A DNA stretch of 64,000 nucleotides from Geodermatophilus poikilotrophus. GTDB taxonomy: Bacteria; Actinomycetota; Actinomycetes; Mycobacteriales; Geodermatophilaceae. Shown in pieces: positions 1-64,000 of the stretch. The DNA is taken from NCBI RefSeq assembly GCF_900111455.1, contig NZ_FOIE01000006.1, positions 124,001 to 188,000 of the forward strand, written 5' to 3'. Numbering within the stretch: the first letter of the stretch is position 1; every line of letters starts with the position of its first letter. Below the pieces are notes generated by a model, which saw nothing but the letters and a program-made list of their open reading frames with translations, was not told the origin of the DNA and made no database searches. Made by a program: the position numbers and the translations under genes.

Positions 1-1288
1 CCTCGAGCCGCTCGGCCACCGCCCGCGCGCGCTCGAGGTCGCTGCTCATGACGGTGGCCCCCAGGCCGAAGTCGCTGTCGTTGGCCAGCGCCACGGCCTC
101 GTCGGCGTCCTTGACCTTGTAGACGACGGCCGCGGGGCCGAACAGCTCCTCGCGGAAGGCGCGCATCTCCGGGGTGACGTCGGTGAGGATGGTGGCCTCC
201 ACGAACGCGCCCGGGTGCTCGGGCCGCTTGCCGCCGGCGACCACGGTCGCGCCCTTGTCGATGGCGTCCTGGATCTGCGCGTGCAGGTCCTGCGCCGCCC
301 GCTCCGAGGACAGCGGGGCCAGCGACGTCGACGGGTCGGCCGGGTCGCCGGGGGCGAAGGTCGAGAACGCCTGCTTGAGGCCCTCGACGAAGGGCTCGTA
401 GAGCTCCTCGGTCACGATCAGCCGCTTGGACGCGGTGCACGCCTGGCCGGTGTTCTGCATCCGGCCCATGGTGGCGGCCTTGACGGTGGCACCCAGGTCC
501 TCGGCGTCGAGCACGATGAACGGGTCGCTGCCGCCCAGCTCCAGCACCGACTTCTTCAGGTGCTTCCCGGCCAGGGCGCCGACCGCGCTGCCGGCCCGCT
601 CGCTGCCGGTCAGCGTCACGCCCTGGATGCGCGGGTCGGCGATGACCTGCTCGACGTCGGCGATGCGCAGGAAGGTGTTGGTGAAGACGCCCTCGGGAGC
701 CCCGGCGTCGGTGAACAGCTGCTCGATCGCCACCGCGCACTGCGGGGTGATCTCGGCGTGCTTGAGGATGACCGTGTTGCCCAGCACCAGGTTCGGGCCG
801 GCCACCCGGACCACCTGGTAGAAGGGGTAGTTCCACGGCTCGATGGCCAGCAGGACGCCGATCGGGCGGGTCTCGACGACCGCCTCGCCCTTGCCCATCA
901 GCGGCTGGATCGGCTGGGGCTCGAGGAAGCCGGGGCCGTTGTCGGCGTAGTACTTGAGGATCATCGAGCACAGGTAGAGCTCGCCCGTGGCCTCGTCGTG
1001 CCGCTTGCCCATCTCGGTGGTGATCAGCTTCGCGAGGTCCTCGCGGCGCTCGTCCATGAGCTCCGCGGCCCGCCGGACGACGGCGGCGCGGTCCTCGACC
1101 GGGCGCTGCTGCCACTCCTGGTAGGCGGCGTGCGCCCGCTCGATGATCCCGTCGATCTCCTCGGTCGGGGTGAAGTCGAACTCCTGCTCCGTCTCGCCGG
1201 TGAAGGGGTTGACCGTCGCGTAGCGGCGCTCGCCGGACTCGCTGGCGGTCTTGGGGTGCTCGGTCGGTGGGTTCTGGGTCGCGGTCAC
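1..1288 (-). CDS. NAD(P)-dependent aldehyde dehydrogenase, succinate-semialdehyde type (3' end outside window)
   Basis: It oxidises an aldehyde, probably succinate semialdehyde, to the acid with NAD(P)+; a cytosolic enzyme. From the GTG at 1288 the product reads through about 429 residues and runs off the window edge, so the C-terminus is missing. The N-terminal part carries the family segment [10 protein letters not shown]. The general-base Glu lies in [11 protein letters not shown] (about residue 250) and the nucleophilic Cys in [11 protein letters not shown] (about 283), both intact. The reading EEL-FGP-A follows, as in class I ALDHs. GAGGA sits 8 bases before the GTG. The spacing resembles the compact (about 455 aa) GabD1/YneI group, but substrate choice cannot be read from the sequence. 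It is divergent from the SRAP gene. Confidence 0.9.
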
Positions 1289-1421
1289 GTGCGTGATCCT
1301 CGTCTCCCGGGAGTCGGGACGTCGACCCGGCCTGCCCGTCTCCCGCCGCCGGGAACCGTCCCCGGCCCGGCCTACAGTCGCAGGTGACCGCATCAGCCGG
1401 CCCCGACCGGGAGGTACCACC

Positions 1422-2168
1422 GTGTGTGGCCGCTACGCCGCCAGCCGCCGTCCCGAGGACCTCGTCCTGGAGTTCGAGGCGGTCCCGGCCGAGGGGCAGT
1501 CCCCGCTGCCGGCCGACTACAACGTCGCCCCGACCAAGGACGTGTACGTCGTCCGCACCAAGCGGGAGCGCGACGCCGAGGGGGCGCCGACCGGTGCCGC
1601 GCACCGCGAGCTGCGCGCCGTCCGCTGGGGCCTGGTGCCCTCCTGGGCCAAGGACGCGTCGATCGGCAACCGGATGCTCAACGCCCGCGTCGAGTCGCTG
1701 ACCGAGAAGCCGGCCTTCCGCCGCGCCGCCCGCTCCCGGCGCTGCCTGGTGCCGGCCGACGGCTGGTACGAGTGGGCGAAGAAGCTCGACGGTCCCGGCA
1801 AGCAGCCCTACTACATGACCCCGCGGGACGGCTCGGTGCTCGCCTTCGCCGGACTGTGGGAGGTCTGGGGGGAGGGCGACGACCGGCTGTACACCTGCAC
1901 GGTCATCACCGAGCCGGCCGTCGGGGCGCTCACCGAGATCCACGACCGGATGCCGCTGGTGCTGCCCCGCGACCGCTGGGCCGACTGGCTGGACCCGGCC
2001 CGGGAGGACGTCGCCGAGCTGGCCGCCCCGACCCCGCCGGAGCTGGTGGAGGGCCTGGAGCTGCGGCCGGTGAGCCCGTCGGTCAACAGCGTGAAGCACA
2101 ACGGCGTCGAGCTGACCGCCCGCGTCGAGTCGGTCGCCGCCCCGGCCGACCAGCCCGCGCTCTTCTGA
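1422..2168 (+). CDS. SOS response-associated peptidase (SRAP/YedK/HMCES family)
   Basis: This protein shields abasic sites in single-stranded DNA by forming a covalent thiazolidine crosslink through its N-terminal cysteine. The start is fixed by function: GTG at 1422 is followed directly by TGT, giving M-C-G-R-Y-A, so Cys2 becomes the N-terminal nucleophile after Met removal. GGGAGGT lies 8 bases upstream. The other active-site residues are visible: Asn in NARVES (about 87), Glu in WYEW (about 117) and His in IHDRMP (about 174). The length of 248 aa is normal for the family. A TACAGT -10-like hexamer is at 1373-1378. The next gene starts one base after its stop, so the two are probably cotranscribed. 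Confidence 0.95.
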
Positions 2169-2169
2169 G

Positions 2170-3720
2170 GTGGCCGGCACCGAGGAGGCCCTGGCCGAGA
2201 CCGGGGACCGGAGCCGCTCGGCCGCGCTGCCCGACTGGGTGGCCGCCGTCGTCACCTTCCTGTCCTCCGGCGCCGTGCTGGTGCTCGAGATCGCCGGGCT
2301 GCGGCTGATCGCCCCCTACGTCGGGATCACCCTGCAGACCAACACCGCGGTCATCGGCTTCGCGCTCGCAGCGATCGCCGTCGGCGCGTGGACTGGCGGC
2401 GCGCTGGCCGACCGCACCGACCCGCGCCGGCTGATCGCGCCGCTGCTGGTGGCCGGAGGTGCACTCGTCGTCGCCGTCCTGCCGCTGGTGCGCTTCGCCG
2501 GGTCGGTGCTCACCGGCGCCGACGCCGGCAGCGTGCTGCTGCTGGCCGCCGTCGCCGTCGTCGTCCCCGCCGCGCTGCTGTCGGCGGTGCCGCCCATGGT
2601 GGTCAAGCTGCAACTGGCCAGCCTCGCCGAGACCGGCTCGGTGGTCGGCCGGCTGTCGGGCATCGGCACCCTCGGTGGCATCGCGGCCACCTTCCTCACC
2701 GGCTTCCTGCTGGTCGCGGTCTTCCCGACCAGCGGCATCCTCGTCGGCACCGGCCTGGTCGCCGTGCTGACGGGGATCACGGTCGGTGTGCTGCTGCGGC
2801 GACGGACCGGCGGCGCGGCCGGGCGGGTGCCTGCGGCGCTGCTCCTGCTGGCCGTGGCCGGCTCGCTGCTGGCGGCGGTCGCGCCCAGCCGCTGCCAGGC
2901 CGAGACCGCCTACCACTGCGCGCGGGTGGCCGCCGACCCCGAGCGCGACAGCGGCCGGGTGCTGGTGCTGGACACGCTGCGGCACTCCTACGTCGACCTG
3001 GCCGACCCGACGCACGTGGAGTTCGACTACGTCCGGGCGATCGCGGCGGTCACCGACGCGATGGCCCCGGCGGGCGAGCCGCTGTCGGCGTTGCACCTCG
3101 GCGGCGGCGGGGCGACCGTGCCGCGCTACCTCGCCGAGGTGCGCCCGGGCACGGTCAGCCGCGTGCTCGAGGTGGACCCGGGCGTGGTGGAGATCGACCG
3201 CGAGCAGCTGGGGCTGGTCGAGTCCGCCGACCTCGAGGTGCGGGTCGGCGACGCCCGGGTCGGGCTGGCCGAGGAGGACGCGGACACCCGCGACCTCGTC
3301 GTCGGCGACGCCTTCGGCGGCCTGTCGGTGCCCTGGCAGCTGACCACCGTGGAGGCCCTGGGGCTGGTCGACCGCGCGCTGACCGACGACGGCGTCTACG
3401 TGGCCAACCTCATCGACCACCCGCCGCTGGCCTTCGTCCGCGCCGAGCTGGCCACCATGCGACAGGTCTGGCCGCACGTCCTCCTGCTGGCCCGCGCCCC
3501 TGTCCTCGACGGGGAGGACGGCGGCAACCTGGTCGCCGTCGCCTCGCACCGGCCGCCGGAGGAGACGGCGCTGGCCCGGGCGCTGCTCGCCCAGGACTCC
3601 ACCTGGCAGGTCGCCTCCGCCGAGGAGGTGGCCGTCCTCGCGGGCGACGCGCAGGTGCTCACCGACGACCACGCGCCGGTCGACCAGCTGCTCACCCCGT
3701 ACGCCGCACCGGCCAGCTGA
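2170..3720 (+). CDS. Membrane-fused spermidine synthase-like protein
   Basis: A 516-aa fusion. The first ~240 residues hold about seven hydrophobic segments, and the last ~270 form a spermidine-synthase/methyltransferase-type Rossmann domain. The glycine-rich nucleotide loop is HLGGGGATVPRYL, followed by the acidic strand end VLEVDPGVVEI and VVGDAFGG. The C-terminal TDDHAPVDQL is typical of this fused family. Real aminopropyltransferase activity is doubtful: such fused proteins are widespread in actinobacteria and their substrates are mostly unknown. The start GTG is one base after the SRAP stop, so translation is probably coupled. A GC-rich hairpin directly after the stop likely ends the unit. 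Confidence 0.85.
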   Translation: MAGTEEALAETGDRSRSAALPDWVAAVVTFLSSGAVLVLEIAGLRLIAPYVGITLQTNTAVIGFALAAIAVGAWTGGALADRTDPRRLIAPLLVAGGALVVAVLPLVRFAGSVLTGADAGSVLLLAAVAVVVPAALLSAVPPMVVKLQLASLAETGSVVGRLSGIGTLGGIAATFLTGFLLVAVFPTSGILVGTGLVAVLTGITVGVLLRRRTGGAAGRVPAALLLLAVAGSLLAAVAPSRCQAETAYHCARVAADPERDSGRVLVLDTLRHSYVDLADPTHVEFDYVRAIAAVTDAMAPAGEPLSALHLGGGGATVPRYLAEVRPGTVSRVLEVDPGVVEIDREQLGLVESADLEVRVGDARVGLAEEDADTRDLVVGDAFGGLSVPWQLTTVEALGLVDRALTDDGVYVANLIDHPPLAFVRAELATMRQVWPHVLLLARAPVLDGEDGGNLVAVASHRPPEETALARALLAQDSTWQVASAEEVAVLAGDAQVLTDDHAPVDQLLTPYAAPAS

Positions 3721-3745
3721 GGCCCGGGCCGCTCAGGCCCGGGCC
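3721..3745 (+). terminator. GC-rich hairpin after the SRAP/spermidine-synthase-like unit
   Basis: Perfect 10-bp arms GGCCCGGGCC (3721-3730 and 3736-3745) flank the loop GCTCA and begin at the first base after the stop codon. No U-tract follows, as is usual for actinobacterial terminators. Confidence 0.55.
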
Positions 3746-3788
3746 GGCCACGCACACCTGCGCCCGCACCCTGGCGGTGGTCACGGAG

Positions 3789-3834
3789 CCGCGGTGGTGA
3801 CGCACCCACGATGGACGGCGCGTCGCCACCGCGG
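3789..3834. repeat. Palindromic intergenic element, family B, copy 1
   Basis: Arms CCGCGGTGGTGACGC (3789-3803) and GCGTCGCCACCGCGG (3820-3834) pair at 14 of 15 positions around a 16-nt spacer. A second copy with the same arm core and the same spacer length is at 19900-19947. Sequence similarity continues past the right arm in both copies. This copy lies between two convergent genes. Confidence 0.7.
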
Positions 3835-3870
3835 GTCCACGATCGTCCGGGGCGTCGGGGGCGTCGACGT

Positions 3871-4344
3871 TCACCGGCCGATCGCGGAGGTGCGTGCCCG
3901 GGTCAGCCGCACCAGGTCCGCCGGCGCCAGCTCCACCTGCAGGCCCCGCCGTCCGGCGCTGACCATCACGGTGGGGAAGGCCAGCGCCGACTCGTCGACG
4001 ACCGTCGGCAGCGCCTTGCGCTGACCGAGCGGGCTGATGCCGCCGAGGACGTACCCGGTGGTCCGCTCGGCGTCGGCCGGGTCGGCCATCGCCGCCTTCC
4101 GGCCCCCGGCGGCCGCGGCGAGCGCCTTGAGGTCCAGGCTGCCGGCGACCGGGACGACCGCGACGGTCAGTGCGCCGTCGACCCGGGCGACCAGCGTCTT
4201 GAACACCTGCCGCGGGTCGGCGCCGAGCGCGGCCACCGCCGCCTCGCCGTGCCCCTGGTCGGCGGGGTGCTCGGGGTCGTACGGGTGCAGGGTGTGGGCC
4301 ACCCGGGCCCGTTCGAGAGCCCGCACCGCCGGGGTCGCCGCCAC
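3871..4344 (-). CDS. ybaK: Cys-tRNA(Pro) deacylase, YbaK/EbsC family
   Basis: It hydrolyses Cys-tRNAPro mischarged by prolyl-tRNA synthetase; a cytosolic proofreading enzyme. The 157-aa product has the YbaK landmarks in order: VFKTLVARVDG with the conserved lysine (about residue 49), the VVPVAGSLDLKALA segment, TGYVLGGISPLGQRK (substrate pocket) and the C-terminal LQVELAPADLVRLT. The start is GTG 4344. A TAGGCT -10 box (4358-4353 on this strand) ends 8 bases before it with no Shine-Dalgarno sequence, which suggests a leaderless mRNA. It is divergent from sigR and unlikely to share its promoter. Confidence 0.93.
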   Translation of the reverse strand: MAATPAVRALERARVAHTLHPYDPEHPADQGHGEAAVAALGADPRQVFKTLVARVDGALTVAVVPVAGSLDLKALAAAAGGRKAAMADPADAERTTGYVLGGISPLGQRKALPTVVDESALAFPTVMVSAGRRGLQVELAPADLVRLTRARTSAIGR

Positions 4345-4392
4345 GGCGCCGCAGCCTAGTTGTGACGACCGCGTCCGCGTCCGCGGCCGTGG

Positions 4393-4419
4393 GGAATGGG
4401 GACCGCGGCCTGCACGGTT
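4393..4419 (+). promoter_or_regulatory. SigR/SigH-type promoter upstream of sigR (autoregulation)
   Basis: GGAAT (4393-4397) and GTT (4417-4419) are separated by 19 bases, close to the actinobacterial SigR consensus GGAAT-N18-GTT. Initiation would fall near 4425, just before an in-frame GTG at 4429, as well as upstream of the usual start at 4561. Confidence 0.7.
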
Positions 4420-4560
4420 GGACCGGGCGTGAGCAGCACCCTCTCCACCAGCGCCCGCCAGCGCCCCGCGCTCCGGCGGCCCCCGGGCCGGCCCGGGGCC
4501 GCGCGGCTAGGATCGTCGGAGGTGGTGGCCCGCGTCCGGGCGCCGCAGAGAGGACGGTCG

Positions 4561-5271
4561 GTGCCTGAGGAGTCCGCGGACCGCACGCCCGAGACCACGA
4601 CCACCGACGCCGTCGAGGAGACCTCGCCGGTCGAGGTGCCCGAGGCGCGCGAGGGCGGCAGCCGCACGGAGGTCGACGAGACCCGTGCCGAGCGCGACGC
4701 CCGCTTCGAGCGCGACGCGCTGCCCTACCTCGACCAGCTCTACCCGGCGGCTCTGCGGATGACCCGCAACCCGGCCGACGCCGAGGACCTGGTGCAGGAG
4801 ACGTTCGTCAAGGCCTACTCGGCCTTCCACCAGTTCGCCGAGGGCACCAACCTCAAGGCCTGGCTGTACCGGATCCTGACCAACACCTACATCAACAGCT
4901 ACCGCAAGAAGCAGCGGCAGCCGCAGCAGTACCCCACCGACCAGGTGCAGGACTGGCAGCTGTACGCCGCCGAGGAGCACAGCTCCAGCGGCCTGCGCTC
5001 GGCCGAGATCGAGGCGCTGGACCACCTGCCGGACTCCGACATCAAGGAGGCCCTCCAGCAGCTGCCGGAGGACTTCCGCCTGGCGGTCTACCTCGCCGAC
5101 GTCGAGGGGTTCGCCTACAAGGAGATCGCCGAGATCATGGGCACGCCCATCGGCACGGTGATGTCCCGCCTGCACCGCGGGCGCCGCGGGCTGCAGAAGC
5201 TGTTGGCCGACTACGCCCGGGAGCGCGGTTTCGTCCGGGCCGGTGCCGGGGAGGGGGCGAGCCGTTCGTGA
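4561..5271 (+). CDS. sigR: ECF RNA polymerase sigma factor SigR/SigH (thiol-oxidative stress)
   Basis: This group-4 sigma factor directs transcription of thioredoxin, mycothiol and proteolysis genes during disulfide stress. Region 2 is clear ([20 protein letters not shown], then KAYSAFHQF and [20 protein letters not shown]). Region 4 carries [18 protein letters not shown] and [15 protein letters not shown]. The GTG at 4561 follows AGAGAGGACGG and gives 236 aa. The frame stays open upstream through GTG 4429 and ATG 4396, so longer isoforms are possible. rsrA overlaps its stop by 4 bp. The gene order sigR-rsrA-biotin carrier-pdtaS-whiB1 matches M. tuberculosis sigH-rshA-TB7.3-pdtaS-whiB1. The zinc anti-sigma partner supports the assignment. 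Confidence 0.93.
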
Positions 5272-5615
5272 CCAGCGACCAGCGTCCGGACGCGGAGGAG
5301 CCGATCTCGGTCGACTCCTGTGACGACGTCCTGTCCCACGTGTTCGAGTTCCTCGACCACGAGACCGAACCCGCGCGGCGGCAGGTCATCGCCGAGCACC
5401 TCGAGGACTGCTCGCCCTGTCTGCGCCAGTTCGGCATCGAACAGGAGTTCAAGGCCCTGGTGCGCCGCCGCTGCGGCGGCGACACCCCGCCCCCGGGGCT
5501 GCGGGACCGGATCAGGCTGCAGCTGACCAGCGTCTCCTTCGAGGAGGACGGCACCCAGGTCAGCGTCGAGCGGATCAGCGTGGAGCGCACCCAGGAGCGC
5601 CCCGCCACCGCCTGA
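5268..5615 (+). CDS. rsrA: Zinc-binding redox-sensing anti-sigma factor RsrA/RshA
   Basis: It binds and inhibits SigR when reduced and lets go when its zinc-site cysteines form a disulfide. The 115-aa product carries the ZAS signature: Cys18 in the N-terminal helix, then His44-x3-Cys48-x2-Cys51 in the stretch HLEDCSPC, plus Cys69. The GTG start (5268) overlaps the sigR TGA by 4 bp, so the pair is probably translated in a fixed ratio. A perfect 15-bp hairpin terminator lies 16 bases after its stop. Confidence 0.93.
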
Positions 5616-5631
5616 CGGACCCACGTACGCC

Positions 5632-5664
5632 AGAGGCCCAGAACCCGCCGGGTTCTGGGCCTCT
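5632..5664 (+). terminator. Rho-independent-type terminator of sigR-rsrA
   Basis: Perfect 15-bp arms AGAGGCCCAGAACCC (5632-5646) and GGGTTCTGGGCCTCT (5650-5664) enclose a 3-nt loop GCC. It lies between rsrA and the oppositely oriented bL37 gene and could serve both. Confidence 0.85.
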
Positions 5665-5671
5665 CGCGCAC

Positions 5672-5726
5672 GGCCCCCTGCCGGGCCCCGCCGCGAGCCT
5701 GCGAGCGGTGGGGGCAGGGGTCCTCC
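5672..5726 (-). repeat. Family A intergenic hairpin, copy next to the bL37 stop
   Basis: The element reads GGCCCCCTGCC...GCGAGCCTGCGAGC...GGGGGCAGGGGTCCTCC and ends two bases before the bL37 stop on this strand. Its arms are complementary around the GCGAGC-type loop, the common layout of this family. Confidence 0.75.
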
Positions 5727-5727
5727 G

Positions 5728-5802
5728 TCAGGCGTTGGGGCGCTTGCCGTGGTTGGCCTTGTTCCCCTTGCGGGAGCGCCGCTTGCGTCCACGCTTGGAC
5801 AT
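5728..5802 (-). CDS. 50S ribosomal protein bL37 (24 aa)
   Basis: A tiny basic protein of the actinobacterial large ribosomal subunit, also listed under the AURKAIP1/COX24-like domain. Translation from ATG 5802 gives MSKRGRKRRSRKG and ends NHGKRPNA, the family's C-terminal signature. AAGGAGG lies 7 bases before the ATG, an excellent ribosome binding site. Thirteen of its 24 residues are Lys, Arg or His, as expected for a peptide buried in rRNA. It stands alone between the rsrA terminator and the biotin-carboxylase-like gene. It is shorter than the usual gene-calling cutoff, so it is easily missed. Confidence 0.9.
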   Translation of the reverse strand: MSKRGRKRRSRKGNKANHGKRPNA

Positions 5803-6030
5803 CGCCGCCCTCCTTCCCTCGTTGCTGCTGCGGACCCGGTGCGGGCCCCTGGACACCTCTGGGTGACTCGGGGCGCGTGCGGTGCTGCGACCCCGGGGAG
5901 ACCCGTCAGGCTGGACCCCCAGCCTCTCACGAGCCGGTGCGGCACCACCCCCCCTGTGGCGGTCCCGCGGGGCGACGGGTCAGGCTGGGGAGCGGAACGA
6001 CGCCGAGGTCGGTGGAAGGCGGTTCGGGAC

Positions 6031-7071
6031 GTGGCACACGTCGGGATCGAGAGCGTGCTGGTGGCGGGCCGAGGGCCGGCTGCGTGCGCGGTGGTGGCGG
6101 CCTGCTCCCGCCTGGGCGTGAAGACGGTCGCCGTCCACTCCGAGGCCGACCGCTCCGCCCGCCACGTGCGGCTGGCCGACGACGCGATCCTGCTCGGCCC
6201 CGCGCCGGCCGCGGAGTCCTACCTGGCCGTGGACCGCATCGTCGAGGCCGCCCGCCGCAGCGGTGTGCAGGCCGTCCTCCCGGTGCCCCCGGCACTGGCC
6301 GGCAACGCCCGGCTCGCCGGTGCGGTGGTGGCCGCCGGCCTCACCTGGGTCGGTCCCTCCGCCGCGGTGCTCGAGCGGCTCGGGGGGGACGGCGTCGAGC
6401 CGGCCAGCGAGCGCGGCTTCCTCGCCCTGGTCAGCGACGGCGGCCTGCGCTGCACGACCCCGGTGTCCCGCGACCGCGCGGCCGGCATCGCCCGGGTCTC
6501 CTGGACCCCCGACGAGCCGTTCGAGCTGCCTCCGGCGGCCAAGCGGCTGCCGGAGATCGGCTGGCGCGGGCTGGTCACCGTCGGCATCGCCCCGGACGGC
6601 GAGCTCGCCGAGGTGGCGGCCGGCTTCTCCCTGGACACGCCGGTGCTGGAGCGGGCGTACGGCGTGGACGCCGTCGAGCTCGCGCTGCGCAGCGCGACGG
6701 GCGCGTCGGCCGCCGATGCCGGGACGGGCGCGCCGCCGCGGCGGGCGGTGGCCGTCCAGCTGCGGTCCACCCTGCCCCCGGGTCAGGGTGGTCGGATCAC
6801 CGGTCGGCTGCCGCGGTCGGGCCGGCTCACCGGCGGAGCGCGCGGCGTCGACGTGGTGGCGGTGAGCGGCTACGACCCCGGGGACCGGCTGGACCGCTGG
6901 TACGACGCCCTGCTGGCGACCGTCAGCGCCGGGGCCCGGGAGACCGTCACCGCGGCCCGCGCCGTCAGGGACGTGCTCAACGCCGTGCCCGAGGTCGGCG
7001 TGCCGCACGACGGCCCGGAGGTGTGCGCGGTGCTCGAGCGGCTGGCGTCCGGCGGTGCCGCAGAGGCCTGA
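6031..7071 (+). CDS. Biotin-carboxylase-like protein lacking the ATP-grasp domain
   Basis: Residues 1-110 resemble the N-terminal domain of acetyl/propionyl-CoA carboxylase biotin carboxylase: SVLVAGRGPAACAVV, VAVHSEADRSARHVRLADDA and AESYLAVDRIVEAAR. The last ~130 residues resemble its C-terminal domain, with LDRWYDALLATVSAG in place of the usual D-YYDPLLAKLI-G. The central ATP-grasp is missing: only ~100 residues lie between, with no glycine-rich ATP loop and no catalytic Lys/Glu/Arg set, so it cannot be an ordinary carboxylase. At 346 aa it is about 100 shorter than a real biotin carboxylase. The start GTG 6031 is a choice; GGAAGG lies 10 bases upstream. A biotin carrier gene follows within 65 bases. 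Confidence 0.7.
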   Translation: MAHVGIESVLVAGRGPAACAVVAACSRLGVKTVAVHSEADRSARHVRLADDAILLGPAPAAESYLAVDRIVEAARRSGVQAVLPVPPALAGNARLAGAVVAAGLTWVGPSAAVLERLGGDGVEPASERGFLALVSDGGLRCTTPVSRDRAAGIARVSWTPDEPFELPPAAKRLPEIGWRGLVTVGIAPDGELAEVAAGFSLDTPVLERAYGVDAVELALRSATGASAADAGTGAPPRRAVAVQLRSTLPPGQGGRITGRLPRSGRLTGGARGVDVVAVSGYDPGDRLDRWYDALLATVSAGARETVTAARAVRDVLNAVPEVGVPHDGPEVCAVLERLASGGAAEA

Positions 7072-7135
7072 CGCGGGTTCCCGGGACAGGGCGCGTGCCA
7101 GGATGGGCGGCAGGACGGTCGAGGAGGTGCTGGTG

Positions 7136-7354
7136 GTGGTCGAGGAGATCCACGCCGAGATGGTGTCGAGCGTGTGGAAGGTGCTCGTGCAGCCCGGCAG
7201 CGAGGTGGCCGCCGGTGACACCCTGGTGATCCTCGAGTCGATGAAGATGGAGATCCCCGTCCTCACCGAGCAGGCGGGCACCGTCCGCGAGCTGCACGTC
7301 GTCGAGGGCGAGGTGCTCCAGGAGGGCGACCTCATCGCCACGGTCGACGGTTGA
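7136..7354 (+). CDS. Small biotinylated carrier protein (TB7.3 type)
   Basis: A stand-alone biotinyl domain of 72 aa. The biotin-accepting lysine is Lys37 in LESMKMEIPV, and the C-terminal half VVEGEVLQEGDLIATV closes the barrel. From GTG 7136 the start MVEEIHAEMVSSV lines up with the 71-aa M. tuberculosis Rv3221c (TB7.3). In-frame GTG codons at 7127 and 7133 and an ATG at 7103 are alternatives; GAGGAGG at 7121-7127 favours 7133 or 7136. It follows the biotin-carboxylase-like gene and precedes pdtaS, as TB7.3 does in mycobacteria. Which carboxylase it serves is unknown. Confidence 0.88.
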   Translation: MVEEIHAEMVSSVWKVLVQPGSEVAAGDTLVILESMKMEIPVLTEQAGTVRELHVVEGEVLQEGDLIATVDG

Positions 7355-7409
7355 AGGACCCCCTGCCCCCCGCCACTCGCAGGCTCGCGGCGGGACCCTG
7401 CAGGGGGCC
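7355..7409 (+). repeat. Family A intergenic hairpin, archetypal copy
   Basis: It begins directly after the TGA of the biotin carrier gene with AGGACCCCCTGCCCCCCGCC, has the loop ACTCGCAGGCTCGC and ends GGCGGGACCCTGCAGGGGGCC. The arms are complementary. It lies between convergent genes. Confidence 0.8.
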
Positions 7410-7421
7410 GACGGAGCCGCC

Positions 7422-7928
7422 TCACAGCTCCCTGACGTACACCAGCAGGTCGATGCCGGGCGCAGGCTCCCAGTCGCGCTCCGGCAGCCGGGTGAACCCC
7501 AGCCGCTCGTAGAGGCGCTGCGCCGTCGTCATCCGCCGGTCGGTGGACAGGACCACGCGCCGCTTGCCGGCCGTCCGCGCCCGCTCCAGGCAGGCGGTCA
7601 CCAGCAGCTCACCGATGCCGCGGCCCTGCACGGCCGGGTCGACGACCAGCATCCGGAACGCCGCCTCGTCGTCGGACTCGGTGACCTCGCCGAAGTCGCC
7701 CTCGAGGACCAGCGCGACGCTGCCGACCACGCGACCCTCGTCGTCCCGCACGACGAGCAGCTCGGCCCGGTCGGCCCGCCCGGCGACGTCGCGCAGCTGC
7801 TCGCCGTACGCGGCGGAGGCCAGCCCACCGCCCACGTAGACGTCTGCGGTGAGCTGCCCGATCCGCGCGAAGTCGTCGGGACGGGCGCGGTCGACGGCCC
7901 GGGCCGGTGCGTCGGGGGACGAGGACAC
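7422..7928 (-). CDS. GNAT-family N-acetyltransferase
   Basis: It transfers an acetyl group from acetyl-CoA to an unknown amine. The 168-aa product has the GNAT core: a beta-strand ending MLVVDP, then the acetyl-CoA pyrophosphate loop VQGRGIGELLV (about residues 97-107), and the C-terminal AQRLYERLGF segment. The start is GTG 7928. A TAGGCT box (7941-7936 on this strand) ends 7 bases upstream without a Shine-Dalgarno sequence, which fits leaderless transcription. It converges on the biotin carrier gene. Nothing nearby identifies the substrate. Confidence 0.88.
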   Translation of the reverse strand: MSSSPDAPARAVDRARPDDFARIGQLTADVYVGGGLASAAYGEQLRDVAGRADRAELLVVRDDEGRVVGSVALVLEGDFGEVTESDDEAAFRMLVVDPAVQGRGIGELLVTACLERARTAGKRRVVLSTDRRMTTAQRLYERLGFTRLPERDWEPAPGIDLLVYVREL

Positions 7929-8039
7929 GACGACGAGCCTAAGCGGGCTCCGGCCTCACCCACCCCCGCGAGCCCGGCGGCCCCCCCGGTAGCGGCCCCG
8001 CCGCCGGCCGCGCCCCGGGTCCCACCCTGAGCGTACGAG

Positions 8040-8094
8040 AGGTGGGAGGACGGGGTCCTTCCACGGTGGGGGGCAGGGGAGTCCTCTCTCATAC
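8040..8094 (-). repeat. Partial/nested family A hairpin upstream of pdtaS
   Basis: The segment AGGACGGGGTCC (inner-arm type) is followed by GGTGGGGGGCAGGGG and TCCTC (outer-arm type). These are the right halves of two family A elements on this strand. A TACCCT -10-like box for pdtaS lies at its edge (8092-8097). Confidence 0.5.
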
Positions 8095-8107
8095 CCTCGG
8101 AGCCACC

Positions 8108-9592
8108 ATGAACAGCCTCTCCGAACGCCTCACCCGCGGCTCCGCCTCGGCGCCGGCCCAGGTCGACCACGCCCGCCGGCTGGTCGCCGACTGGCAGCTG
8201 CTCGCCGACCTGTCCTTCGCCGACCTGACGCTGTGGGTGCCGCTGCGCACCGGCGCGTGGTGGTGCGTCGCGCAGGTGCGCCCGCTCACCGCACCCACCA
8301 GCCAGCCCGAGGACCTCGTCGGCTCGGAGGTGGAGGGGCCGGCCGCCGGGCCGTTCCTGGTCGCCCACCGCGAGGGCCGCCCGGTGACCGAGGGGGAGCC
8401 GGACTGGTCGGGCAGCACCCCGCGGCGGCGGGAGGTCGTCCCGGTGCGCCACGACGGTGTCGTCGTCGCCGTCCTGGCGCGGGACACCAACCTGGCGGTG
8501 ACCCGGTCGCCGTCCACCCTGGAGCTGACCTACCTCGACATCGCCGCCGACCTCTGCCTCATGGTCTCGGCCGGCACCTTCCCGCCGCAGAAGCCGCTCG
8601 ACGGCGAGCTGAGCCCGCGGGTGGGGGACGGGCTGGTGCGGCTGGACGCCGACGGCCGCGCGGTCTACGCCAGCCCCAACGCGCTGTCGGCCTACCGCCG
8701 TCTCGGGGTCACCGGGGACGTCGTCGGCGCCGACCTGGCCCGCCTCACCCGGGACGCCGCGGCCGACCGGGTGGGCGGCGAGGCGGTCGCCGCCGGCATC
8801 CGGGCCGCGGTGGCCGGGCGGTTCCCCGACCCGATGGACGTCGAGAGCGTGGCGGCGACCCTGCTCGTGCGGGCGCTGCCGCTGCAGGCACCCGGCGCCG
8901 AGGCGGGTGCGCTGGTGCTGGTGCGCGACGTCACCGACCTCCGCCGGCGGGACCGCGCGCTGCTGACCAAGGACGCCACCATCCGGGAGATCCACCACCG
9001 GGTGAAGAACAACCTGCAGACGGTGGCCGCGCTGCTGCGGCTGCAGGCGCGCCGGATGACCGAACCCGCGGTCCGCGAGGCGCTGGAGGAGTCGGTGCGG
9101 CGGGTGTCGTCCATCGCGGTGGTCCACGAGACGCTGGCCGGCAGCCGCGAGGACGTGGTGGACGTCGACGACGTCCTGGACCGGGTGCTGCCGATGCTCG
9201 GTGACCTGACCTCCGTGGGTCCGGCGGCGCGGACGCGGCGGGTCGGCCAGTTCGGCGAGCTCCCGGCGGAGGCCGCCACCCCGCTGGTGCTGGTGGTCAC
9301 CGAGCTGCTGCACAACGCCGCCGAGCACGCCTTCCCCGACGGCAGCCCGGGCAGCATCGAGCTGGTGGCCGAGCGGGACGGCGACGACCTGGTGGTCCGG
9401 GTGCGGGACGACGGGCGGGGTCTGCCCGAGGGCTTCGACCTCTCCGCCAGCGACGGGCTGGGCCTGCAGATCGTGCGCACGCTGGTCGCCAGCGAGCTGG
9501 GCGGCAGCCTCGCCATGGGGCGCCCGGGCGACGGTGGCACCGGCACCGAGGTGGTCCTCACCCTGCCCGGCGCGGCACGGCTGCGCCGGTAG
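8108..9592 (+). CDS. pdtaS: Sensor histidine kinase PdtaS (HisKA_2 type)
   Basis: A soluble two-component kinase whose usual partner is the ANTAR RNA-binding regulator PdtaR; no PdtaR gene lies in this window. The 494-aa chain has an N-terminal GAF-like domain (about 20-150), a PAS-like segment (about 165-280), the HisKA_2 box with the phosphoacceptor in REIHHRVKNNLQTVAALLRL (about 295-315), and an ATPase domain with N-box ELLHNAAEHAF and G-box DDGRGLPEGF/GLGLQIV. The start ATG 8108 is chosen because Mtb PdtaS (501 aa) has a similar length. The -10 TACCCT at 8092-8097 ends 10 bases before it. A perfect hairpin terminator follows. Its place between the TB7.3-type gene and whiB1 matches mycobacteria. 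Confidence 0.93.
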   Translation: MNSLSERLTRGSASAPAQVDHARRLVADWQLLADLSFADLTLWVPLRTGAWWCVAQVRPLTAPTSQPEDLVGSEVEGPAAGPFLVAHREGRPVTEGEPDWSGSTPRRREVVPVRHDGVVVAVLARDTNLAVTRSPSTLELTYLDIAADLCLMVSAGTFPPQKPLDGELSPRVGDGLVRLDADGRAVYASPNALSAYRRLGVTGDVVGADLARLTRDAAADRVGGEAVAAGIRAAVAGRFPDPMDVESVAATLLVRALPLQAPGAEAGALVLVRDVTDLRRRDRALLTKDATIREIHHRVKNNLQTVAALLRLQARRMTEPAVREALEESVRRVSSIAVVHETLAGSREDVVDVDDVLDRVLPMLGDLTSVGPAARTRRVGQFGELPAEAATPLVLVVTELLHNAAEHAFPDGSPGSIELVAERDGDDLVVRVRDDGRGLPEGFDLSASDGLGLQIVRTLVASELGGSLAMGRPGDGGTGTEVVLTLPGAARLRR

Positions 9593-9629
9593 ACCCGCCG
9601 GCCGGGGCGGGGAGGGCCCCGACGACGCG

Positions 9630-9665
9630 ACGAGGCCGGTCCGGAGAACTCCGGACCGGCCTCGT
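9630..9665. terminator. Bidirectional terminator between pdtaS and whiB1
   Basis: Perfect 17-bp arms ACGAGGCCGGTCCGGAG (9630-9646) and CTCCGGACCGGCCTCGT (9649-9665) with an AA loop. The two flanking genes converge on it, so it can stop transcription from both sides. Confidence 0.85.
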
Positions 9666-9687
9666 GGCGGTGCAGTGGTGCGGTGTG

Positions 9688-9939
9688 TCAGGCGGTGCGG
9701 ATGCGGGTCCGAGCCTGGCGCCGCTTGAGCGCGCGCCGCTCGTCCTCGGAGAGTCCGCCCCAGACGCCGGAGTCCTGCCCCGAACGCAGCGCCCAGTCCA
9801 GGCAGGACTCGACGACGGGGCAGCGCCGGCACACACCCTTCGCCTGCTCGATCTGCACGAGGGCGGGGCCGGTCGTCCCGATGGGGAAGAACAGCTCCGG
9901 GTCCTCGTCGCGGCAGAGCGCGCGGTGGCGCCAGTCCAT
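9688..9939 (-). CDS. whiB1: Iron-sulfur transcription factor WhiB1
   Basis: A [4Fe-4S], NO-responsive regulator that binds region 4 of the primary sigma factor; essential in mycobacteria. The 83-aa product has the four cluster ligands at Cys9, Cys37, Cys40 and Cys46, the same positions as Mtb WhiB1. The G-x-W-G-G turn follows as GVWGG, and a basic tail RRQARTRIRT contacts DNA. ATG 9939 gives MDWRHRALC, the standard WhiB1 start; an in-frame extension to 10032 is less likely. A CRP-like palindrome and a TTGACA -35 lie upstream (10152-10105). The neighbours pdtaS and the lipid kinase match Mtb Rv3218-Rv3220c. Confidence 0.95.
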   Translation of the reverse strand: MDWRHRALCRDEDPELFFPIGTTGPALVQIEQAKGVCRRCPVVESCLDWALRSGQDSGVWGGLSEDERRALKRRQARTRIRTA

Positions 9940-10104
9940 GGCCGTGATCTCCTCGATGTCGTCTACGGTGTGGTGCAGTCGTCGCCGGCCTCGGACCGAT
10001 CCGCAGGCCGGCACCGGGGTGACCAGCGCCATGGCACAGCGACTTCATGCATGTGTTACCGACAGGTTGCTTTCCTACCGCGATGTTTTCACGGCGAGGG
10101 CACC

Positions 10105-10152
10105 TGTCAAGCAGAACGAGGGCATCGGTCGACCCCTCGTGAGCAAGCTCAC
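10105..10152 (-). promoter_or_regulatory. whiB1 promoter: CRP-type palindrome plus -35 box
   Basis: GTGA-GCAAGC-TCAC (10139-10152) matches the CRP core TGTGA-N6-TCACA in all inner positions and is palindromic apart from its centre. On the whiB1 strand TTGACA (10110-10105) lies about 30 bases downstream. No convincing -10 is visible at the right spacing. Mtb whiB1 is also a CRP (Rv3676) target. The whole 340-base gap holds no gene. Confidence 0.6.
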
Positions 10153-10278
10153 CACGGGCATGATAGAGCCGCCACTCGACCAGACGGCCCTCCCGCGCGC
10201 TGCATTGACAACCGTCTCGTCCCGTGCATGAAACCGCAGGTCAAGTGCACGATACCGGAACCGTGCGGTCCCCGCGCG

Positions 10279-11301
10279 TCAGGCGACGACGGTGAGTGCG
10301 GACGGCACGCTGCGCACCCGCAGCCCGGTCGCCGTCCCGAGGTGGTCGCCGTCGAGCTGCCAGCCCTGCGGCCGGTGCGCGGTGAGGGTCAGCTCGGCCT
10401 GGTCGTGCCAGCGGTGCACGCCGTCGCCGCGGACGTCGGGCCGCGCGGCGAACACCTCGCGGACGTGCTGCAGCATGCGGGCGATGCCGGTCCGGCCCAG
10501 CGCGAACACGTCCAGGCCGCTGTCGAACGAGGCGTCCGGCGTCGGGTTCACCGCCCGGGCGCCCAGGTACGTCCACGGCGAGACGTTGGAGACCAGGCAC
10601 AGGAACAACCCGTCGATGGCGGGCTCGCCGGCCAGCTCGATCGACATGGCCGGGTCCCGGCGCTCACGGCCGAACACGAAGGCGCCCGTCGCCTCCAGCA
10701 CGTAGAGCAGGCCGGTGGAGCGGAGGCCGCGGGCGCGGTGGGCCTCCACCCGGCCGATGACGTCGGCGTCGAAGCCCAGGCCGGCGGAGAAGGCGAACCA
10801 GCGCGGTTCGCCCCACTCCGGGTGCGCCGCGGCCCCGGCGTCGGCCGCGGACTGCGCCAGCTTCGGGTCGGGCAACCGGGCCGGCGCCGTGGTGGCGCCG
10901 CGGGCGCTGGCCGTGCCCAGTGAGATCTGCCGGGTGCGCCCGACGCGCAGCGAGTCGAGGACCTCGCGGGTCGCGGCCAGCGGGTCCCGGGCTCGACCGA
11001 GCGCGCGGGAGAAGACGTTCGTCGAGCCCCCGGGCACCACGGCCAGCGGCGGGACGTGCTCGCCGGGACCGTCGTGCAGCAGGCCGTTGACCACCTCGTT
11101 GACCGTGCCGTCGCCGCCGAGCGCGAGGACGACGTCGACCCCGTCGACGCACGCCTTGCGGGCCAGTTCGCTGCCGTGCCCGCGGTGCGTGGTCTCGGCG
11201 ACCTCGACCTGCAGCTCGCCGGCCAGGGTGGTGAGCACGCGGTCGCGCACGCCGCGGTTGGTCGTCGTCGCCGCGGGGTTGGCCACCACGAGCGCGCGCA
11301 T
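10279..11301 (-). CDS. Diacylglycerol/lipid kinase family protein
   Basis: It phosphorylates a lipid such as diacylglycerol using ATP at the membrane surface. The 340-aa chain has the DAGK catalytic fold: ANPAATTTNRG (phosphate-binding N-terminus), VVLALGGDGTVNEVVNGL (about residues 56-73, with the GGDGT motif) and VVPGGSTNVFSRALG (about 88-102). The C-terminal beta-sandwich ends with a GDHLG-type segment seen as QLDGDHLG. The start ATG 11301 has TAGCCT (11314-11309 on this strand) 7 bases upstream and no Shine-Dalgarno, so it is probably leaderless. It corresponds to the gene next to whiB1 in mycobacteria (Rv3218). Confidence 0.9.
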   Translation of the reverse strand: MRALVVANPAATTTNRGVRDRVLTTLAGELQVEVAETTHRGHGSELARKACVDGVDVVLALGGDGTVNEVVNGLLHDGPGEHVPPLAVVPGGSTNVFSRALGRARDPLAATREVLDSLRVGRTRQISLGTASARGATTAPARLPDPKLAQSAADAGAAAHPEWGEPRWFAFSAGLGFDADVIGRVEAHRARGLRSTGLLYVLEATGAFVFGRERRDPAMSIELAGEPAIDGLFLCLVSNVSPWTYLGARAVNPTPDASFDSGLDVFALGRTGIARMLQHVREVFAARPDVRGDGVHRWHDQAELTLTAHRPQGWQLDGDHLGTATGLRVRSVPSALTVVA

Positions 11302-11423
11302 GACAGTCAGGCTAGCCAGCGACGCGCCCCACCCCGGCGCTGGCGCGCGGCGGCTGCCCGGTCAGGGGTGGCGGTGCTCCGGGACGCCGTCCCGCCGGTG
11401 CGCCGGCGCGTACCCTCCCGGTC

Positions 11424-11903
11424 GTGACCGAGCAGTCCGGAGCCAGGCCGCCGCGGGACCGCCGGCGAGCGGAGCGGCTGCTCGGCGGCGCCGCCGAGCC
11501 GGCGCCCCCGCGCCCCGGGCGGCAGCACCAGGCCGCCCCGCCCGCGGTGCGCCGGGCGGCGCTGGTCGCCGGGGTGGAGGCCGCGGCGCTGGCCGCGGTC
11601 TCGCTCTGGCTGCTCGTGCTCACCATCACCTCGACCCCCGACGACGTCGGGCGGGCGCTGGCCGAGGTCGTGCTGGTCGGCCTCGGCGCCGCCCTGCTCG
11701 GCACTGCCGCTGCCGGGCTCGCGCGGGTCGCGCAGTGGACGCGTGCGCCGGTCGTCACGATGCAGTTGTTCCTGGGGCTCTTCGGCTTCTACTCGGCGTC
11801 CGCGGGGGCGCCGCTGGTCGGCGTCCCCGTCCTGGCGCTGGCGGCCACCGAGCTCTACCTCCTGGCCACACCCGAGGCCCGGCTGGCGTTCCTCGAGCGC
11901 TGA
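11424..11903 (+). CDS. Integral membrane protein of unknown function (Rv3217c-like position)
   Basis: Not assignable to a function. The 159-aa product has a basic, Pro/Arg-rich N-terminus (1-45) and four hydrophobic segments (about 46-68, 74-98, 108-124 and 126-146). It has no catalytic motif. The start GTG 11424 follows the -10 box TACCCT (11411-11416) by 7 bases, with no ribosome binding site, so the mRNA is probably leaderless. In M. tuberculosis an integral membrane protein (Rv3217c) also neighbours this lipid kinase, so it is a conserved companion of the whiB1 region. Confidence 0.8.
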   Translation: MTEQSGARPPRDRRRAERLLGGAAEPAPPRPGRQHQAAPPAVRRAALVAGVEAAALAAVSLWLLVLTITSTPDDVGRALAEVVLVGLGAALLGTAAAGLARVAQWTRAPVVTMQLFLGLFGFYSASAGAPLVGVPVLALAATELYLLATPEARLAFLER

Positions 11904-11906
11904 CGG

Positions 11907-11982
11907 AGGACCCCGCCGTTCCCCGGCCCCGTCCAGAGGCTCACCGCGAGCTCGCGAGCGGTGAGGAGGACGGGGTCCTCTC
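11907..11982. repeat. Family A hairpin, nested, between convergent stops
   Basis: A left arm GGACCCCGCCGTTCCCCGG leads into a second element GGCCCCGTCC...GCGAGCTCGCGAGC...GGACGGGGTCCTC in the opposite orientation, which ends directly at the stop of the HAD gene. The intergenic space is essentially made of these two elements. Confidence 0.7.
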
Positions 11983-12765
11983 TCAGACCAGGTCGACGAC
12001 GTCGGCGATCGAGTCGAGCACCCGGCCCGGCCGGAACGGGAAGCGCGCCACGTCGGAGGCCCGGGTCGAACCGGTGAGCACCAGGATGGTGTCCAGGCCG
12101 GCCTCGATGCCCGCGACGACGTCGGTGTCCATCCGGTCGCCGATCATCACCGTCGACTCGGAGTGCGCCTCGATCCGGTTCATGGCGCTGCGGAACATCA
12201 TCGGGTTGGGCTTGCCGACGAAGTACGGCTCGGAGCCGGTGGCGCGGGTGATCATCGCCGCGACCGAGCCGGTGGCCGGCAACGGGCCCTCGGGTGAGGG
12301 GCCGGTGACGTCGGGGTTGGTCGCGATGAAGCGGGCCCCGGCGCCGACCAGCCGGATGGCCCGCGTGATGGCCTCGAACGAGTACGTGCGGGTCTCGCCG
12401 AGGACGACGTAGTCCGGCTCGGTGTCGGTGAGCGTGTAGCCGGCCTCGTACAGCGCGGTGGTGAGGCCGGCCTCGCCGATGACGTAGGCCGAGCCGTTCG
12501 GCAGCTGGGTGGACAGGAAGTCCGCGGTCGCCAGCGCCGAGGTCCAGATCGACGCCTCGGGGACCTGCAGGCCCGACCGCGCCAGCCGCGCCGAGAGGTC
12601 CCGTGGCGTGAAGATCGAGTTGTTGGTGAGGACCAGGAAGCGCCGGCCCGCCGCGACCAGGCGGTCGAGGAAGTCGGCGGCGCCGGGCAGTGCCAGGCCC
12701 TCGTGCACCAGGACGCCGTCCATGTCGGTCAGCCAGCACTCCGCCGGCTTGCGGTCGATGCTCAC
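11983..12765 (-). CDS. HAD-IIA family phosphatase (NagD-like)
   Basis: A haloacid-dehalogenase-type sugar-phosphate or nucleotide phosphatase; substrate unknown. The 260-aa chain shows motif I DMDGVLVHEG with the nucleophile Asp14, motif II LTNNS (about residue 47), the NagD-type C2 cap, then motif III in GKPNPMMFRSA (about 185) and motif IV MIGDRMDTDV (about 212) with the acidic metal ligands. The start is GTG 12765. It points the same way as the acetyltransferase-pssA-psd genes 34 bases upstream and may be the last gene of that operon. Confidence 0.9.
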   Translation of the reverse strand: MSIDRKPAECWLTDMDGVLVHEGLALPGAADFLDRLVAAGRRFLVLTNNSIFTPRDLSARLARSGLQVPEASIWTSALATADFLSTQLPNGSAYVIGEAGLTTALYEAGYTLTDTEPDYVVLGETRTYSFEAITRAIRLVGAGARFIATNPDVTGPSPEGPLPATGSVAAMITRATGSEPYFVGKPNPMMFRSAMNRIEAHSESTVMIGDRMDTDVVAGIEAGLDTILVLTGSTRASDVARFPFRPGRVLDSIADVVDLV

Positions 12766-12799
12766 CCCGGTGATCCTGCCGACCCCCTCGCGGTCCTGC

Positions 12800-13288
12800 T
12801 CAGCGGAGCCCGCGGCGGTCGGCCGCGAAGTCGGTCAGGGCGTCGTCGGTGAGCCGGAAGACCGTCCACCCGTCCATCGGCACGGCACCCGCCGCCTCGT
12901 AGAACTCGATCGAGGGGGTGTTCCAGTCCAGCACCGACCACTCGAGTCGGCTGTACCCGCGCTGCAGGCACAGGTCGGCCAGCGTGCGCAGCAGCTCCCG
13001 GCCCAGCCCGCTGCCGCGGTGCTGCGGCTGGACGTAGAGGTCCTCGAGGTGGATGCCGTGGGTGCCGCGCCAGGTGGAGAAGGTGAGGAACCACAGCGCC
13101 ATCCCGACGACCTGCCCGCCGGCCTCGGCGACGTGACCGAAGAGCCCGGGGGACTCGGCGAACAGCGCCGCGGACAGCTGCTCCTCGGTCATCCGGGCCT
13201 CGTGCGGGGCCTCCTCGTACCCGGCCAGCTCCCGCACCAGGTCCACCAGGGCGGCGACGTCGTCGGGGGCCACGGGCCGGACGCTCAC
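12800..13288 (-). CDS. GNAT N-acetyltransferase, diamine-acetyltransferase-like
   Basis: An acetyl-CoA-dependent N-acetyltransferase of 162 aa. Its layout resembles spermidine/spermine and thialysine acetyltransferases: RELAGYEEAP near residue 20, then FLTFSTWRGTHGIHLEDLYVQ, the acetyl-CoA loop QHRGSGLGRELL (about 92-103), and WNTPSIEFYEAAGA near the C-terminus. The GTG start (13288) overlaps the pssA stop by 4 bp (GTGA), which links its translation to the phospholipid genes. The substrate is inferred only from family resemblance. Confidence 0.88.
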   Translation of the reverse strand: MSVRPVAPDDVAALVDLVRELAGYEEAPHEARMTEEQLSAALFAESPGLFGHVAEAGGQVVGMALWFLTFSTWRGTHGIHLEDLYVQPQHRGSGLGRELLRTLADLCLQRGYSRLEWSVLDWNTPSIEFYEAAGAVPMDGWTVFRLTDDALTDFAADRRGLR

Positions 13289-14112
13289 GTGAGCAGCTCC
13301 TTGAGCCGGGCCGGCACCAACCGGCCCAGGGGGGAGAGCACCGGCACGAGGACCGGCGCCAGCAGGTAGCCGTAGGCCAGTGCGCAGCCGGTCACGACGG
13401 GCACGAACGCGAACCCGATGACGACGGCGAGCGCCGCGGCGACCAGCCCGTAGGGGCGGCCGCTCTTCGGGCTGACCAGCGAGCGGAACGAGCGGAAGCG
13501 GATCGTGCTGACCATCAGCAGCGCCGGGACGGCGACGATGAGCAGCACCCACAGCCGCTCCCGGCCCTGCATCTGGTCACCGAACGCGAAGACCGAGGCC
13601 AGCACGACCCCGGCGGCACCCGGGCTCGGCATGCCGGTGAAGTACCGCTTGTCCGCGGTCGGGTCGATGGTGGTGTTGAAGCGCGCCAGCCGGATGGCCG
13701 CGCAGGCCACCCACAGCCCGCAGGCGACCCAGCCCAGCGGGTCCCAGGCATCGCGGCCCTCGGAGAACAGCGTGAAGGCGACCACCGCCGGGGCCAGCCC
13801 GAAGGACACCAGGTCGGCCAGCGAGTCGAACTGCAGGCCGAAGGGCGTCACCGCCCCGACCAGCCGCGCCACCGCCCCGTCGGCGATGTCGAGGACCACC
13901 GACAGCCCGACCAGGACGGCGGCGAGCGCGTACTGGCCCCGGATGGAGACCAGGATCGCGACGAAGCCGCACATCATGTTGGCCAGCGTGAACAGGCTGG
14001 GCAGCGTCGCCAGCGCCCGTCGCCGGGTGCCGCGCACCGATCCGCGGACGAACTCGACGGTCGCCGTCCGCCGGGTCTGCGGGAGGCGGGCGCCGGACGA
14101 GGAGCTGGGCAC
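13285..14112 (-). CDS. pssA: CDP-diacylglycerol--serine O-phosphatidyltransferase
   Basis: It makes phosphatidylserine from CDP-diacylglycerol and serine, the first step to phosphatidylethanolamine; an integral membrane enzyme. The CDP-alcohol phosphotransferase signature D-G-x2-A-R-x8-G-x3-D-x3-D is complete in DGAVARLVGAVTPFGLQFD plus SLAD. Several hydrophobic segments surround it (for example LANMMCGFVAIL and YALAAVLVGLSVVLDIA). The start GTG 14112 gives 275 aa. psd lies 11 bases upstream on the same strand, so the two successive steps are made from one transcript. Confidence 0.93.
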   Translation of the reverse strand: MPSSSSGARLPQTRRTATVEFVRGSVRGTRRRALATLPSLFTLANMMCGFVAILVSIRGQYALAAVLVGLSVVLDIADGAVARLVGAVTPFGLQFDSLADLVSFGLAPAVVAFTLFSEGRDAWDPLGWVACGLWVACAAIRLARFNTTIDPTADKRYFTGMPSPGAAGVVLASVFAFGDQMQGRERLWVLLIVAVPALLMVSTIRFRSFRSLVSPKSGRPYGLVAAALAVVIGFAFVPVVTGCALAYGYLLAPVLVPVLSPLGRLVPARLKELLT

Positions 14113-14123
14113 CGAGGGCCTCC

Positions 14124-14801
14124 TCAGCGAGCGTCGGACCAGCGGGCGATGACGGTCTCGCCGCCGCGCACCCGCTGGCCCACCCGGACGAGCACCGCGC
14201 AGTCGCGGGGGACGAAGACGTCCATGCGGGAGCCGAACTTCATCAAGCCCATCCGCTCGCCGGTCGCCAGCCGCCGGCCGACGCCGGTGCGGGTCACGAT
14301 GCGGCGGGCGAGCACGCCGACGATCTGCCGGAAGACCACGGTGCGGTCCCCGTCGCGCAGGCACAGCTCGCTGCGCTCGTTCCGGTGCGCCGACTCCTTG
14401 CGGTAGGCGGCCAGGAAGCTGCCCCTGCGGTAGGAGCTCTCCACCACCTCACCGTGGTACGGCGAGCGGTTGACGTGCACGTCGACGACGGACAGGAACA
14501 CGCTGACCTGCTGCCAGCCGCCCTCGGGGGCGGGTTCCGGAGCGACGCCCTCCTGCGGCTCTCCGGCGACCATCACCACGCCGTCGGCGGGGGAGAGGAC
14601 GTCGTCGGGGGCCGGCGGCTCGACGTCGCACCGCCGGTCGGGGTCGCGGAAGAACAGCGCCATGTAGGTCGCCAGGAGGGCGAAGGGCCAGGCGGCGAGT
14701 CGGAGGCTCCGACGGCCGCTGGCCCGCCCGGCGGCGGCGAAGAGGGCGGCGGGTGCCAGGGGCCCGGTGATGAACGGCCACCCGGCCGGGTCGATACGCA
14801 T
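14124..14801 (-). CDS. psd: Phosphatidylserine decarboxylase, short (archaeal/actinobacterial) type
   Basis: It converts phosphatidylserine to phosphatidylethanolamine with a self-generated pyruvoyl group. The 225-aa proenzyme starts with a hydrophobic membrane segment (about residues 28-50). It contains the conserved VLSPADGVV and VSVFLSVVDVHVNRSPYHG. The self-cleavage site is Gly-Ser in LMKFGSRMDVFVP (about residue 192); the serine becomes the pyruvoyl cofactor. The start ATG 14801 follows TACCGT (14816-14811 on this strand) by 9 bases, so this is probably the operon promoter for psd-pssA-GNAT-HAD. Confidence 0.93.
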   Translation of the reverse strand: MRIDPAGWPFITGPLAPAALFAAAGRASGRRSLRLAAWPFALLATYMALFFRDPDRRCDVEPPAPDDVLSPADGVVMVAGEPQEGVAPEPAPEGGWQQVSVFLSVVDVHVNRSPYHGEVVESSYRRGSFLAAYRKESAHRNERSELCLRDGDRTVVFRQIVGVLARRIVTRTGVGRRLATGERMGLMKFGSRMDVFVPRDCAVLVRVGQRVRGGETVIARWSDAR

Positions 14802-14919
14802 CGAGGTCAGACGGTACCGGGGAGCAGTCGCACGTCACGACCGGTCGGTGTCCGGGAGACGACCGGGTCGTGGCGGGCCCGGCAGACTGTGGTCCGGCTC
14901 CGCTGCACGGGCCGGCCGC

Positions 14920-15038
14920 GGCCCCGTCCCGGGTTCCGCCGGCCCCTGCAGGATCCCGCCACGAGCTCGCGAGCGACGGGGAGCAGCAGGTCCTCCCAGG
15001 ACGGGGTCCGTCCACGGCGGGGAGCAGCGGGGGCCCTT
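14920..15038 (-). repeat. Cluster of nested family A hairpins upstream of psd
   Basis: A GGCCCCGTCCCGGGTTCCGCC left arm is followed by a complete inner element (GGCCCCTGCAGG...ACGAGCTCGCGAGC...AGCAGGTCCTC). The matching right arm GGACGGGGTCC comes next, then a further right-arm sequence GGCGGGGAGCAGCGGGGGCCC. It ends one base before the stop of the next gene. Together with 14802-14919, which shows nothing else, it fills the 238-base gap. Confidence 0.65.
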
Positions 15039-15039
15039 C

Positions 15040-15453
15040 TCAGGCCGACGCGGTGCCGATGTTCACCAGCCAGCGCACCGCGTAGCGGTCGGTGACCTGG
15101 CCGAAGGTGTCGCCCCACACCTGCTGCTCCAGCGGGACGTCGACCTTGCCGCCCTCGGCCAGCGCCTCGAACCACCGGGTCAGCGTGGGCGCGTCGTCGC
15201 CGGACAGCGACAACGAGACCCGGTCGGGGCCGGCGGCGTCGGGGTCGTGGCCGTCGGAGGCCATCAGTTCGAGCCCGTCGGCGGTGCGCAGGAACGCGTG
15301 CATGACGCCGTCGTCGGGGTACTGGTCCCCGCCGCCGCCGGCGTCGCCGAAGGTCATCACGTCGAGCTCTCCGCCGAGGACGGAGCGGTAGAACTCCATC
15401 GCCTCGCGGGCGGTGCCGGAGAAGTGCAGGTACGGGTTCAGACGGGCAGCCAT
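15040..15453 (-). CDS. VOC-superfamily (PhnB/glyoxalase-like) protein
   Basis: A 137-aa member of the PhnB-type vicinal-oxygen-chelate family; no enzyme activity is established for most members. Typical landmarks are LNPYLHFSGTAREAMEFYRS at residues 5-24, VLGGELDVMTFGDAGG, the MHAFLRTADGLELMASDG strand pair, and the C-terminal LEQQVWGDTFGQVTDRYAVR followed by W-LVNI. The start ATG 15453 has AGGAG 6 bases upstream. It stands alone, with the LysE gene 89 bases upstream on the same strand. Confidence 0.9.
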   Translation of the reverse strand: MAARLNPYLHFSGTAREAMEFYRSVLGGELDVMTFGDAGGGGDQYPDDGVMHAFLRTADGLELMASDGHDPDAAGPDRVSLSLSGDDAPTLTRWFEALAEGGKVDVPLEQQVWGDTFGQVTDRYAVRWLVNIGTASA

Positions 15454-15542
15454 GGGATCTCCTGGGTGTGGCGACGGGTGCGGGTGTCAGGACGCAGACC
15501 GGCCCGATCGCCGGAACTGATCGCCCGCGGCCGGGAGGGGGC

Positions 15543-16154
15543 TCAGCGTTCGGCCGTGGCGAGCCTCGCGCTCAGCGCGACGAAGGCCATGGCGAACGTG
15601 CGCCGCAGCCAGGAGAGCACCCGGGGGCGGGTCAGCACGTGGGTGCGGACGGCGGCGGCACCCCATCCGTAGCCGGCGAAGACCACCAGGGTGACCAGCA
15701 TGAACACGGCGGAGAGTTCGAGCATCTGCCACACCGCGTCGGGGCTGTTGCCGACGAACTGAGGGAGGAACGCGACGAAGAAGATCGTCAGCTTGGGGTT
15801 GAGGACGTTCACCAGCACGGCCGAGAGGACGACCCGCCGGGCCGAACGGGGAGTGGCCGGGTCGGCGTGCACGTCGAAGGCGCTGCGGTCCCGCAAGGTG
15901 CGCCACGCCAGGAAGAGCAGGTAGGCCACCCCCAGGAACTTGAGCACCTGGAAGGCCACCGCGCTGGTGTGCAGCACCGCAGCCAGGCCGGTCACGGCCG
16001 CGGCCACGTGCGGGACGATGCCCAGCGTGCAGCCCAGGGCGGCCACCAGGCCAGCGCGTGTGCCGCGGCTGAGGCCGGCGGTCACCGTGTAGAGCACCCC
16101 GGTGCCGGGCGTCACCGCGAGCACCAGCGACGTCAGGACGTACTCGATGCCCAT
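15543..16154 (-). CDS. LysE/RhtB-family amino-acid exporter
   Basis: A small inner-membrane transporter that exports amino acids or derivatives. It is 203 aa with about six hydrophobic segments. The family N-terminus is seen as LVLAVTPGTGVLYTVTAGLS (residues 11-30), with RGTRAGLVAALGCTLG after it and the conserved LVNVLNPKLTIFFVAFLPQF near the middle. The start is ATG 16154 with GAGGAGGGC just upstream. Substrate cannot be told. The sodN terminator lies between this gene and sodN. Confidence 0.92.
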   Translation of the reverse strand: MGIEYVLTSLVLAVTPGTGVLYTVTAGLSRGTRAGLVAALGCTLGIVPHVAAAVTGLAAVLHTSAVAFQVLKFLGVAYLLFLAWRTLRDRSAFDVHADPATPRSARRVVLSAVLVNVLNPKLTIFFVAFLPQFVGNSPDAVWQMLELSAVFMLVTLVVFAGYGWGAAAVRTHVLTRPRVLSWLRRTFAMAFVALSARLATAER

Positions 16155-16185
16155 CGGGCCCTCCTCGGGCGGCGGGACGCCGGGG

Positions 16186-16228
16186 ACGGCACCGGCCGGC
16201 GAGCGGAGTGCTCGCCGGCCGGTGCCGT
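16186..16228 (-). terminator. Terminator of sodN
   Basis: A 19-bp perfect stem (16186-16204 with 16210-16228), core GGCACCGGCCGGCGAGC, encloses the loop GGAGT. It lies 13 bases beyond the sodN stop. Confidence 0.88.
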
Positions 16229-16241
16229 GCTGCGGGAGGCC

Positions 16242-16643
16242 CTAGGCGGCGGCCTTCGTCTCCCAGAAGATCTTGTCGATCTCGGCGATGTAGTCGAGCA
16301 GCTTCTGGCCCTCGGCCGGGTCCATGCTGCCCTTGGCGCCGGAGGCGCCGGCCTGCTTGGTCGCCTTGTTGAACAGCTCGTGCAGCTGCGGGTACTTCTC
16401 GAAGTGCGGGGCCTTGAAGTAGTCGGTCCACAGCACCCACAGGTGGTGCTTGACCAGGTCCGCTCGCTGCTCCTTGATCAGGATGGCGCGGGTGCGGAAC
16501 ACCGGGTCCTCGTTGGCCTGGTACTTCTCCTGGAGGGCCTTGACGGACTCCGCCTCGATGCGGGCCTGGGCCGGGTCGTACACGCCGCAGGGGAGGTCGC
16601 AGTGAGCGGTGGCCTCCACGGCGGAGAACATGCGGAAACGCAT
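16242..16643 (-). CDS. sodN: Nickel superoxide dismutase
   Basis: It converts superoxide to oxygen and hydrogen peroxide; a hexameric cytosolic enzyme. The nickel hook HCDLPCGVYDP begins at residue 14, so the 13-residue leader MRFRMFSAVEATA must be removed to free His14 as axial ligand; Cys15 and Cys19 are the thiolate ligands. The rest (for example KHHLWVLWTDYFKAPHFEKY) matches the four-helix bundle, and 133 aa is the usual length. GGAGG precedes ATG 16643. The maturation protease gene is divergent 51 bases away. A strong hairpin follows the stop. Confidence 0.97.
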   Translation of the reverse strand: MRFRMFSAVEATAHCDLPCGVYDPAQARIEAESVKALQEKYQANEDPVFRTRAILIKEQRADLVKHHLWVLWTDYFKAPHFEKYPQLHELFNKATKQAGASGAKGSMDPAEGQKLLDYIAEIDKIFWETKAAA

Positions 16644-16694
16644 GGGCTGAGCCTCCGGTTCTGTGGGGTCGGTTCGTCTGCGACCCTACTCCCG

Positions 16695-17069
16695 GTGAGC
16701 AGCGGGGACACGTCCGGAGCAGGGCGGACGACGGACGTCGAGCCGCTGGTCACGCCCTGGGTGGTGGCGCGGGTGTCCGGTCCGTCGATGACCCCCACGG
16801 TCCGCTCCGGCGACCGGCTGCTGGTGCGCCGGGTCGCCTCCGGGGATCCGGTCGACGAGGGCGCCGTCGTCCTCGCCCGCTTCCCCGCCCGGCCGGAGCT
16901 GCTGGTCGTCAAGCGGGTGCGCCGCCCGGTGCCGGGCGGGCACTGGGTCGAGGGTGACAACCCCCTCGTCACCGACGACAGCCGCGCGTTCGGTCCGGCC
17001 GTCGTCGTCGGTCGGGTGGTCGGCCGGCTGTGGCCGCAACCGGGCCGGCTGCCCGGTCGTCCTGCCTAG
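16695..17069 (+). CDS. sodX: Nickel-type superoxide dismutase maturation protease SodX
   Basis: A small S26 signal-peptidase-like serine protease that trims the SodN leader. The 124-aa product has the catalytic Ser in VSGPSMTPTVRSGDRLLV (about residue 35) and the general-base Lys in LLVVKRVRRP (about 74). The expected strand WVEGDNPLVTDDSRAFGPV follows. No membrane anchor is seen, as expected for a cytosolic substrate. The start GTG 16695 is uncertain; later GTG codons also fit. It is divergent from sodN. Its TAG stop shares the palindrome CTAG (17066-17069) with the stop of the convergent rmlC-like gene. Confidence 0.9.
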   Translation: MSSGDTSGAGRTTDVEPLVTPWVVARVSGPSMTPTVRSGDRLLVRRVASGDPVDEGAVVLARFPARPELLVVKRVRRPVPGGHWVEGDNPLVTDDSRAFGPAVVVGRVVGRLWPQPGRLPGRPA

Positions 17070-17668
17070 CCCGCGCCCAGCTCCGCGTAGCGGGCGCGGC
17101 ACTGCTCGATCGTCGGCAGCAGCCCCTGCGCGCGGGCCTCGGCCAGGGTGGGCGCCTGCTGGTCCTTGGCCGACAGCTCGAACTGGACGTCGTCGGGCCA
17201 CGGCAGGTCGAGCTCCGGGTCCACCGGCGAGACGCCGAATTCCCGGGTCGGGTCGTAGCCGCTGGAGACCAGGTAGGTGACCGAGCTGCCGTCGGCCAGC
17301 GACAGGAAGGCGTGGCCGAGGCCCTCGGCCAGGTACACCGCCCGCGGCTGCTCGCTGTCGAGGACGACCGCGTCGTGCACGCCGAAGGTGGGCGAGCCGT
17401 CCCGGACGTCGACGACGACGTCGAGCACCCGGCCGGCCGGGCAGTAGACGTACTTGGCCTGTCCGGGCGGGACCAGGGCGAAGTGGACGCCGCGCAGCAC
17501 GCCCCGGGCGGAGACGCTGTGGTTGGCCTGGGCCAGCGACAGGCCGTGGCCGACGACGCCGGCCAGCACGTCGGCGCGGTACCACTCCGTGAAGCGGCCA
17601 CGGGCATCGCCGTGCGGCACGAGGTCGAGGACGTAGGCGTCGCCGACGGCGAGCTGGCGCATCTGCAC
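17066..17668 (-). CDS. rmlC: dTDP-4-dehydrorhamnose 3,5-epimerase (RmlC family)
   Basis: It epimerises dTDP-4-keto-6-deoxyglucose at C3 and C5 on the way to dTDP-rhamnose. The 200-aa cupin shows DARGRFTEWYRAD (about 20-32), QANHSVSARGVLRGVHF with the catalytic His (about 62), VLDVVVDVRDGSPTFG (about 81-96) and the distal YLVSSGYDPTREFG. The start GTG 17668 has TACGGT (17680-17675 on this strand) 6 bases upstream, an exact leaderless arrangement. The other rhamnose genes are not nearby, so it could serve another deoxysugar pathway. Confidence 0.92.
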   Translation of the reverse strand: MQMRQLAVGDAYVLDLVPHGDARGRFTEWYRADVLAGVVGHGLSLAQANHSVSARGVLRGVHFALVPPGQAKYVYCPAGRVLDVVVDVRDGSPTFGVHDAVVLDSEQPRAVYLAEGLGHAFLSLADGSSVTYLVSSGYDPTREFGVSPVDPELDLPWPDDVQFELSAKDQQAPTLAEARAQGLLPTIEQCRARYAELGAG

Positions 17669-17789
17669 GCCAGGACCGTAGCCAGCTCCGCCGTGGTGAC
17701 CGGGCGGCGGAGTTCCGCTCGGAGGCCGTATCCCGAGGAGCGGGACGACGGGGGAGTACCGGTCCGTACTGGATTACGCTCCCGGGTCC

Positions 17790-18977
17790 ATGAGCGTCCA
17801 GGAGCACGACGGTACTGCCGACCGCTTCGCCGACGACCCGGCGTTCGCGGTGCACGAGGGCGGCAAGCTCGTCATACGCCCGACCCGGCCGATCGAGACG
17901 ACCGCGGACCTCGCGCTCACCTACACGCCCGGCGTCGCCCGGGTCTCCAGCGCGATAGCCAGCGAGCCGGCCCTGGCCGACCGGTACACCTGGGCACCGC
18001 GGGTGGTCGCGGTCGTCTCCGACGGCACCGCCGTCCTGGGGCTGGGGGACATCGGCCCGGCCGCGGCCCTGCCGGTCATGGAGGGCAAGGCCTGCCTGTT
18101 CAGCGAGTTCGCCGGGCTCTCGTCGGTGCCGGTGGTGCTCTCGACGACCGACGTGGACGCGATCGTGGAGACGGTGGCGGCGATCGCGCCGTCCTTCGGC
18201 GGCATCAACCTCGAGGACATCAGCGCTCCGCGCTGCTTCGAGATCGAGGACCGGCTGCGCGAGCGGCTCGACATCCCGGTCATGCACGACGACCAGCACG
18301 GGACGGCGATCGTCGTCCTGGCCGCGCTGCGCAACGCCGCGCGGGTGGTCGGCCGGGAGCTCGGGTCGCTGCGGGTCGTCGTCTCCGGCGCCGGTGCGGC
18401 CGGGGTCGCCTGCACCAAGATCCTGCTGGGGGCCGGCGTCGGCGACATCGCCGTGGCCGACTCGCGGGGCGTGCTGCACACCGGCCGCGAGGACCTCACG
18501 CCGATCAAGCGCTGGCTCGCCGAGAACACCAACCGGTCCGGCCACGCGGGCACGATGGCCGGCGCGCTGGAGGGTGCCGACGTCTACCTGGGCCTGTCCG
18601 GGGGCTCGGTGCCCGAGTCGGTGATCGCCTCCATGGCGCGCGACTGCATCGTCTTCTCGCTGGCCAACCCGATCCCCGAGGTGGACCCGGAGATGGCGGC
18701 CCGGTACGCGGCCGTCGTCGCCACCGGTCGCAGCGGGGAGCCCAACCAGATCAACAACGTGCTCGCCTTCCCCGGTGTGTTCCGCGGTGCGATCGACGCT
18801 CGTGCCACCGGCATCACCGAGGCGATGAAGCTGGCTGCTGCGACGGCGATCGCCGACGTCGTGGGGGACGAGGTGCGGGCCGACTACGTGGTGCCCAGCC
18901 CGCTGGACCGCCGGGTCGCCGAGGCGGTGGCGACCGCGGTGGCCGCCTGCGCCCGCGAGGAGGGCATCACCCGCTGA
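17790..18977 (+). CDS. NAD(P)-dependent malic enzyme
   Basis: It decarboxylates malate to pyruvate, giving NAD(P)H. The 395-aa chain is the short bacterial form, without a C-terminal phosphotransacetylase domain. Key segments are [14 protein letters not shown] (about 44-57), [19 protein letters not shown], the metal-binding [16 protein letters not shown] (about 142-157), [15 protein letters not shown], and the NAD loop [17 protein letters not shown] (about 194). ATG 17790 follows TACGCT (17775-17780) by 9 bases. An inverted repeat AGTAC-N6-GTACT (17755-17770) just upstream might be an operator. Confidence 0.95.
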
Positions 18978-19017
18978 GACTGCACTCCCTTCCCCCTCCC
19001 CTCGGGGGCTCGCGCCA

Positions 19018-19078
19018 GGCCCCGTCCAGAGGCCCGCCGCGAGCTCGCGAGGGGTGCGGAGGACGGGGTCCTCCTCCC
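19018..19078 (-). repeat. Family A intergenic hairpin
   Basis: It reads GGCCCCGTCC, then GCCGCGAGCTCGCGA in the loop, then GGAGGACGGGGTCCTCCTCC. The orientation matches the downstream end of the DUF457 gene on this strand. The rest of 18978-19094 shows only polypyrimidine. Confidence 0.7.
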
Positions 19079-19094
19079 TGCGAGGGGGTCGCTC

Positions 19095-19811
19095 TCAGCC
19101 GAGGCGCAGGTCGGCCAGCAGCGGGTCGACCGTCGCGCGGACGTCGGTGTTCAGGTAGACGCAGTACAGGGTCACCAGCACGAACGCCGGCACCAGCACG
19201 ACCTTCTCCAGGGTCGTCCCGGTGCGCAGCGGGGTCAGCGCCAGCCGGGAGCGGCGCAGCAGCCAGAGCACCGGAACCGGCACGCCCTGCGTGGTGAGGG
19301 CGTCCCCGGCGATGTGGGTCAGCACCCCGAGCGCGACCGCCCAGGGCAGCCACGCCGGGCTGGGTGAGTGCGCGAGCAGCAGCCAGGCGCCGGCCCAGGA
19401 GAGCACCAGGTTGCCGACGACGGTGTTCTCCGCCCGTCCCGGGATGACGAAGTGCAGCGCCCGCAGCGCCAACCCGATCGCCAGCGCCATGAGCAGCAGG
19501 CTGGACCAGGAGGCGTGGGCCGCGGCCAGCGCCAGCGCGCCGAAGGCCAGCGGGGCCAGGACGGCGTCGTGGGTGCCCCAGCGGTGGCCCTGGGCCAGCC
19601 GCCCCACGGCGCCGGAGGGGACGTCGGTGAGCGGGCCCCACATGTCCGAGACCGTCGAGCCGCTGTGGTCGAGGTCCGGCAGCATCGCCATGCCGCCGAC
19701 GGCGGCGATCCAGGCGACCTGACCGACGGTGCCCCCGACCGGGGCCCAGGGCAGCGTGGCGGCGCCGGCGGCGAGCCCGGAGAGCGCGTGGGAGTGACCG
19801 AGCACGGACAC
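19095..19811 (-). CDS. Membrane-bound metal-dependent hydrolase (DUF457/YdjM family)
   Basis: A 238-aa integral membrane protein. It begins with the conserved metal-site motif VLGHSHALSG, followed by AMLPDLDHSGSTVSD (about residues 42-56) and RWGTHDAVLAPL (about 77), the spaced His/Asp ligands of this family. About seven hydrophobic segments are present, and GVLTHIAGDALTTQG carries a further His-Asp pair. The physiological reaction is unknown. GTG 19811 is chosen because the family usually starts a few residues before GHSHAL; GTG 19805 is possible. Confidence 0.85.
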   Translation of the reverse strand: MSVLGHSHALSGLAAGAATLPWAPVGGTVGQVAWIAAVGGMAMLPDLDHSGSTVSDMWGPLTDVPSGAVGRLAQGHRWGTHDAVLAPLAFGALALAAAHASWSSLLLMALAIGLALRALHFVIPGRAENTVVGNLVLSWAGAWLLLAHSPSPAWLPWAVALGVLTHIAGDALTTQGVPVPVLWLLRRSRLALTPLRTGTTLEKVVLVPAFVLVTLYCVYLNTDVRATVDPLLADLRLG

Positions 19812-19899
19812 AGCGTGCCTCCGCCGATCCGTACCGCTGCGAAGGCGAGCCATCCGGCGTGTCCCAGCGGGCCGAGTGCGCTCCCAGGGTGATCACGAC

Positions 19900-19947
19900 G
19901 CTGCGGTGGCGACACGCCGATACCCGACGGTGTGTCGCCACCGCAGC
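19900..19947. repeat. Palindromic intergenic element, family B, copy 2
   Basis: Perfect 16-bp arms GCTGCGGTGGCGACAC (19900-19915) and GTGTCGCCACCGCAGC (19932-19947) around a 16-nt spacer, the same spacer length as the copy at 3789-3834. Further out, GTGATCACGACG on the left and TCCATGACCGTCGC on the right extend the similarity to copy 1. Confidence 0.75.
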
Positions 19948-19978
19948 TCCATGACCGTCGCGCTGGGGCGAGGGGAGC

Positions 19979-20164
19979 TCAGCCGTCCAGGTCGTCGTCC
20001 GTGCCGCCGCGGGCCAGCCAGGTGGCCAGCCGCTCGACGGGCACCTCGAAGTCGGGGTGCTGGTCGACGAAGGCCTGCAGCTGGTCGGCCAGCCAGGCGA
20101 GGGTCACCTGCTCCTCGCCCCGCCGGCCGGCCAGCTCCTCCAGGCCCCTGTCAGTGAAGTACAC
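19979..20164 (-). CDS. DUF6104-family small protein next to kgd
   Basis: A 61-aa acidic protein of unknown function found beside Kgd genes in actinobacteria. From GTG 20164 it reads MYFTDRGLEELAGRRG, then EVTLAWLADQL-like and a C-terminal VERLATWLARGG, matching the family's N- and C-terminal consensus. It starts 17 bases after the kgd stop on the same strand and is presumably cotranscribed. It has no membrane segment or catalytic motif. The conserved neighbourhood suggests a link with 2-oxoglutarate metabolism, but that is only inference. Confidence 0.85.
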   Translation of the reverse strand: MYFTDRGLEELAGRRGEEQVTLAWLADQLQAFVDQHPDFEVPVERLATWLARGGTDDDLDG

Positions 20165-20181
20165 GGTCGGTGGAGTTCCCG

Positions 20182-24045
<3,864 letters not shown>

Positions 24046-24131
24046 AGGTCGAGTGCCTTCTTCGTCGTCGGTGCACGTCTCTGGACCGGGGATGGAGTCT
24101 ACGCCCGCACCTGCGGGCTGACCGGGTGTGG

Positions 24132-24190
24132 AACGGCCCCGTCCGGGGTTCCGGCCCGAGGTGGGCGAGGTGCGGGCAGGACGGGGTCCT
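24132..24190 (-). repeat. Family A intergenic hairpin
   Basis: GGCCCCGTCCGGGGTTCCGGC forms one arm, and GCAGGACGGGGTCC the other, ending three bases before the stop of the ankyrin gene. The central part (CCCGAGGTGGGCGAGGTGCG) departs from the usual GCGAGCTCGC loop. The rest of 24046-24193 shows nothing. Confidence 0.6.
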
Positions 24191-24193
24191 CGC

Positions 24194-25003
24194 TCACTCC
24201 GTGGCGCCACGGGACACGAGGAGGTCGGCCAGCGCGTCGTGCGCGGTCGCCTGACCTGCGTCGTCCCGGCGGTTGCGCGCCGCGGCGACCCGGCTGATGT
24301 CCAGGGCGCTGGCGCCGTCGGCGGTGGTGGCGTCGACGTCGGCTCCCGCGTCGAGCAGTTGGCGGACCACCTCGGGCGCGTCGCGGCTCCCGCCGGCGGC
24401 CACCGCGGCGTGCAGCGCGGACCGGCCGGTGTCGGGGTCCCGCCGGTTGACGTCGGCGCCGGCGTCCAGCAGCAGCCGGACCAGTTCCGGCCGGGTGCCG
24501 CCCGCTGCGGCCTGCAGTGCCCCGCCGTCGACGTCGGCGCCGCGGTCCAGCAGCTCCCGGGCTGTGCCGGCCGCGCCGCCGGCCGCGGCGAGGGTCAGCA
24601 GGTCCACCCCGGTCACCGGGTCGCTCAGCGGGGCGCCGCCGTCCAGCGCGCTGCGCAGTCGCCCGACGTCGTCCAGGTAGGCCGCGCTGGCCGCGTCCAC
24701 CGGTGCGCCCAGCTGGCGCAGCAGCGGGACGAGGTCCGGCGCGGACTCCAGCGCCGTGTGCAGCGGGTCCCGGCCGTGCTCGGTCCGGGCCGAGAGGTCG
24801 GCGCCGGCCTCGACCAGCAGCCGCACGACCTCGGCCCGCCCCTCGGCGACCGCCACGTGCAGCGGCGTCCAGCCGCCCTGGCCGCCGCGCTCCACCGTGG
24901 CGGTCAGCAGCCGGGAGGAGTCGTGGACGGCGGCGCGGACGGTCTCGACGTCGCCGTCGGCGATCAGCCGGCCCAGCCGTGGGGCGGTCATGCGCGTGGT
25001 CAT
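24194..25003 (-). CDS. Ankyrin-repeat protein
   Basis: Probably a protein-protein interaction module in the cytoplasm. Within 269 aa at least five ankyrin units are visible: [20 protein letters not shown] (about 44-63), [10 protein letters not shown] (about 75), [20 protein letters not shown] (about 155), [20 protein letters not shown] (about 195) and [12 protein letters not shown] (about 232). Each is followed by the helix cap AGADV. No signal peptide or enzymatic domain is seen. ATG 25003 (MTTRMTAP) is taken as the start; the ATG 12 bases later is an alternative. It lies between kgd and an ABC exporter but shares no obvious role with them. Confidence 0.88.
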
Positions 25004-25058
25004 GGGGGATCCCCGTTCCGTTCGGGAGGACGGTGCTCCGTGCGCTCGAGCTCTGCCC

Positions 25059-25114
25059 GGCCCCCTGAAGGGCCCCGCCGCGAGCCTGCGAGCGGTGGGG
25101 GGCAGGGGGTCCTC
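25059..25114 (-). repeat. Family A intergenic hairpin next to the permease stop
   Basis: GGCCCCCTGAAGGGCCCCGCC, loop GCGAGCCTGCGAGC, then GGTGGGGGGCAGGGGGTCCTC, ending two bases before the permease stop on this strand. It is nearly the mirror image of the copy at 7355. Confidence 0.8.
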
Positions 25115-25116
25115 TT

Positions 25117-25896
25117 TCAGACGACGTCGCGGCGGACGGCGAGCAGGGTGCCCAGCAGTGCCGCCACCAGACCGTAGCCGAGCAGCAGCAGACCACCCTG
25201 CCAGCGTCCGAGGAGGTCCGGACCCTGGAGGGTCGCGGTCAGTGCCTCGAGGGCACCGCCGGGCAGCCACTTGTAGGCGTCGGCGATCGCGCTGATCTGC
25301 CGCACGATCGCCTCGACCACGAACAGGTACACGAGCCCGCCGACGATCGCGCCCACCTGGTTGCGCACCAGTGCGCCGAGGCCGACCCCGATGACGGTGT
25401 AGACGACCAGGGCCAGACCGCTGTTGGCGAGGACCTGCAGGTTCTCGCCGCTCAGTGCCGGCACCGCACCCCGGGCTCCGGCGGCCACGGCCGCCACGCC
25501 GTAGTTGACGGCCAGCACGACGAGCGCGAAGGGGACCGCGACCAGGGCGTAGGCCGCCAGTTTGGCGATCACCACCCGGCCGCGCCGCGGCGTGGTGAGG
25601 AAGGTCGGCGTGGCCGTGCGGTGCCGGTACTCCTGGGTCATCCCGATGATGCCGAGGATCAGGAACAGCACGGTGACGTTGGCGCCGGTGGCCAGCACGA
25701 GCTGCTCGAACTGCTCCGTGCCGACGGCCGGGAGCCCGCCGGGAGGGCCGCCCTGGCCGCCGCCCGGGGTGCTGCCGGCGAAGGAGGTGAACAGCACCAC
25801 GAACCCGGCCACCAGCACGCAGGCGCCCAGCAGGAGCCCGAGCCAGACGCGGGTGGTGAAGAGCTTGGTCCACTCGGCGCGGACGAGCGCGGTCAC
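25117..25896 (-). CDS. ABC-2 type transporter permease
   Basis: The membrane subunit of an ABC exporter. The 259-aa chain has about six hydrophobic segments: VWLGLLLGACVLVAGFVVLF (about 17-36), NVTVLFLILGIIGMTQEYR (about 76-94), YALVAVPFALVVLAVNYGVA, and three more towards the C-terminus. The TQEYRHRTATPTFLTTPRRG after segment 2 is typical of ABC-2 permeases. The GTG start (25896) overlaps the ATPase stop by 4 bp, so the two are cotranslated. The exported substrate is unknown. Confidence 0.92.
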   Translation of the reverse strand: MTALVRAEWTKLFTTRVWLGLLLGACVLVAGFVVLFTSFAGSTPGGGQGGPPGGLPAVGTEQFEQLVLATGANVTVLFLILGIIGMTQEYRHRTATPTFLTTPRRGRVVIAKLAAYALVAVPFALVVLAVNYGVAAVAAGARGAVPALSGENLQVLANSGLALVVYTVIGVGLGALVRNQVGAIVGGLVYLFVVEAIVRQISAIADAYKWLPGGALEALTATLQGPDLLGRWQGGLLLLGYGLVAALLGTLLAVRRDVV

Positions 25897-26885
25897 CGTC
25901 GGCTCCCCTCGGCTGCGGCGTACTGCTCCTGGCCGGCGGTGAGCCGGAAGTACAGCTCCTCGAGGCCGCTGGTCTCCGCGCGCAGCTCGTGCAGCTCCAC
26001 ACCCGCCCGGAAGGCCTGCGCGCCGACGGCGTCCGGCGTCGTCCCGGTCACCGTCACCCGGCCGTCCTCGCTGGGCGCGACCGTGAAGCCGGCGGCCCCG
26101 AGGACCTCGGTCAGCCGCCCGGCCTCCGGACTGCGCACCAGCACCGCCCCGCTGCCCTGCGCACCGGAGCGCAGCTCGGTGATCGAGCCCTCGCGGACCA
26201 GCCGCCCGGCGCCGACGATCACCACGCGGTCGGCCGTCTGCTCCATCTCGGCGAGCAGGTGGCTGGAGACCAGCACGGTGCGCCCCTCGGTGTGCGCCAG
26301 CTGGCGCAGGAACCCGCGCAGCCAGTGGATGCCCTCGGGGTCCAGTCCGTTGGCCGGCTCGTCGAGCACCAGCACCGCCGGGTCGCCCAGCAGCGCGGTG
26401 GCCAGCGCCAGCCGCTGGCGCATGCCCAGCGAGTAGCCGCCCGCCCGGCGCCGGCCGGCGTCGGCGAGGCCGACCTGGGAGAGCACCTCGTCGGCGCGCG
26501 ACACCGGCAGCCCCGCGGCCCGGCAGTACACCCGCAGGTGGTTGCGCCCGGACCGCGCCGGGTGGAAGGCCGTCTCGAGCACCGCACCGACCGTGCGCAC
26601 CGGCGACGGGAGGTCGGGGTAGGGGGTGCCGTCGAAGGTCGCCGTCCCCGCGTCGGGCTGCTCCAGGCCGAGGGCCATCCGCAGCGTGGTGGTCTTGCCG
26701 GCCCCGTTGGGGCCGAGGAAGCCGGTGATCGACCCCGGCTCGACGGTGAAGCTCAGGTCGTCGACGGCGCGGACGGCGCCGAAGCTCTTGCTGAGGCCGT
26801 GGACCTCGACCCGCACGGGACGACGGTGGGGGCTGCTGCCGGAGTCGATGGCGCTCTCCTCGCGTGGGCCGGGCGACGGCTCCAT
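25893..26885 (-). CDS. ABC transporter ATP-binding protein
   Basis: It powers the permease encoded just downstream. Walker A is GFLGPNGAGKTTTLRMALG, the Q-loop region reads VRTVGAVLETAFHPARSG (non-canonical, without a clear Q), the signature is GGYSLGMRQRLALATALLG, Walker B is VLVLDEPANGLDP and the H-loop is VLVSSHLL. A ~90-residue C-terminal domain follows. The start is unclear: ATG 26885 gives 330 aa with 23 extra N-terminal residues, GTG 26816 gives MRVEVHGLSKSFG directly, and a good GAGGAG stands 6 bases before an ATC codon between them. It probably exports a drug, peptide or lipid. Confidence 0.9.
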   Translation of the reverse strand: MEPSPGPREESAIDSGSSPHRRPVRVEVHGLSKSFGAVRAVDDLSFTVEPGSITGFLGPNGAGKTTTLRMALGLEQPDAGTATFDGTPYPDLPSPVRTVGAVLETAFHPARSGRNHLRVYCRAAGLPVSRADEVLSQVGLADAGRRRAGGYSLGMRQRLALATALLGDPAVLVLDEPANGLDPEGIHWLRGFLRQLAHTEGRTVLVSSHLLAEMEQTADRVVIVGAGRLVREGSITELRSGAQGSGAVLVRSPEAGRLTEVLGAAGFTVAPSEDGRVTVTGTTPDAVGAQAFRAGVELHELRAETSGLEELYFRLTAGQEQYAAAEGSRR

Positions 26886-27068
26886 CCAAGCGCACCGGGC
26901 GGCCGTTCCGGCACCCCGTGGTCCGATCCGGGCGTGTCCGGACGTGGCCCCGGGCACACCGCCTGACCGGCACCTTCGGTAGGTTCCGCGGTCAGGCGGG
27001 CGAGCCGGCCTCCCGGCGAGTCCGAAGCGCCGCCCCGGGCGGCCCAGGAGCGCGAGCGAGGAGGGTCC

Positions 27069-27527
27069 GTGAGCGCCTACCGCACGGTGGTGGTCGGGAC
27101 CGACGGGTCGGAGTCCTCGCTGCGCGCGGTGCGGCGCGCCGGGGCCCTCGCGGGGGCCTGCGAGGCCCGGCTGGTCATCGTCTGCGCGTACCTGCCGCCG
27201 CGGGCCGACGACCGCGAGCACCGCCGTGCGCACGAGCAGCTCGGGGAGGGCGCCACCGAGGTCGTCGGGTCCGCGCCCGCGGAGGACACCGTGCGCGGCG
27301 CCGCCGAGGAGGCCGTCGCCGCCGGTGCGGGCGAGGTCGAGCAGGTCGCCGTCGTCGGCTCGCCGGTCGAGACGCTGCTCGACGTCGTCACCCGGGCGCA
27401 GGCCGACCTGCTGGTCGTGGGCAACCGCGGGCTCAACGGCATCAGGAGCAGGCTGATGGGGTCCGTCCCGGCCGACGTGACCCGCCGCTCGTCGGTCGAC
27501 GTCCTGGTCGTCCACACCACGGGCTGA
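27069..27527 (+). CDS. Universal stress protein (UspA family)
   Basis: A single-domain, ATP-binding Usp protein of 152 aa. The N-terminus TVVVGTDGSESSLRAVRRA starts the fold. The ATP-binding loop G-x2-G-x9-G-S is seen in VVGNRGLNGIRSRLMGSVPA (about 115-134), so it belongs to the ATP-binding rather than the UspA-dimer class. GTG 27069 follows GAGGAGGGTCC. The adenylate cyclase gene begins 33 bases after its stop, so the two probably share a transcript. Some mycobacterial Usp proteins bind cAMP, which makes the pairing noteworthy. Confidence 0.92.
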   Translation: MSAYRTVVVGTDGSESSLRAVRRAGALAGACEARLVIVCAYLPPRADDREHRRAHEQLGEGATEVVGSAPAEDTVRGAAEEAVAAGAGEVEQVAVVGSPVETLLDVVTRAQADLLVVGNRGLNGIRSRLMGSVPADVTRRSSVDVLVVHTTG

Positions 27528-27559
27528 CGACGCTGTCCGACACCCCTCAGGACCCGGAC

Positions 27560-28633
27560 GTGGTGGCGGACGCCGGCGACGCCCACGAGGCGCTGCTGCG
27601 CCTGCTGCTGGAGGGTCCGCGCCGCTACACCCGGCTGCAGATCGCAGCGATGGCCGGGCTGCCCCCCGAGCACACCCGGCGGCTGTGGCGGGCGCTCGGC
27701 TTCCCCGACGCCGCCGACGACGACCCGGTCTTCGCCGACGCCGACGTCCGGGCGCTGGAGCTGCTGCGCGCGCTCATCGACTCCGGGTTCGTCGAGCCGG
27801 GGACGGAGGCCTCGATCGCCCGCGCGATGGCGCAGTCGCTGTCGCGGCTGGCCGACTGGCAGACCGACCTGCTGGCCGACGCCCTGTCCCGCAGCGGGAA
27901 CGACCCCGGGCGGCGCGCCGTCCCGCCGGGGGAGGCGGTGGCCGCCGCGCACCGCCTCTTCCCGCTGCTGCGGGACGTGCAGGACTACGTGTGGCGACGG
28001 CACCTGGCGGCCAACGCCGACCGGCTGCTCACCCCGGCGGCCGCCGTCGACCGGAGGGAGCTCGCCGTCGGCTTCGCCGACCTGGTCGGCTACACCAGCC
28101 GCAGCCGGGGGATGGGCGGGCGGGAGCTCGGCGCGATGGTGGAGGACTTCGAGAGCACCGCCAGCGAGGTCATCGCCCGCCACCACGGCCGGGTGGTCAA
28201 GATGGTGGGGGACGGCGTCCTCTACACCGCCGTCTCCGCGATCGACGCCGTGGAGATCGGGCTGGAGCTGCCCGAGGCCTGGCAGGCCGAGGACCGCCCG
28301 CCGCTGCGGGTGGGCGCCGCCTTCGGCACCGTGCTCACGCACCTGGGCGACGTCTACTCGCCGGTGGTGAACCTGGCCAGCCGGCTCACCTCGATCGCCC
28401 GGCCCGGCACCCTGCTGGTCGACCGGGACCTCGCCCGGCACCTGCGCGGGCTGCCCCGCTACCGGGTGCGGCCGCTGCGCCGGGTGTCGGTGCGCGGCTA
28501 CGACGACCTGCAGCCCTGGCTGGTGCAGCGCCGTCCGGCGGGGGAGGCCGACCTCGCGCTGGAGTCCATGCTCGACGAGATGGCCGACGACGTCCTCGAG
28601 GACGACGACCTGGAGAACGACCTGGAGGACTGA
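27560..28633 (+). CDS. Class III adenylate cyclase with N-terminal regulatory domain (Rv1264-like), paralog 1
   Basis: It makes cAMP. Residues 1-160 form an alpha-helical autoregulatory domain of the type that senses pH in M. tuberculosis Rv1264 (YTRLQIAAMAGLPPEHTRRL, then SLSRLADWQTDLLADAL). The catalytic domain begins at ELAVGFADLVGYTSRSRG with the first metal Asp (about residue 173). It continues with RVVKMVGDGVLY (second Asp, about 217, and a substrate-binding Lys) and PVVNLASRLTSIA, holding the transition-state Asn and Arg (about 270). All are present. GTG 27560 follows AGGA by 7 bases. The C-terminal tail is very acidic (EDDDLENDLED). A paralog is at 62409-63473. Confidence 0.92.
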   Translation: MVADAGDAHEALLRLLLEGPRRYTRLQIAAMAGLPPEHTRRLWRALGFPDAADDDPVFADADVRALELLRALIDSGFVEPGTEASIARAMAQSLSRLADWQTDLLADALSRSGNDPGRRAVPPGEAVAAAHRLFPLLRDVQDYVWRRHLAANADRLLTPAAAVDRRELAVGFADLVGYTSRSRGMGGRELGAMVEDFESTASEVIARHHGRVVKMVGDGVLYTAVSAIDAVEIGLELPEAWQAEDRPPLRVGAAFGTVLTHLGDVYSPVVNLASRLTSIARPGTLLVDRDLARHLRGLPRYRVRPLRRVSVRGYDDLQPWLVQRRPAGEADLALESMLDEMADDVLEDDDLENDLED

Positions 28634-28692
28634 GGACGGACCCCCGGCCGCCCGCCACTCGCGAGCTCGCGGCGGGACCCTGCAGCGGGCCG
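28634..28692 (+). repeat. Family A intergenic hairpin after the adenylate cyclase
   Basis: It begins at the base after the TGA: GGACGGACCCCCGGCCGCCC, loop ACTCGCGAGCTCGC, then GGCGGGACCCTGCAGCGGGCC. The right half is nearly identical to the copy at 7355. Confidence 0.8.
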
Positions 28693-28742
28693 GGACCAAC
28701 CCGTTGGCGCCGTCCCGGGCCGGCTTGGCACCCTGGTCCCCC

Positions 28743-30366
<1,624 letters not shown>

Positions 30367-30377
<11 letters not shown>

Positions 30378-31152
30378 CGGGACCTCGCTGCCCCCCACCC
30401 CCGGCCCCGTCCAGGGCACCGCGCCGGGCCGGCGACGGGCGGGGAGGGCGGGGTCCTCCTGCTGCAGCGTGGCCGGCCCCCAGGACGGCGGCGACCGCGT
30501 ACTCGGCCGTCGTCGCCAGCTCCTGCGGCGTCGCGCCGGCCGAGGACAGCGCCGGCAGCAGGTGGACGTCGGCCAGGACGTCGGCGCCGCCGGTCCAGCG
30601 CAGCGCCGCCCGGAGCGACCGCGCGCCCGACGCCGGTCCCGGCGCGCCCCCCGAGCAGCGGACGGCGACCGGGCACACGGGCGCCCCGGTGGCGACGGCG
30701 GCGGCGAGCAGGTCGGGGGAGAACCGGCCCAGCGCCGTCCCGCCGTCGGTGGGCAGCTCGGGGCGGACGAGGACCGACGTCCCCCGGGCCAGCGCCGCCG
30801 CGACGTCGGCCACGGTCGCTCGGACGCTCGGGCACGGGACGCCGGCGACGCGCTCGGGGGCGGGCGCGGCGACCACCACCCCCCGCAGCACGGTGAGCAG
30901 CACCAGCGGGTCCAGGGGCGAGGCGGAGTTCGCCACGAGCAGCAGGCCCGGCCCGGTGCGGGTGCGCGGCCAGGCCTCGGCCGGCACGTGGACGGCGACG
31001 CGCACCCCGAGGCCGGTCAGCAGGCGGGCCGCTCCGCAGACGGTCCGGCGCCGGGCGTCGCCCACCGGCGGGCGCAGCCGCTCGGCGGCCAGGACGGCGC
31101 CGGCACGCAGCAGGCGTGAGCCGTCGGTGGTCGGGCTGGACGGACGGGTCAC
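30367..31152 (-). CDS. Degenerate 1-acylglycerol-phosphate acyltransferase-like protein (PlsC fold)
   Basis: The order of segments resembles PlsC-type acyltransferases: GPGLLLVANSASPLDPLVLL in place of the usual NHxSxxD box, then a weak VLVRPELPTDGG-LGRFSPDLLAAA in place of the EGTRS/GxxxxA regions. The catalytic histidine is missing (Ser in NSASPLD), so ordinary activity is unlikely. The 261-aa chain is very rich in Ala, Val and Gly. Its last ~30 residues (GGPRPPRPSPARRGAL...) are read through an intergenic repeat (30378-30466), and its stop lies inside the end of the ABC-F gene, overlapping by 11 bp. It may be a decaying gene. Confidence 0.6.
30378..30466. repeat. Family A hairpins read as the 3' end of the PlsC-like gene
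   Basis: GGACCTCGCTGCCCCCCACC starts just after the ABC-F stop and is followed by a second unit GGCCCCGTCC...GGGCGGGGAGGGCGGGGTCCTCC. On the minus strand the whole stretch is in the reading frame of the PlsC-like gene. Confidence 0.6.
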
Positions 31153-31273
31153 GGGGGACCTCCGGCGCGCTCGGGGCCCCGGGACGGGCCCGCGTACGCC
31201 GAGCGTGGCGGCTGCAGGTGTCCGGCCGGTGACCGTCAGGGGTCCGCGGCGGGACGGTCGGCGGACGACCGCG

Positions 31274-31819
31274 TCAGGAGGGGTCCCCGAGCGCCTCGGT
31301 CAGCCCGACCGCGCTCATGCCGGCCCAGGTGTCGCCGACGTGGTGGGCCAGCACCATGAGGTCGCGCAGCTGCCCGTCCCGGTCGCGGATGTGGTCGACC
31401 AGCAGCGCCTCGCCGGTGAACCCCAGCCCGGTGAACAGGGCCAGCGCCGCACCCTGGTCGGCGACGACCTCGACGACGAGCTTGGTCAGCCCGGCCTCGA
31501 GGGCGTGCACCATGGCGTGCCTGGCCAGCTCCCCGCCCAGCCCGGAGCCGCGGCCGGCGGGCGCGACCACCAGCCGCACCTCGCCCACGTGGTCGGACCA
31601 GCCGGGCAGCCGGAGGACGGCGACGTACCCGAGCACCCGGTCGCCGTCGTCCACCGCGACCCAGCGGTCGACACCGGGCGAGCCGGCGGCCCAGCCGCGC
31701 ACGACGTCGGGGTCGGTGACGTCCTCGCGGATGAAGGTCCGGTCGCCCTCGGGCAGCTCGGCGAAGAAGCGCACCAGGGCGTCGCAGTGCGCGTCGGTCA
31801 GCGGGACGACGGTGGTCAC
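31274..31819 (-). CDS. GNAT-family N-acetyltransferase
   Basis: A 181-aa acetyl-CoA-dependent acetyltransferase. Visible parts are FFAELPEGDRTFIREDV near the N-terminus, the strand VGEVRLVVAPAGRGSGLGGEL with the acetyl-CoA loop GRGSGLG (about 90-96), and the C-terminal ALALFTGLGFTGEALL. The GTG start (31819) overlaps the phaC stop by 4 bp, so it is translated with the PHA genes. Its role in that setting is not evident; modification of an acyl-CoA enzyme is conceivable but unproven. Upstream of 31273 to 31153 nothing is seen. Confidence 0.88.
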   Translation of the reverse strand: MTTVVPLTDAHCDALVRFFAELPEGDRTFIREDVTDPDVVRGWAAGSPGVDRWVAVDDGDRVLGYVAVLRLPGWSDHVGEVRLVVAPAGRGSGLGGELARHAMVHALEAGLTKLVVEVVADQGAALALFTGLGFTGEALLVDHIRDRDGQLRDLMVLAHHVGDTWAGMSAVGLTEALGDPS

Positions 31820-32934
31820 CGGGCGTCCTGCCCGGCCGGCAGCGGCTCGCTGCGCCGCCGGAGGAAGTCGATGATCGTCGGCACGGTCGTCCGGGCCGCC
31901 GTCCGCCCGACCACCAGGCCCATGTGCCCGGCCGGGAGCCGCAGCTCGTGCTTGTCCGGGGAGCCGACCAGGTCGACCAGCGGCGCGGTCGCATCCGGCG
32001 GGACGATGTGGTCGCGGTCGGCCCGCACGGTCAGGAACGGCACCCGGACGTCGGACAGGTGCACCCGGTCGCCGCCCACCGTCAGCCGGTCGGTGACCAT
32101 CCCGTTGTCGCGCACCAGCATCCGCACCGTCTGCTCCGCGGCGGCCCCGGGGAAGGGCACGTGGTCGTCCGCCCAGCCGGTCATGGCCTGGTAGCCGGCC
32201 ACGTACTCGTCGTTCCAGAGCCGTTCCCAGAGCGTCACGTAGCGGGTCACCTCGGAGGTCGGGGTCAGTGCCCGGAAGCCCTGGACGACGACCCGCGGGG
32301 GCACGTTGCCGTCGGCGTCGAGCACGGCGGACACCTCCAGGCCGCCGACCCGGAACAGGTCGGCCAGCGGGCCCATGTGCCGGAAGTCCACCGGGGTGGC
32401 CAGCACGGTGAGGCTGCGGACCGGCGCGTCGGGGTGGTGCGCGGCGTAGAGCAGCGCGAGGTCCCCGCCGAAGCAGTACCCGAACAGGGTGACCTCCTCG
32501 GCCCCGGAGATCTCCAGGACCCGCTGCACGCCGGCCGGGATGTAGTCGTCGACGTAGTCCTCGAGGGTGTTGGCCGCGTCCCGCTCGTCCGGCTCACCCC
32601 AGTCGAGCAGGTAGACGTCGAAGCCGGCTGCCAGCAGCTGCTCGACGAAGCTGTTGCCCGGTGCCAGGTCGAGGATGTAGCTGCGGCTGACCATGCTGAA
32701 CACGATGAGCAGCGGCGGCGAGTACCGGACCCCGCCGGAGGTCTCCGGGTCGTTGCGGTAGTGCCACAGCTGCGTCCGTCCCCGCTGCCAGACGACGTCC
32801 TTGGGGGTCTGCCCGACGTTCGGCCGGGCGACCCCGCTGACCAGCCGGAGGCCGTTACGGGCGCGCAGGGCGTTGCGTTCGACGTCGCGCCGGACGCGGT
32901 CGAGGACCGTCTGCGGGCTGGGCACTGTCGACAT
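31816..32934 (-). CDS. phaC: Class III-like poly(R)-hydroxyalkanoate synthase PhaC
   Basis: It polymerises (R)-3-hydroxyacyl-CoA into polyester. The 372-aa alpha/beta hydrolase has the lipase-like box GYCFGG with catalytic Cys154, the Asp in VRADRDHIVPPD (about 304) and the His in LPAGHMGLVVG (about 334). PPLLIVFSMVSRSYILDLAP and the tryptophan motif YLLDWGEPD match class III synthases, whose catalytic subunit is about 355 aa and needs PhaE. GAGGAG lies 5 bases before ATG 32934. The start lies inside the upstream PhaE-like gene (80-bp overlap), and an acyl-CoA ligase and an SDR follow on. Confidence 0.92.
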   Translation of the reverse strand: MSTVPSPQTVLDRVRRDVERNALRARNGLRLVSGVARPNVGQTPKDVVWQRGRTQLWHYRNDPETSGGVRYSPPLLIVFSMVSRSYILDLAPGNSFVEQLLAAGFDVYLLDWGEPDERDAANTLEDYVDDYIPAGVQRVLEISGAEEVTLFGYCFGGDLALLYAAHHPDAPVRSLTVLATPVDFRHMGPLADLFRVGGLEVSAVLDADGNVPPRVVVQGFRALTPTSEVTRYVTLWERLWNDEYVAGYQAMTGWADDHVPFPGAAAEQTVRMLVRDNGMVTDRLTVGGDRVHLSDVRVPFLTVRADRDHIVPPDATAPLVDLVGSPDKHELRLPAGHMGLVVGRTAARTTVPTIIDFLRRRSEPLPAGQDAR

Positions 32935-33241
32935 CGGTCTCCTCGGGGGTGCGGCGGCGCTCCGCCTCGAGTTGCAGGGTCAGCCGGCGGACCTCGCGGT
33001 CCAGCGCGCCGACCTGGGCGCGGAGCCGGCTCACGTCGGTCCCGGCCGGCAGGTCGATCAGGTGCCAGAAGCGGGTCGTGGCCCCGCGCGCGGTGTCGCG
33101 GGCCAGGGTCACCGCCCGGCGGGTCAGGGCCGCACCGACCGCGAAGGTCTCGGTGCGGACGAACTCCTCGGCGCGCGGGGTGACGCGCCGCTCGACGGCG
33201 TCGAAGGCCTGCCGCCACAGCGGCGGGCTGGGGTCTGCCAC
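32855..33241 (-). CDS. PhaE-like small subunit of PHA synthase (putative)
   Basis: A 128-aa protein preceding and overlapping phaC by 80 bases. It has RVTPRAEEFVRTETFAVGAA, then a predicted coiled coil VSRLRAQVGALDREVRRLTLQLEAE (broken here: VSRLRAQVGALDRE and VRRLTLQLEAE, about 68-95). An Arg/Pro-rich tail follows. Such a short helical protein beside a class III PhaC is expected to be a partner or phasin, but the sequence is too short of motifs to prove it. GTG/ATG choice at 33241 (GTGGCAGACCCC) follows a GGGAGAG ribosome binding site. Confidence 0.6.
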   Translation of the reverse strand: MADPSPPLWRQAFDAVERRVTPRAEEFVRTETFAVGAALTRRAVTLARDTARGATTRFWHLIDLPAGTDVSRLRAQVGALDREVRRLTLQLEAERRRTPEETDVDSAQPADGPRPRPARRRTQRPARP

Positions 33242-33324
33242 GGTTGCTCTCCCTGGGCTCGGGCCGGACGGGGTCAGGTGGACGCGGTCAGGTGGACGGG
33301 GTCACACCGGCGCCCCCGGCTGCC

Positions 33325-34824
33325 TCACCCCGCCACCTCGGCGGGGACCTCGACGGCGCGGCGGAGGATCTCGCCGGTGGGGCCCTTCGGCAGGGACTCG
33401 ACCAGCCAGACGTGCCGCGGGTACTTGTAGGCGGCCACCCGCTCCTTGACCCAGGCCTGCAGCTCGCCGGCGTCGACCTGCGTGCCGGGCTTGAGCGCGA
33501 CCGCGGCGGCGACCTCCTCGCCGAGGTCGGGGTGGGGGACGCCGACGCACGCCGCCTCGGCGACCGCGGGGTGCTCGTAGAGCGCCTCCTCGATCTCCCG
33601 CGGGTAGACGTTGTAGCCCCCGCGGATGATCATCTCCTTCTTGCGGTCGACGATCGCGTAGTAGCCGTCCTCGTCCCGCCGGGCCAGGTCACCGGTGCGG
33701 AACCAGCCGTCCGGGATGGCCTTCGCCGTCTCCTCCGGCTTGCCCCAGTAGCCCTTCATGACGTTCTCGCCGCGGATCGCGATCTCCCCGACGTCGCCGT
33801 CGGCCACGTCGCGGCCCTCGTCGTCCACCAGCCGCATCTCCACGCCGCGGATCGGCGTCCCGATGGTCCCGGGCCTGCGCTCGGCGTGCGGGTGGTTGAA
33901 CGAGGCGACCGGGGAGGTCTCGGAGAGGCCGTACCCCTCCAGGACGATGCAGCCGAAGGCCTCCTCGAAGCCGCGCATGACCTCGACCGGCATCGCCGAG
34001 CCGCCGGAGACGCACAGGCGCAGGCTGGAGACGTCGTACCGGTCCCGGTCGGCCTGGTGCAGCATCGCCGCGAACATCGTCGGCACGCCCTCGAAGACGG
34101 TCACCCGGTCCCGCTCGACGACCGACAACGCCTTCGCACCGTCGAAGCGGGGGAGCAGGGTCAGGCAGGCCCCGGACAGGACGCCGGCGTTGAGCGCGCA
34201 GGTCAGCCCGAAGACGTGGAACAGCGGCAGGCACCCCATGATCACGTCGTCCGGCGTGCCCTCCAGCAGGGTCTCCTGCGTGGTGCGCGCGTTGCCGCTC
34301 AGGTTGGCGTGGGTCAGCTCGGCACCCTTCGGCGGGCCGGTGGTCCCCGAGGTGTAGAGGATGACCGCGGCATCCCGGTCCTCCCGCGGCTCGAGCTCCC
34401 CGCTGCCGGCCCCGCCCAGCGTCGCGCCGGCGTCGACCGGGCCGACGGTCACCGCGTCGATGCCCACGGCCGCCGCGGCCTCGGTGGCCGCGTCGGCGAT
34501 CGAGTCCAGCGCGACGACGATCCGGGCGCCGGAGTCGCGCAGGTAGTACTCGACCTCGCGCGCCTTCAGCAACGGGTTCATCGGGACGACGGCGGCCCCG
34601 GCGGTCAGCGCGCCGTAGAAGACGACCGGGAAGCTCAGCACGTTCGGCAGGACCATCCCCACCCGGTCGCCGGGCTGCACGCCCCGTGCCCGCAGTCCCG
34701 CGGCCACGGCGGCCGCGGCGTCGCGGAAGCCGTCGTAGGTCAGCACGGCGTCGTCCATGCGCAGTGCCGGCCGGTCGCCGTGCTGCGCCGCGGTGTCGAG
34801 CAGGTGTTGTGCCAGGTTGGCCAC
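33325..34824 (-). CDS. Long-chain-fatty-acid--CoA ligase (FadD type)
   Basis: It activates a carboxylic acid to its CoA thioester through an acyl-adenylate. The 499-aa chain has the AMP-binding signature [20 protein letters not shown] (about 160-179), the [14 protein letters not shown] motif (about 300), [15 protein letters not shown] (about 375-389) and the C-terminal lysine region [15 protein letters not shown] with the catalytic Lys. Its start is GTG 34824 after GGAGG. It lies upstream of the PHA genes on the same strand (83-bp gap containing a short tandem GGTCAGGTGGAC repeat), so it may supply acyl-CoA for polyester or lipid synthesis. Confidence 0.94.
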
Positions 34825-34977
34825 GGGTCCTCCCCACCGATCCGGATCGGGTGCGCCCCCTACCCGTCAGGGATGTGGTCTACCCCACGGACCGGGAGGT
34901 CGCGGGTCGGGGCCGCGGGTGGCGGGCCGGCCGCCGGAGCGACAGGCTCAGGGCCCACGACGACGACGGGAGCGCAC

Positions 34978-35748
34978 GTGACGGACAGGACGGTCCTCGA
35001 CATGTTCCGGCTGGACGGCCGGGTGGCCATCGTGACGGGGGCGTCGTCCGGCCTCGGCGCGGTGTTCGCCCGCGCGCTGGCCGAGGCCGGCGCCGACGTC
35101 GCGCTGGGCGCCCGCCGCGAGGACCGGCTGGGCGACACCCGCGCGGCCGTGGAGGCGGCCGGACGGCGGGCGATCACCGTGCGCACCGACGTCTCCCGGC
35201 CCGAGGACTGCCAGGGCCTGGTGGACGCCACCGTGGCCGAGTTCGGGAGGGTCGACGTCCTGGTGAACAACGCGGGCGTCGGCACGGCCGTGCCGGCCAC
35301 CCGGGAGACCCCGGAGCAGTTCCGCTCGGTGATCGACGTGAACCTCAACGGCTGCTACTGGATGGCGCAGGCCTGCGCGCGGGTCATGCAGCCGGGCAGC
35401 TCGATCGTCAACATCTCGAGCATCCTCGGGCTGACCACGGCCGGGCTGCCGCAGGCGGCCTACGCGGCGAGCAAGGCCGGCCTGATCGGGCTCACCCGCG
35501 ACCTGGCGCAGCAGTGGACCGGCCGCAAGGGCATCCGGGTGAACGCGCTGGCCCCGGGCTTCTTCGAGTCGGAGATGACCGACCAGTACCCCGAGGGCTA
35601 CATCGAGGGTCAGATGACCCGCGTGCTGGCCGGCCGCAAGGGCGACCCCGTGGAGCTGGCCGCCGCGCTGGTCTTCCTGGTCAGCGACGCCGGCGGGTAC
35701 GTGACCGGGACGACGCTGCCGGTCGAGGGCGGGCTGCTCACCAGCTGA
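34978..35748 (+). CDS. Short-chain dehydrogenase/reductase, beta-ketoacyl reductase-like
   Basis: An NAD(P)-dependent oxidoreductase of 256 aa. The dinucleotide loop is TGASSGLGAVFARAL (about 19-33), the NNAG motif is LVNNAGVG (about 96), and the catalytic set is Ser in VNISSILG (about 145), Tyr-x3-Lys in YAASKAG (about 161-167) and Asn upstream. The C-terminal GGYVTGTTLPVEGG is standard. It resembles FabG/PhaB-type acetoacetyl-CoA reductases, and its position divergent from fadD-phaC makes a role in 3-hydroxyacyl-CoA supply plausible. GTG 34978 follows GGGAGC. Confidence 0.93.
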   Translation: MTDRTVLDMFRLDGRVAIVTGASSGLGAVFARALAEAGADVALGARREDRLGDTRAAVEAAGRRAITVRTDVSRPEDCQGLVDATVAEFGRVDVLVNNAGVGTAVPATRETPEQFRSVIDVNLNGCYWMAQACARVMQPGSSIVNISSILGLTTAGLPQAAYAASKAGLIGLTRDLAQQWTGRKGIRVNALAPGFFESEMTDQYPEGYIEGQMTRVLAGRKGDPVELAAALVFLVSDAGGYVTGTTLPVEGGLLTS

Positions 35749-35866
35749 CCGCCGCTCCTCCCGGGGTGCCCGTGGTCACCGGTGGCTGGCTCCCCGACAC
35801 GCAGATGGTGGCAGCCACCTGCCGATGATCCCCCCGGATCGACGTCACGAGAGCCGCCCGGACGCA

Positions 35867-35900
35867 CGAGAGGCCCCGCCGCGGACGGCGGGGCCTCTCG
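35867..35900. terminator. Terminator of tRNA-Arg (and of the SDR gene)
   Basis: Perfect 15-bp stem CGAGAGGCCCCGCCG (35867-35881) with CGGCGGGGCCTCTCG (35886-35900), loop CGGA. It lies 8 bases beyond the 3' end of the tRNA. Confidence 0.88.
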
Positions 35901-35908
35901 GTGCTGGG

Positions 35909-35980
35909 TGCCCCCGGCAGGATTCGAACCTGCGCACCCGCCTCCGGAGGGCGGTGCTCTATCCCCTGAGCTACGGGGGC
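35909..35980 (-). tRNA. tRNA-Arg (anticodon CCG)
   Basis: A 72-nt cloverleaf on the minus strand. The acceptor stem is GCCCCCG pairing with CGGGGGC, the D arm GCTC...GAGC, the anticodon stem CCGCC/GGCGG with loop CTCCGGA (anticodon CCG, reading CGG), a 4-nt variable loop GTGC, and the T arm GCAGG-TTCGAAT-CCTGC. The discriminator is A; CCA is not encoded. Confidence 0.95.
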
Positions 35981-36038
35981 TCTGCGGTGGGGCGTCGTAG
36001 AACCTACCAGCCCCGCCGCGGCGTCCCGAGGGCGGTGC

Positions 36039-36692
36039 TCAGGGCGCGGGGAGCGGGGTGCCGCCGCGGGCGGTGAGCATCCGCTCCATCGTCGTCACCT
36101 CCGCCGCCTGGGTCTCGGCGATGGTGCCGGCCAGCCCCGCGACGGCGGGCACACCGGCGTGCTCGGCGGCGTACTGCGCCATCTCGAAGCCGCCCTGGTG
36201 GTGCCGGATCATCAGCCGCAGGAACTCCACGTCGAACCCGGTGCCCGACAGGTCGCGCAGCCGGGCCAGCTCCTCGTCGGTGGCCATCCCCGGCATCAGC
36301 CCGCCGTCCGCCGCGCCCGTGTCGTGCCCGCCGTGCCCCTCGGCGGAGGCCATCCAGGCCATGGTGTCCCCGCCGGTCGGCGGCAGGCCCCACAGCGCCA
36401 GCCAGCCCTGCATCCGCCCCACCTGGTTCTGCTGGGTCTCGGCGATGTCGAACGCGAGCTGGCGGACCTCCGGGTCGGTGCTCCGCTCCGGTGCCAGGTT
36501 GGCCATCTCCACGCCCTGCAGGTGGTGCCGGGACATGTCGCGGGCGAACCCGGCCGCCACGGAGTCCGCCGTCGGTGCCGGCTCGCCCCGGCCCAGGCCG
36601 AGTCCCACCGCGGCGCCCCCGCCGATCAGGACCAGCCCGACGGCGATGACCGCCAGCAGGGCCGCCCGCAGCGGGCTGCGCGCGGGGGTCAC
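36039..36692 (-). CDS. DUF305 domain protein
   Basis: An exported or membrane-anchored four-helix-bundle protein. The 217-aa chain has a transmembrane or signal segment (LRAALLAVIAVGLVLIGGGA, about 10-29). Two DUF305 halves follow, each with a His-rich metal-like helix: FARDMSRHHLQGVEMANLA (about 48-66) and FLRLMIRHHQGGFEMAQYAA (about 150-169). A short GHGGHDTG sits between them. The ferritin-like pattern suggests metal binding but the function is unknown. The GTG start (36692) overlaps the DUF3105 stop by 4 bp. Confidence 0.9.
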   Translation of the reverse strand: MTPARSPLRAALLAVIAVGLVLIGGGAAVGLGLGRGEPAPTADSVAAGFARDMSRHHLQGVEMANLAPERSTDPEVRQLAFDIAETQQNQVGRMQGWLALWGLPPTGGDTMAWMASAEGHGGHDTGAADGGLMPGMATDEELARLRDLSGTGFDVEFLRLMIRHHQGGFEMAQYAAEHAGVPAVAGLAGTIAETQAAEVTTMERMLTARGGTPLPAP

Positions 36693-37468
36693 GGAGCGCC
36701 GGTCTCGGCCCCGGCCGTCGGCGTGGTCGGGGCGTCGGTCGTCATCGACCCGGCGCCGCGGCTGCCGTCGCCCACGACCAGCGGGTCGCTGATGAACTGC
36801 GGGTTCTCGCAGCTGGCGCCCGGCTCCGGGTAGAACTCCTGGTTGTAGGTCAGGAAGTCGGCGAACTGCTCGATCCGCGGGTCGTCGGCCGAGTCGACCT
36901 TCAGCTGGTGGTTCCAGGACTGCAGGCTGATCGGGGAGTCCTGGCCGGGGTTGGGGGAGACCATCCGGCCGGACTCGTCGGCGAACGCGGTGAGCGTGTC
37001 CAGCGCGTCCCCGCTGACGACCGCGGGGTCGTAGGTGATCCAGACGGCGCCGTGCTCGAGGCTGTGGACGGCGTTCTCCTGCCGGACCGGCACGTCGTAG
37101 ACGGTGCCGGTGCAGTCGGCCCACTCGCCGTCGTGCGGACCGCCGACCGGCGGGGACTGCTCGTAGGTGACCGGGGTCGTCACGTGCTCCTGGCCGGCGG
37201 CGTAGCCGAAGGTCTGGACGCCGGCGATCTCGTCGACGGCGTCGACCCGGTTCTCCTCGGCCTCGTTGACCTGCAGGACGGCGTAGGTGAGGACGGCGGC
37301 GGCGAACACCAGGACGGCGACGGCGGCGGCGATCAGCCCCCACGGCCGCTGCGGGGTGACGACGTTCGTCACCGGCGGGCGCGTGCGCCCACCCCGCCCG
37401 CCGCCCGCGCCCGACCGGCTCGCTCCGCCGCTCGTGCGACCGGTCCCGGGTGTGCGGTCCTTGGCCAA
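36689..37468 (-). CDS. DUF3105 domain protein
   Basis: A 259-aa membrane-anchored protein. A basic Gly/Arg-rich N-terminus (1-42) is followed by a single membrane span (LIAAAVAVLVFAAAVLTYAV, about 47-66). An exported domain of unknown function has PPVGGPHDGEWADCTGTVYD, VRQENAVHSLEHGAVWITYD with conserved His residues (about 135-154), and a late Cys. The start TTG 37468 is chosen because GAGGAGAGGCC lies just upstream and the frame further upstream has no other start with a ribosome binding site. A TAGACT box for this strand is at 37568-37563. DUF305 and DUF3105 genes commonly occur as a pair. Confidence 0.88.
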   Translation of the reverse strand: MAKDRTPGTGRTSGGASRSGAGGGRGGRTRPPVTNVVTPQRPWGLIAAAVAVLVFAAAVLTYAVLQVNEAEENRVDAVDEIAGVQTFGYAAGQEHVTTPVTYEQSPPVGGPHDGEWADCTGTVYDVPVRQENAVHSLEHGAVWITYDPAVVSGDALDTLTAFADESGRMVSPNPGQDSPISLQSWNHQLKVDSADDPRIEQFADFLTYNQEFYPEPGASCENPQFISDPLVVGDGSRGAGSMTTDAPTTPTAGAETGAP

Positions 37469-37647
37469 GGCCTCTCCTCTGGTGCTCGGTGTCCTCGCCG
37501 GTCGCGTCCGTGCGCGTGCCGGTGCGCCACGCGACGACTCCTGCGCGGCGGTTCCGGGCGCCGAGTCTAGGTGCGCGAGGTGAACGCCCCCTGGGAGCGA
37601 GGGGGAGAGGGTGAGGAAGCCCGCACGGGACGCGGACGCCCGGTCAG

Positions 37648-37653
37648 TACGCT
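37648..37653 (+). promoter_or_regulatory. Leaderless -10 box of argS
   Basis: TACGCT ends exactly 6 bases before the argS GTG (37660), so transcription should start on the start codon. No ribosome binding site is present. Confidence 0.6.
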
Positions 37654-37659
37654 CGTGCG

Positions 37660-39321
37660 GTGACACCCGAGCAGCTGCAGGCCGTCGTACGCACCGCCGT
37701 CGGCGCGGTCGTCGAGCGAGGCGCGCTGCCCGTCGAGGTGCCCGCCGAGGTCGTCGTCGAGCGCCCGAAGAACCCGGAGCACGGCGACTACGCCACCAAC
37801 GTGGCGCTCCGCCTGGCCAAGCCGGCCGGGCGCCCGCCGCGCGAGGTGGCCGGGCTGCTCGCCGAGGAGCTGCGGGCGCACCCGGGCATCGCCTCCGTCG
37901 ACGTCGCGGGCCCCGGCTTCCTCAACATCACCCTGGCGCAGGGCGCGCTCGGCAGGATCGCCGTCGACGCGGTCACCACCGGTCCCACCTACGGGCACAC
38001 CGGCACCCTCGCCGGGCAGCGGCTCAACCTGGAGTTCGTCTCGGCCAACCCGACTGGCCCGGTGCACATCGGCGGCACCCGCTGGGCAGCCGTCGGCGAC
38101 GCCCTGGGGCGGCTGCTGGAGGCCAGTGGCGCCGCGGTGACGCGGGAGTACTACTTCAACGACGCCGGGGCGCAGATCGACCGCTTCGCCCGCAGCCTGA
38201 TGGCCGCCGCAGCCGGCCGCCCGGTCCCCGGGGACGGCTACGCCGGCGACTACATCGGCGAGATCGCGACCCAGGTCGTGGCGGCCGAACCGGGCGTGCT
38301 CGAGCTGCCCGAGGAGCAGCAGCAGGAGCGCTTCCGCGAGCGCGGCGTCGAGCTGATGTTCGCCGAGATCAAGCGGACGCTCGCCGCGTTCGGCGTCGAG
38401 TTCGACGTCTACTTCAGCGAGCGCACGCTGCACGAGACCGGCGCGCTGGAGAAGGCGATTGCCCGGCTGCGGGAGAACGGCCACGTCTACGAGGCCGACG
38501 GTGCCACCTGGCTGCGCACCACCGACTTCGGTGACGACAAGGACCGGCCCCTGGTCAAGAGCGACGGCGACCCGACCTACTTCGCCGCCGACTGCGCCTA
38601 CTACCTGGACAAGCGCTCCCGGGGCTTCGACAAGGTAGTGATCATGCTCGGCGCCGACCACGCCGGGTACGTCGGCCGGTACCGGGCGCTGGTCGCCGCG
38701 GTCGGCGACGACCCCGACGCCAACCTGGAGATCCTGCTCGGCCAGCTGGTCAACCTGGTCCGCGACGGCGAGCCGGTGCGGATGAGCAAGCGGGCCGGCA
38801 CCGTCGTCCTGCTCGAGGACCTCGTGGAGGCCGTCGGCGCGGACGCCGCCCGCTACGCGCTGGCCCGGGCCTCGGTCGACCAGCAGATCGACCTGGACCT
38901 CGACCTGTGGAGCCGGCAGACCAACGACAACCCGGTCTTCTACGTCCAGTACGCGCACGCGCGCATCTCCTCGGTGCTGCGCAACGCCGCCGACCTCGGG
39001 GTGGTGCTGGGGGACCCGGGGGACGTCGACGTCGCGCAGCTGACCCACGAGCGGGAGAACACGCTCCTCCGCGCCATCGGGGAGTTCCCGCGGGTGCTGA
39101 CGTCGGCCGCGGAGCTGCGCGCCCCGCACCGGGTCGCCCGGTACCTGGAGGAGCTGGCCGGCACCTACCACCGCTTCTACGACTCCTGCCGGGTGCTGCC
39201 CCGCGGCGACGAGGAGACGACCCCGCTGGCCGTCGCCCGGCTGTGGCTGTGCGCGGCGACCGCCGTGGTGCTGCGCAACGGCCTCGGCGTGCTCGGCGTG
39301 AGCGCACCGGAGCGGATGTGA
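37660..39321 (+). CDS. argS: Arginyl-tRNA synthetase
   Basis: It charges tRNA-Arg. The 553-aa class I enzyme has the N-terminal Add-1 domain, the HIGH motif as [20 protein letters not shown] (about 129-148), the KMSK-like loop [16 protein letters not shown] (about 374) and the anticodon-binding C-terminus with [19 protein letters not shown]. Length and domain order are standard. It opens the operon argS-lysA-hom-thrC-thrB through successive 4-bp overlaps. A tRNA-Arg gene lies 1.7 kb upstream. Confidence 0.97.
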
Positions 39322-40808
39322 GAGCGCACCCCGCAGGGCCGCTGCACGGGGGGATGACCCCGCCGCCGTCCGTCGGCCTGCCACCGGCCGACCTCGGCGC
39401 GCTCGACCCGCTGGTCTGGCCGCGCTCGGCCCGGCGGGTCGACGGTGAGCTGCACCTGGGCGGCCGGCCGGTCACCGAGCTGGCGCGCACCCACGGCACG
39501 CCGCTGTTCGTCCTCGACGAGGGTGACTTCCGGGGCCGCGCGGCCGACTTCGCCGCCGCCTTCGCCGACGCGGACGTGCACTACGCCTCCAAGGCGTTCC
39601 TCTGCGGTCAGGTCGCCCGCTGGATCGCCGACGACGGCCTGCACCTCGACGCCTGCTCGGGCAACGAGCTGGCCCTCGCCCTGGCCGCCGGCTTCCCGGC
39701 CGAGCGGATCGCGCTGCACGGCAACAACAAGTCCCTCGTCGAGCTGCAGCTGGCCGTCGACGCCGGCATCGGCCACGTCGTCCTCGACTCCTTCGACGAG
39801 ATCGACCGGCTGGTCCCGCTGGCCACCGCCCGGGTCGCCACCGGCGGCGCGCCGGTGCCGGTGCTGATCCGGACGACGGTCGGCATCGAGGCGCACACCC
39901 ACGAGTTCATCGCCACCGCCCACGAGGACCAGAAGTTCGGCTTCTCGCTGGCCACCGGCGACGCGCTCACCGCCGCGGTCCGGGTGATCCGCGAGCCGGC
40001 GCTGCGGCTGACCGGCCTGCACAGTCACATCGGCTCGCAGATCTTCGACACCGCCGGGTTCGAGGCGGCCGCGCACCGGGTGGTGGGCCTGCTCGGCCAG
40101 GTGCGGCAGGCCACCGGCCAGGTGCTGGCGGAGCTCAACCTCGGCGGCGGCTTCGGCATCGCCTACCTGCCCGACGACGACCCGGTCACCCCCGGCGACG
40201 TCGCCCGGCGGCTGCGCAGCGCCGTCGCCGCCGAGTGCGACGCGCTCGGGCTGCCGGTGCCCCGGCTGGCCGTCGAGCCCGGGCGCGCCATCGCCGGCCC
40301 CGGCACGGTGACGCTCTACGAGATCGGCACGATCAAGCCGGTCCGGCTCGGCAGCGGCGGGCAGGGCGCCCCGCAGGTGCGCAACTACGTGTCCGTCGAC
40401 GGCGGGATGAGCGACAACATCCGCACCGCCCTCTACGACGCCTCCTACACCTGCGTGCTGGCCAACCGGGAGTCCGACGCCCCGCCGGCGTTGTGCCGGG
40501 TGGTCGGCAAGCACTGCGAGAGCGGGGACGTCCTGGTCCGCGACCTGTGGCTGCCCGCCGACGTCCAGCCCGGCGACCTGCTCGCGGTCGCCGCGACCGG
40601 CGCCTACTGCTGGTCGATGGCGAGCAACTACAACTACCTGCTCAAGCCCCCGGTGGTCGCCGTCCGGGACGGCGCCGCCACGGAGATCGTCCGGCGTCAG
40701 ACACTGTCGGACGTGTTCGCCCTCGATGCCGTCCTCGCCGACGTGCCCGCGCCCGCGGTCGCGCCGTCCCAGCCCGCGCCCGAGCACCCCGCCGGGGTGA
40801 CCTCGTGA
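39318..40808 (+). CDS. lysA: Diaminopimelate decarboxylase
   Basis: A PLP enzyme that makes lysine from meso-diaminopimelate. The PLP lysine lies in [11 protein letters not shown] (about residue 93). Further motifs are [25 protein letters not shown] (about 234-245), [12 protein letters not shown] (about 274), and [12 protein letters not shown] and CESGDVL near the C-terminus. GTG 39318 is taken as the start: GGAG lies 6 bases upstream, it overlaps the argS TGA by 4 bp, and the resulting N-terminus (AHPAGPLHG...[14 protein letters not shown]) matches other actinobacterial LysA proteins. ATG 39354 would cut this off. The 496 aa include a short Ala/Pro-rich tail. Confidence 0.95.
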
Positions 40809-42097
40809 CGGCGCCGCTGCGGGTCGCCCTGCTGGGCTGCGGCACCGTGGGCAGTGCGGTGCTGCGGCTGCTGGAGGAGCAGGCGCCCGACCTCGCCGCC
40901 CGCATCGGCCGTCCTGTCGAGGTCGTCGGCGTCGCGGTCCGCCGTCCCGACCGGCACCCCGACGTCCCGGCAGCCCTGCTCACCACCGACGCGCACGGGC
41001 TGGTGACGCGGGACGACGTGGACCTCGTCGTCGAGGTCATCGGCGGCATCGAGCCGGTGCGCTCGCTGCTGCTGGCCGCCTTCGGGGCGGGCAAGTCGGT
41101 GGTCAGCGCGAACAAGGCGCTGCTGGCCGACGACGGCGTCGAGCTGCACGCGGCCGCGGCCGAGGCCGGTGTCGACCTGTACTACGAGGCCTCCGTGGCC
41201 GGCGCGATCCCGCTGCTGCGCCCGCTGCGGGAGTCATTGGCCGGGGATCAGCTGCGCCGGGTGGTCGGCATCGTCAACGGCACGACGAACTACATCCTGT
41301 CCCGCATGGCCGAGACCGGGCACGGCTTCACCGAGGCGCTGGCCGAGGCCACCGACCTCGGCTACGCCGAGGCCGACCCGACCGCCGACGTCGACGGCTT
41401 CGACGCCGCCGCCAAGGCCGCCATCCTCGCCTCGCTCGCCTTCCACACCCCGGTGTCGGCCGCCGACGTGTACCGCGAGGGCATCTCCGCGGTCACCTCG
41501 ACCGACGTCGCGCGCGCCGCCGAGATCGGCTGCACGGTGAAGCTGCTGGCGATCTGCGAGCGGGTGCCGGGCGAGGGCGGGGACTCCGTCGCCGTCCGCG
41601 TGCACCCCGCGATGATCCCGACCACGCACCCGCTGGCCTCGGTCGGCGGGGCGTTCAACGCCGTGTTCGTCGAGGCCGAGGCCGCCGGGCAGCTGATGTT
41701 CTACGGCCAGGGCGCCGGCGGGGACGCGACCGCCAGCGCGGTCCTGGGCGACCTGGTCGCCGTGGCGCGCAACCGGGTCGCCGGGGTCGCCGGCCCCGGC
41801 GTCACCGCCTACGCCGGCCTGCCCGCGCGGCCGATCGCCGAGACCCCGACCCGGTACCACGTCAGCCTCGACGTGGCCGACAAGCCGGGCGTGCTCGCGA
41901 CGGTGGCGCAGGAGTTCGCCCGCCACGGGGTCAGCATCGCCACCGTGCGCCAGGACGGGCACGGGGACGCCGCGACGCTGGTCATCGTGACGCACAGCGC
42001 CCCGGACGCGGCCCTCTCGGCGACGGTGACCGCGCTCCGGGGGATGCCCGCCGTGCGCGGCGTCACCAGCATCCTGCGTGTGGAGGGACTGTCATGA
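40805..42097 (+). CDS. hom: Homoserine dehydrogenase
   Basis: It reduces aspartate semialdehyde to homoserine, the branch to threonine and methionine. The 430-aa form has the NAD(P) loop [17 protein letters not shown] (about 7-23), [10 protein letters not shown] (about 99-108), the catalytic core [12 protein letters not shown] (about 156-167) with [20 protein letters not shown], and a C-terminal ACT domain (about 350-425: [20 protein letters not shown]) that usually gives threonine inhibition. GTG 40805 overlaps the lysA TGA. Confidence 0.97.
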
Positions 42098-43179
42098 CGA
42101 CGCAGCTGCCCGTCCGGGGCTCGGTCTCCCCGCTGTGGCCGGGACTCATCGAGGCCTACCGCTCGCGGCTGCCGGTCAGCGACAGCACCCCGGTGGTCAC
42201 CCTCCAGGAGGGGGCGACCCCGCTGGTGCCGGCGCAGGAGCTGTCCCGCCGCACCGGCTGCGACGTCTACCTCAAGGTCGAGGGCGCCAACCCGACCGGG
42301 TCGTTCAAGGACCGCGGGATGACCATGGCCATCACCAAGGCCAAGGAGGAGGGCGCCCAGGCGGTCATCTGCGCGTCCACCGGCAACACCAGCGCCAGCG
42401 CCGCCGCCTACGCGGCCCGCGCCGGGATGGTCTGCGCCGTCCTGGTCCCGCAGGGGAAGATCGCGCTGGGCAAGCTGGCGCAGGCACTGGTGCACGGCGC
42501 CAAGCTGCTGCAGGTCGACGGCAACTTCGACGACTGCCTCGCGCTGGCCAGCAAGCTGGCGATCGACTACCCGGTCAGCCTGGTCAACAGCGTCAACCAG
42601 TACCGGATCGAGGGGCAGAAGACCGCCTCGTTCGAGATCGTCGACGTGCTCGGCGACGCCCCGGACGTCCACTGCCTGCCGGTCGGCAACGCCGGCAACA
42701 TCACCGCGTACTGGCAGGGCTACCGCGAGTACGCCGCCGACGGCACCGCCACGAGGACGCCGCGCATGTGGGGCTTCCAGGCCGCCGGCGCCGCCCCGAT
42801 CGTCACCGGGCAGGTCGTCGAGCAGCCGCAGACCATCGCCACCGCCATCCGCATCGGCAACCCGGCGTCCTGGACCAAGGCGCTGGCCGCCCGGGACGAG
42901 TCCGGCGGCCGGATCGACGCCGTCACCGACCGGGCCATCCTCGCGGCCTACCGGCTGCTGGCCCGCACCGAGGCGGTCTTCGTCGAGCCGGCGTCCGCCG
43001 CGTCGGTGGCCGGTCTGCTGCAGGTCGCCGAGGCCGGCGGGCTCGAGCCGGGGCAGCGGGTCGTCTGCACCGTCACCGGCAACGGGCTCAAGGACCCGGA
43101 GTGGGCGATCTCCGGCGCGCCGGCCCCGGTGACCGTGCCGGTCGACGCCGCAGCCGCCGCCGCGCAGCTCGGCCTGTGA
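42094..43179 (+). CDS. thrC: Threonine synthase
   Basis: A PLP enzyme that converts phosphohomoserine to threonine. The PLP lysine is in [15 protein letters not shown] (about residue 70). [20 protein letters not shown] (about 92-111) binds the phosphate, and [17 protein letters not shown] (about 196-212) binds the cofactor. The 361-aa length is that of the short actinobacterial class. ATG 42094 overlaps the hom TGA. thrB follows, separated by an intergenic repeat. Confidence 0.97.
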
Positions 43180-43218
43180 GCGATCCGGGGCGACCACGTC
43201 CTGCCCGCCACCCGGAGG

Positions 43219-43259
43219 GGGACCCCCTGCCCCCCACCGCGCGAGCCTGCAGCGGGCCG
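43219..43259 (+). repeat. Family A hairpin between thrC and thrB
   Basis: GGGACCCCCTGCCCCCCACC, short loop GCGCGAGCCTGC, AGCGGGCC. The copy is shortened. If thrB starts at GTG 43176 it is translated in frame as DPLPPTARACSGP. Confidence 0.75.
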
Positions 43260-43283
43260 ACCCCGGACGCGGCCGAGACCCCC

Positions 43284-44195
43284 GTGGTGCGCGTCCGCGT
43301 GCCCGCGACCAGCGCCAACCTCGGCCCGGCGTTCGACAGCGCCGGGCTGGCGCTGACCTGCCACGATGTCGTCGAGTTCGCCGTCCGGCGCAGCGGCCTC
43401 GAGGTCGCGCTGACCGGCGAGGGGGCGCGCACGCTGCCCACCGACGAGTCGCACCTCGTCGTCCGGGCGTTCCGCGCCGGGTGCGACGCGCTCGGCTGGA
43501 CGCCGCCGGGGCTGGCCGTCGTCGCGCGGAACGGCATCCCGCAGGGGCGGGGGATGGGCTCGTCGGCCGCCGCGGTGGTCGCCGGTCTGGTCGGCGCGTG
43601 GGCGCTGTGCCCCGAGGTCCGGGGCGTCGACCGGGACGCCGTGCTGCGGCTCGCCACCGAGCTGGAGGGGCACCCGGACAACGTCGCCCCGTGCCTGCTC
43701 GGCGGCGCGACGCTGTCGTGGGTGACCGCTGGCGGCGCCCGCGCCGAGCAGCTCGAGGTCTCGCCCGACCTGGTGCCGGTGGTGCTCGTCCCCGACGGGA
43801 CGCTGTCCACCCACGTCGCCCGCGGCCTGCTGCCCGACGCCGTCCCGCACGCCGACGCCTCGTTCAACGCCGGGCGGGCCGCGCTGCTGGTGCACGCGCT
43901 GACCGCCGCGCCCGGCCTGCTCTTCGACGCGACCGAGGACCGGCTGCACCAGCGGCAGCGCGCGGCGGCCATGCCCGACTCCGCGCAGCTGCTCGACCGG
44001 CTGCGCGCGGCCGGTCACGCCGCCGTCGTCTCCGGTGCGGGACCGAGCCTGCTCGTCCTCACCCGCCGCTCCGCCGGCGAGGACGTCCTGCGCGAGGTGG
44101 GAGACCTCACCCCTCGGGGTTGGTCCGTGCGGGTCCTGGACGTCGATCCCGGCGGTGCAGACCTGCAGGTCGGGACCCCTGGGGTATCGTCTTGA
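43284..44195 (+). CDS. thrB: Homoserine kinase
   Basis: A GHMP kinase that phosphorylates homoserine. It has VRVRVPATSANLGPAFDSAG (residues 2-21), the ATP loop NGIPQGRGMGSSAAAVVAGL (about 83-102), GHPDNVAPCLLGG and the C-terminal AAVVSGAGPSLLVL. From GTG 43284 it is 303 aa, the usual length. GTG 43176 overlaps the thrC TGA by 4 bp, like the other junctions in this operon, and would add 36 residues encoded partly by the repeat at 43219-43259. Neither start has a clear ribosome binding site, so the N-terminus is open. Confidence 0.93.
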   Translation: MVRVRVPATSANLGPAFDSAGLALTCHDVVEFAVRRSGLEVALTGEGARTLPTDESHLVVRAFRAGCDALGWTPPGLAVVARNGIPQGRGMGSSAAAVVAGLVGAWALCPEVRGVDRDAVLRLATELEGHPDNVAPCLLGGATLSWVTAGGARAEQLEVSPDLVPVVLVPDGTLSTHVARGLLPDAVPHADASFNAGRAALLVHALTAAPGLLFDATEDRLHQRQRAAAMPDSAQLLDRLRAAGHAAVVSGAGPSLLVLTRRSAGEDVLREVGDLTPRGWSVRVLDVDPGGADLQVGTPGVSS

Positions 44196-44225
44196 TAACG
44201 AGGAACACGCCGGTTCCGATCGGTG

Positions 44226-44254
44226 TTGTCTCGTCCGTGGGCCAGCACTAGGCT
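44226..44254 (+). promoter_or_regulatory. Sigma-A-type promoter of rho
   Basis: TTGTCT (44226-44231), 17-base spacer, TAGGCT (44249-44254). Initiation near 44261 leaves a ~180-nt leader before the rho GTG; the rest of the leader has no open frame of note. Confidence 0.65.
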
Positions 44255-44443
44255 CACGGCGTAGCCGCCCAGTCGGGCGAGCCTCGCGCGGGGCGTTGCA
44301 GACGATCTGATGTCCGTCGCCGCAGAACCGCTCCGCACCCAGTAGATCCCGTTTCTCTTGCTGTCCGCTCCACGTTCGGGCGGGAGGGACCGGATCACCC
44401 CCTGCGCTGGTAGGCGCAGGTCTCCGCAGGGAAGGACCTGTAC

Positions 44444-46618
44444 GTGAGCGAGACCACCGACCTCGTCACCGCGCCGCAGGGCGCAGGCAACGACGAGGCA
44501 CCTGCCGCTTCTGGGACGACGGGCCGCACCCGTCGCCGCGGCAGCGGGCTCTCCGGCATGCTGCTGCCCGAGTTGCAGCGACTGGCCGCCGAGCTCGGCA
44601 TCTCCGGCACCGGCCGGATGCGCAAGGGCGACCTGGTCGCCGCCATCTCCGCCCGCCAGGTGGGCGGGGAGAGCACTGGTGGCGCCTCCACCAACGGCGC
44701 CTCCGCCGACATCCCGGCCGCCCGTGGCGCCGACACCGCCCGCGGGGTGGCCGCCACGGCCACACCGGTCGAGGCCCCGATCAGCGGTGGCGCCAACGGC
44801 GGCCCGCTGACCTCCTCGTCCGACGCGGGCACCGAGGCCGCACCGCGCCGCCGTCGTGCGGCCAGCCGGCCGGCCGGCGCCCCGGCGATCGAGGGCACCG
44901 CTCCGGCGGCCGAGGGCTCCGCTCCGGTGGCCGAGGGCTCCGCTCCGGCGGTCGAGGCCGCGCCGAGCGCGCCCGAGCCGCGCGCCGAGACCCCTGCCTC
45001 CGCCGCCGGTACGGCTCCCGAGCAGGCCGACGACGAGCGCACCGAGGGAGACCGTCCGCAGCGCAACCGCGACCGTGGGCGCAGCCGCGGCGAGCGCGAC
45101 GGCGGCAACCGGGGCGACGCCCGCGAGCGCGAGGGCAACCGGGACGGCGGCGACCGCGCCGAGCGCGGCAACCGCAGCGACCGCGACGCCAACCGCAGCG
45201 ACCGCGACGCCAACCGCAACGAGCGCGACGGCAGCCGGAGCGAGCGGGACGGCAACCGCGGTCCCGACCGGGGCGAGCGCGGCGGCCGGCCGGACAACCG
45301 GAACGACAACCGCAACGACCGCACCGAGCGCGGGAACGACAACCGCAACGGCAACGACGAGGACGACGACGACTTCGAGGGCGGTCGCGGCCGCCGGGGT
45401 CGCCGCTACCGGGACCGCAACCGCCGGGGCACCAACAGCCGCGAGCGGTTCGACCAGAACGAGCCGACCGTCAGCGAGGACGACGTCCTGCTGCCGGTCG
45501 CCGGCATCCTCGACGTGCTCGACAACTACGCGTTCGTCCGCACCTCGGGCTACCTGACCGGCCCAAACGACGTCTACGTCTCGCTGTCGCAGGTGCGCCG
45601 CTACGGCCTGCGCCGCGGTGACGCGATCACCGGCGCCGTCCGCCAGCCCCGCGAGGGCGAGCGCAAGGACAAGTACAACGCGCTGGTCCGGCTGGACACC
45701 GTCAACGGCCTGGAGCCCGAGCAGGCCCGGCAGCGCCCGGAGTTCACCAAGCTGACCCCGCTCTACCCGCAGGAGCGCCTGCGGCTGGAGACCGAGTCGC
45801 ACCAGCTGACGACCCGGGTCATCGACCTGGTCATGCCGATCGGCAAGGGGCAGCGGGCGCTCATCGTGTCGCCTCCCAAGGCCGGCAAGACGATGGTGCT
45901 GCAGTCGATCGCCAACGCGATCACGACGAACAACCCCGAGTGCCACCTCATGGTCGTCCTCGTCGACGAGCGGCCCGAGGAGGTCACCGACATGCAGCGC
46001 TCGGTGAAGGGCGAGGTCATCGCCTCGACCTTCGACCGGCCGCCGTCGGACCACACCACGGTCGCCGAGCTGTCCATCGAGCGGGCCAAGCGCCTGGTCG
46101 AGATGGGCCACGACGTCGTCGTCCTGCTGGACTCGATCACCCGCCTGGGCCGCGCCTACAACCTGGCGGCCCCCGCCAGCGGGCGCATCCTCTCCGGTGG
46201 TGTCGACTCCACGGCGCTCTACCCGCCCAAGCGCTTCCTCGGCGCCGCCCGCAACATCGAGAACGGCGGCTCGCTGACCATCATCGCCTCGGCGCTGGTG
46301 GAGACCGGCTCCACGATGGACACGGTCATCTTCGAGGAGTTCAAGGGCACCGGTAACGCGGAGATCAAGCTGGACCGTCGCCTGGCGGACAAGCGGGTCT
46401 TCCCGGCCGTCGACGTCAACGCGTCGGGCACGCGCAAGGAGGAGATCCTCATGTCGCCCGACGAGCTGGCCATCGTCATCAAGCTGCGCCGGGTGCTCGC
46501 CGCGCTCGAGCCGCAGCAGGCGCTGGAGCTGCTGCTCGACAAGCTGCGCAAGACGCGCAACAACATCGAGTTCCTCATGCAGATCCAGAAGACGACACTC
46601 GGCCCCGGCAACGACTGA
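44444..46618 (+). CDS. rho: Transcription termination factor Rho with long basic insertion
   Basis: A hexameric RNA helicase that ends transcription. The 724-aa chain starts with a Rho_N-like segment ([20 protein letters not shown], about 35-54). A ~270-residue low-complexity region follows: Ala/Pro/Glu repeats (EGSAP units), then Arg/Asp/Asn-rich repeats (NRSDRDA units). The RNA-binding cold-shock domain is around [20 protein letters not shown]. The ATPase has Walker [17 protein letters not shown] (about 476-491), [14 protein letters not shown], and the bicyclomycin region [20 protein letters not shown]. Such insertions are usual in actinobacterial Rho. GTG 44444 follows GGAAGGA by about 8 bases. 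Confidence 0.96.
45170..45211 (+). repeat. Perfect 21-nt tandem repeat inside rho
   Basis: Two identical 21-base units (45170-45190, 45191-45211), each encoding Asn-Arg-Ser-Asp-Arg-Asp-Ala, sit in the Arg/Asp-rich insertion. Three imperfect 24-base units encoding AEGSAPV/A-like blocks lie upstream around 44888-44960. Being in frame, such units can grow or shrink without breaking the gene. Confidence 0.85.
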
Positions 46619-46674
46619 GGACCCCGCTGCCCCCGCCGCGCGCACGCTCGCGGCGGGGCCCTGCAGCGGGGCCG
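46619..46674 (+). repeat. Family A intergenic hairpin after rho
   Basis: It starts directly after the TGA with GGACCCCGCTGCCCCCGCC, loop GCGCGCACGCTCGC, and ends GGCGGGGCCCTGCAGCGGGG. Position and orientation are as at 7355 and 28634. Confidence 0.8.
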
Positions 46675-46732
46675 GTTCCAGCACGTCGCCAGGCGTCAGG
46701 GACACTGGGCGACCGAGCCCCGCTGCGCGGCC

Positions 46733-46758
46733 GGAATGACCAGCCGGCCGCCGGCGTT
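46733..46758 (+). promoter_or_regulatory. SigR-type promoter of rpmE
   Basis: GGAAT (46733-46737), exactly 18 bases, GTT (46756-46758): a perfect match to the actinobacterial SigR consensus. The rpmE start is 38 bases further on. rpmE is a known SigR target in Streptomyces coelicolor. Confidence 0.85.
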
Positions 46759-46796
46759 CGACCACCTGAACGGCACAGACCACCGGAAGAGGCGAC

Positions 46797-47021
46797 ATGA
46801 AGCCCGGCATCCACCCCGACTACCACACCACCACGGTGACCTGTGGTTGCGGGAACACCTTCACCACCCGCAGCACGGCGCCCGGCGGCACGCTGACCGT
46901 CGAGACCTGCTCCGCCTGCCACCCCTTCTACACGGGCAAGCAGCGGATCCTGGACACCGGCGGCCGCGTGGCCCGCTTCGAGAAGCGGTTCGGCAAGCGC
47001 AACGCCAACGCCGGCCAGTAG
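46797..47021 (+). CDS. rpmE: 50S ribosomal protein bL31
   Basis: A surface protein of the large subunit. The 74-aa chain starts [20 protein letters not shown] and has the zinc-binding set of the C+ type: Cys16, Cys18 and the [10 protein letters not shown] pair (Cys37 and Cys40). [19 protein letters not shown] follows. GGAAGAGG precedes ATG 46797. The SigR promoter upstream points to thiol-stress induction, consistent with redox-sensitive zinc cysteines. A perfect 18-bp terminator follows. Confidence 0.97.
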
Positions 47022-47027
47022 TCCCCC

Positions 47028-47068
47028 CGACGGCGCCCGCCCCACCTCGTGTGGGGCGGGCGCCGTCG
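47028..47068 (+). terminator. Terminator of rpmE
   Basis: Perfect 18-bp stem CGACGGCGCCCGCCCCAC (47028-47045) with GTGGGGCGGGCGCCGTCG (47051-47068), loop CTCGT, ending 41 bases before prfA. It separates stress-controlled rpmE from prfA. Confidence 0.9.
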
Positions 47069-47108
47069 TCGTGTCCAGCCCCGGGTACCACCCCTGAGAG
47101 GACCACCC

Positions 47109-48200
47109 ATGAGCAGCAGCACCGACGCCGGGTCGGGTGGGGCGAGCGATCGCCTGAGCGGGCTGCTGGCCGAGCACGCCGCGCTGGAGACCGAGCTGGC
47201 CGACCCCGCCGTGCACGCCGACGCCTCCCGGGCCCGCCGGCTGGGCCGCCGCTACGCGCAGCTGGCCCCGCTGGTCGAGACCAAGCGCGCGCTGGACGCC
47301 GTCCGCGACGACCTCGCCGCCGCCCGCGAGCTCGCCGACGAGGACGCCTCCTTCGCCGCCGAGGCAGCCGCCCTCGAGCAGCGGGTGCCCGAGCTGGAGG
47401 AGCGGCTGCGCTCCTTGCTGATCCCCGAGGACCCCGACGACGACAAGGACGTCATCCTCGAGATCAAGGCGGGGGAGGGGGGCGCGGAGTCGGCGCTGTT
47501 CGCCGGCGACCTGCTGCGCATGTACCTGCGTTACGCCGAGCGGCGCGGCTGGGCCACCGAGGTGCTCGACGCCGTCCCCGCCGACCTGGGCGGCTACAAG
47601 GACGTCGCCATCGCGGTGAAGTCCCGCGGCGACGAGGGCATCTGGTCGCGGCTGAAGTTCGAGGGCGGCGTGCACCGGGTCCAGCGGGTGCCGGTCACCG
47701 AGTCGCAGGGCCGCATCCACACCTCGGCCGTCGGCGTGCTGGTGCTCCCCGAGGCCGAGGAGGTCGACGTGACCGTGGACCCGAACGACCTGCGCATCGA
47801 CGTCTTCCGCTCCTCGGGCCCCGGTGGGCAGAGCGTGAACACCACCGACTCCGCCGTCCGGATCACGCACCTGCCGACCGGCATCGTGGTCAGCTCGCAG
47901 AACGAGAAGAGCCAGCTGCAGAACCGCGAGTCGGCGCTGCGCGTGCTGCGCTCCCGGCTGCTGGCCGCCGCTCGCGAGGAGGCCGCCGCGGCCGCCAGCG
48001 ACCAGCGCCGCAGCCAGGTCCGCACCGTCGACCGCAGCGAGCGGGTGCGCACCTACAACTTCCCGGAGAGCCGGATCTCCGACCACCGGGTCGGCTTCAA
48101 GGCGCACAACCTCGACCAGGTGCTCGACGGGGAGCTCGACCCCGTCATCGACGCGCTCACCCGCGCGCACACCGCCGAGCTGCTGTCGGCCGGGTCCTGA
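47109..48200 (+). CDS. prfA: Peptide chain release factor 1
   Basis: It recognises UAA/UAG stops and triggers peptide release. The 363-aa chain has the coiled domain 1, the codon-recognition tripeptide P-V-T in [17 protein letters not shown] (about 196-198) and the catalytic GGQ in [19 protein letters not shown] (about 240). This glutamine is the substrate of PrmC, encoded next. ATG 47109 follows GAGAGGA by 7 bases. Confidence 0.97.
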
Positions 48201-49063
48201 ACCTGAACGCCCGCGCCCTGCTGGCCGACGCGTCCCGGCGGCTCGCCGACGCCGGTGTCGAGTCACCACGGGTGGACGCCGAACTGCTGCTCGCCCACGT
48301 GCTCGGCGTCTCCCGCGCCGGCCTGCTCACCCTCGGCGAGGTGCCGGACGACGCGGTCGCCCGCTTCGAGGACCTCACCGGACAGCGCGCCGACCGGGTG
48401 CCGCTGCAGCACCTCACCGGCCGGGCGCCGTTCCGCCACCTGGAGCTCGCCGTCGGCCCCGGCGTCTTCGTGCCGCGACCGGAGACCGAGCAGCTCGTCG
48501 AGTGGGCGCTCGCCCGGCTGGCCGGTCGGGCCGAGCCGGTCGTCGTCGACCTGGGCAGCGGCTCGGGCGCCATCGCGCTGTCCATCGCGCACGAGCACCC
48601 CGGCGCGCGGGTGACCGCCGTCGAGCGCGACCCCGGCGCGATCGGGTGGACCCGGCACAACGCCGCCACCCGTGCCGCGGCGGGGGACACCCCCGTCGAC
48701 GTGCTGTCCGGGGACATGACCCACCCGGGCCTGCTGCGGGAGCTCGACGGCACGGTCGACCTCGTCGTCTCCAACCCGCCGTACGTGCCGGTCGGTGCGA
48801 CGGTGCCGCGCGAGGTCGCCGACCACGACCCGCCGCTGGCGCTGTGGGGCGGGCCGGACGGTCTCGACGTCGTCCGCGGTCTGCTGCGGACCGCCGCCCG
48901 GCTGCTGCGGCCCGGTGGCGGGCTGGGCATCGAGCACGCCGACCAGCAGGGCAGTGCGCTGCCCGCGCTGGTGCGGGCCTCCGGCAGCTGGACCGACGTC
49001 GAGGACCACCCCGACCTGGCCGGCCGTCCGCGGTACACCACCGCGCACCGGAGCGGGGGATGA
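48197..49063 (+). CDS. prmC: Peptide chain release factor N5-glutamine methyltransferase
   Basis: It methylates the GGQ glutamine of release factors. The 288-aa chain has the N-terminal helical domain [20 protein letters not shown] and [11 protein letters not shown]. The SAM loop is [16 protein letters not shown] (about 115-130) and the catalytic motif is [10 protein letters not shown] (about 191-200). There is no ATG, GTG or TTG near the expected N-terminus. The CTG at 48197 overlaps the prfA TGA by 4 bp (CTGA) and a second CTG is at 48203, so a CTG start with translational coupling is the best reading. Confidence 0.92.
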
Positions 49064-49734
49064 CAGACTCGCCCTCCGTGGCTCCGTCTTCGACCCCGGC
49101 GACCTACGACTGCTCCGATCCCGACGCCCGCGCCGCCGGGCTGGACGCCGCGGCGGCGGCGATCGGCAACGGCGAGCTGGTGCTGATGCCCACCGACACC
49201 GTGTACGGCGTCGCTGCTGACGCCTTCGCCCCACCGGCGGTCGCCGCGCTGCTGGCGGCCAAGAACCGCGGCCGCACGATGCCGGTCCCGGTCCTCATCG
49301 GTGAGGCGTCGACGCTGGTCGGGCTGGTCACCGTGGTCCCGCCGGTCGCTACGGAGCTGGCCGAGGCGTTCTGGCCCGGAGGGCTGACCCTGGTCCTCGA
49401 GCACGCGTCGTCCCTGGCCTGGGACCTGGGGGACGCCGAGGGCACCGTCGCCGTCCGGCTGCCCGACGACGAGGTCGCCCGCGACCTGCTGCGGCGCACC
49501 GGCCCGCTCGCGGTCTCCAGCGCCAACCGGTCCGGCCGCCCGGCCGCCACCACCGCAGGCGAGGCCGTCGCCCAGCTGGGGGCGCACGCGGCCGTCGTCC
49601 TGGACGGCGGACCGCGCGCCGGGTCCGCCGCGAGCACGATCGTCGACTGCACCGTGCCGGCCCCGCGGGTGCTGCGGGTCGGTGCCATCCCGGTCGACCG
49701 GCTGCGCGAGGTCGTCCCCGGGATCGTCGACTAG
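49060..49734 (+). CDS. L-threonylcarbamoyladenylate synthase (TsaC/Sua5/YrdC)
   Basis: It makes threonylcarbamoyl-AMP for the t6A37 modification of ANN-decoding tRNAs. The 224-aa YrdC domain shows [19 protein letters not shown] (about 43-61), [14 protein letters not shown] (about 72), [13 protein letters not shown] (about 104) and the [14 protein letters not shown] motif (about 150-163). It lacks the extra Sua5 C-terminal domain. ATG 49060 overlaps the prmC TGA by 4 bp. Confidence 0.94.
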
Positions 49735-49902
49735 AGCGACCGCCGCTCAACAGCTGACGGTGGGCGACGCGCCGGAGCGATACCGTGAGACTCCAGTCCG
49801 TCGTCGATCCCCGGGAGATCCGCCGCGATGAGCACCCGCTCCTGGGGCACCGCCTCCGGTCGGACGCGCCCGCCCGTGACCGTCCCCGGCGCCGCCTGAT
49901 CC

Positions 49903-51153
49903 ATGCGCGAGTACGCCGTCGTCCTGCTCACCGCCGGGCTGGTCACCTACCTGGCGACCCCGGTGGTGCGGCTGGCGGCGGTCCGACTGCGGATGATGGC
50001 CGCGCCGCGCGAACGCGACGTGCACGTCATCCCCACCCCGCGCGGGGGCGGCGTCGCGATGTACCTGGGGGTCGCCGCGGCGGTGCTGGTCGCCACCCGG
50101 CTGCCCGCGCTGCAGCGCACCTTCGACGACTCCCAGACCGCCGCCGTCCTGGCCGCCGGCGGGCTGATCTGCGCGCTGGGCGTCCTCGACGACAAGTGGG
50201 GCCTGGACGCGCTGACCAAGCTCACCGGCCAGATCGCCGCCGCCGGCGTGATGGTGCTGCTCGGCGTCCAGCTGGCGTTCGTCTTCCTGCCGGTGGCCGA
50301 CATCGGCACGCTTTCGCTCGGACCCGACATCGGCGTCCCGCTGACCCTGCTGCTCACCGTGCTCACGGTCAACGCGCTGAACTTCATCGACGGGCTCGAC
50401 GGTCTGGCCGCGGGCGTCTCCGCGATCGCCGCGCTGGCGTTCTTCGCCTACAGCTACCACCTCGGGGTCGAGGGCTACGACGACATCGCGAGCGCCCCGG
50501 CCCTGATCACCGCGGTGCTGGCCGGCGCCTGCCTGGGGTTCCTGCCGCACAACTTCAGCCCGGCCCGCATCTTCATGGGCGACTCCGGCTCGATGCTGGT
50601 CGGCCTGATGCTGTCCGCGGCCGCGGTCTCGGCCACCGGGCAGGCCGATCCGCAGACGTTCGACTCCGCGGCCACCCTGCTCCCGCTGGCCCTGCCGCTG
50701 CTGGTCCCGATCGCCGTCCTGTCGATCCCGTTCATCGACCTGGTGATGGCGGTCATCCGCCGCAGCCTCCGCGGCCGCTCACCGTTCTCGCCGGACAAGA
50801 TGCACCTGCACCACCGGCTGCTGGCGATCGGCCACTCGCACCGGCGTGCGGTGCTCGTCATGTACTTCTGGGCGGCGCTGCTCTCCTTCGGGGCAGTGAT
50901 GCTGTCGATCACCGGCGGCAAGGTGGAGCTGCTCGTCGGCATCGCGGTGCTGCTCGTCCTCGGCGTCGTGGTCGTCCTCAGCCCGCGCGCCCGGCGAGCC
51001 GCCCGTGAAGCCCGGGCCGCCGAGCTCGAGGCCCAGCGGCAGCGCAGCCGGGCCGACCACCCCACGGCGCGGGCGCTGCGCGCCCCCGCCCCCTCCGTCC
51101 CCGGTCGGCCGGCCGACCCGGCCGGCAAGCCGTCGCCCCAGGGAGTCCGATGA
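49903..51153 (+). CDS. Undecaprenyl-phosphate GlcNAc-1-phosphate transferase (WecA/Rfe/TagO family)
   Basis: It links N-acetylglucosamine-1-phosphate to decaprenyl/undecaprenyl phosphate, starting arabinogalactan or other wall-glycan synthesis. About ten membrane segments occur in 416 aa. The catalytic Asp pair is in LGVLDDKWGLDAL (about 91-103), NFIDGLDGLAAG carries the next Asp (about 161-172), and FMGDSGSMLVGL and the basic loop KMHLHHRLLAIGHSHRRAV complete the family pattern. A charged tail (about 360-416) is cytoplasmic. ATG 49903 is preceded by a 168-base gap with no visible gene. It is the position of Rv1302 (rfe). Confidence 0.94.
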   Translation: MREYAVVLLTAGLVTYLATPVVRLAAVRLRMMAAPRERDVHVIPTPRGGGVAMYLGVAAAVLVATRLPALQRTFDDSQTAAVLAAGGLICALGVLDDKWGLDALTKLTGQIAAAGVMVLLGVQLAFVFLPVADIGTLSLGPDIGVPLTLLLTVLTVNALNFIDGLDGLAAGVSAIAALAFFAYSYHLGVEGYDDIASAPALITAVLAGACLGFLPHNFSPARIFMGDSGSMLVGLMLSAAAVSATGQADPQTFDSAATLLPLALPLLVPIAVLSIPFIDLVMAVIRRSLRGRSPFSPDKMHLHHRLLAIGHSHRRAVLVMYFWAALLSFGAVMLSITGGKVELLVGIAVLLVLGVVVVLSPRARRAAREARAAELEAQRQRSRADHPTARALRAPAPSVPGRPADPAGKPSPQGVR

Positions 51154-51650
51154 CCGTCACCGGGACCGAGCAGCAGGTCCCGTGGGACCTGTCCTTCCTC
51201 CGCGTGGGGACGGCGGTGACCGCGGCGCTCACCGCCGTGGCCGCGCCGGTCGCCGGGCTGCTCGCGGGGTGGGACGCCGCCGTCGCGGTGCTGCTCGGCG
51301 CCGCGGTCGTCACGTTCTTCTTCGCCCTGTCCGGTCTGGTCATCGCCTGGGCGGGCAAGCACGGTGACGCCTTCACGCTGCCGGCCGCCCTCGGCTCGTT
51401 CTTCGTCAAGATCCTGGTGCTCGCCGCGGTGCTCCAGTCGCTCCCGGCCGACGGCTGGGTGGACCGCCGCACGCTGGCGTGGACGGTGGTCGCCGGAGCG
51501 CTGCTGTGGAGCGTCGTCCAGCAGCGCTGGGTCTGGACCCGGCGGCTGTACTACGTGACCCCACCCGCCCCGCCCCGTGCGCGGACCCCGGCACCGCCCT
51601 CGACCGGGGGAACCCCGCCGCCGCCGGAGAGCCCCGCGACACGCGGCTGA
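51150..51650 (+). CDS. Membrane protein of the atp leader region (Rv1303-like)
   Basis: A 166-aa membrane protein of unknown function between wecA and the atp genes, the place of Rv1303 in M. tuberculosis. Four hydrophobic stretches are seen (about 21-40, 43-67, 78-95 and 107-122), then a proline-rich cytoplasmic tail (PPAPPRARTPAPPS). An AtpI-like assembly role is possible, since an AtpI/AtpZ-type gene follows, but nothing here proves it. ATG 51150 overlaps the wecA TGA by 4 bp. Confidence 0.82.
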   Translation: MTVTGTEQQVPWDLSFLRVGTAVTAALTAVAAPVAGLLAGWDAAVAVLLGAAVVTFFFALSGLVIAWAGKHGDAFTLPAALGSFFVKILVLAAVLQSLPADGWVDRRTLAWTVVAGALLWSVVQQRWVWTRRLYYVTPPAPPRARTPAPPSTGGTPPPPESPATRG

Positions 51651-51664
51651 TAGTGTCCCGGCCG

Positions 51665-51994
51665 ATGGCCGAGGACAGCTCCGCGCGCGGGGGTTCTCGA
51701 CCTCGACCTGCACCGCCCGCCGCGCGTCAGCCCAGTGGGGCCGACATCGGCTGGGGGATCACCGGGACCATGCTCTCGGGGATCATCGTGTGGGGCGGGG
51801 TCGGGCTGTTGCTCGACCGCTGGTGGGGCACTCGCTTCGTCGCCCTCATCGGCGTGCTCCTCGGCCTGACGGTGGCCATCTACCTGGTGGTCGTCAAGTA
51901 CGGCGCCCTGCCCCCGGCCGAGGGGCCCGGGCGCACCGGCTCCACCCGGGGCGGGCGCCGCAGCCCGACCAGGACGCAGAAGGGACAACGGTGA
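51665..51994 (+). CDS. AtpZ/AtpI-like small membrane protein
   Basis: A 109-aa protein of the ATPase_gene1 family with two membrane hairpin segments: WGITGTMLSGIIVWGGVGLL (about 32-51), then LLDRWWGTRFVALIGVLLGL (about 50-69) and IYLVVVKYG. The WGGVGLLLDRWWGT turn is the family signature. Such proteins assist c-ring assembly or cation uptake next to F-ATPases. ATG 51665 is chosen; an in-frame GTG lies 12 bases upstream. Its stop overlaps the atpB GTG. Confidence 0.88.
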   Translation: MAEDSSARGGSRPRPAPPAARQPSGADIGWGITGTMLSGIIVWGGVGLLLDRWWGTRFVALIGVLLGLTVAIYLVVVKYGALPPAEGPGRTGSTRGGRRSPTRTQKGQR

Positions 51995-52818
51995 CCTCCA
52001 GCGCCCACGCGCTCATCGACGTGCTCGCCGCCGAGGGCGGTGGGGACAGCGGTTTCCAGTCTCCCACCATCGCGGAGTTCTACCCGCCCGCTGTCGCCGA
52101 GTTCTCGGTCCTGGGCATCGACTTCGAGATCACCCGGATCACGATCATCATGTGGATCGCCACCGCCGCGATCCTCACGCTGCTGGTGCTGGCCGCCCGC
52201 AAGGCGTCGGTCGTGCCGAACAAGCTGCAGTACCTGGGGGAGAGCGGCTACTCCCTCGTGCGCGACGGCATGGCCCGCGACGTGATCGGCCCCAAGGGGC
52301 TGCCGTTCGCGCCGTTCCTGGCCTCGCTGTTCTTCTTCATCCTCGCGAACAACTTCATGAGCATCTTCCCGTTCGCGCAGATCTCCCCGAACTCGCGGTT
52401 CGCGATCCCGCTGCTGCTCGCGGTCATCGTCTGGGTGCTCTACAACTACATCGGCATCAAGGAGCAGGGCGCCGCCCGCTACTTCAAGGACGCCGCCATC
52501 CCGCCCGGCGTCCCGGCCGCCGCGCTGATCCTGGTCACGCCGATCGAGCTGCTGCAGGTCTTCGTCATCCGGCCGTTCACCCTGGCCGTCCGGCTCTTCG
52601 CGAACATGTTCGCCGGCCACATGCTGCTGGTGGTGTTCTCGCTCGGCGCCGTCTACCTGCTGAACGTCGGCAACTTCTCGGTGGTCTTCGCGCCGCTGTC
52701 GTTCCTGATGGCGCTGATCATGACCTTCTTCGAGCTGCTGGTCATCTTCCTGCAGGCCTACGTCTTCGTCGTGCTCACGGCCACCTACCTCAACGGCGCC
52801 GTCGAGCCCGCTCACTGA
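51991..52818 (+). CDS. atpB: ATP synthase F0 subunit a
   Basis: The proton-channel half of the F0 motor. The 275-aa chain has about six membrane helices. The essential Arg lies in FTLAVRLFANMFAGHMLL (about 205-222). Earlier FLASLFFFILANNFMSIFPF and the late FFELLVIFLQAYVFVVLTATYL complete the pattern. GTG 51991 overlaps the preceding TGA by 4 bp. Confidence 0.97.
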   Translation: MTSSAHALIDVLAAEGGGDSGFQSPTIAEFYPPAVAEFSVLGIDFEITRITIIMWIATAAILTLLVLAARKASVVPNKLQYLGESGYSLVRDGMARDVIGPKGLPFAPFLASLFFFILANNFMSIFPFAQISPNSRFAIPLLLAVIVWVLYNYIGIKEQGAARYFKDAAIPPGVPAAALILVTPIELLQVFVIRPFTLAVRLFANMFAGHMLLVVFSLGAVYLLNVGNFSVVFAPLSFLMALIMTFFELLVIFLQAYVFVVLTATYLNGAVEPAH

Positions 52819-52894
52819 CCGCACCACCCCGTACCACCCCCAGCCAGCCGCCCGGGGACCCCCCGGGCGACCGACACAGGAGGAACCACCCCGC

Positions 52895-53146
52895 ATGGAC
52901 CCCCGCATGGACGTCCTGGCAGAGCTCGTCGGCAGCATCGGCTCGGTCGGCTACGGCCTCGCCGCCATCGGCCCGGGCATCGGCGTCGGCATCGTCTGGG
53001 CCGCCTACATCCAGGCGACCGCCCGTCAGCCCGAGTCGGCCGGCCTGACCCGGACCTACGCCTTCCTCGGCGCCGCGCTCTCCGAGGCGCTGGCGCTCAT
53101 CGGCCTGGTCGTCCCCTTCATCTTCGGGCCCGGCAACGCCGGCTGA
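52895..53146 (+). CDS. atpE: ATP synthase F0 subunit c
   Basis: The rotor ring subunit, 83 aa in a two-helix hairpin. The polar loop is ARQPES (44-48 region) and the proton-carrying acid is Glu64 in LSEALALIGLV. The helix-1 glycine series GPGIGVGI is intact. AGGAGG lies 11 bases before ATG 52895; an in-frame ATG four codons later is an alternative. Confidence 0.97.
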   Translation: MDPRMDVLAELVGSIGSVGYGLAAIGPGIGVGIVWAAYIQATARQPESAGLTRTYAFLGAALSEALALIGLVVPFIFGPGNAG

Positions 53147-53181
53147 TCGGTGCCTCGAGCAGCTTCCTCTGACGTAGGGAC

Positions 53182-53790
53182 GTGGAGAGCATGAACACCC
53201 TGGCTGCGGAGTCGGCGAACCCGCTCCTCCCGCCGGTCGGCGAGATCATCGTCGGGACGATCACCTTCGCGATCGCCTTCTTCGTCCTGGGCAAGTTCGT
53301 CTGGCCGCGCTTCGAGCAGGTCTTCCGGGCCCGCCGCGAGGCGATCGAGGGCGGCATCGAGCGGGCCGAGACCATGCAGGCCGAGGCCAAGGCCGCTCTC
53401 GAGCGGTACCAGGCGCAGCTGGCCGAGGCGCGCACCGAGGCCGCGCAGATCCGCGACCAGGCCCGCGCCGAGGGGCAGCAGATCCTCGAGGAGCTGCGGG
53501 CGCAGGCCCAGCAGGAGTCCGCGCGGATCGTCGCCCGCGGCGAGGAGCAGCTGGCCACCTCGCGCCAGCAGGTCGTCAACGAGCTGCGCGGCCAGATCGG
53601 GCAGCTCGCGGTCGAGCTGGCCGGCCGGGTGGTCGGCGAGTCCCTCGAGGACCAGGCGCGCCGCAGCGGCACGGTCGACCGCTTCCTCGACCAGCTCGAC
53701 GGCATGGCCGCCGGCGCGGGCGCCGGCGCCTCGCCGGACGGCCGGGGCGGCGCCACCGGTAGCTCTGTGTACGTGCAGGGCGACCGCTGA
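53182..53790 (+). CDS. atpF: ATP synthase F0 subunit b
   Basis: The stator stalk. After a single membrane span (IIVGTITFAIAFFVLGKFVW, about 22-41) the 202-aa chain is a long charged helix with heptad-like Ala/Glu/Arg spacing (AEAKAALERYQAQLAEARTE) ending in a Gly-rich tail. GTG 53182 or ATG 53191 may be the start; GGAG sits just before the ATG. Confidence 0.95.
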   Translation: MESMNTLAAESANPLLPPVGEIIVGTITFAIAFFVLGKFVWPRFEQVFRARREAIEGGIERAETMQAEAKAALERYQAQLAEARTEAAQIRDQARAEGQQILEELRAQAQQESARIVARGEEQLATSRQQVVNELRGQIGQLAVELAGRVVGESLEDQARRSGTVDRFLDQLDGMAAGAGAGASPDGRGGATGSSVYVQGDR

Positions 53791-54662
53791 TGGACGCCTC
53801 CAGCCGCGAGGCGCTCCGCGGAGTGCGGGAGCGCCTGACCGAGCTCACCCGGCCGGCCTCCGGCCTGCTGGAGCGGGCGCGGGACCGGCTGACCGGCCAG
53901 GAGCGGGCCGCGACCGACGAGGAGCTCGTGGCCCTGGCCGACGAGCTGTTCGCCGTCGGCCACCTCCTGGACGGGCAGGTCACGCTGCGCCGGGCGCTGT
54001 CGGACCCCTCGGCTTCACCGGCCGACCGGGCCGGCGTCGCGCGGCGACTGCTCTCCGGCCGGGTCTCGGGGGCCACGCTCGACCTGGTCGAGACCGCGGC
54101 CCGGCAGCGCTGGTCACGGCCGCTGGACCTGGTGGAGGCGACCGAGACCCTGGCCACGGACGCCGCGCTCGACGCCGCCGAGACCCGCGGCGAGCTCGAC
54201 GGCGTCGAGGACGAGCTGTTCCGCTTCGGGCGTATCGTCGCGGGAGATGCGGAACTGTCCCGGATCCTCAGCGACCGCAGCGCTCCGGCCGCCGGCAAGG
54301 CGGAGCTGCTGGAGCGGCTGCTCTCCGGCCGGGTCAGCCCGATCACCGCGATGCTGCTGCGCAACCACCTCACCGGGCGGTCCGTCGGCAACGCGGAGAA
54401 CGCCGTCGAGCGGCTCTCCGAGGCGGCCTCGACCCGCCGCGGGCAGTCGGTGGCGCGCGTGACGACCGCCGTGCCGCTGAGCGATGCGCAGGAGCGCCGG
54501 CTCGCCGAGCTCCTGGGGCGGCTCTACAACCGGCCGATCGGCCTGCAGGTGGTCGTCGACCCCGACGTGCTCGGTGGCTTGGTCATCCGCGTGGGTGACG
54601 AGGTCATCGACGGCAGCATCGCCCACCGCCTCGAGGCCGCCGGCCGACGGCTCGTCGGCTGA
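53790..54662 (+). CDS. atpH: ATP synthase F1 subunit delta
   Basis: It ties the stator to F1. At 290 aa it is of the longer actinobacterial form: an extra N-terminal ~100 residues precede the OSCP-like core ([20 protein letters not shown] at 50-69 and [20 protein letters not shown] about 223-242). The C-terminal [20 protein letters not shown] is the usual family ending. The ATG overlaps the atpF stop by one base (TGATG). Confidence 0.95.
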
Positions 54663-54717
54663 CCGCGACCCGGCCCCCCACCCAGACACCACCCTGCAGG
54701 GAAGAGGACACCACGCC

Positions 54718-56355
<1,638 letters not shown>

Positions 56356-56357
56356 CC

Positions 56358-57338
56358 GTGGCCAGCAACCTCCGCGCGCTGCGGCGCCGCATCCGCTCCA
56401 CGAAGTCGACGAAGAAGATCTTCTCGGCCCAGGAGCTGATCGCCGGTGCCCGCATCGTGCGCGCCCAGGCCCGGGTGGAGGCCTCCAAGCCCTATGCCCG
56501 GGAGATCACCCGGGTGCTGTCGGCCCTGGCGTCGTCGGCGTCGCTGGACCACCCGCTGCTGACCGAGCGGCAGGACGCGCGTCGGGCGGCAGTGCTCGTC
56601 ATCACCTCCGACCGCGGCTTCGCCGGCTCGTACAACGTCAACGTGCTGCGCCGCACCGAGGAGCTGCTCTCGCTGCTCCGCCAGGAGGGCAAGGAGCCGG
56701 TCCTCTACGTGGTGGGCCGCAAGGGGGAGACCTACTACTCCTTCCGGAACCGCGCGGTGGCCGAGACCTTCACCGGGTTCTCCGAGCAGCCGGGCTACGC
56801 CGACGCCCAGCGCGTGGGGGAGCAGCTGATCGCGGCCTTCACCGCCGGTGAGGACGACGACGAGACCGGTGCCGGCGCCGACGGGATCCTCGGGGTGGAC
56901 GAGCTGCACATCGTCTACACCGAGTTCCGGTCGCTGCTCGCGCAGATCCCCGTCGCCAAGCGGATGGCTCCGCTGGAGGTCGAGGAGGTCGAGGAGTTCG
57001 ACTACGAGCGTGAGGACCGGGACAGCGGCGTGACCGCCGGCACCGGTGACTCCGGGGTGCCCACGTCGTACGAGTTCGAGCCCTCGCCCGACGCGCTGCT
57101 CGACGCCCTGCTGCCCAAGTACGTGACGACGCGGATCTTCGCGGCGATGCTGGAGTCGGCGGCGTCGGAGTCGGCGTCCCGGCGGCGGGCGATGAAGTCG
57201 GCCTCGGACAACGCCGAGGAGCTGGCGAAGAACCTCTCCCGGCAGGCGAACCAGGCCCGCCAGGCGGAGATCACCCAGGAGATCAGCGAGATCGTCGGCG
57301 GTGCCGACGCGCTCGTGTCGGCCGGCGCCGACGACTGA
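56358..57338 (+). CDS. atpG: ATP synthase F1 subunit gamma
   Basis: The rotating central shaft, 326 aa. The N-terminal helix [20 protein letters not shown] and the C-terminal [15 protein letters not shown] are conserved; [17 protein letters not shown] lies near residue 80. A short acidic insertion around 195-240 ([17 protein letters not shown]) is a mycobacterial-type feature. GTG 56358 is two bases after the atpA stop. Confidence 0.96.
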
Positions 57339-58853
<1,515 letters not shown>

Positions 58854-58856
58854 AGG

Positions 58857-58941
58857 AGGACCCTCCTGCCCCCGCCACTCGTAGGAGGACCCCGTCCTCC
58901 CCGCCCCTTGCGAGCTCGGGGCGGGGCCCGGGACGGGGCCG
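58857..58941 (+). repeat. Nested family A hairpins after atpD
   Basis: An outer unit begins GGACCCTCCTGCCCCCGCC and reaches its loop (ACTCGTA). A complete inner unit follows: GGAGGACCCCGTCCTCCCC, loop CTTGCGAGCTCG, GGGCGGGGCCC, GGGACGGGGCC. The right half of the outer unit is missing. Confidence 0.75.
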
Positions 58942-58963
58942 GTGGGGCCGATCGCGCCGCCGA

Positions 58964-58997
58964 GAACGGCCGGGTCCCGAACGGGACCCGGCCGTTC
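58964..58997 (+). terminator. Terminator-like hairpin between atpD and atpC
   Basis: Perfect 15-bp stem GAACGGCCGGGTCCC (58964-58978) with GGGACCCGGCCGTTC (58983-58997), loop GAAC, followed by CGTGTGTTCC. It is expected to lower read-through from atpD into atpC. Confidence 0.8.
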
Positions 58998-59142
58998 CGT
59001 GTGTTCCGGCCCGGTGCGGGTAGCACTCGGCCGGCGACACCGGCCGGCTGGTGTGGTGCGGGTCGCCTCAAGGGCGAGCCACGCCGTGCCGATCTCGTGC
59101 GGGGACGCCCGGAGCGGCTGGGCGACGAGCGGGAGAGACGAC

Positions 59143-59322
59143 GTGGACGGCTTCACCGGGAGCAGGGCGGACGGCGGCGACTGGAGCTGGCCTCCGTCCG
59201 CTGCGGTGCCCTACGTCGGCGGCCGGCAGTTCCACACCGAGAGCTGGGCGCCGGCCTCGACGGTCCGCCGTCCGTGGGTGCGCGTCGGGCGCTGGACCCT
59301 GCTGTACCGCCGCTGCGCCTGA
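59143..59322 (+). CDS. Small tryptophan-rich protein (putative) between atpD and atpC
   Basis: Not recognised. GTG 59143 is preceded by GGGAGAG at a good distance, and the 59-aa frame keeps the high third-position GC of real genes here. The product has six Trp (for example [10 protein letters not shown] and [16 protein letters not shown]) and a basic C-terminus, with no membrane span or signal peptide. It could be a genuine small gene inserted in the atp operon or a chance frame; the ribosome binding site favours the first. Confidence 0.45.
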
Positions 59323-59485
59323 GGCAGGCCCCCCGCCCAGGGGCCAGGGCGGGGCTGCCGGGACCCTGACGGGGGACCTCGGCGGGGGCCGGGCGGGTGC
59401 GCCACTAGAGTGGAGGCGACCGTCGCCGTGTCCAGCCGGGACCCGGCGAGCCGAACCGCCGGTCGGTGGACCCCCGAGGAGTGTC

Positions 59486-59875
59486 GTGGCGACCCTGCAT
59501 GTCGAGTTGGTGGCCGTCGAGCGGATGATCTGGTCCGGCGAGGCCAACATGGTCGTCGCGCGCACCACGGAGGGCGAGCTCGGTGTGCTGCCGGGGCACG
59601 CCCCGCTGCTGGGCCAGCTCGCCGAGGGCGGCATCGTGACCGTCCGAACGGTCGAGGGCGAGGACATGGTCGTCGCGGCCCACGGGGGCTTCCTCTCGGT
59701 CACCGACCGCGGTGTCTCGATCCTCGCCGAGACCGCCGAGATCTCCTCGGAGATCGACGTCGAGCGGGCCCGCGAGGCCCTGCGCCGCGCCGAGGAGGCG
59801 GGGGACGACCCCGACGCCCTGGCCGCCGCCCGGCGCGCCCAGTCACGACTGCGCGCCGCGGGTCAGGACGCCTGA
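59486..59875 (+). CDS. atpC: ATP synthase F1 subunit epsilon
   Basis: The rotor subunit that couples gamma to the c-ring and inhibits ATP hydrolysis. The 129-aa chain has the beta-sandwich ([36 protein letters not shown]) and a C-terminal helix pair [16 protein letters not shown] and [16 protein letters not shown] lies 5 bases before GTG 59486. It is separated from atpD by 632 bases and probably needs its own promoter or read-through. Confidence 0.96.
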
Positions 59876-59913
59876 GCCCCTGACGACGTCCCGCCTGACC
59901 CCCGGCGCCCCGG

Positions 59914-60318
59914 ATGACGACCGAACTGCTCGTCCTGGCCGTCGCGGTGGTCCTCGTCGGACTGGTCGTCGCCTTCCTGCTGCGCCGCCACTTCCTGCTC
60001 TCCGGGCTCGGCGCGGTCACCATGTGGTTGCGCCCGACGGGTTCGCCCCGCTGGTCGGTGGGGGTCGCCTGGTACGGCGGTGACTCGCTGCTCTGGTACC
60101 GGGCGCTGTCGCTGTCGGTGCGCCCGCAGCAGCGGCTCTGCCGCGCGGAGTTCCGCGTGCAGGGACGGCGCCGTGCGGGTGCCGGGGACGTCGCTCTGCC
60201 CGAGGACGTCGTCGTCCTCTCGTGCAGCACCGCGGCCGGCCCCCGGGAGCTGGCCATGGACACCTCGACGGTGACCGGCTTCCTGTCCTGGGTCGAGTCC
60301 GCGCCGCCGGTGCGGTGA
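59914..60318 (+). CDS. DUF2550 membrane-anchored protein
   Basis: A 134-aa protein that regularly follows atpC in actinobacteria (Rv1312 in M. tuberculosis). An N-terminal span (LLVLAVAVVLVGLVVAFLLR, about 5-24) is followed by a beta-rich cytoplasmic domain with RHFLLSGLGAVTMWLR, WSVGVAWYGGDSLLWYRAL and LAMDTSTVTGFLSWVE. Function unknown. ATG 59914 is 38 bases after the atpC stop. Confidence 0.9.
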   Translation: MTTELLVLAVAVVLVGLVVAFLLRRHFLLSGLGAVTMWLRPTGSPRWSVGVAWYGGDSLLWYRALSLSVRPQQRLCRAEFRVQGRRRAGAGDVALPEDVVVLSCSTAAGPRELAMDTSTVTGFLSWVESAPPVR

Positions 60319-60365
60319 AGGACCCCCGCCAGGGCGCCGCTCGGAGCGTGCGAGGGAGGGGGTCC
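60319..60365. repeat. Shortened family A hairpin between convergent genes
   Basis: AGGACCCCCGCCAGGGCGCC, loop GCTCGGAGCGTGCGAG, GGAGGGGGTCCT, filling the gap between the DUF2550 stop and the adenosyltransferase stop. Confidence 0.65.
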
Positions 60366-60367
60366 TG

Positions 60368-60970
60368 CTACTCGCGGGCCGCGCGCTGTGCGTGGACCCC
60401 GCTGTGCGCGCCGGGCTCCCACAGCACGTCACCGTCCGGGTTCGCGACGCGGGCGAGGATGAACAGCAGGTCCGACAGCCGGTTCAGGTAGCGGGCGGTC
60501 TCGGCGTTGCTGCGCTCGCCGTCGGCCTCCAGCAGCGCCCACACGCTGCGCTCGGCCCGTCGGGTGACGACCCGGGCCTGGTGCAGCAGCGCGGCCAGCG
60601 GGGTGCCGCCCGGCAGGATGAAGCTGGTCAGCTTCGGCAGCGCCTCGTTGTAGCGGTCGCAGGCCGCCTCCAGCCGCTCGGTGTAGGCGGCGGTCACCCG
60701 CAGCGGCGGGTACTGCGGGTCGGGGGTGACCGGGGTGGAGAGGTCGGCCCCGACGTCGAACAGGTCGTTCTGCACGCTGCGCAGCAGCTCGATGAGCTCG
60801 GAGGACGGCGACCCGAGAGCCAGGGCGACGCCGAGGACGCTGTTGGCCTCGTCGACGTCGGCGTAGGCCACCAGGCGCGGATCGGTCTTGGCCACCCGGC
60901 TCATGTCCCCGAGGTGCGTCTGACCGGCGTCGCCGGTCTTCGTGTAGATGCGGGTCAGCCGGACGGTCAT
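60368..60970 (-). CDS. Cob(I)alamin adenosyltransferase, PduO type
   Basis: It adds the 5'-deoxyadenosyl group to cob(I)alamin, giving coenzyme B12. The 200-aa four-helix protein has the ATP-binding N-terminus RIYTKTGDAGQTHLGDMSRV (about 6-25) and YADVDEANSVLGVALA (about 35-50). The helix with FILPGGTPLAALLHQARVVT (about 118-137) and RRAERSV, then RYLNRLSDLLFILAR (about 163-177), complete it. ATG 60970 has TAGGCT (60983-60978 on this strand) 7 bases upstream and no ribosome binding site, hence probably leaderless. A B12-dependent mutase gene begins 3 kb away at the window's end. Confidence 0.94.
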   Translation of the reverse strand: MTVRLTRIYTKTGDAGQTHLGDMSRVAKTDPRLVAYADVDEANSVLGVALALGSPSSELIELLRSVQNDLFDVGADLSTPVTPDPQYPPLRVTAAYTERLEAACDRYNEALPKLTSFILPGGTPLAALLHQARVVTRRAERSVWALLEADGERSNAETARYLNRLSDLLFILARVANPDGDVLWEPGAHSGVHAQRAARE

Positions 60971-60988
60971 GGCCGCGAGCCTAGAAGA

Positions 60989-61094
60989 AGGACCCCGCTG
61001 CCCCCCACCGTGGGAGGACCCCGTCCTCCTCATCCCTCGCACGCTCGGGACGAGCCGCTGGACCGGGCCGGCGGTGGGGCCCTGCAGCGGGGCC
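60989..61094. repeat. Family A hairpin interrupted in its loop by another copy
   Basis: The outer left arm AGGACCCCGCTGCCCCCCAC (60989-61010 with CG) pairs with the outer right arm GGCGGTGGGGCCCTGCAGCG to 61094. Between them (61011-61069) lies an inner element TGGGAGGACCCCGTCCTCCT...GCACGCTCGGG...GACCGGGCC. The nest fills the gap between two divergent leaderless promoters. Confidence 0.85.
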
Positions 61095-61098
61095 ACCG

Positions 61099-61104
61099 TA
61101 GGGT
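61099..61104 (+). promoter_or_regulatory. Leaderless -10 box of murA
   Basis: TAGGGT ends exactly 6 bases before the murA GTG (61111), so the first transcribed base should be that of the start codon. The -35 region would lie inside the repeat's right arm. Confidence 0.65.
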
Positions 61105-61110
61105 GGGCCG

Positions 61111-62388
61111 GTGGAGTGCTTCGAGGTCACCGGCGGCACGGCCCTGACCGGGAGGGTGCGGGTCACCGGCGCCAAGAACAGCGCGCTGAAGCTCATGGCG
61201 GCCGCGCTGCTGGCCGCCGGGCGGACCACCATCGACGAGGTACCGGACATCCTCGACGTGGCCATCATGAGCGAGGTGCTGCGCCGGCTCGGGTGCGAGG
61301 TGAGCTACGAGCGGCACCCGCACGGCGGTGGCGGCCGGCTGGTCGTCGACGTCCCCGACGAGCCCGCCACGGAGACCGACTACGACCTGGTCCGCCGGAT
61401 GCGGGCCTCGATCAGCGTGCTGGGCCCGCTCGTCGCCCGCTGCGGCTCGGCCAAGGTGGCGCTGCCCGGCGGTGACGCGATCGGCTCGCGCGGTCTGGAC
61501 ATGCACATCTCAGGCCTGGAGCGGCTCGGCGCCACCATCCACAGCGAGCACGGCTTCCTGGTCGCCTCGGCTCCGCGGCTGACCGGCACCAGCATCTGGC
61601 TGGACTTCCCCTCGGTGGGTGCCACCGAGAACCTGGTCATGGCCGCGGTGCTGGCCGAGGGGGCCACGGTCATCGACAACGCCGCGCGCGAGCCGGAGAT
61701 CGTCGACCTCTGCGCGATGCTCGCCGCGATGGGAGCCCAGATCGAGGGCGCCGGCACCTCGACGATCACCGTCGAGGGGGTGCCGGCCCTCAAGGCGGTC
61801 ACCTACACGACGGTGCCCGACCGGATCGTCGCCGGCACCTGGGCGATCGGCGCGGTCATGACGCGCGGGGACGTCGTCATCGAGCGGGCCGTCGCCGACC
61901 ACCTCACCGTCGCACTCGCCAAGCTCAGCGACGCCGGGGCGCACGTCGAGCCGCTACCCGACGGGCTGCGGGTGGCGATGGACGGCCGCCCGCGCTGCGT
62001 GGACGTCGTCACGCTGCCCTACCCGGGGTTCCCGACCGACCTGCAGCCGATGGCGGTGGCGCTGGCGGCGGTCTCCACGGGGACGGCGCTGATCACCGAG
62101 AACGTGTTCGAGGGCCGCTTCATGTTCGTCAACGAGCTGGTCCGGCTCGGTGCCTCGGTGCGCACCGACGGGCACCACGCCGTCGTCCGGGGCCGGGAGC
62201 GGCTCTCCAGCGCGCCGGTGGTGGCCACCGACATCCGCGCCGGCGCCGGCCTGGTCCTGGCCGGTCTGGTCTCCGACGGCGTCACCGAGGTGCAGGACGT
62301 GCACCACGTCGACCGCGGCTACCCCGACTTCGTCGACCAGCTGCGCGGCCTGGGCGCGCACATCGAGCGGGTCGAGCGGCCCGGCTGA
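61111..62388 (+). CDS. murA: UDP-N-acetylglucosamine 1-carboxyvinyltransferase
   Basis: The first committed step of peptidoglycan synthesis, adding enolpyruvate from PEP to UDP-GlcNAc. The 425-aa chain has [16 protein letters not shown] (about 21-36), the [13 protein letters not shown] segment and the flexible loop [15 protein letters not shown]. The loop residue that is Cys in most bacteria is Asp122 here, as in M. tuberculosis, so fosfomycin cannot attach. [18 protein letters not shown] and [16 protein letters not shown] follow as usual. Confidence 0.97.
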
Positions 62389-62408
62389 GCCCGAGCACGA
62401 CCACCCGG

Positions 62409-63473
62409 GTGTACCGCACACTCGGGCAGGTGCACGACGAGGACGGGACGCGTCGCACCGAGCCTGCCGCCGAGCTCGACCGGCTGCTGCTGGGCGGCCG
62501 CCGGCGGTACACCCGGGCGCAGGTGGCCGCGCTGTCCGGCATGCCGCCGGACGGCTTCCGGCGGCTGTGGCACGCGCTGGGGTTCCGCGAGGCCGCCGAG
62601 GACGACGCGGCGTTCACCGACGGCGACGTCGCCGCGCTGCACGCGCTGGCGGACCTCGTCGAGGCCGGGTTCGTCGTCCCGGGCACCGAGGCCTCGTTCG
62701 CCCGTGCGCTGGCGCAGCCGTTGGCGCGGCTGGCCGACTGGCAGAACGCTCTGCTGACCGGCGCGCTCGCCCGCGACCGCGACGGAGGACCCGCCCGGCC
62801 GGGCAGCACGCCCGGCGACGTGCCGCCGGCGGTCGACGCGCTGCTGTCGCTGCTGCGCGAGGTGCAGGACCACGTGTGGCGCCGCCACCTGGCCGCAGCG
62901 GTCGAGCGGGCGCCGGCCGCACCGGCCGGTGGCGAGGAGCGCGAGCTGGCCGTCGGCTTCGCCGACCTCGTCGGCTACACGACCCGCACCCGCGGCATGA
63001 GCGGCGCGGAGCTGGCCGTCATGGTGGAGGACTTCGAGGCGACCGCTGCCGAGGTGGTCGCGCGCGGCGGCGGGCGGGTGGTGAAGACCGTCGGCGACGG
63101 GGTGCTCTTCACCGCCGCGGACCCGGCCGCCGCGGCGGAGATCGGGCTGTCGCTGCCCGAGCGGTGGGGGGCCGTGGACCGGCCGCCGCTGCGGGTCGGC
63201 CTGGCGCACGGCCGGGTGCTCACCCGGCTCGGGGACGTCTACTCGTCAGTGGTGAACCTGGCCAGCCGGCTGACCACGGTGGCCCGCGCCGGGAGCGTCC
63301 TCGTCGACCGGGAGCTGGCCGCCCGGCTCCGGCAGCACCCCGGCTACCGGATCGAGCCGCTCCACCGCCGCTCGGTCCGCGGCTTCGACGACCTGCAGCC
63401 GTGGCTGGTCAGCCGCTGCAGCGAGGCCGAGGAACCGCCGGACCCGGCCGCGCCGCCCGATCGCCCGCTCTGA
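62409..63473 (+). CDS. Class III adenylate cyclase with N-terminal regulatory domain, paralog 2
   Basis: A second cAMP-producing enzyme of the layout at 27560. The regulatory half (YTRAQVAALSGMPPDGFRRL, PLARLADWQNALLTGALARD) lies in residues 1-170. The catalytic half has ELAVGFADLVGYTTRTRG (first metal Asp), RVVKTVGDGVLF (second Asp and Lys) and SVVNLASRLTTVA with the Asn/Arg pair. All catalytic residues are present. GTG 62409 is 20 bases after murA and has no clear ribosome binding site; GTG 62430 is an alternative. Adenylate cyclase genes also lie near murA in M. tuberculosis (Rv1318c-Rv1320c). Confidence 0.92.
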   Translation: MYRTLGQVHDEDGTRRTEPAAELDRLLLGGRRRYTRAQVAALSGMPPDGFRRLWHALGFREAAEDDAAFTDGDVAALHALADLVEAGFVVPGTEASFARALAQPLARLADWQNALLTGALARDRDGGPARPGSTPGDVPPAVDALLSLLREVQDHVWRRHLAAAVERAPAAPAGGEERELAVGFADLVGYTTRTRGMSGAELAVMVEDFEATAAEVVARGGGRVVKTVGDGVLFTAADPAAAAEIGLSLPERWGAVDRPPLRVGLAHGRVLTRLGDVYSSVVNLASRLTTVARAGSVLVDRELAARLRQHPGYRIEPLHRRSVRGFDDLQPWLVSRCSEAEEPPDPAAPPDRPL

Positions 63474-63536
63474 ACCCCGATCGGGCCTCGTGCAGGGTGG
63501 CCGAGCGGAGCGAGGTCCGGGGGCACGAGGGCCCCG

Positions 63537-63851
63537 TCAGCCGGCGGGGAACGACGAGGCCAGCACGCGGGCGCGATCGACGTCCTCGGGGAAGACCAGC
63601 ACCTCCGCGCGGTGGGCGCCGGTGGCGCGCACCGTGGAGCGGATCCCCGCGTCGGAGAGCACCGCGCGCAGCGCCAGGGCCGACTCCCGCCCGGACAGCG
63701 TGGCGACGCGGGTGAGCAGACCGTCGTCCGCCGGGGGACGACGGCGCGGCTCACCGCGGAACGCCCACCGCAGGAACAGCGCCAGCCCGGCGATCACGGC
63801 GAACGCGATCACCGGTCCCGCCAGGTAGTGCGTACCGGCCACGGGTGTCAT
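63537..63851 (-). CDS. Small membrane-anchored protein, possible DUF2007-like domain
   Basis: A 104-aa protein with one N-terminal membrane span (YLAGPVIAFAVIAGLALFLRWA, about 9-28; broken as YLAGPVIAFAVIAGLALF). A small cytoplasmic domain follows: LSGRESALALRAVLSDAGIRS, then VLVFPEDVDRARVLASSFP. That pattern of a short alpha/beta domain with a final VDRARVL helix resembles DUF2007 'signal-transducing' domains, but the match is weak. AGAGGAGG is 5 bases before ATG 63851. Confidence 0.75.
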   Translation of the reverse strand: MTPVAGTHYLAGPVIAFAVIAGLALFLRWAFRGEPRRRPPADDGLLTRVATLSGRESALALRAVLSDAGIRSTVRATGAHRAEVLVFPEDVDRARVLASSFPAG

Positions 63852-63910
63852 CCGGCCTCCTCTCGGCGCCTGCGAGTGTGCCACCGGGGGACACCCGGAG
63901 GGGGCCTCGC

Positions 63911-63935
63911 TACTGGTCAGTAACACCCCTACACT
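63911..63935 (+). promoter_or_regulatory. Operator-like palindrome and -10 box of the terminal mutase gene
   Basis: TACTGGTCAGTA (63911-63922) has 5-bp arms TACTG/CAGTA around GT, of the sort bound by TetR- or FadR-like regulators. TACACT (63930-63935) ends 8 bases before the ATG, consistent with a leaderless mRNA. The palindrome would cover the -35/spacer region. Confidence 0.5.
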
Positions 63936-63943
63936 CCGCTGGC

Positions 63944-64000
63944 ATGCCGTTCCCTTCGTCCTCGGAGGAGCGCGACCGCCCCTGGGTCATGCGCACCTAC
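63944..64000 (+). CDS. Methylmalonyl-CoA-mutase-family protein (5' end only)
   Basis: Only the first 19 codons are in the window. The N-terminus MPFPSSSEERDRPWVMRTY matches the start of the large-subunit acyl-CoA mutase family, where DRPWVMRTYAGH is conserved (ethylmalonyl-CoA mutase/MeaA type). Such enzymes rearrange acyl-CoA carbon skeletons with adenosylcobalamin, which the adenosyltransferase 3 kb upstream would supply. With so little sequence the exact enzyme cannot be told. Confidence 0.7.
   Translation, partial: MPFPSSSEERDRPWVMRTY

Follow-up and report, generated by a model that had tools for sequence, protein, structure and literature searches.

Hairpin elements in the gaps between genes

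The window, a 64,000-nucleotide stretch of the Geodermatophilus poikilotrophus genome, holds at 15 intergenic loci a related hairpin of about 57 nt. The first-pass annotation had assigned these loci to one family, and the assignment stands: with a covariance model built from 13 copies in the window, 13 loci score 55.9 to 79.7 bits (E ≤ 1.1e-8), and the remaining two, at 43218 and 60319, are degenerate (E 0.0049 and 0.017). Since the 13 high-scoring loci are the training rows of the model, support has to come from elsewhere, namely from a 13-mer count, genome matches and a 14-mer count, given below. Two other statements did not hold. The element was said to occupy almost every larger gap, and it is found in 13 of the 37 gaps of at least 60 nt. 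One element was assumed per locus, and nested copies are present at 8040, 14920, 30378, 58857, 60989 and possibly 19018; the copy at 8040, listed as partial, is complete (8005-8060) and lies within an outer one. The annotation also made no mention of nesting, of a spacing of exactly 4 nt after TGA, or of shared positions whose content has been replaced. The elements are as follows.

5671..5725, minus strand: full element, 4 nt after a TGA stop; 60.4 bits
7354..7410, plus strand: full element; 77.9 bits; orthologous gap empty in relatives G025 and G013
7994..8084, minus strand: outer element of a nested pair, arms GGACTCCCCTGCCCCCCACCG / GGCGGCGGGGCC; by eye
8005..8060, minus strand: inner element of this pair; 64.9 bits
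11908-11924, plus strand: left-half-like fragment GGACCCCGCCGTTCCCC abutting the next element; by eye
11924..11980, minus strand: full element, 4 nt after a TGA stop; 79.7 bits
14896..15036, minus strand: probably the outermost element of the nest, directly following a TGA stop; by eye, arms diverged, less certain
14920..15009, minus strand: middle element of the nest, GGACCCCGTCC ... GGGACGGGGCC; by eye
14940..14995, minus strand: innermost copy of what appears to be a triple nest; 63.4 bits
19017..19073, minus strand: full element, possibly within diverged outer arms (by eye); 72.9 bits
24134..24191, minus strand: full element, 4 nt after a TGA stop; 58.0 bits
25058..25114, minus strand: full element, 4 nt after a TGA stop; 74.5 bits
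28636..28692, plus strand: full element, 4 nt after a TGA stop; 65.1 bits
30380..30474, plus strand: outer element GGACCTCGCTGCCCCCCACC ... TGCAGCGTGGCC, 2 nt after a TAG stop; by eye
30402..30458, minus strand: inner element, orientation opposite to its outer element; 55.9 bits
43218..43259, plus strand: degenerate element with an internal deletion; 27 bits, E 0.0049
46617..46674, plus strand: full element whose first bases overlap a TGA stop, followed by the tail GTTCCAGCACGTCGCC; 57.4 bits
58858..58949, plus strand: outer element, 4 nt beyond the TGA that closes an ORF at 58853; by eye
58885..58941, plus strand: inner element of this nested pair; 76.6 bits
60319..60367, unstranded: degenerate copy between convergent stops, GGACCCCC at both ends, which are near-identical on the two strands; 24.2 bits, E 0.017
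60990..61094, plus strand: outer element of a composite of about 105 bp; matches to a dispersed repeat
61014..61070, plus strand: inner element of this nested pair; 73.6 bits

RAGGACC forms the foot of the element and GGGGCCG its end. Its lower stem, of some 10 bp, has a single A bulging out on the 5' side, its upper stem measures some 7 bp, and the loop is conserved around TCGC-NN-GCTC. The stems covary: in an alignment fitted to the model, 108 cells are changed on both sides, compared with 32.3 in shuffles and at most 14 in slid structures. The arms quoted in the first-pass annotation fit one subtype; elsewhere they differ with compensation (CTGC/GCAG, GTCC/GGAC and others). Sequences around the foot were counted in 185 of 272 full matches (near-complete, E ≤ 1e-3, away from ends). 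The base four positions before the foot is G in 142 of these 185 copies, and in 87 of the 130 outside the TGA class. GTAG at positions -4 to -1 occurs in only 8 of 185, and CGTC is absent as a family feature. TTTT within 12 nt is found in none of the 185 copies (T share 12.6%).

Support from outside the training rows is as follows. The genome (4.83 Mb) contains 107 occurrences of the 13-mer GAGGACCCCGTCC, and none when it is read backwards, and the model has at least 150 matches in this genome. With one mismatch allowed, the window has seven matches to the 14-mer CCCTGCAGNGGGCC, whereas shuffled sequence averages 0.68. A 464-kb sample of the genome (20 stretches) contains 82 copies. Of the 107 genomic sites of the 13-mer, 32 fall in this sample, and this ratio scales the count to about 270 per genome, a rough figure because several stretches were picked after matches had been seen. 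A 264-kb stretch of contig C14, biased as a sample since it includes the window, has 45 copies, or about 400 per genome by the 13-mer ratio (12 of 100 listed places) and 820 by length. We thus estimate several hundred copies. One match set combined 59 of 66 matches (seven partial or weak ones omitted) with all 82 from the 464-kb sample. Of 5,778 pairs of copies in this genome, two show no difference from end to end, and the flanks of their loci are different. The composite at 60990..61094 is a dispersed repeat in the genus, found in many places at roughly 81-91% identity, and composites similar to 58858..58949 are likewise dispersed. When the window was compared with Rfam 15, only a tRNA reached its gathering score, and the open-licence PMC literature yielded no recognised description of this hairpin family.

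Placement, relatives and nesting

Copies mostly follow the orientation of the upstream gene, and their distance from its stop codon is often fixed. Among the 55 of 82 copies with a same-strand gene upstream and more than eight free positions, 20 have their foot exactly 4 nt after the stop, compared with 1.2 expected under uniform placement. AGGACC lies at exactly this distance after 35 stops, all of them TGA, and of nine TAG stops with AGGACC within 8 nt, seven have it at exactly 2 nt. Convergent gaps hold 29 copies over 71 gaps, and divergent gaps five over 69. Such placement could also reflect retention by selection.

Evidence that the element brings in the stop codon is mixed. Where the motif is present on one side only, the stop codon is at the same position in 121 of 147 gene pairs, and therefore the stop mostly pre-exists the element. 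Stop identity differs in 33 of these 147 pairs, compared with 43 of 467 motif-free pairs and 15 of 91 pairs with the motif on both sides; this comparison uses a loose motif (GG[AG]CC within 14 nt), several of its rows are chance matches, and the relatives are not independent. The gap at 46618-46797, which we take to be rho-rpmE, was compared by eye in six window-side genomes and in 12 of 14 named Geodermatophilaceae loci (L213 and L214 gave no gene-end match). The gene ends in TAG in five of six empty genomes, and in TGA (10) or TAA (2) in all 12 filled ones. At C14:189938 (gap 157), the C-terminus is shorter where the element is present.

The annotation had proposed a profile search of the genome and its relatives and a comparison of orthologous gaps. 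The hairpin family was found in 101 of 112 Geodermatophilaceae genomes and in none of 295 other genomes drawn from the class. Two genomes, G066 and G111, have no copies, whereas mates in their genera (g11 and g12) have from 10 to at least 50, except for two g12 genomes with two. Gaps were seen in relatives in both empty and filled states. Compared with the closest relative, G024, 33 gaps are filled in both genomes and 9 and 12 are one-sided by threshold. This one-sidedness is partly a threshold effect, since the "empty" side sometimes holds a diverged copy (our genome's gaps 40, 152 and 195; G025 at 46618-46797). One side is too short for a full copy (<50 nt) in four gaps relative to G024, six relative to G025 and seven relative to G003. 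At 7354, the gaps of G025 and G013 are empty, with 3 nt between the stops (TGAagcTCA and TGAggcTCA), and G003 differs from G013 by one 57-nt block. At 28636, the gap is empty in G025, and G024 has a nested pair at the same place.

Content is also exchanged at shared positions. At sites shared with the closest relative, flanks are 96.7% identical and the elements only 75%, like random copies. A copy related to the element at 5671..5725 is present in G024, with an arm match of 83 against a null mean of 66. In this gap (5615-6031), a separate hairpin is kept in four genomes, and the element differs in two of them. In gap 161 (C14:194202-194317), a hairpin is shared with G024, and the element is interposed between it and the stop. 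By eye, gap 43179-43284 is inverted as a whole relative to G024. No clear target-site duplication was visible by eye at orthologous gaps, where short flank matches blur the boundaries.

At some loci one element replaces the apical loop of another, and both states are seen in relatives. At C14:57556-57656 there is a single copy, and G024 has the same arms with a second element instead of the loop. For 28 nested copies, flank complementarity exceeds that in all 200 shuffles. A joined-flank test gave a weak signal (28 of 185 copies score at least 10, compared with 10-14 when partners are shuffled within the family), and a looser complementarity set (n = 111) differs little (-29.0 versus -28.2). 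As judged by eye, about 7-13 nt of the outer loop are lost in nested insertions, unlike in simple transposition, and junctions show three variable bases besides the lost ones. Tandem half-elements also occur.

Candidate movers and known repeat classes

The annotation classed the elements as REP/MITE-type and proposed a search for a RAYT-type transposase. The first part is supported by dispersed copies, empty and filled orthologous gaps and identical copies with different flanks, but membership among RAYT-linked REPs is not, given the rarity of GTAG at the foot and the result for the transposase. Y1_Tnp (PF01797) was detected in none of 76 family genomes, including our own, with the control positive in E. 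coli and others; a RAYT therefore cannot be the resident mover. No gene lies between left and right half-elements in 1.6 Mb, as a gene-bearing parent would have. Plasmid or phage carriers were sought with a 112-nt composite, which gave no match at 1e-5. The search for an IS91-type Y2_Tnp (0 of 29 genomes) is uninformative, as its control was silent everywhere too. Reverse transcriptase was rejected as a candidate: of 29 chosen genomes, 12 have a match (11 of them above the cut-off), our own has none, and matches are unrelated to copy number.

GTAG REPs and REPINs are short, palindromic, many-copy repeats that mostly follow genes, in the gaps of tandem and convergent pairs, and are thought to be mobile, according to the available portions of two reports (PMC3733652, PMC3116915). 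The present family is likewise a short palindromic repeat in many intergenic copies. However, GTAG REPs are given there as 20-40 nt long, compared with 57 nt here, and this family differs further in its missing Y1 transposase, its rarity of GTAG, its conserved loop, its nesting in that loop and its replaced content at shared sites. CGTC REPs resemble it as REP-like repeats without a linked transposase (available text of PMC3733652), but the present hairpins have no CGTC tag. In that same text, GTAG REPs are named from Proteobacteria, Cyanobacteria, Chloroflexi and the PVC group and CGTC REPs from five phyla, and the word Actinobacteria does not occur. With MITEs the family shares short length, non-autonomy, dispersal, inverted ends and presence/absence differences at orthologous sites, but it differs in that no parent transposon was found in the 1.6 Mb and no clear target-site duplication by eye. 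Integron attC sites are imperfect hairpins with an unpaired base that lie just after a stop codon in gene orientation. The present hairpins share all of these traits, but are dispersed over the chromosome rather than arranged in a cassette array.

A putative mobile hairpin family and its alternatives

We consider it probable that these elements are a family of mobile, non-autonomous hairpins, which resemble REPs in form but differ from both GTAG/RAYT and CGTC REPs. We infer that an enzyme moves them and recognises a folded strand. Recognition of this kind is suggested by the bulge on one side only, the conservation of foot and loop, the covariation of the stems and the G often found four bases ahead of the foot. 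Such an enzyme would act on single-stranded DNA or RNA and join the 5' side at a short defined site. Copies of about 57 nt would land at gene 3' ends directly after the stop, mostly in gene orientation, or in apical loops of existing copies, and nested composites may then spread as units. Gene ends that remain occupied by changing elements would be accounted for if a new copy enters a resident one and the outer arms are then lost. A fuller version, to which we give somewhat less than even chances, is a Y1-free system that lands at stop codons, keeps or rebuilds the stop, inserts into its own loops and replaces elements faster than the 3-4% divergence of their neighbours.

The elements might instead be selected gene-end structures, either terminators, a role that the annotation had also suggested, or 3' mRNA protectors, their positions shared by function while stems drift fast with compensation. 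We regard this as unlikely, even though location and orientation after stops, the convergent-gap bias, common occupancy with G024 and strong covariation all suit it. There is no T-run as in a terminator, relatives have convergent genes separated by 3-4 nt with no element between them, and in both gaps examined (5615-6031 and 161) a separate conserved hairpin is present, beside an element that differs between genomes in the one and beyond an interposed element in the other. Identical copies at distant loci and the copy-free G066 and G111 among copy-bearing genus mates also argue against selection. Less likely still is repair-driven spread, with cruciform loops cut, for example by SbcCD-type nucleases, and hairpin fragments of other copies captured by end joining or template switching. 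It would fit the base loss and variable bases where nested copies replace a loop, the inverted gap 43179-43284, the tandem half-elements and the presence of Ku in 29 of 29 tested genomes. But Ku is equally present in the element-free G066 and G111 and so does not explain the distribution of the elements, and end joining leaves unexplained both the 4-nt TGA spacing and the G at -4 outside the TGA class. That the hairpins are true REPs moved by a Y1 transposase of the RAYT/IS200 type is highly improbable, and for known Y1 enzymes contradicted: the family looks like the small palindromic intergenic repeats mainly downstream of genes described as REPs in the available text of PMC3733652, but PF01797 is missing from the 76 family genomes, GTAG is rare at the foot and no gene lies between half-elements in the 1.6 Mb.

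Palindromic repeats are found at the ends of many bacterial genes. How those that lack a dedicated transposase spread is named as an open question in PMC3733652. This question is testable here, given an estimated several hundred copies per genome, copy-free and copy-rich genomes within one genus, and sites known from both before and after insertion. If the fuller, Y1-free version is true, Geodermatophilaceae would contain a mobilising enzyme that recognises structure and has yet to be described. The exchange of content at shared positions whose flanks are 96-97% identical would, if found genome-wide, tell whether it is the host or the element that holds the site.

The element family and its distribution

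A covariance model trained on 13 window copies describes the approximately 57-nt element as GG-A-CCCCNNNN, an upper stem, a loop, the returning upper stem and NNNNGGGG-CC. It matches all 15 places at which the first-pass annotation had located a hairpin family, 13 strongly and two weakly. The genome-wide profile search proposed there, in which 150 candidates were given scores, yielded at least 150 model matches in the genome of the window, with 82 copies at E 0.01 within 464 kb, and the 13-mer GAGGACCCCGTCC occurs 107 times in this genome and 0 times when read backwards. Conservation is strongest in the foot RAGGACC, in the loop around TCGC-NN-GCTC and at the end GGCCG. Stem variation is compensated: in an alignment that was fitted to the model and thus leans towards pairing, 87.4% of stem cells pair, and two-sided changes number 108, compared with 32.3 in shuffles and at most 14 with slid partners.

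The element is present in 26 of 26 genomes of the genus (that of the window included), in 8 of the 11 other genera sampled in the family, each represented by a single genome, and in none of 24 genomes from other families of the order. Related Geodermatophilaceae, to which a search had been recommended, carry it in 101 of 112 genomes and 9 of 12 genera in a larger draw. Matches were absent from 295 genomes drawn from the rest of the class, in a search with tighter filters and 19 candidates for each genome, which could miss weak relatives. We take the surveyed family as Geodermatophilaceae, since, among 80 loci with a gene for the protein at 43284-44195, the best 14 are from that family; six of these 14 have model matches (three Geodermatophilus, one Blastococcus and two Modestobacter), as do 0 of the remaining 66.

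Placement at stop codons and nesting

Most copies had been described as starting near a stop codon in the orientation of the gene. Of 82 copies, 63 lie behind a same-strand gene, with genes called by a codon-usage script that can miss small ones. AGGACC lies within 8 nt of 60 of the 424 called stops, on the same strand, and at exactly 4 nt from 35 of those 60, all TGA; seven of the nine TAG stops with AGGACC in this range have it at exactly 2 nt. Uniform placement within gaps would put 9.6 of 55 copies at 0-7 nt from a stop and 1.2 at exactly 4 nt, compared with 33 and 20 observed. A G stands four bases ahead of RAGGACC in 112 of 141 copies in one set and 142 of 185 in another; it holds by definition in 55 TGA copies, and is found in 87 of 130 outside that class and in 26 of 28 nested copies. 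A single register therefore loosely fits TGA, TAG and loop junctions.

Nested copies are seen directly in the window at 8040, 14920, 30378, 58857 and 60989. At C14:57556-57656 (C14 being the contig of the window), our genome has one element, and in G024, the closest relative, a second element replaces the loop between the same arms. At C14:195936-196150, our genome is nested, the relative G025 has the outer element only, and G024 has neither. Composites of approximately 105 bp are themselves dispersed repeats. Flank complementarity in 28 nested copies was stronger, at -31.3, than the -28.8 with shuffled partners (0 of 200 shuffles as good), and was nearly equal to controls in a loosely chosen set (n = 111). 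The plain joined-flank count was 28 versus 10-14 in controls, which are same-family flanks.

A TTCCAG-like tail stands behind 19 of 185 copies. Partial elements also occur in tandem, at other loci (L numbers) and in the relative G003:

L084:15566-15712, tandem repeats of the right half plus the tail TTCCAGCACGTCACC
L087, from 17729, tandem repeats of the right half plus the tail TTCCAGCACGTCACC
Joined G003 segment 151430-151551, tandem repeats of the right half plus the tail TTCCAGCACGTCACC
L080:15154-15266, the left half by itself, repeated in tandem

Some relatives appear to have an insertion of a second short motif, approximately TGAGCGAGCTCGCGAGCTCA, where the stop and start of operon genes overlap (at window 13285 and 40805 and, in the 264-kb stretch containing the window, at gaps 106 and 197); it looks like another dispersed family. 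The called genes 27560-28633 and 62409-63473 share stretches 71-77% identical and are probably paralogues.

Occupancy and turnover at orthologous gaps

Comparison of orthologous gaps, as the first-pass annotation had advised, revealed both filled and empty states. Gap 7354-7422 holds a full copy in the window, a different copy in G003 and another, on the opposite strand, in G024; in G025 and G013, three bases separate the two stops, and one 57-nt block is the difference between G003 and G013. After 46618, the element in Geodermatophilus dictyosporus separates the stop from a downstream stretch that almost abuts it in G. tzadiensis and G. telluris. The whole gap 43179-43284, element and flanks, reads as inverted in G024, with neighbouring gene ends 96-99% identical.

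Occupancy of gaps over 264 kb (E 1e-3); one-sided counts are upper bounds, because some "empty" gaps hold a diverged sub-threshold copy (own gaps 40, 152 and 195; G025 at 46618-46797)
Relative: both, own only, relative only, neither; gaps with one side <50 nt, too short for a full copy
G024: 33, 9, 12, 164; 4
G025: 27, 13, 8, 157; 6
G003: 29, 7, 14, 125; 7

In doubly occupied gaps, 23 of our copies are matched in G024 in the same orientation and six in the opposite orientation only. Gene ends of the 23 pairs are 96.7% identical, whereas their elements have a median identity of 75.4% (random own pairs, 76.1%), in a comparison that can set an inner against an outer copy. All 23 were nearer another own copy than their counterpart, a maximum over 107 and by itself an unfair contest. 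With arms only, the median match to G024 was 68.8, versus 64.6 for unrelated gaps, and the match beat all 20 unrelated gaps in 4 of 28 cases (G024), 1 of 23 (G025) and 4 of 26 (G003). Thus, sites persist while element content changes, and a few copies are inherited.

Known repeats, host role and candidate movers

REPs (repetitive palindromes) are described as lying downstream of genes, and their CGTC class as having no transposase (PMC3733652); the general kind is therefore already known. The proposed REP/MITE-type assignment stands to the extent that the family is REP-like, but tests for the GTAG and CGTC foot tags and for RAYT were negative, and the element is set apart from both REP families. 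To the REP pattern it adds nesting, a spacing from stop codons and the replacement of content. Position and hairpin form would suit the suggestion that copies double as terminators, but they have no T-run, and some relatives do without the element. A separate conserved hairpin adjoins the element in two gaps. The one at approximately 5630-5664, a perfect AGAGGCCCAGAACCC/GGGTTCTGGGCCTCT hairpin that four genomes retain with minor changes, is likely a bidirectional terminator.

A resident RAYT, the transposase type for which a search had been suggested, was rejected as the mover: PF01797 (Y1_Tnp) was found in 0 of 76 family genomes with a working control. Among 29 chosen genomes, no reverse transcriptase is common to carriers, and no gene lies between half-elements in 1.6 Mb. 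Ku is encoded in 29 of 29 genomes tested, copy-bearing and copy-free alike. The conserved loop and foot, together with free stems, suggest that it may be a folded strand that is recognised. Two family genomes, G066 and G111, have zero copies, and their genus mates have 10 to at least 50, except G083 and G119, with two each. Copy-free genomes beside mostly copy-rich genus mates are useful for finding the mover.
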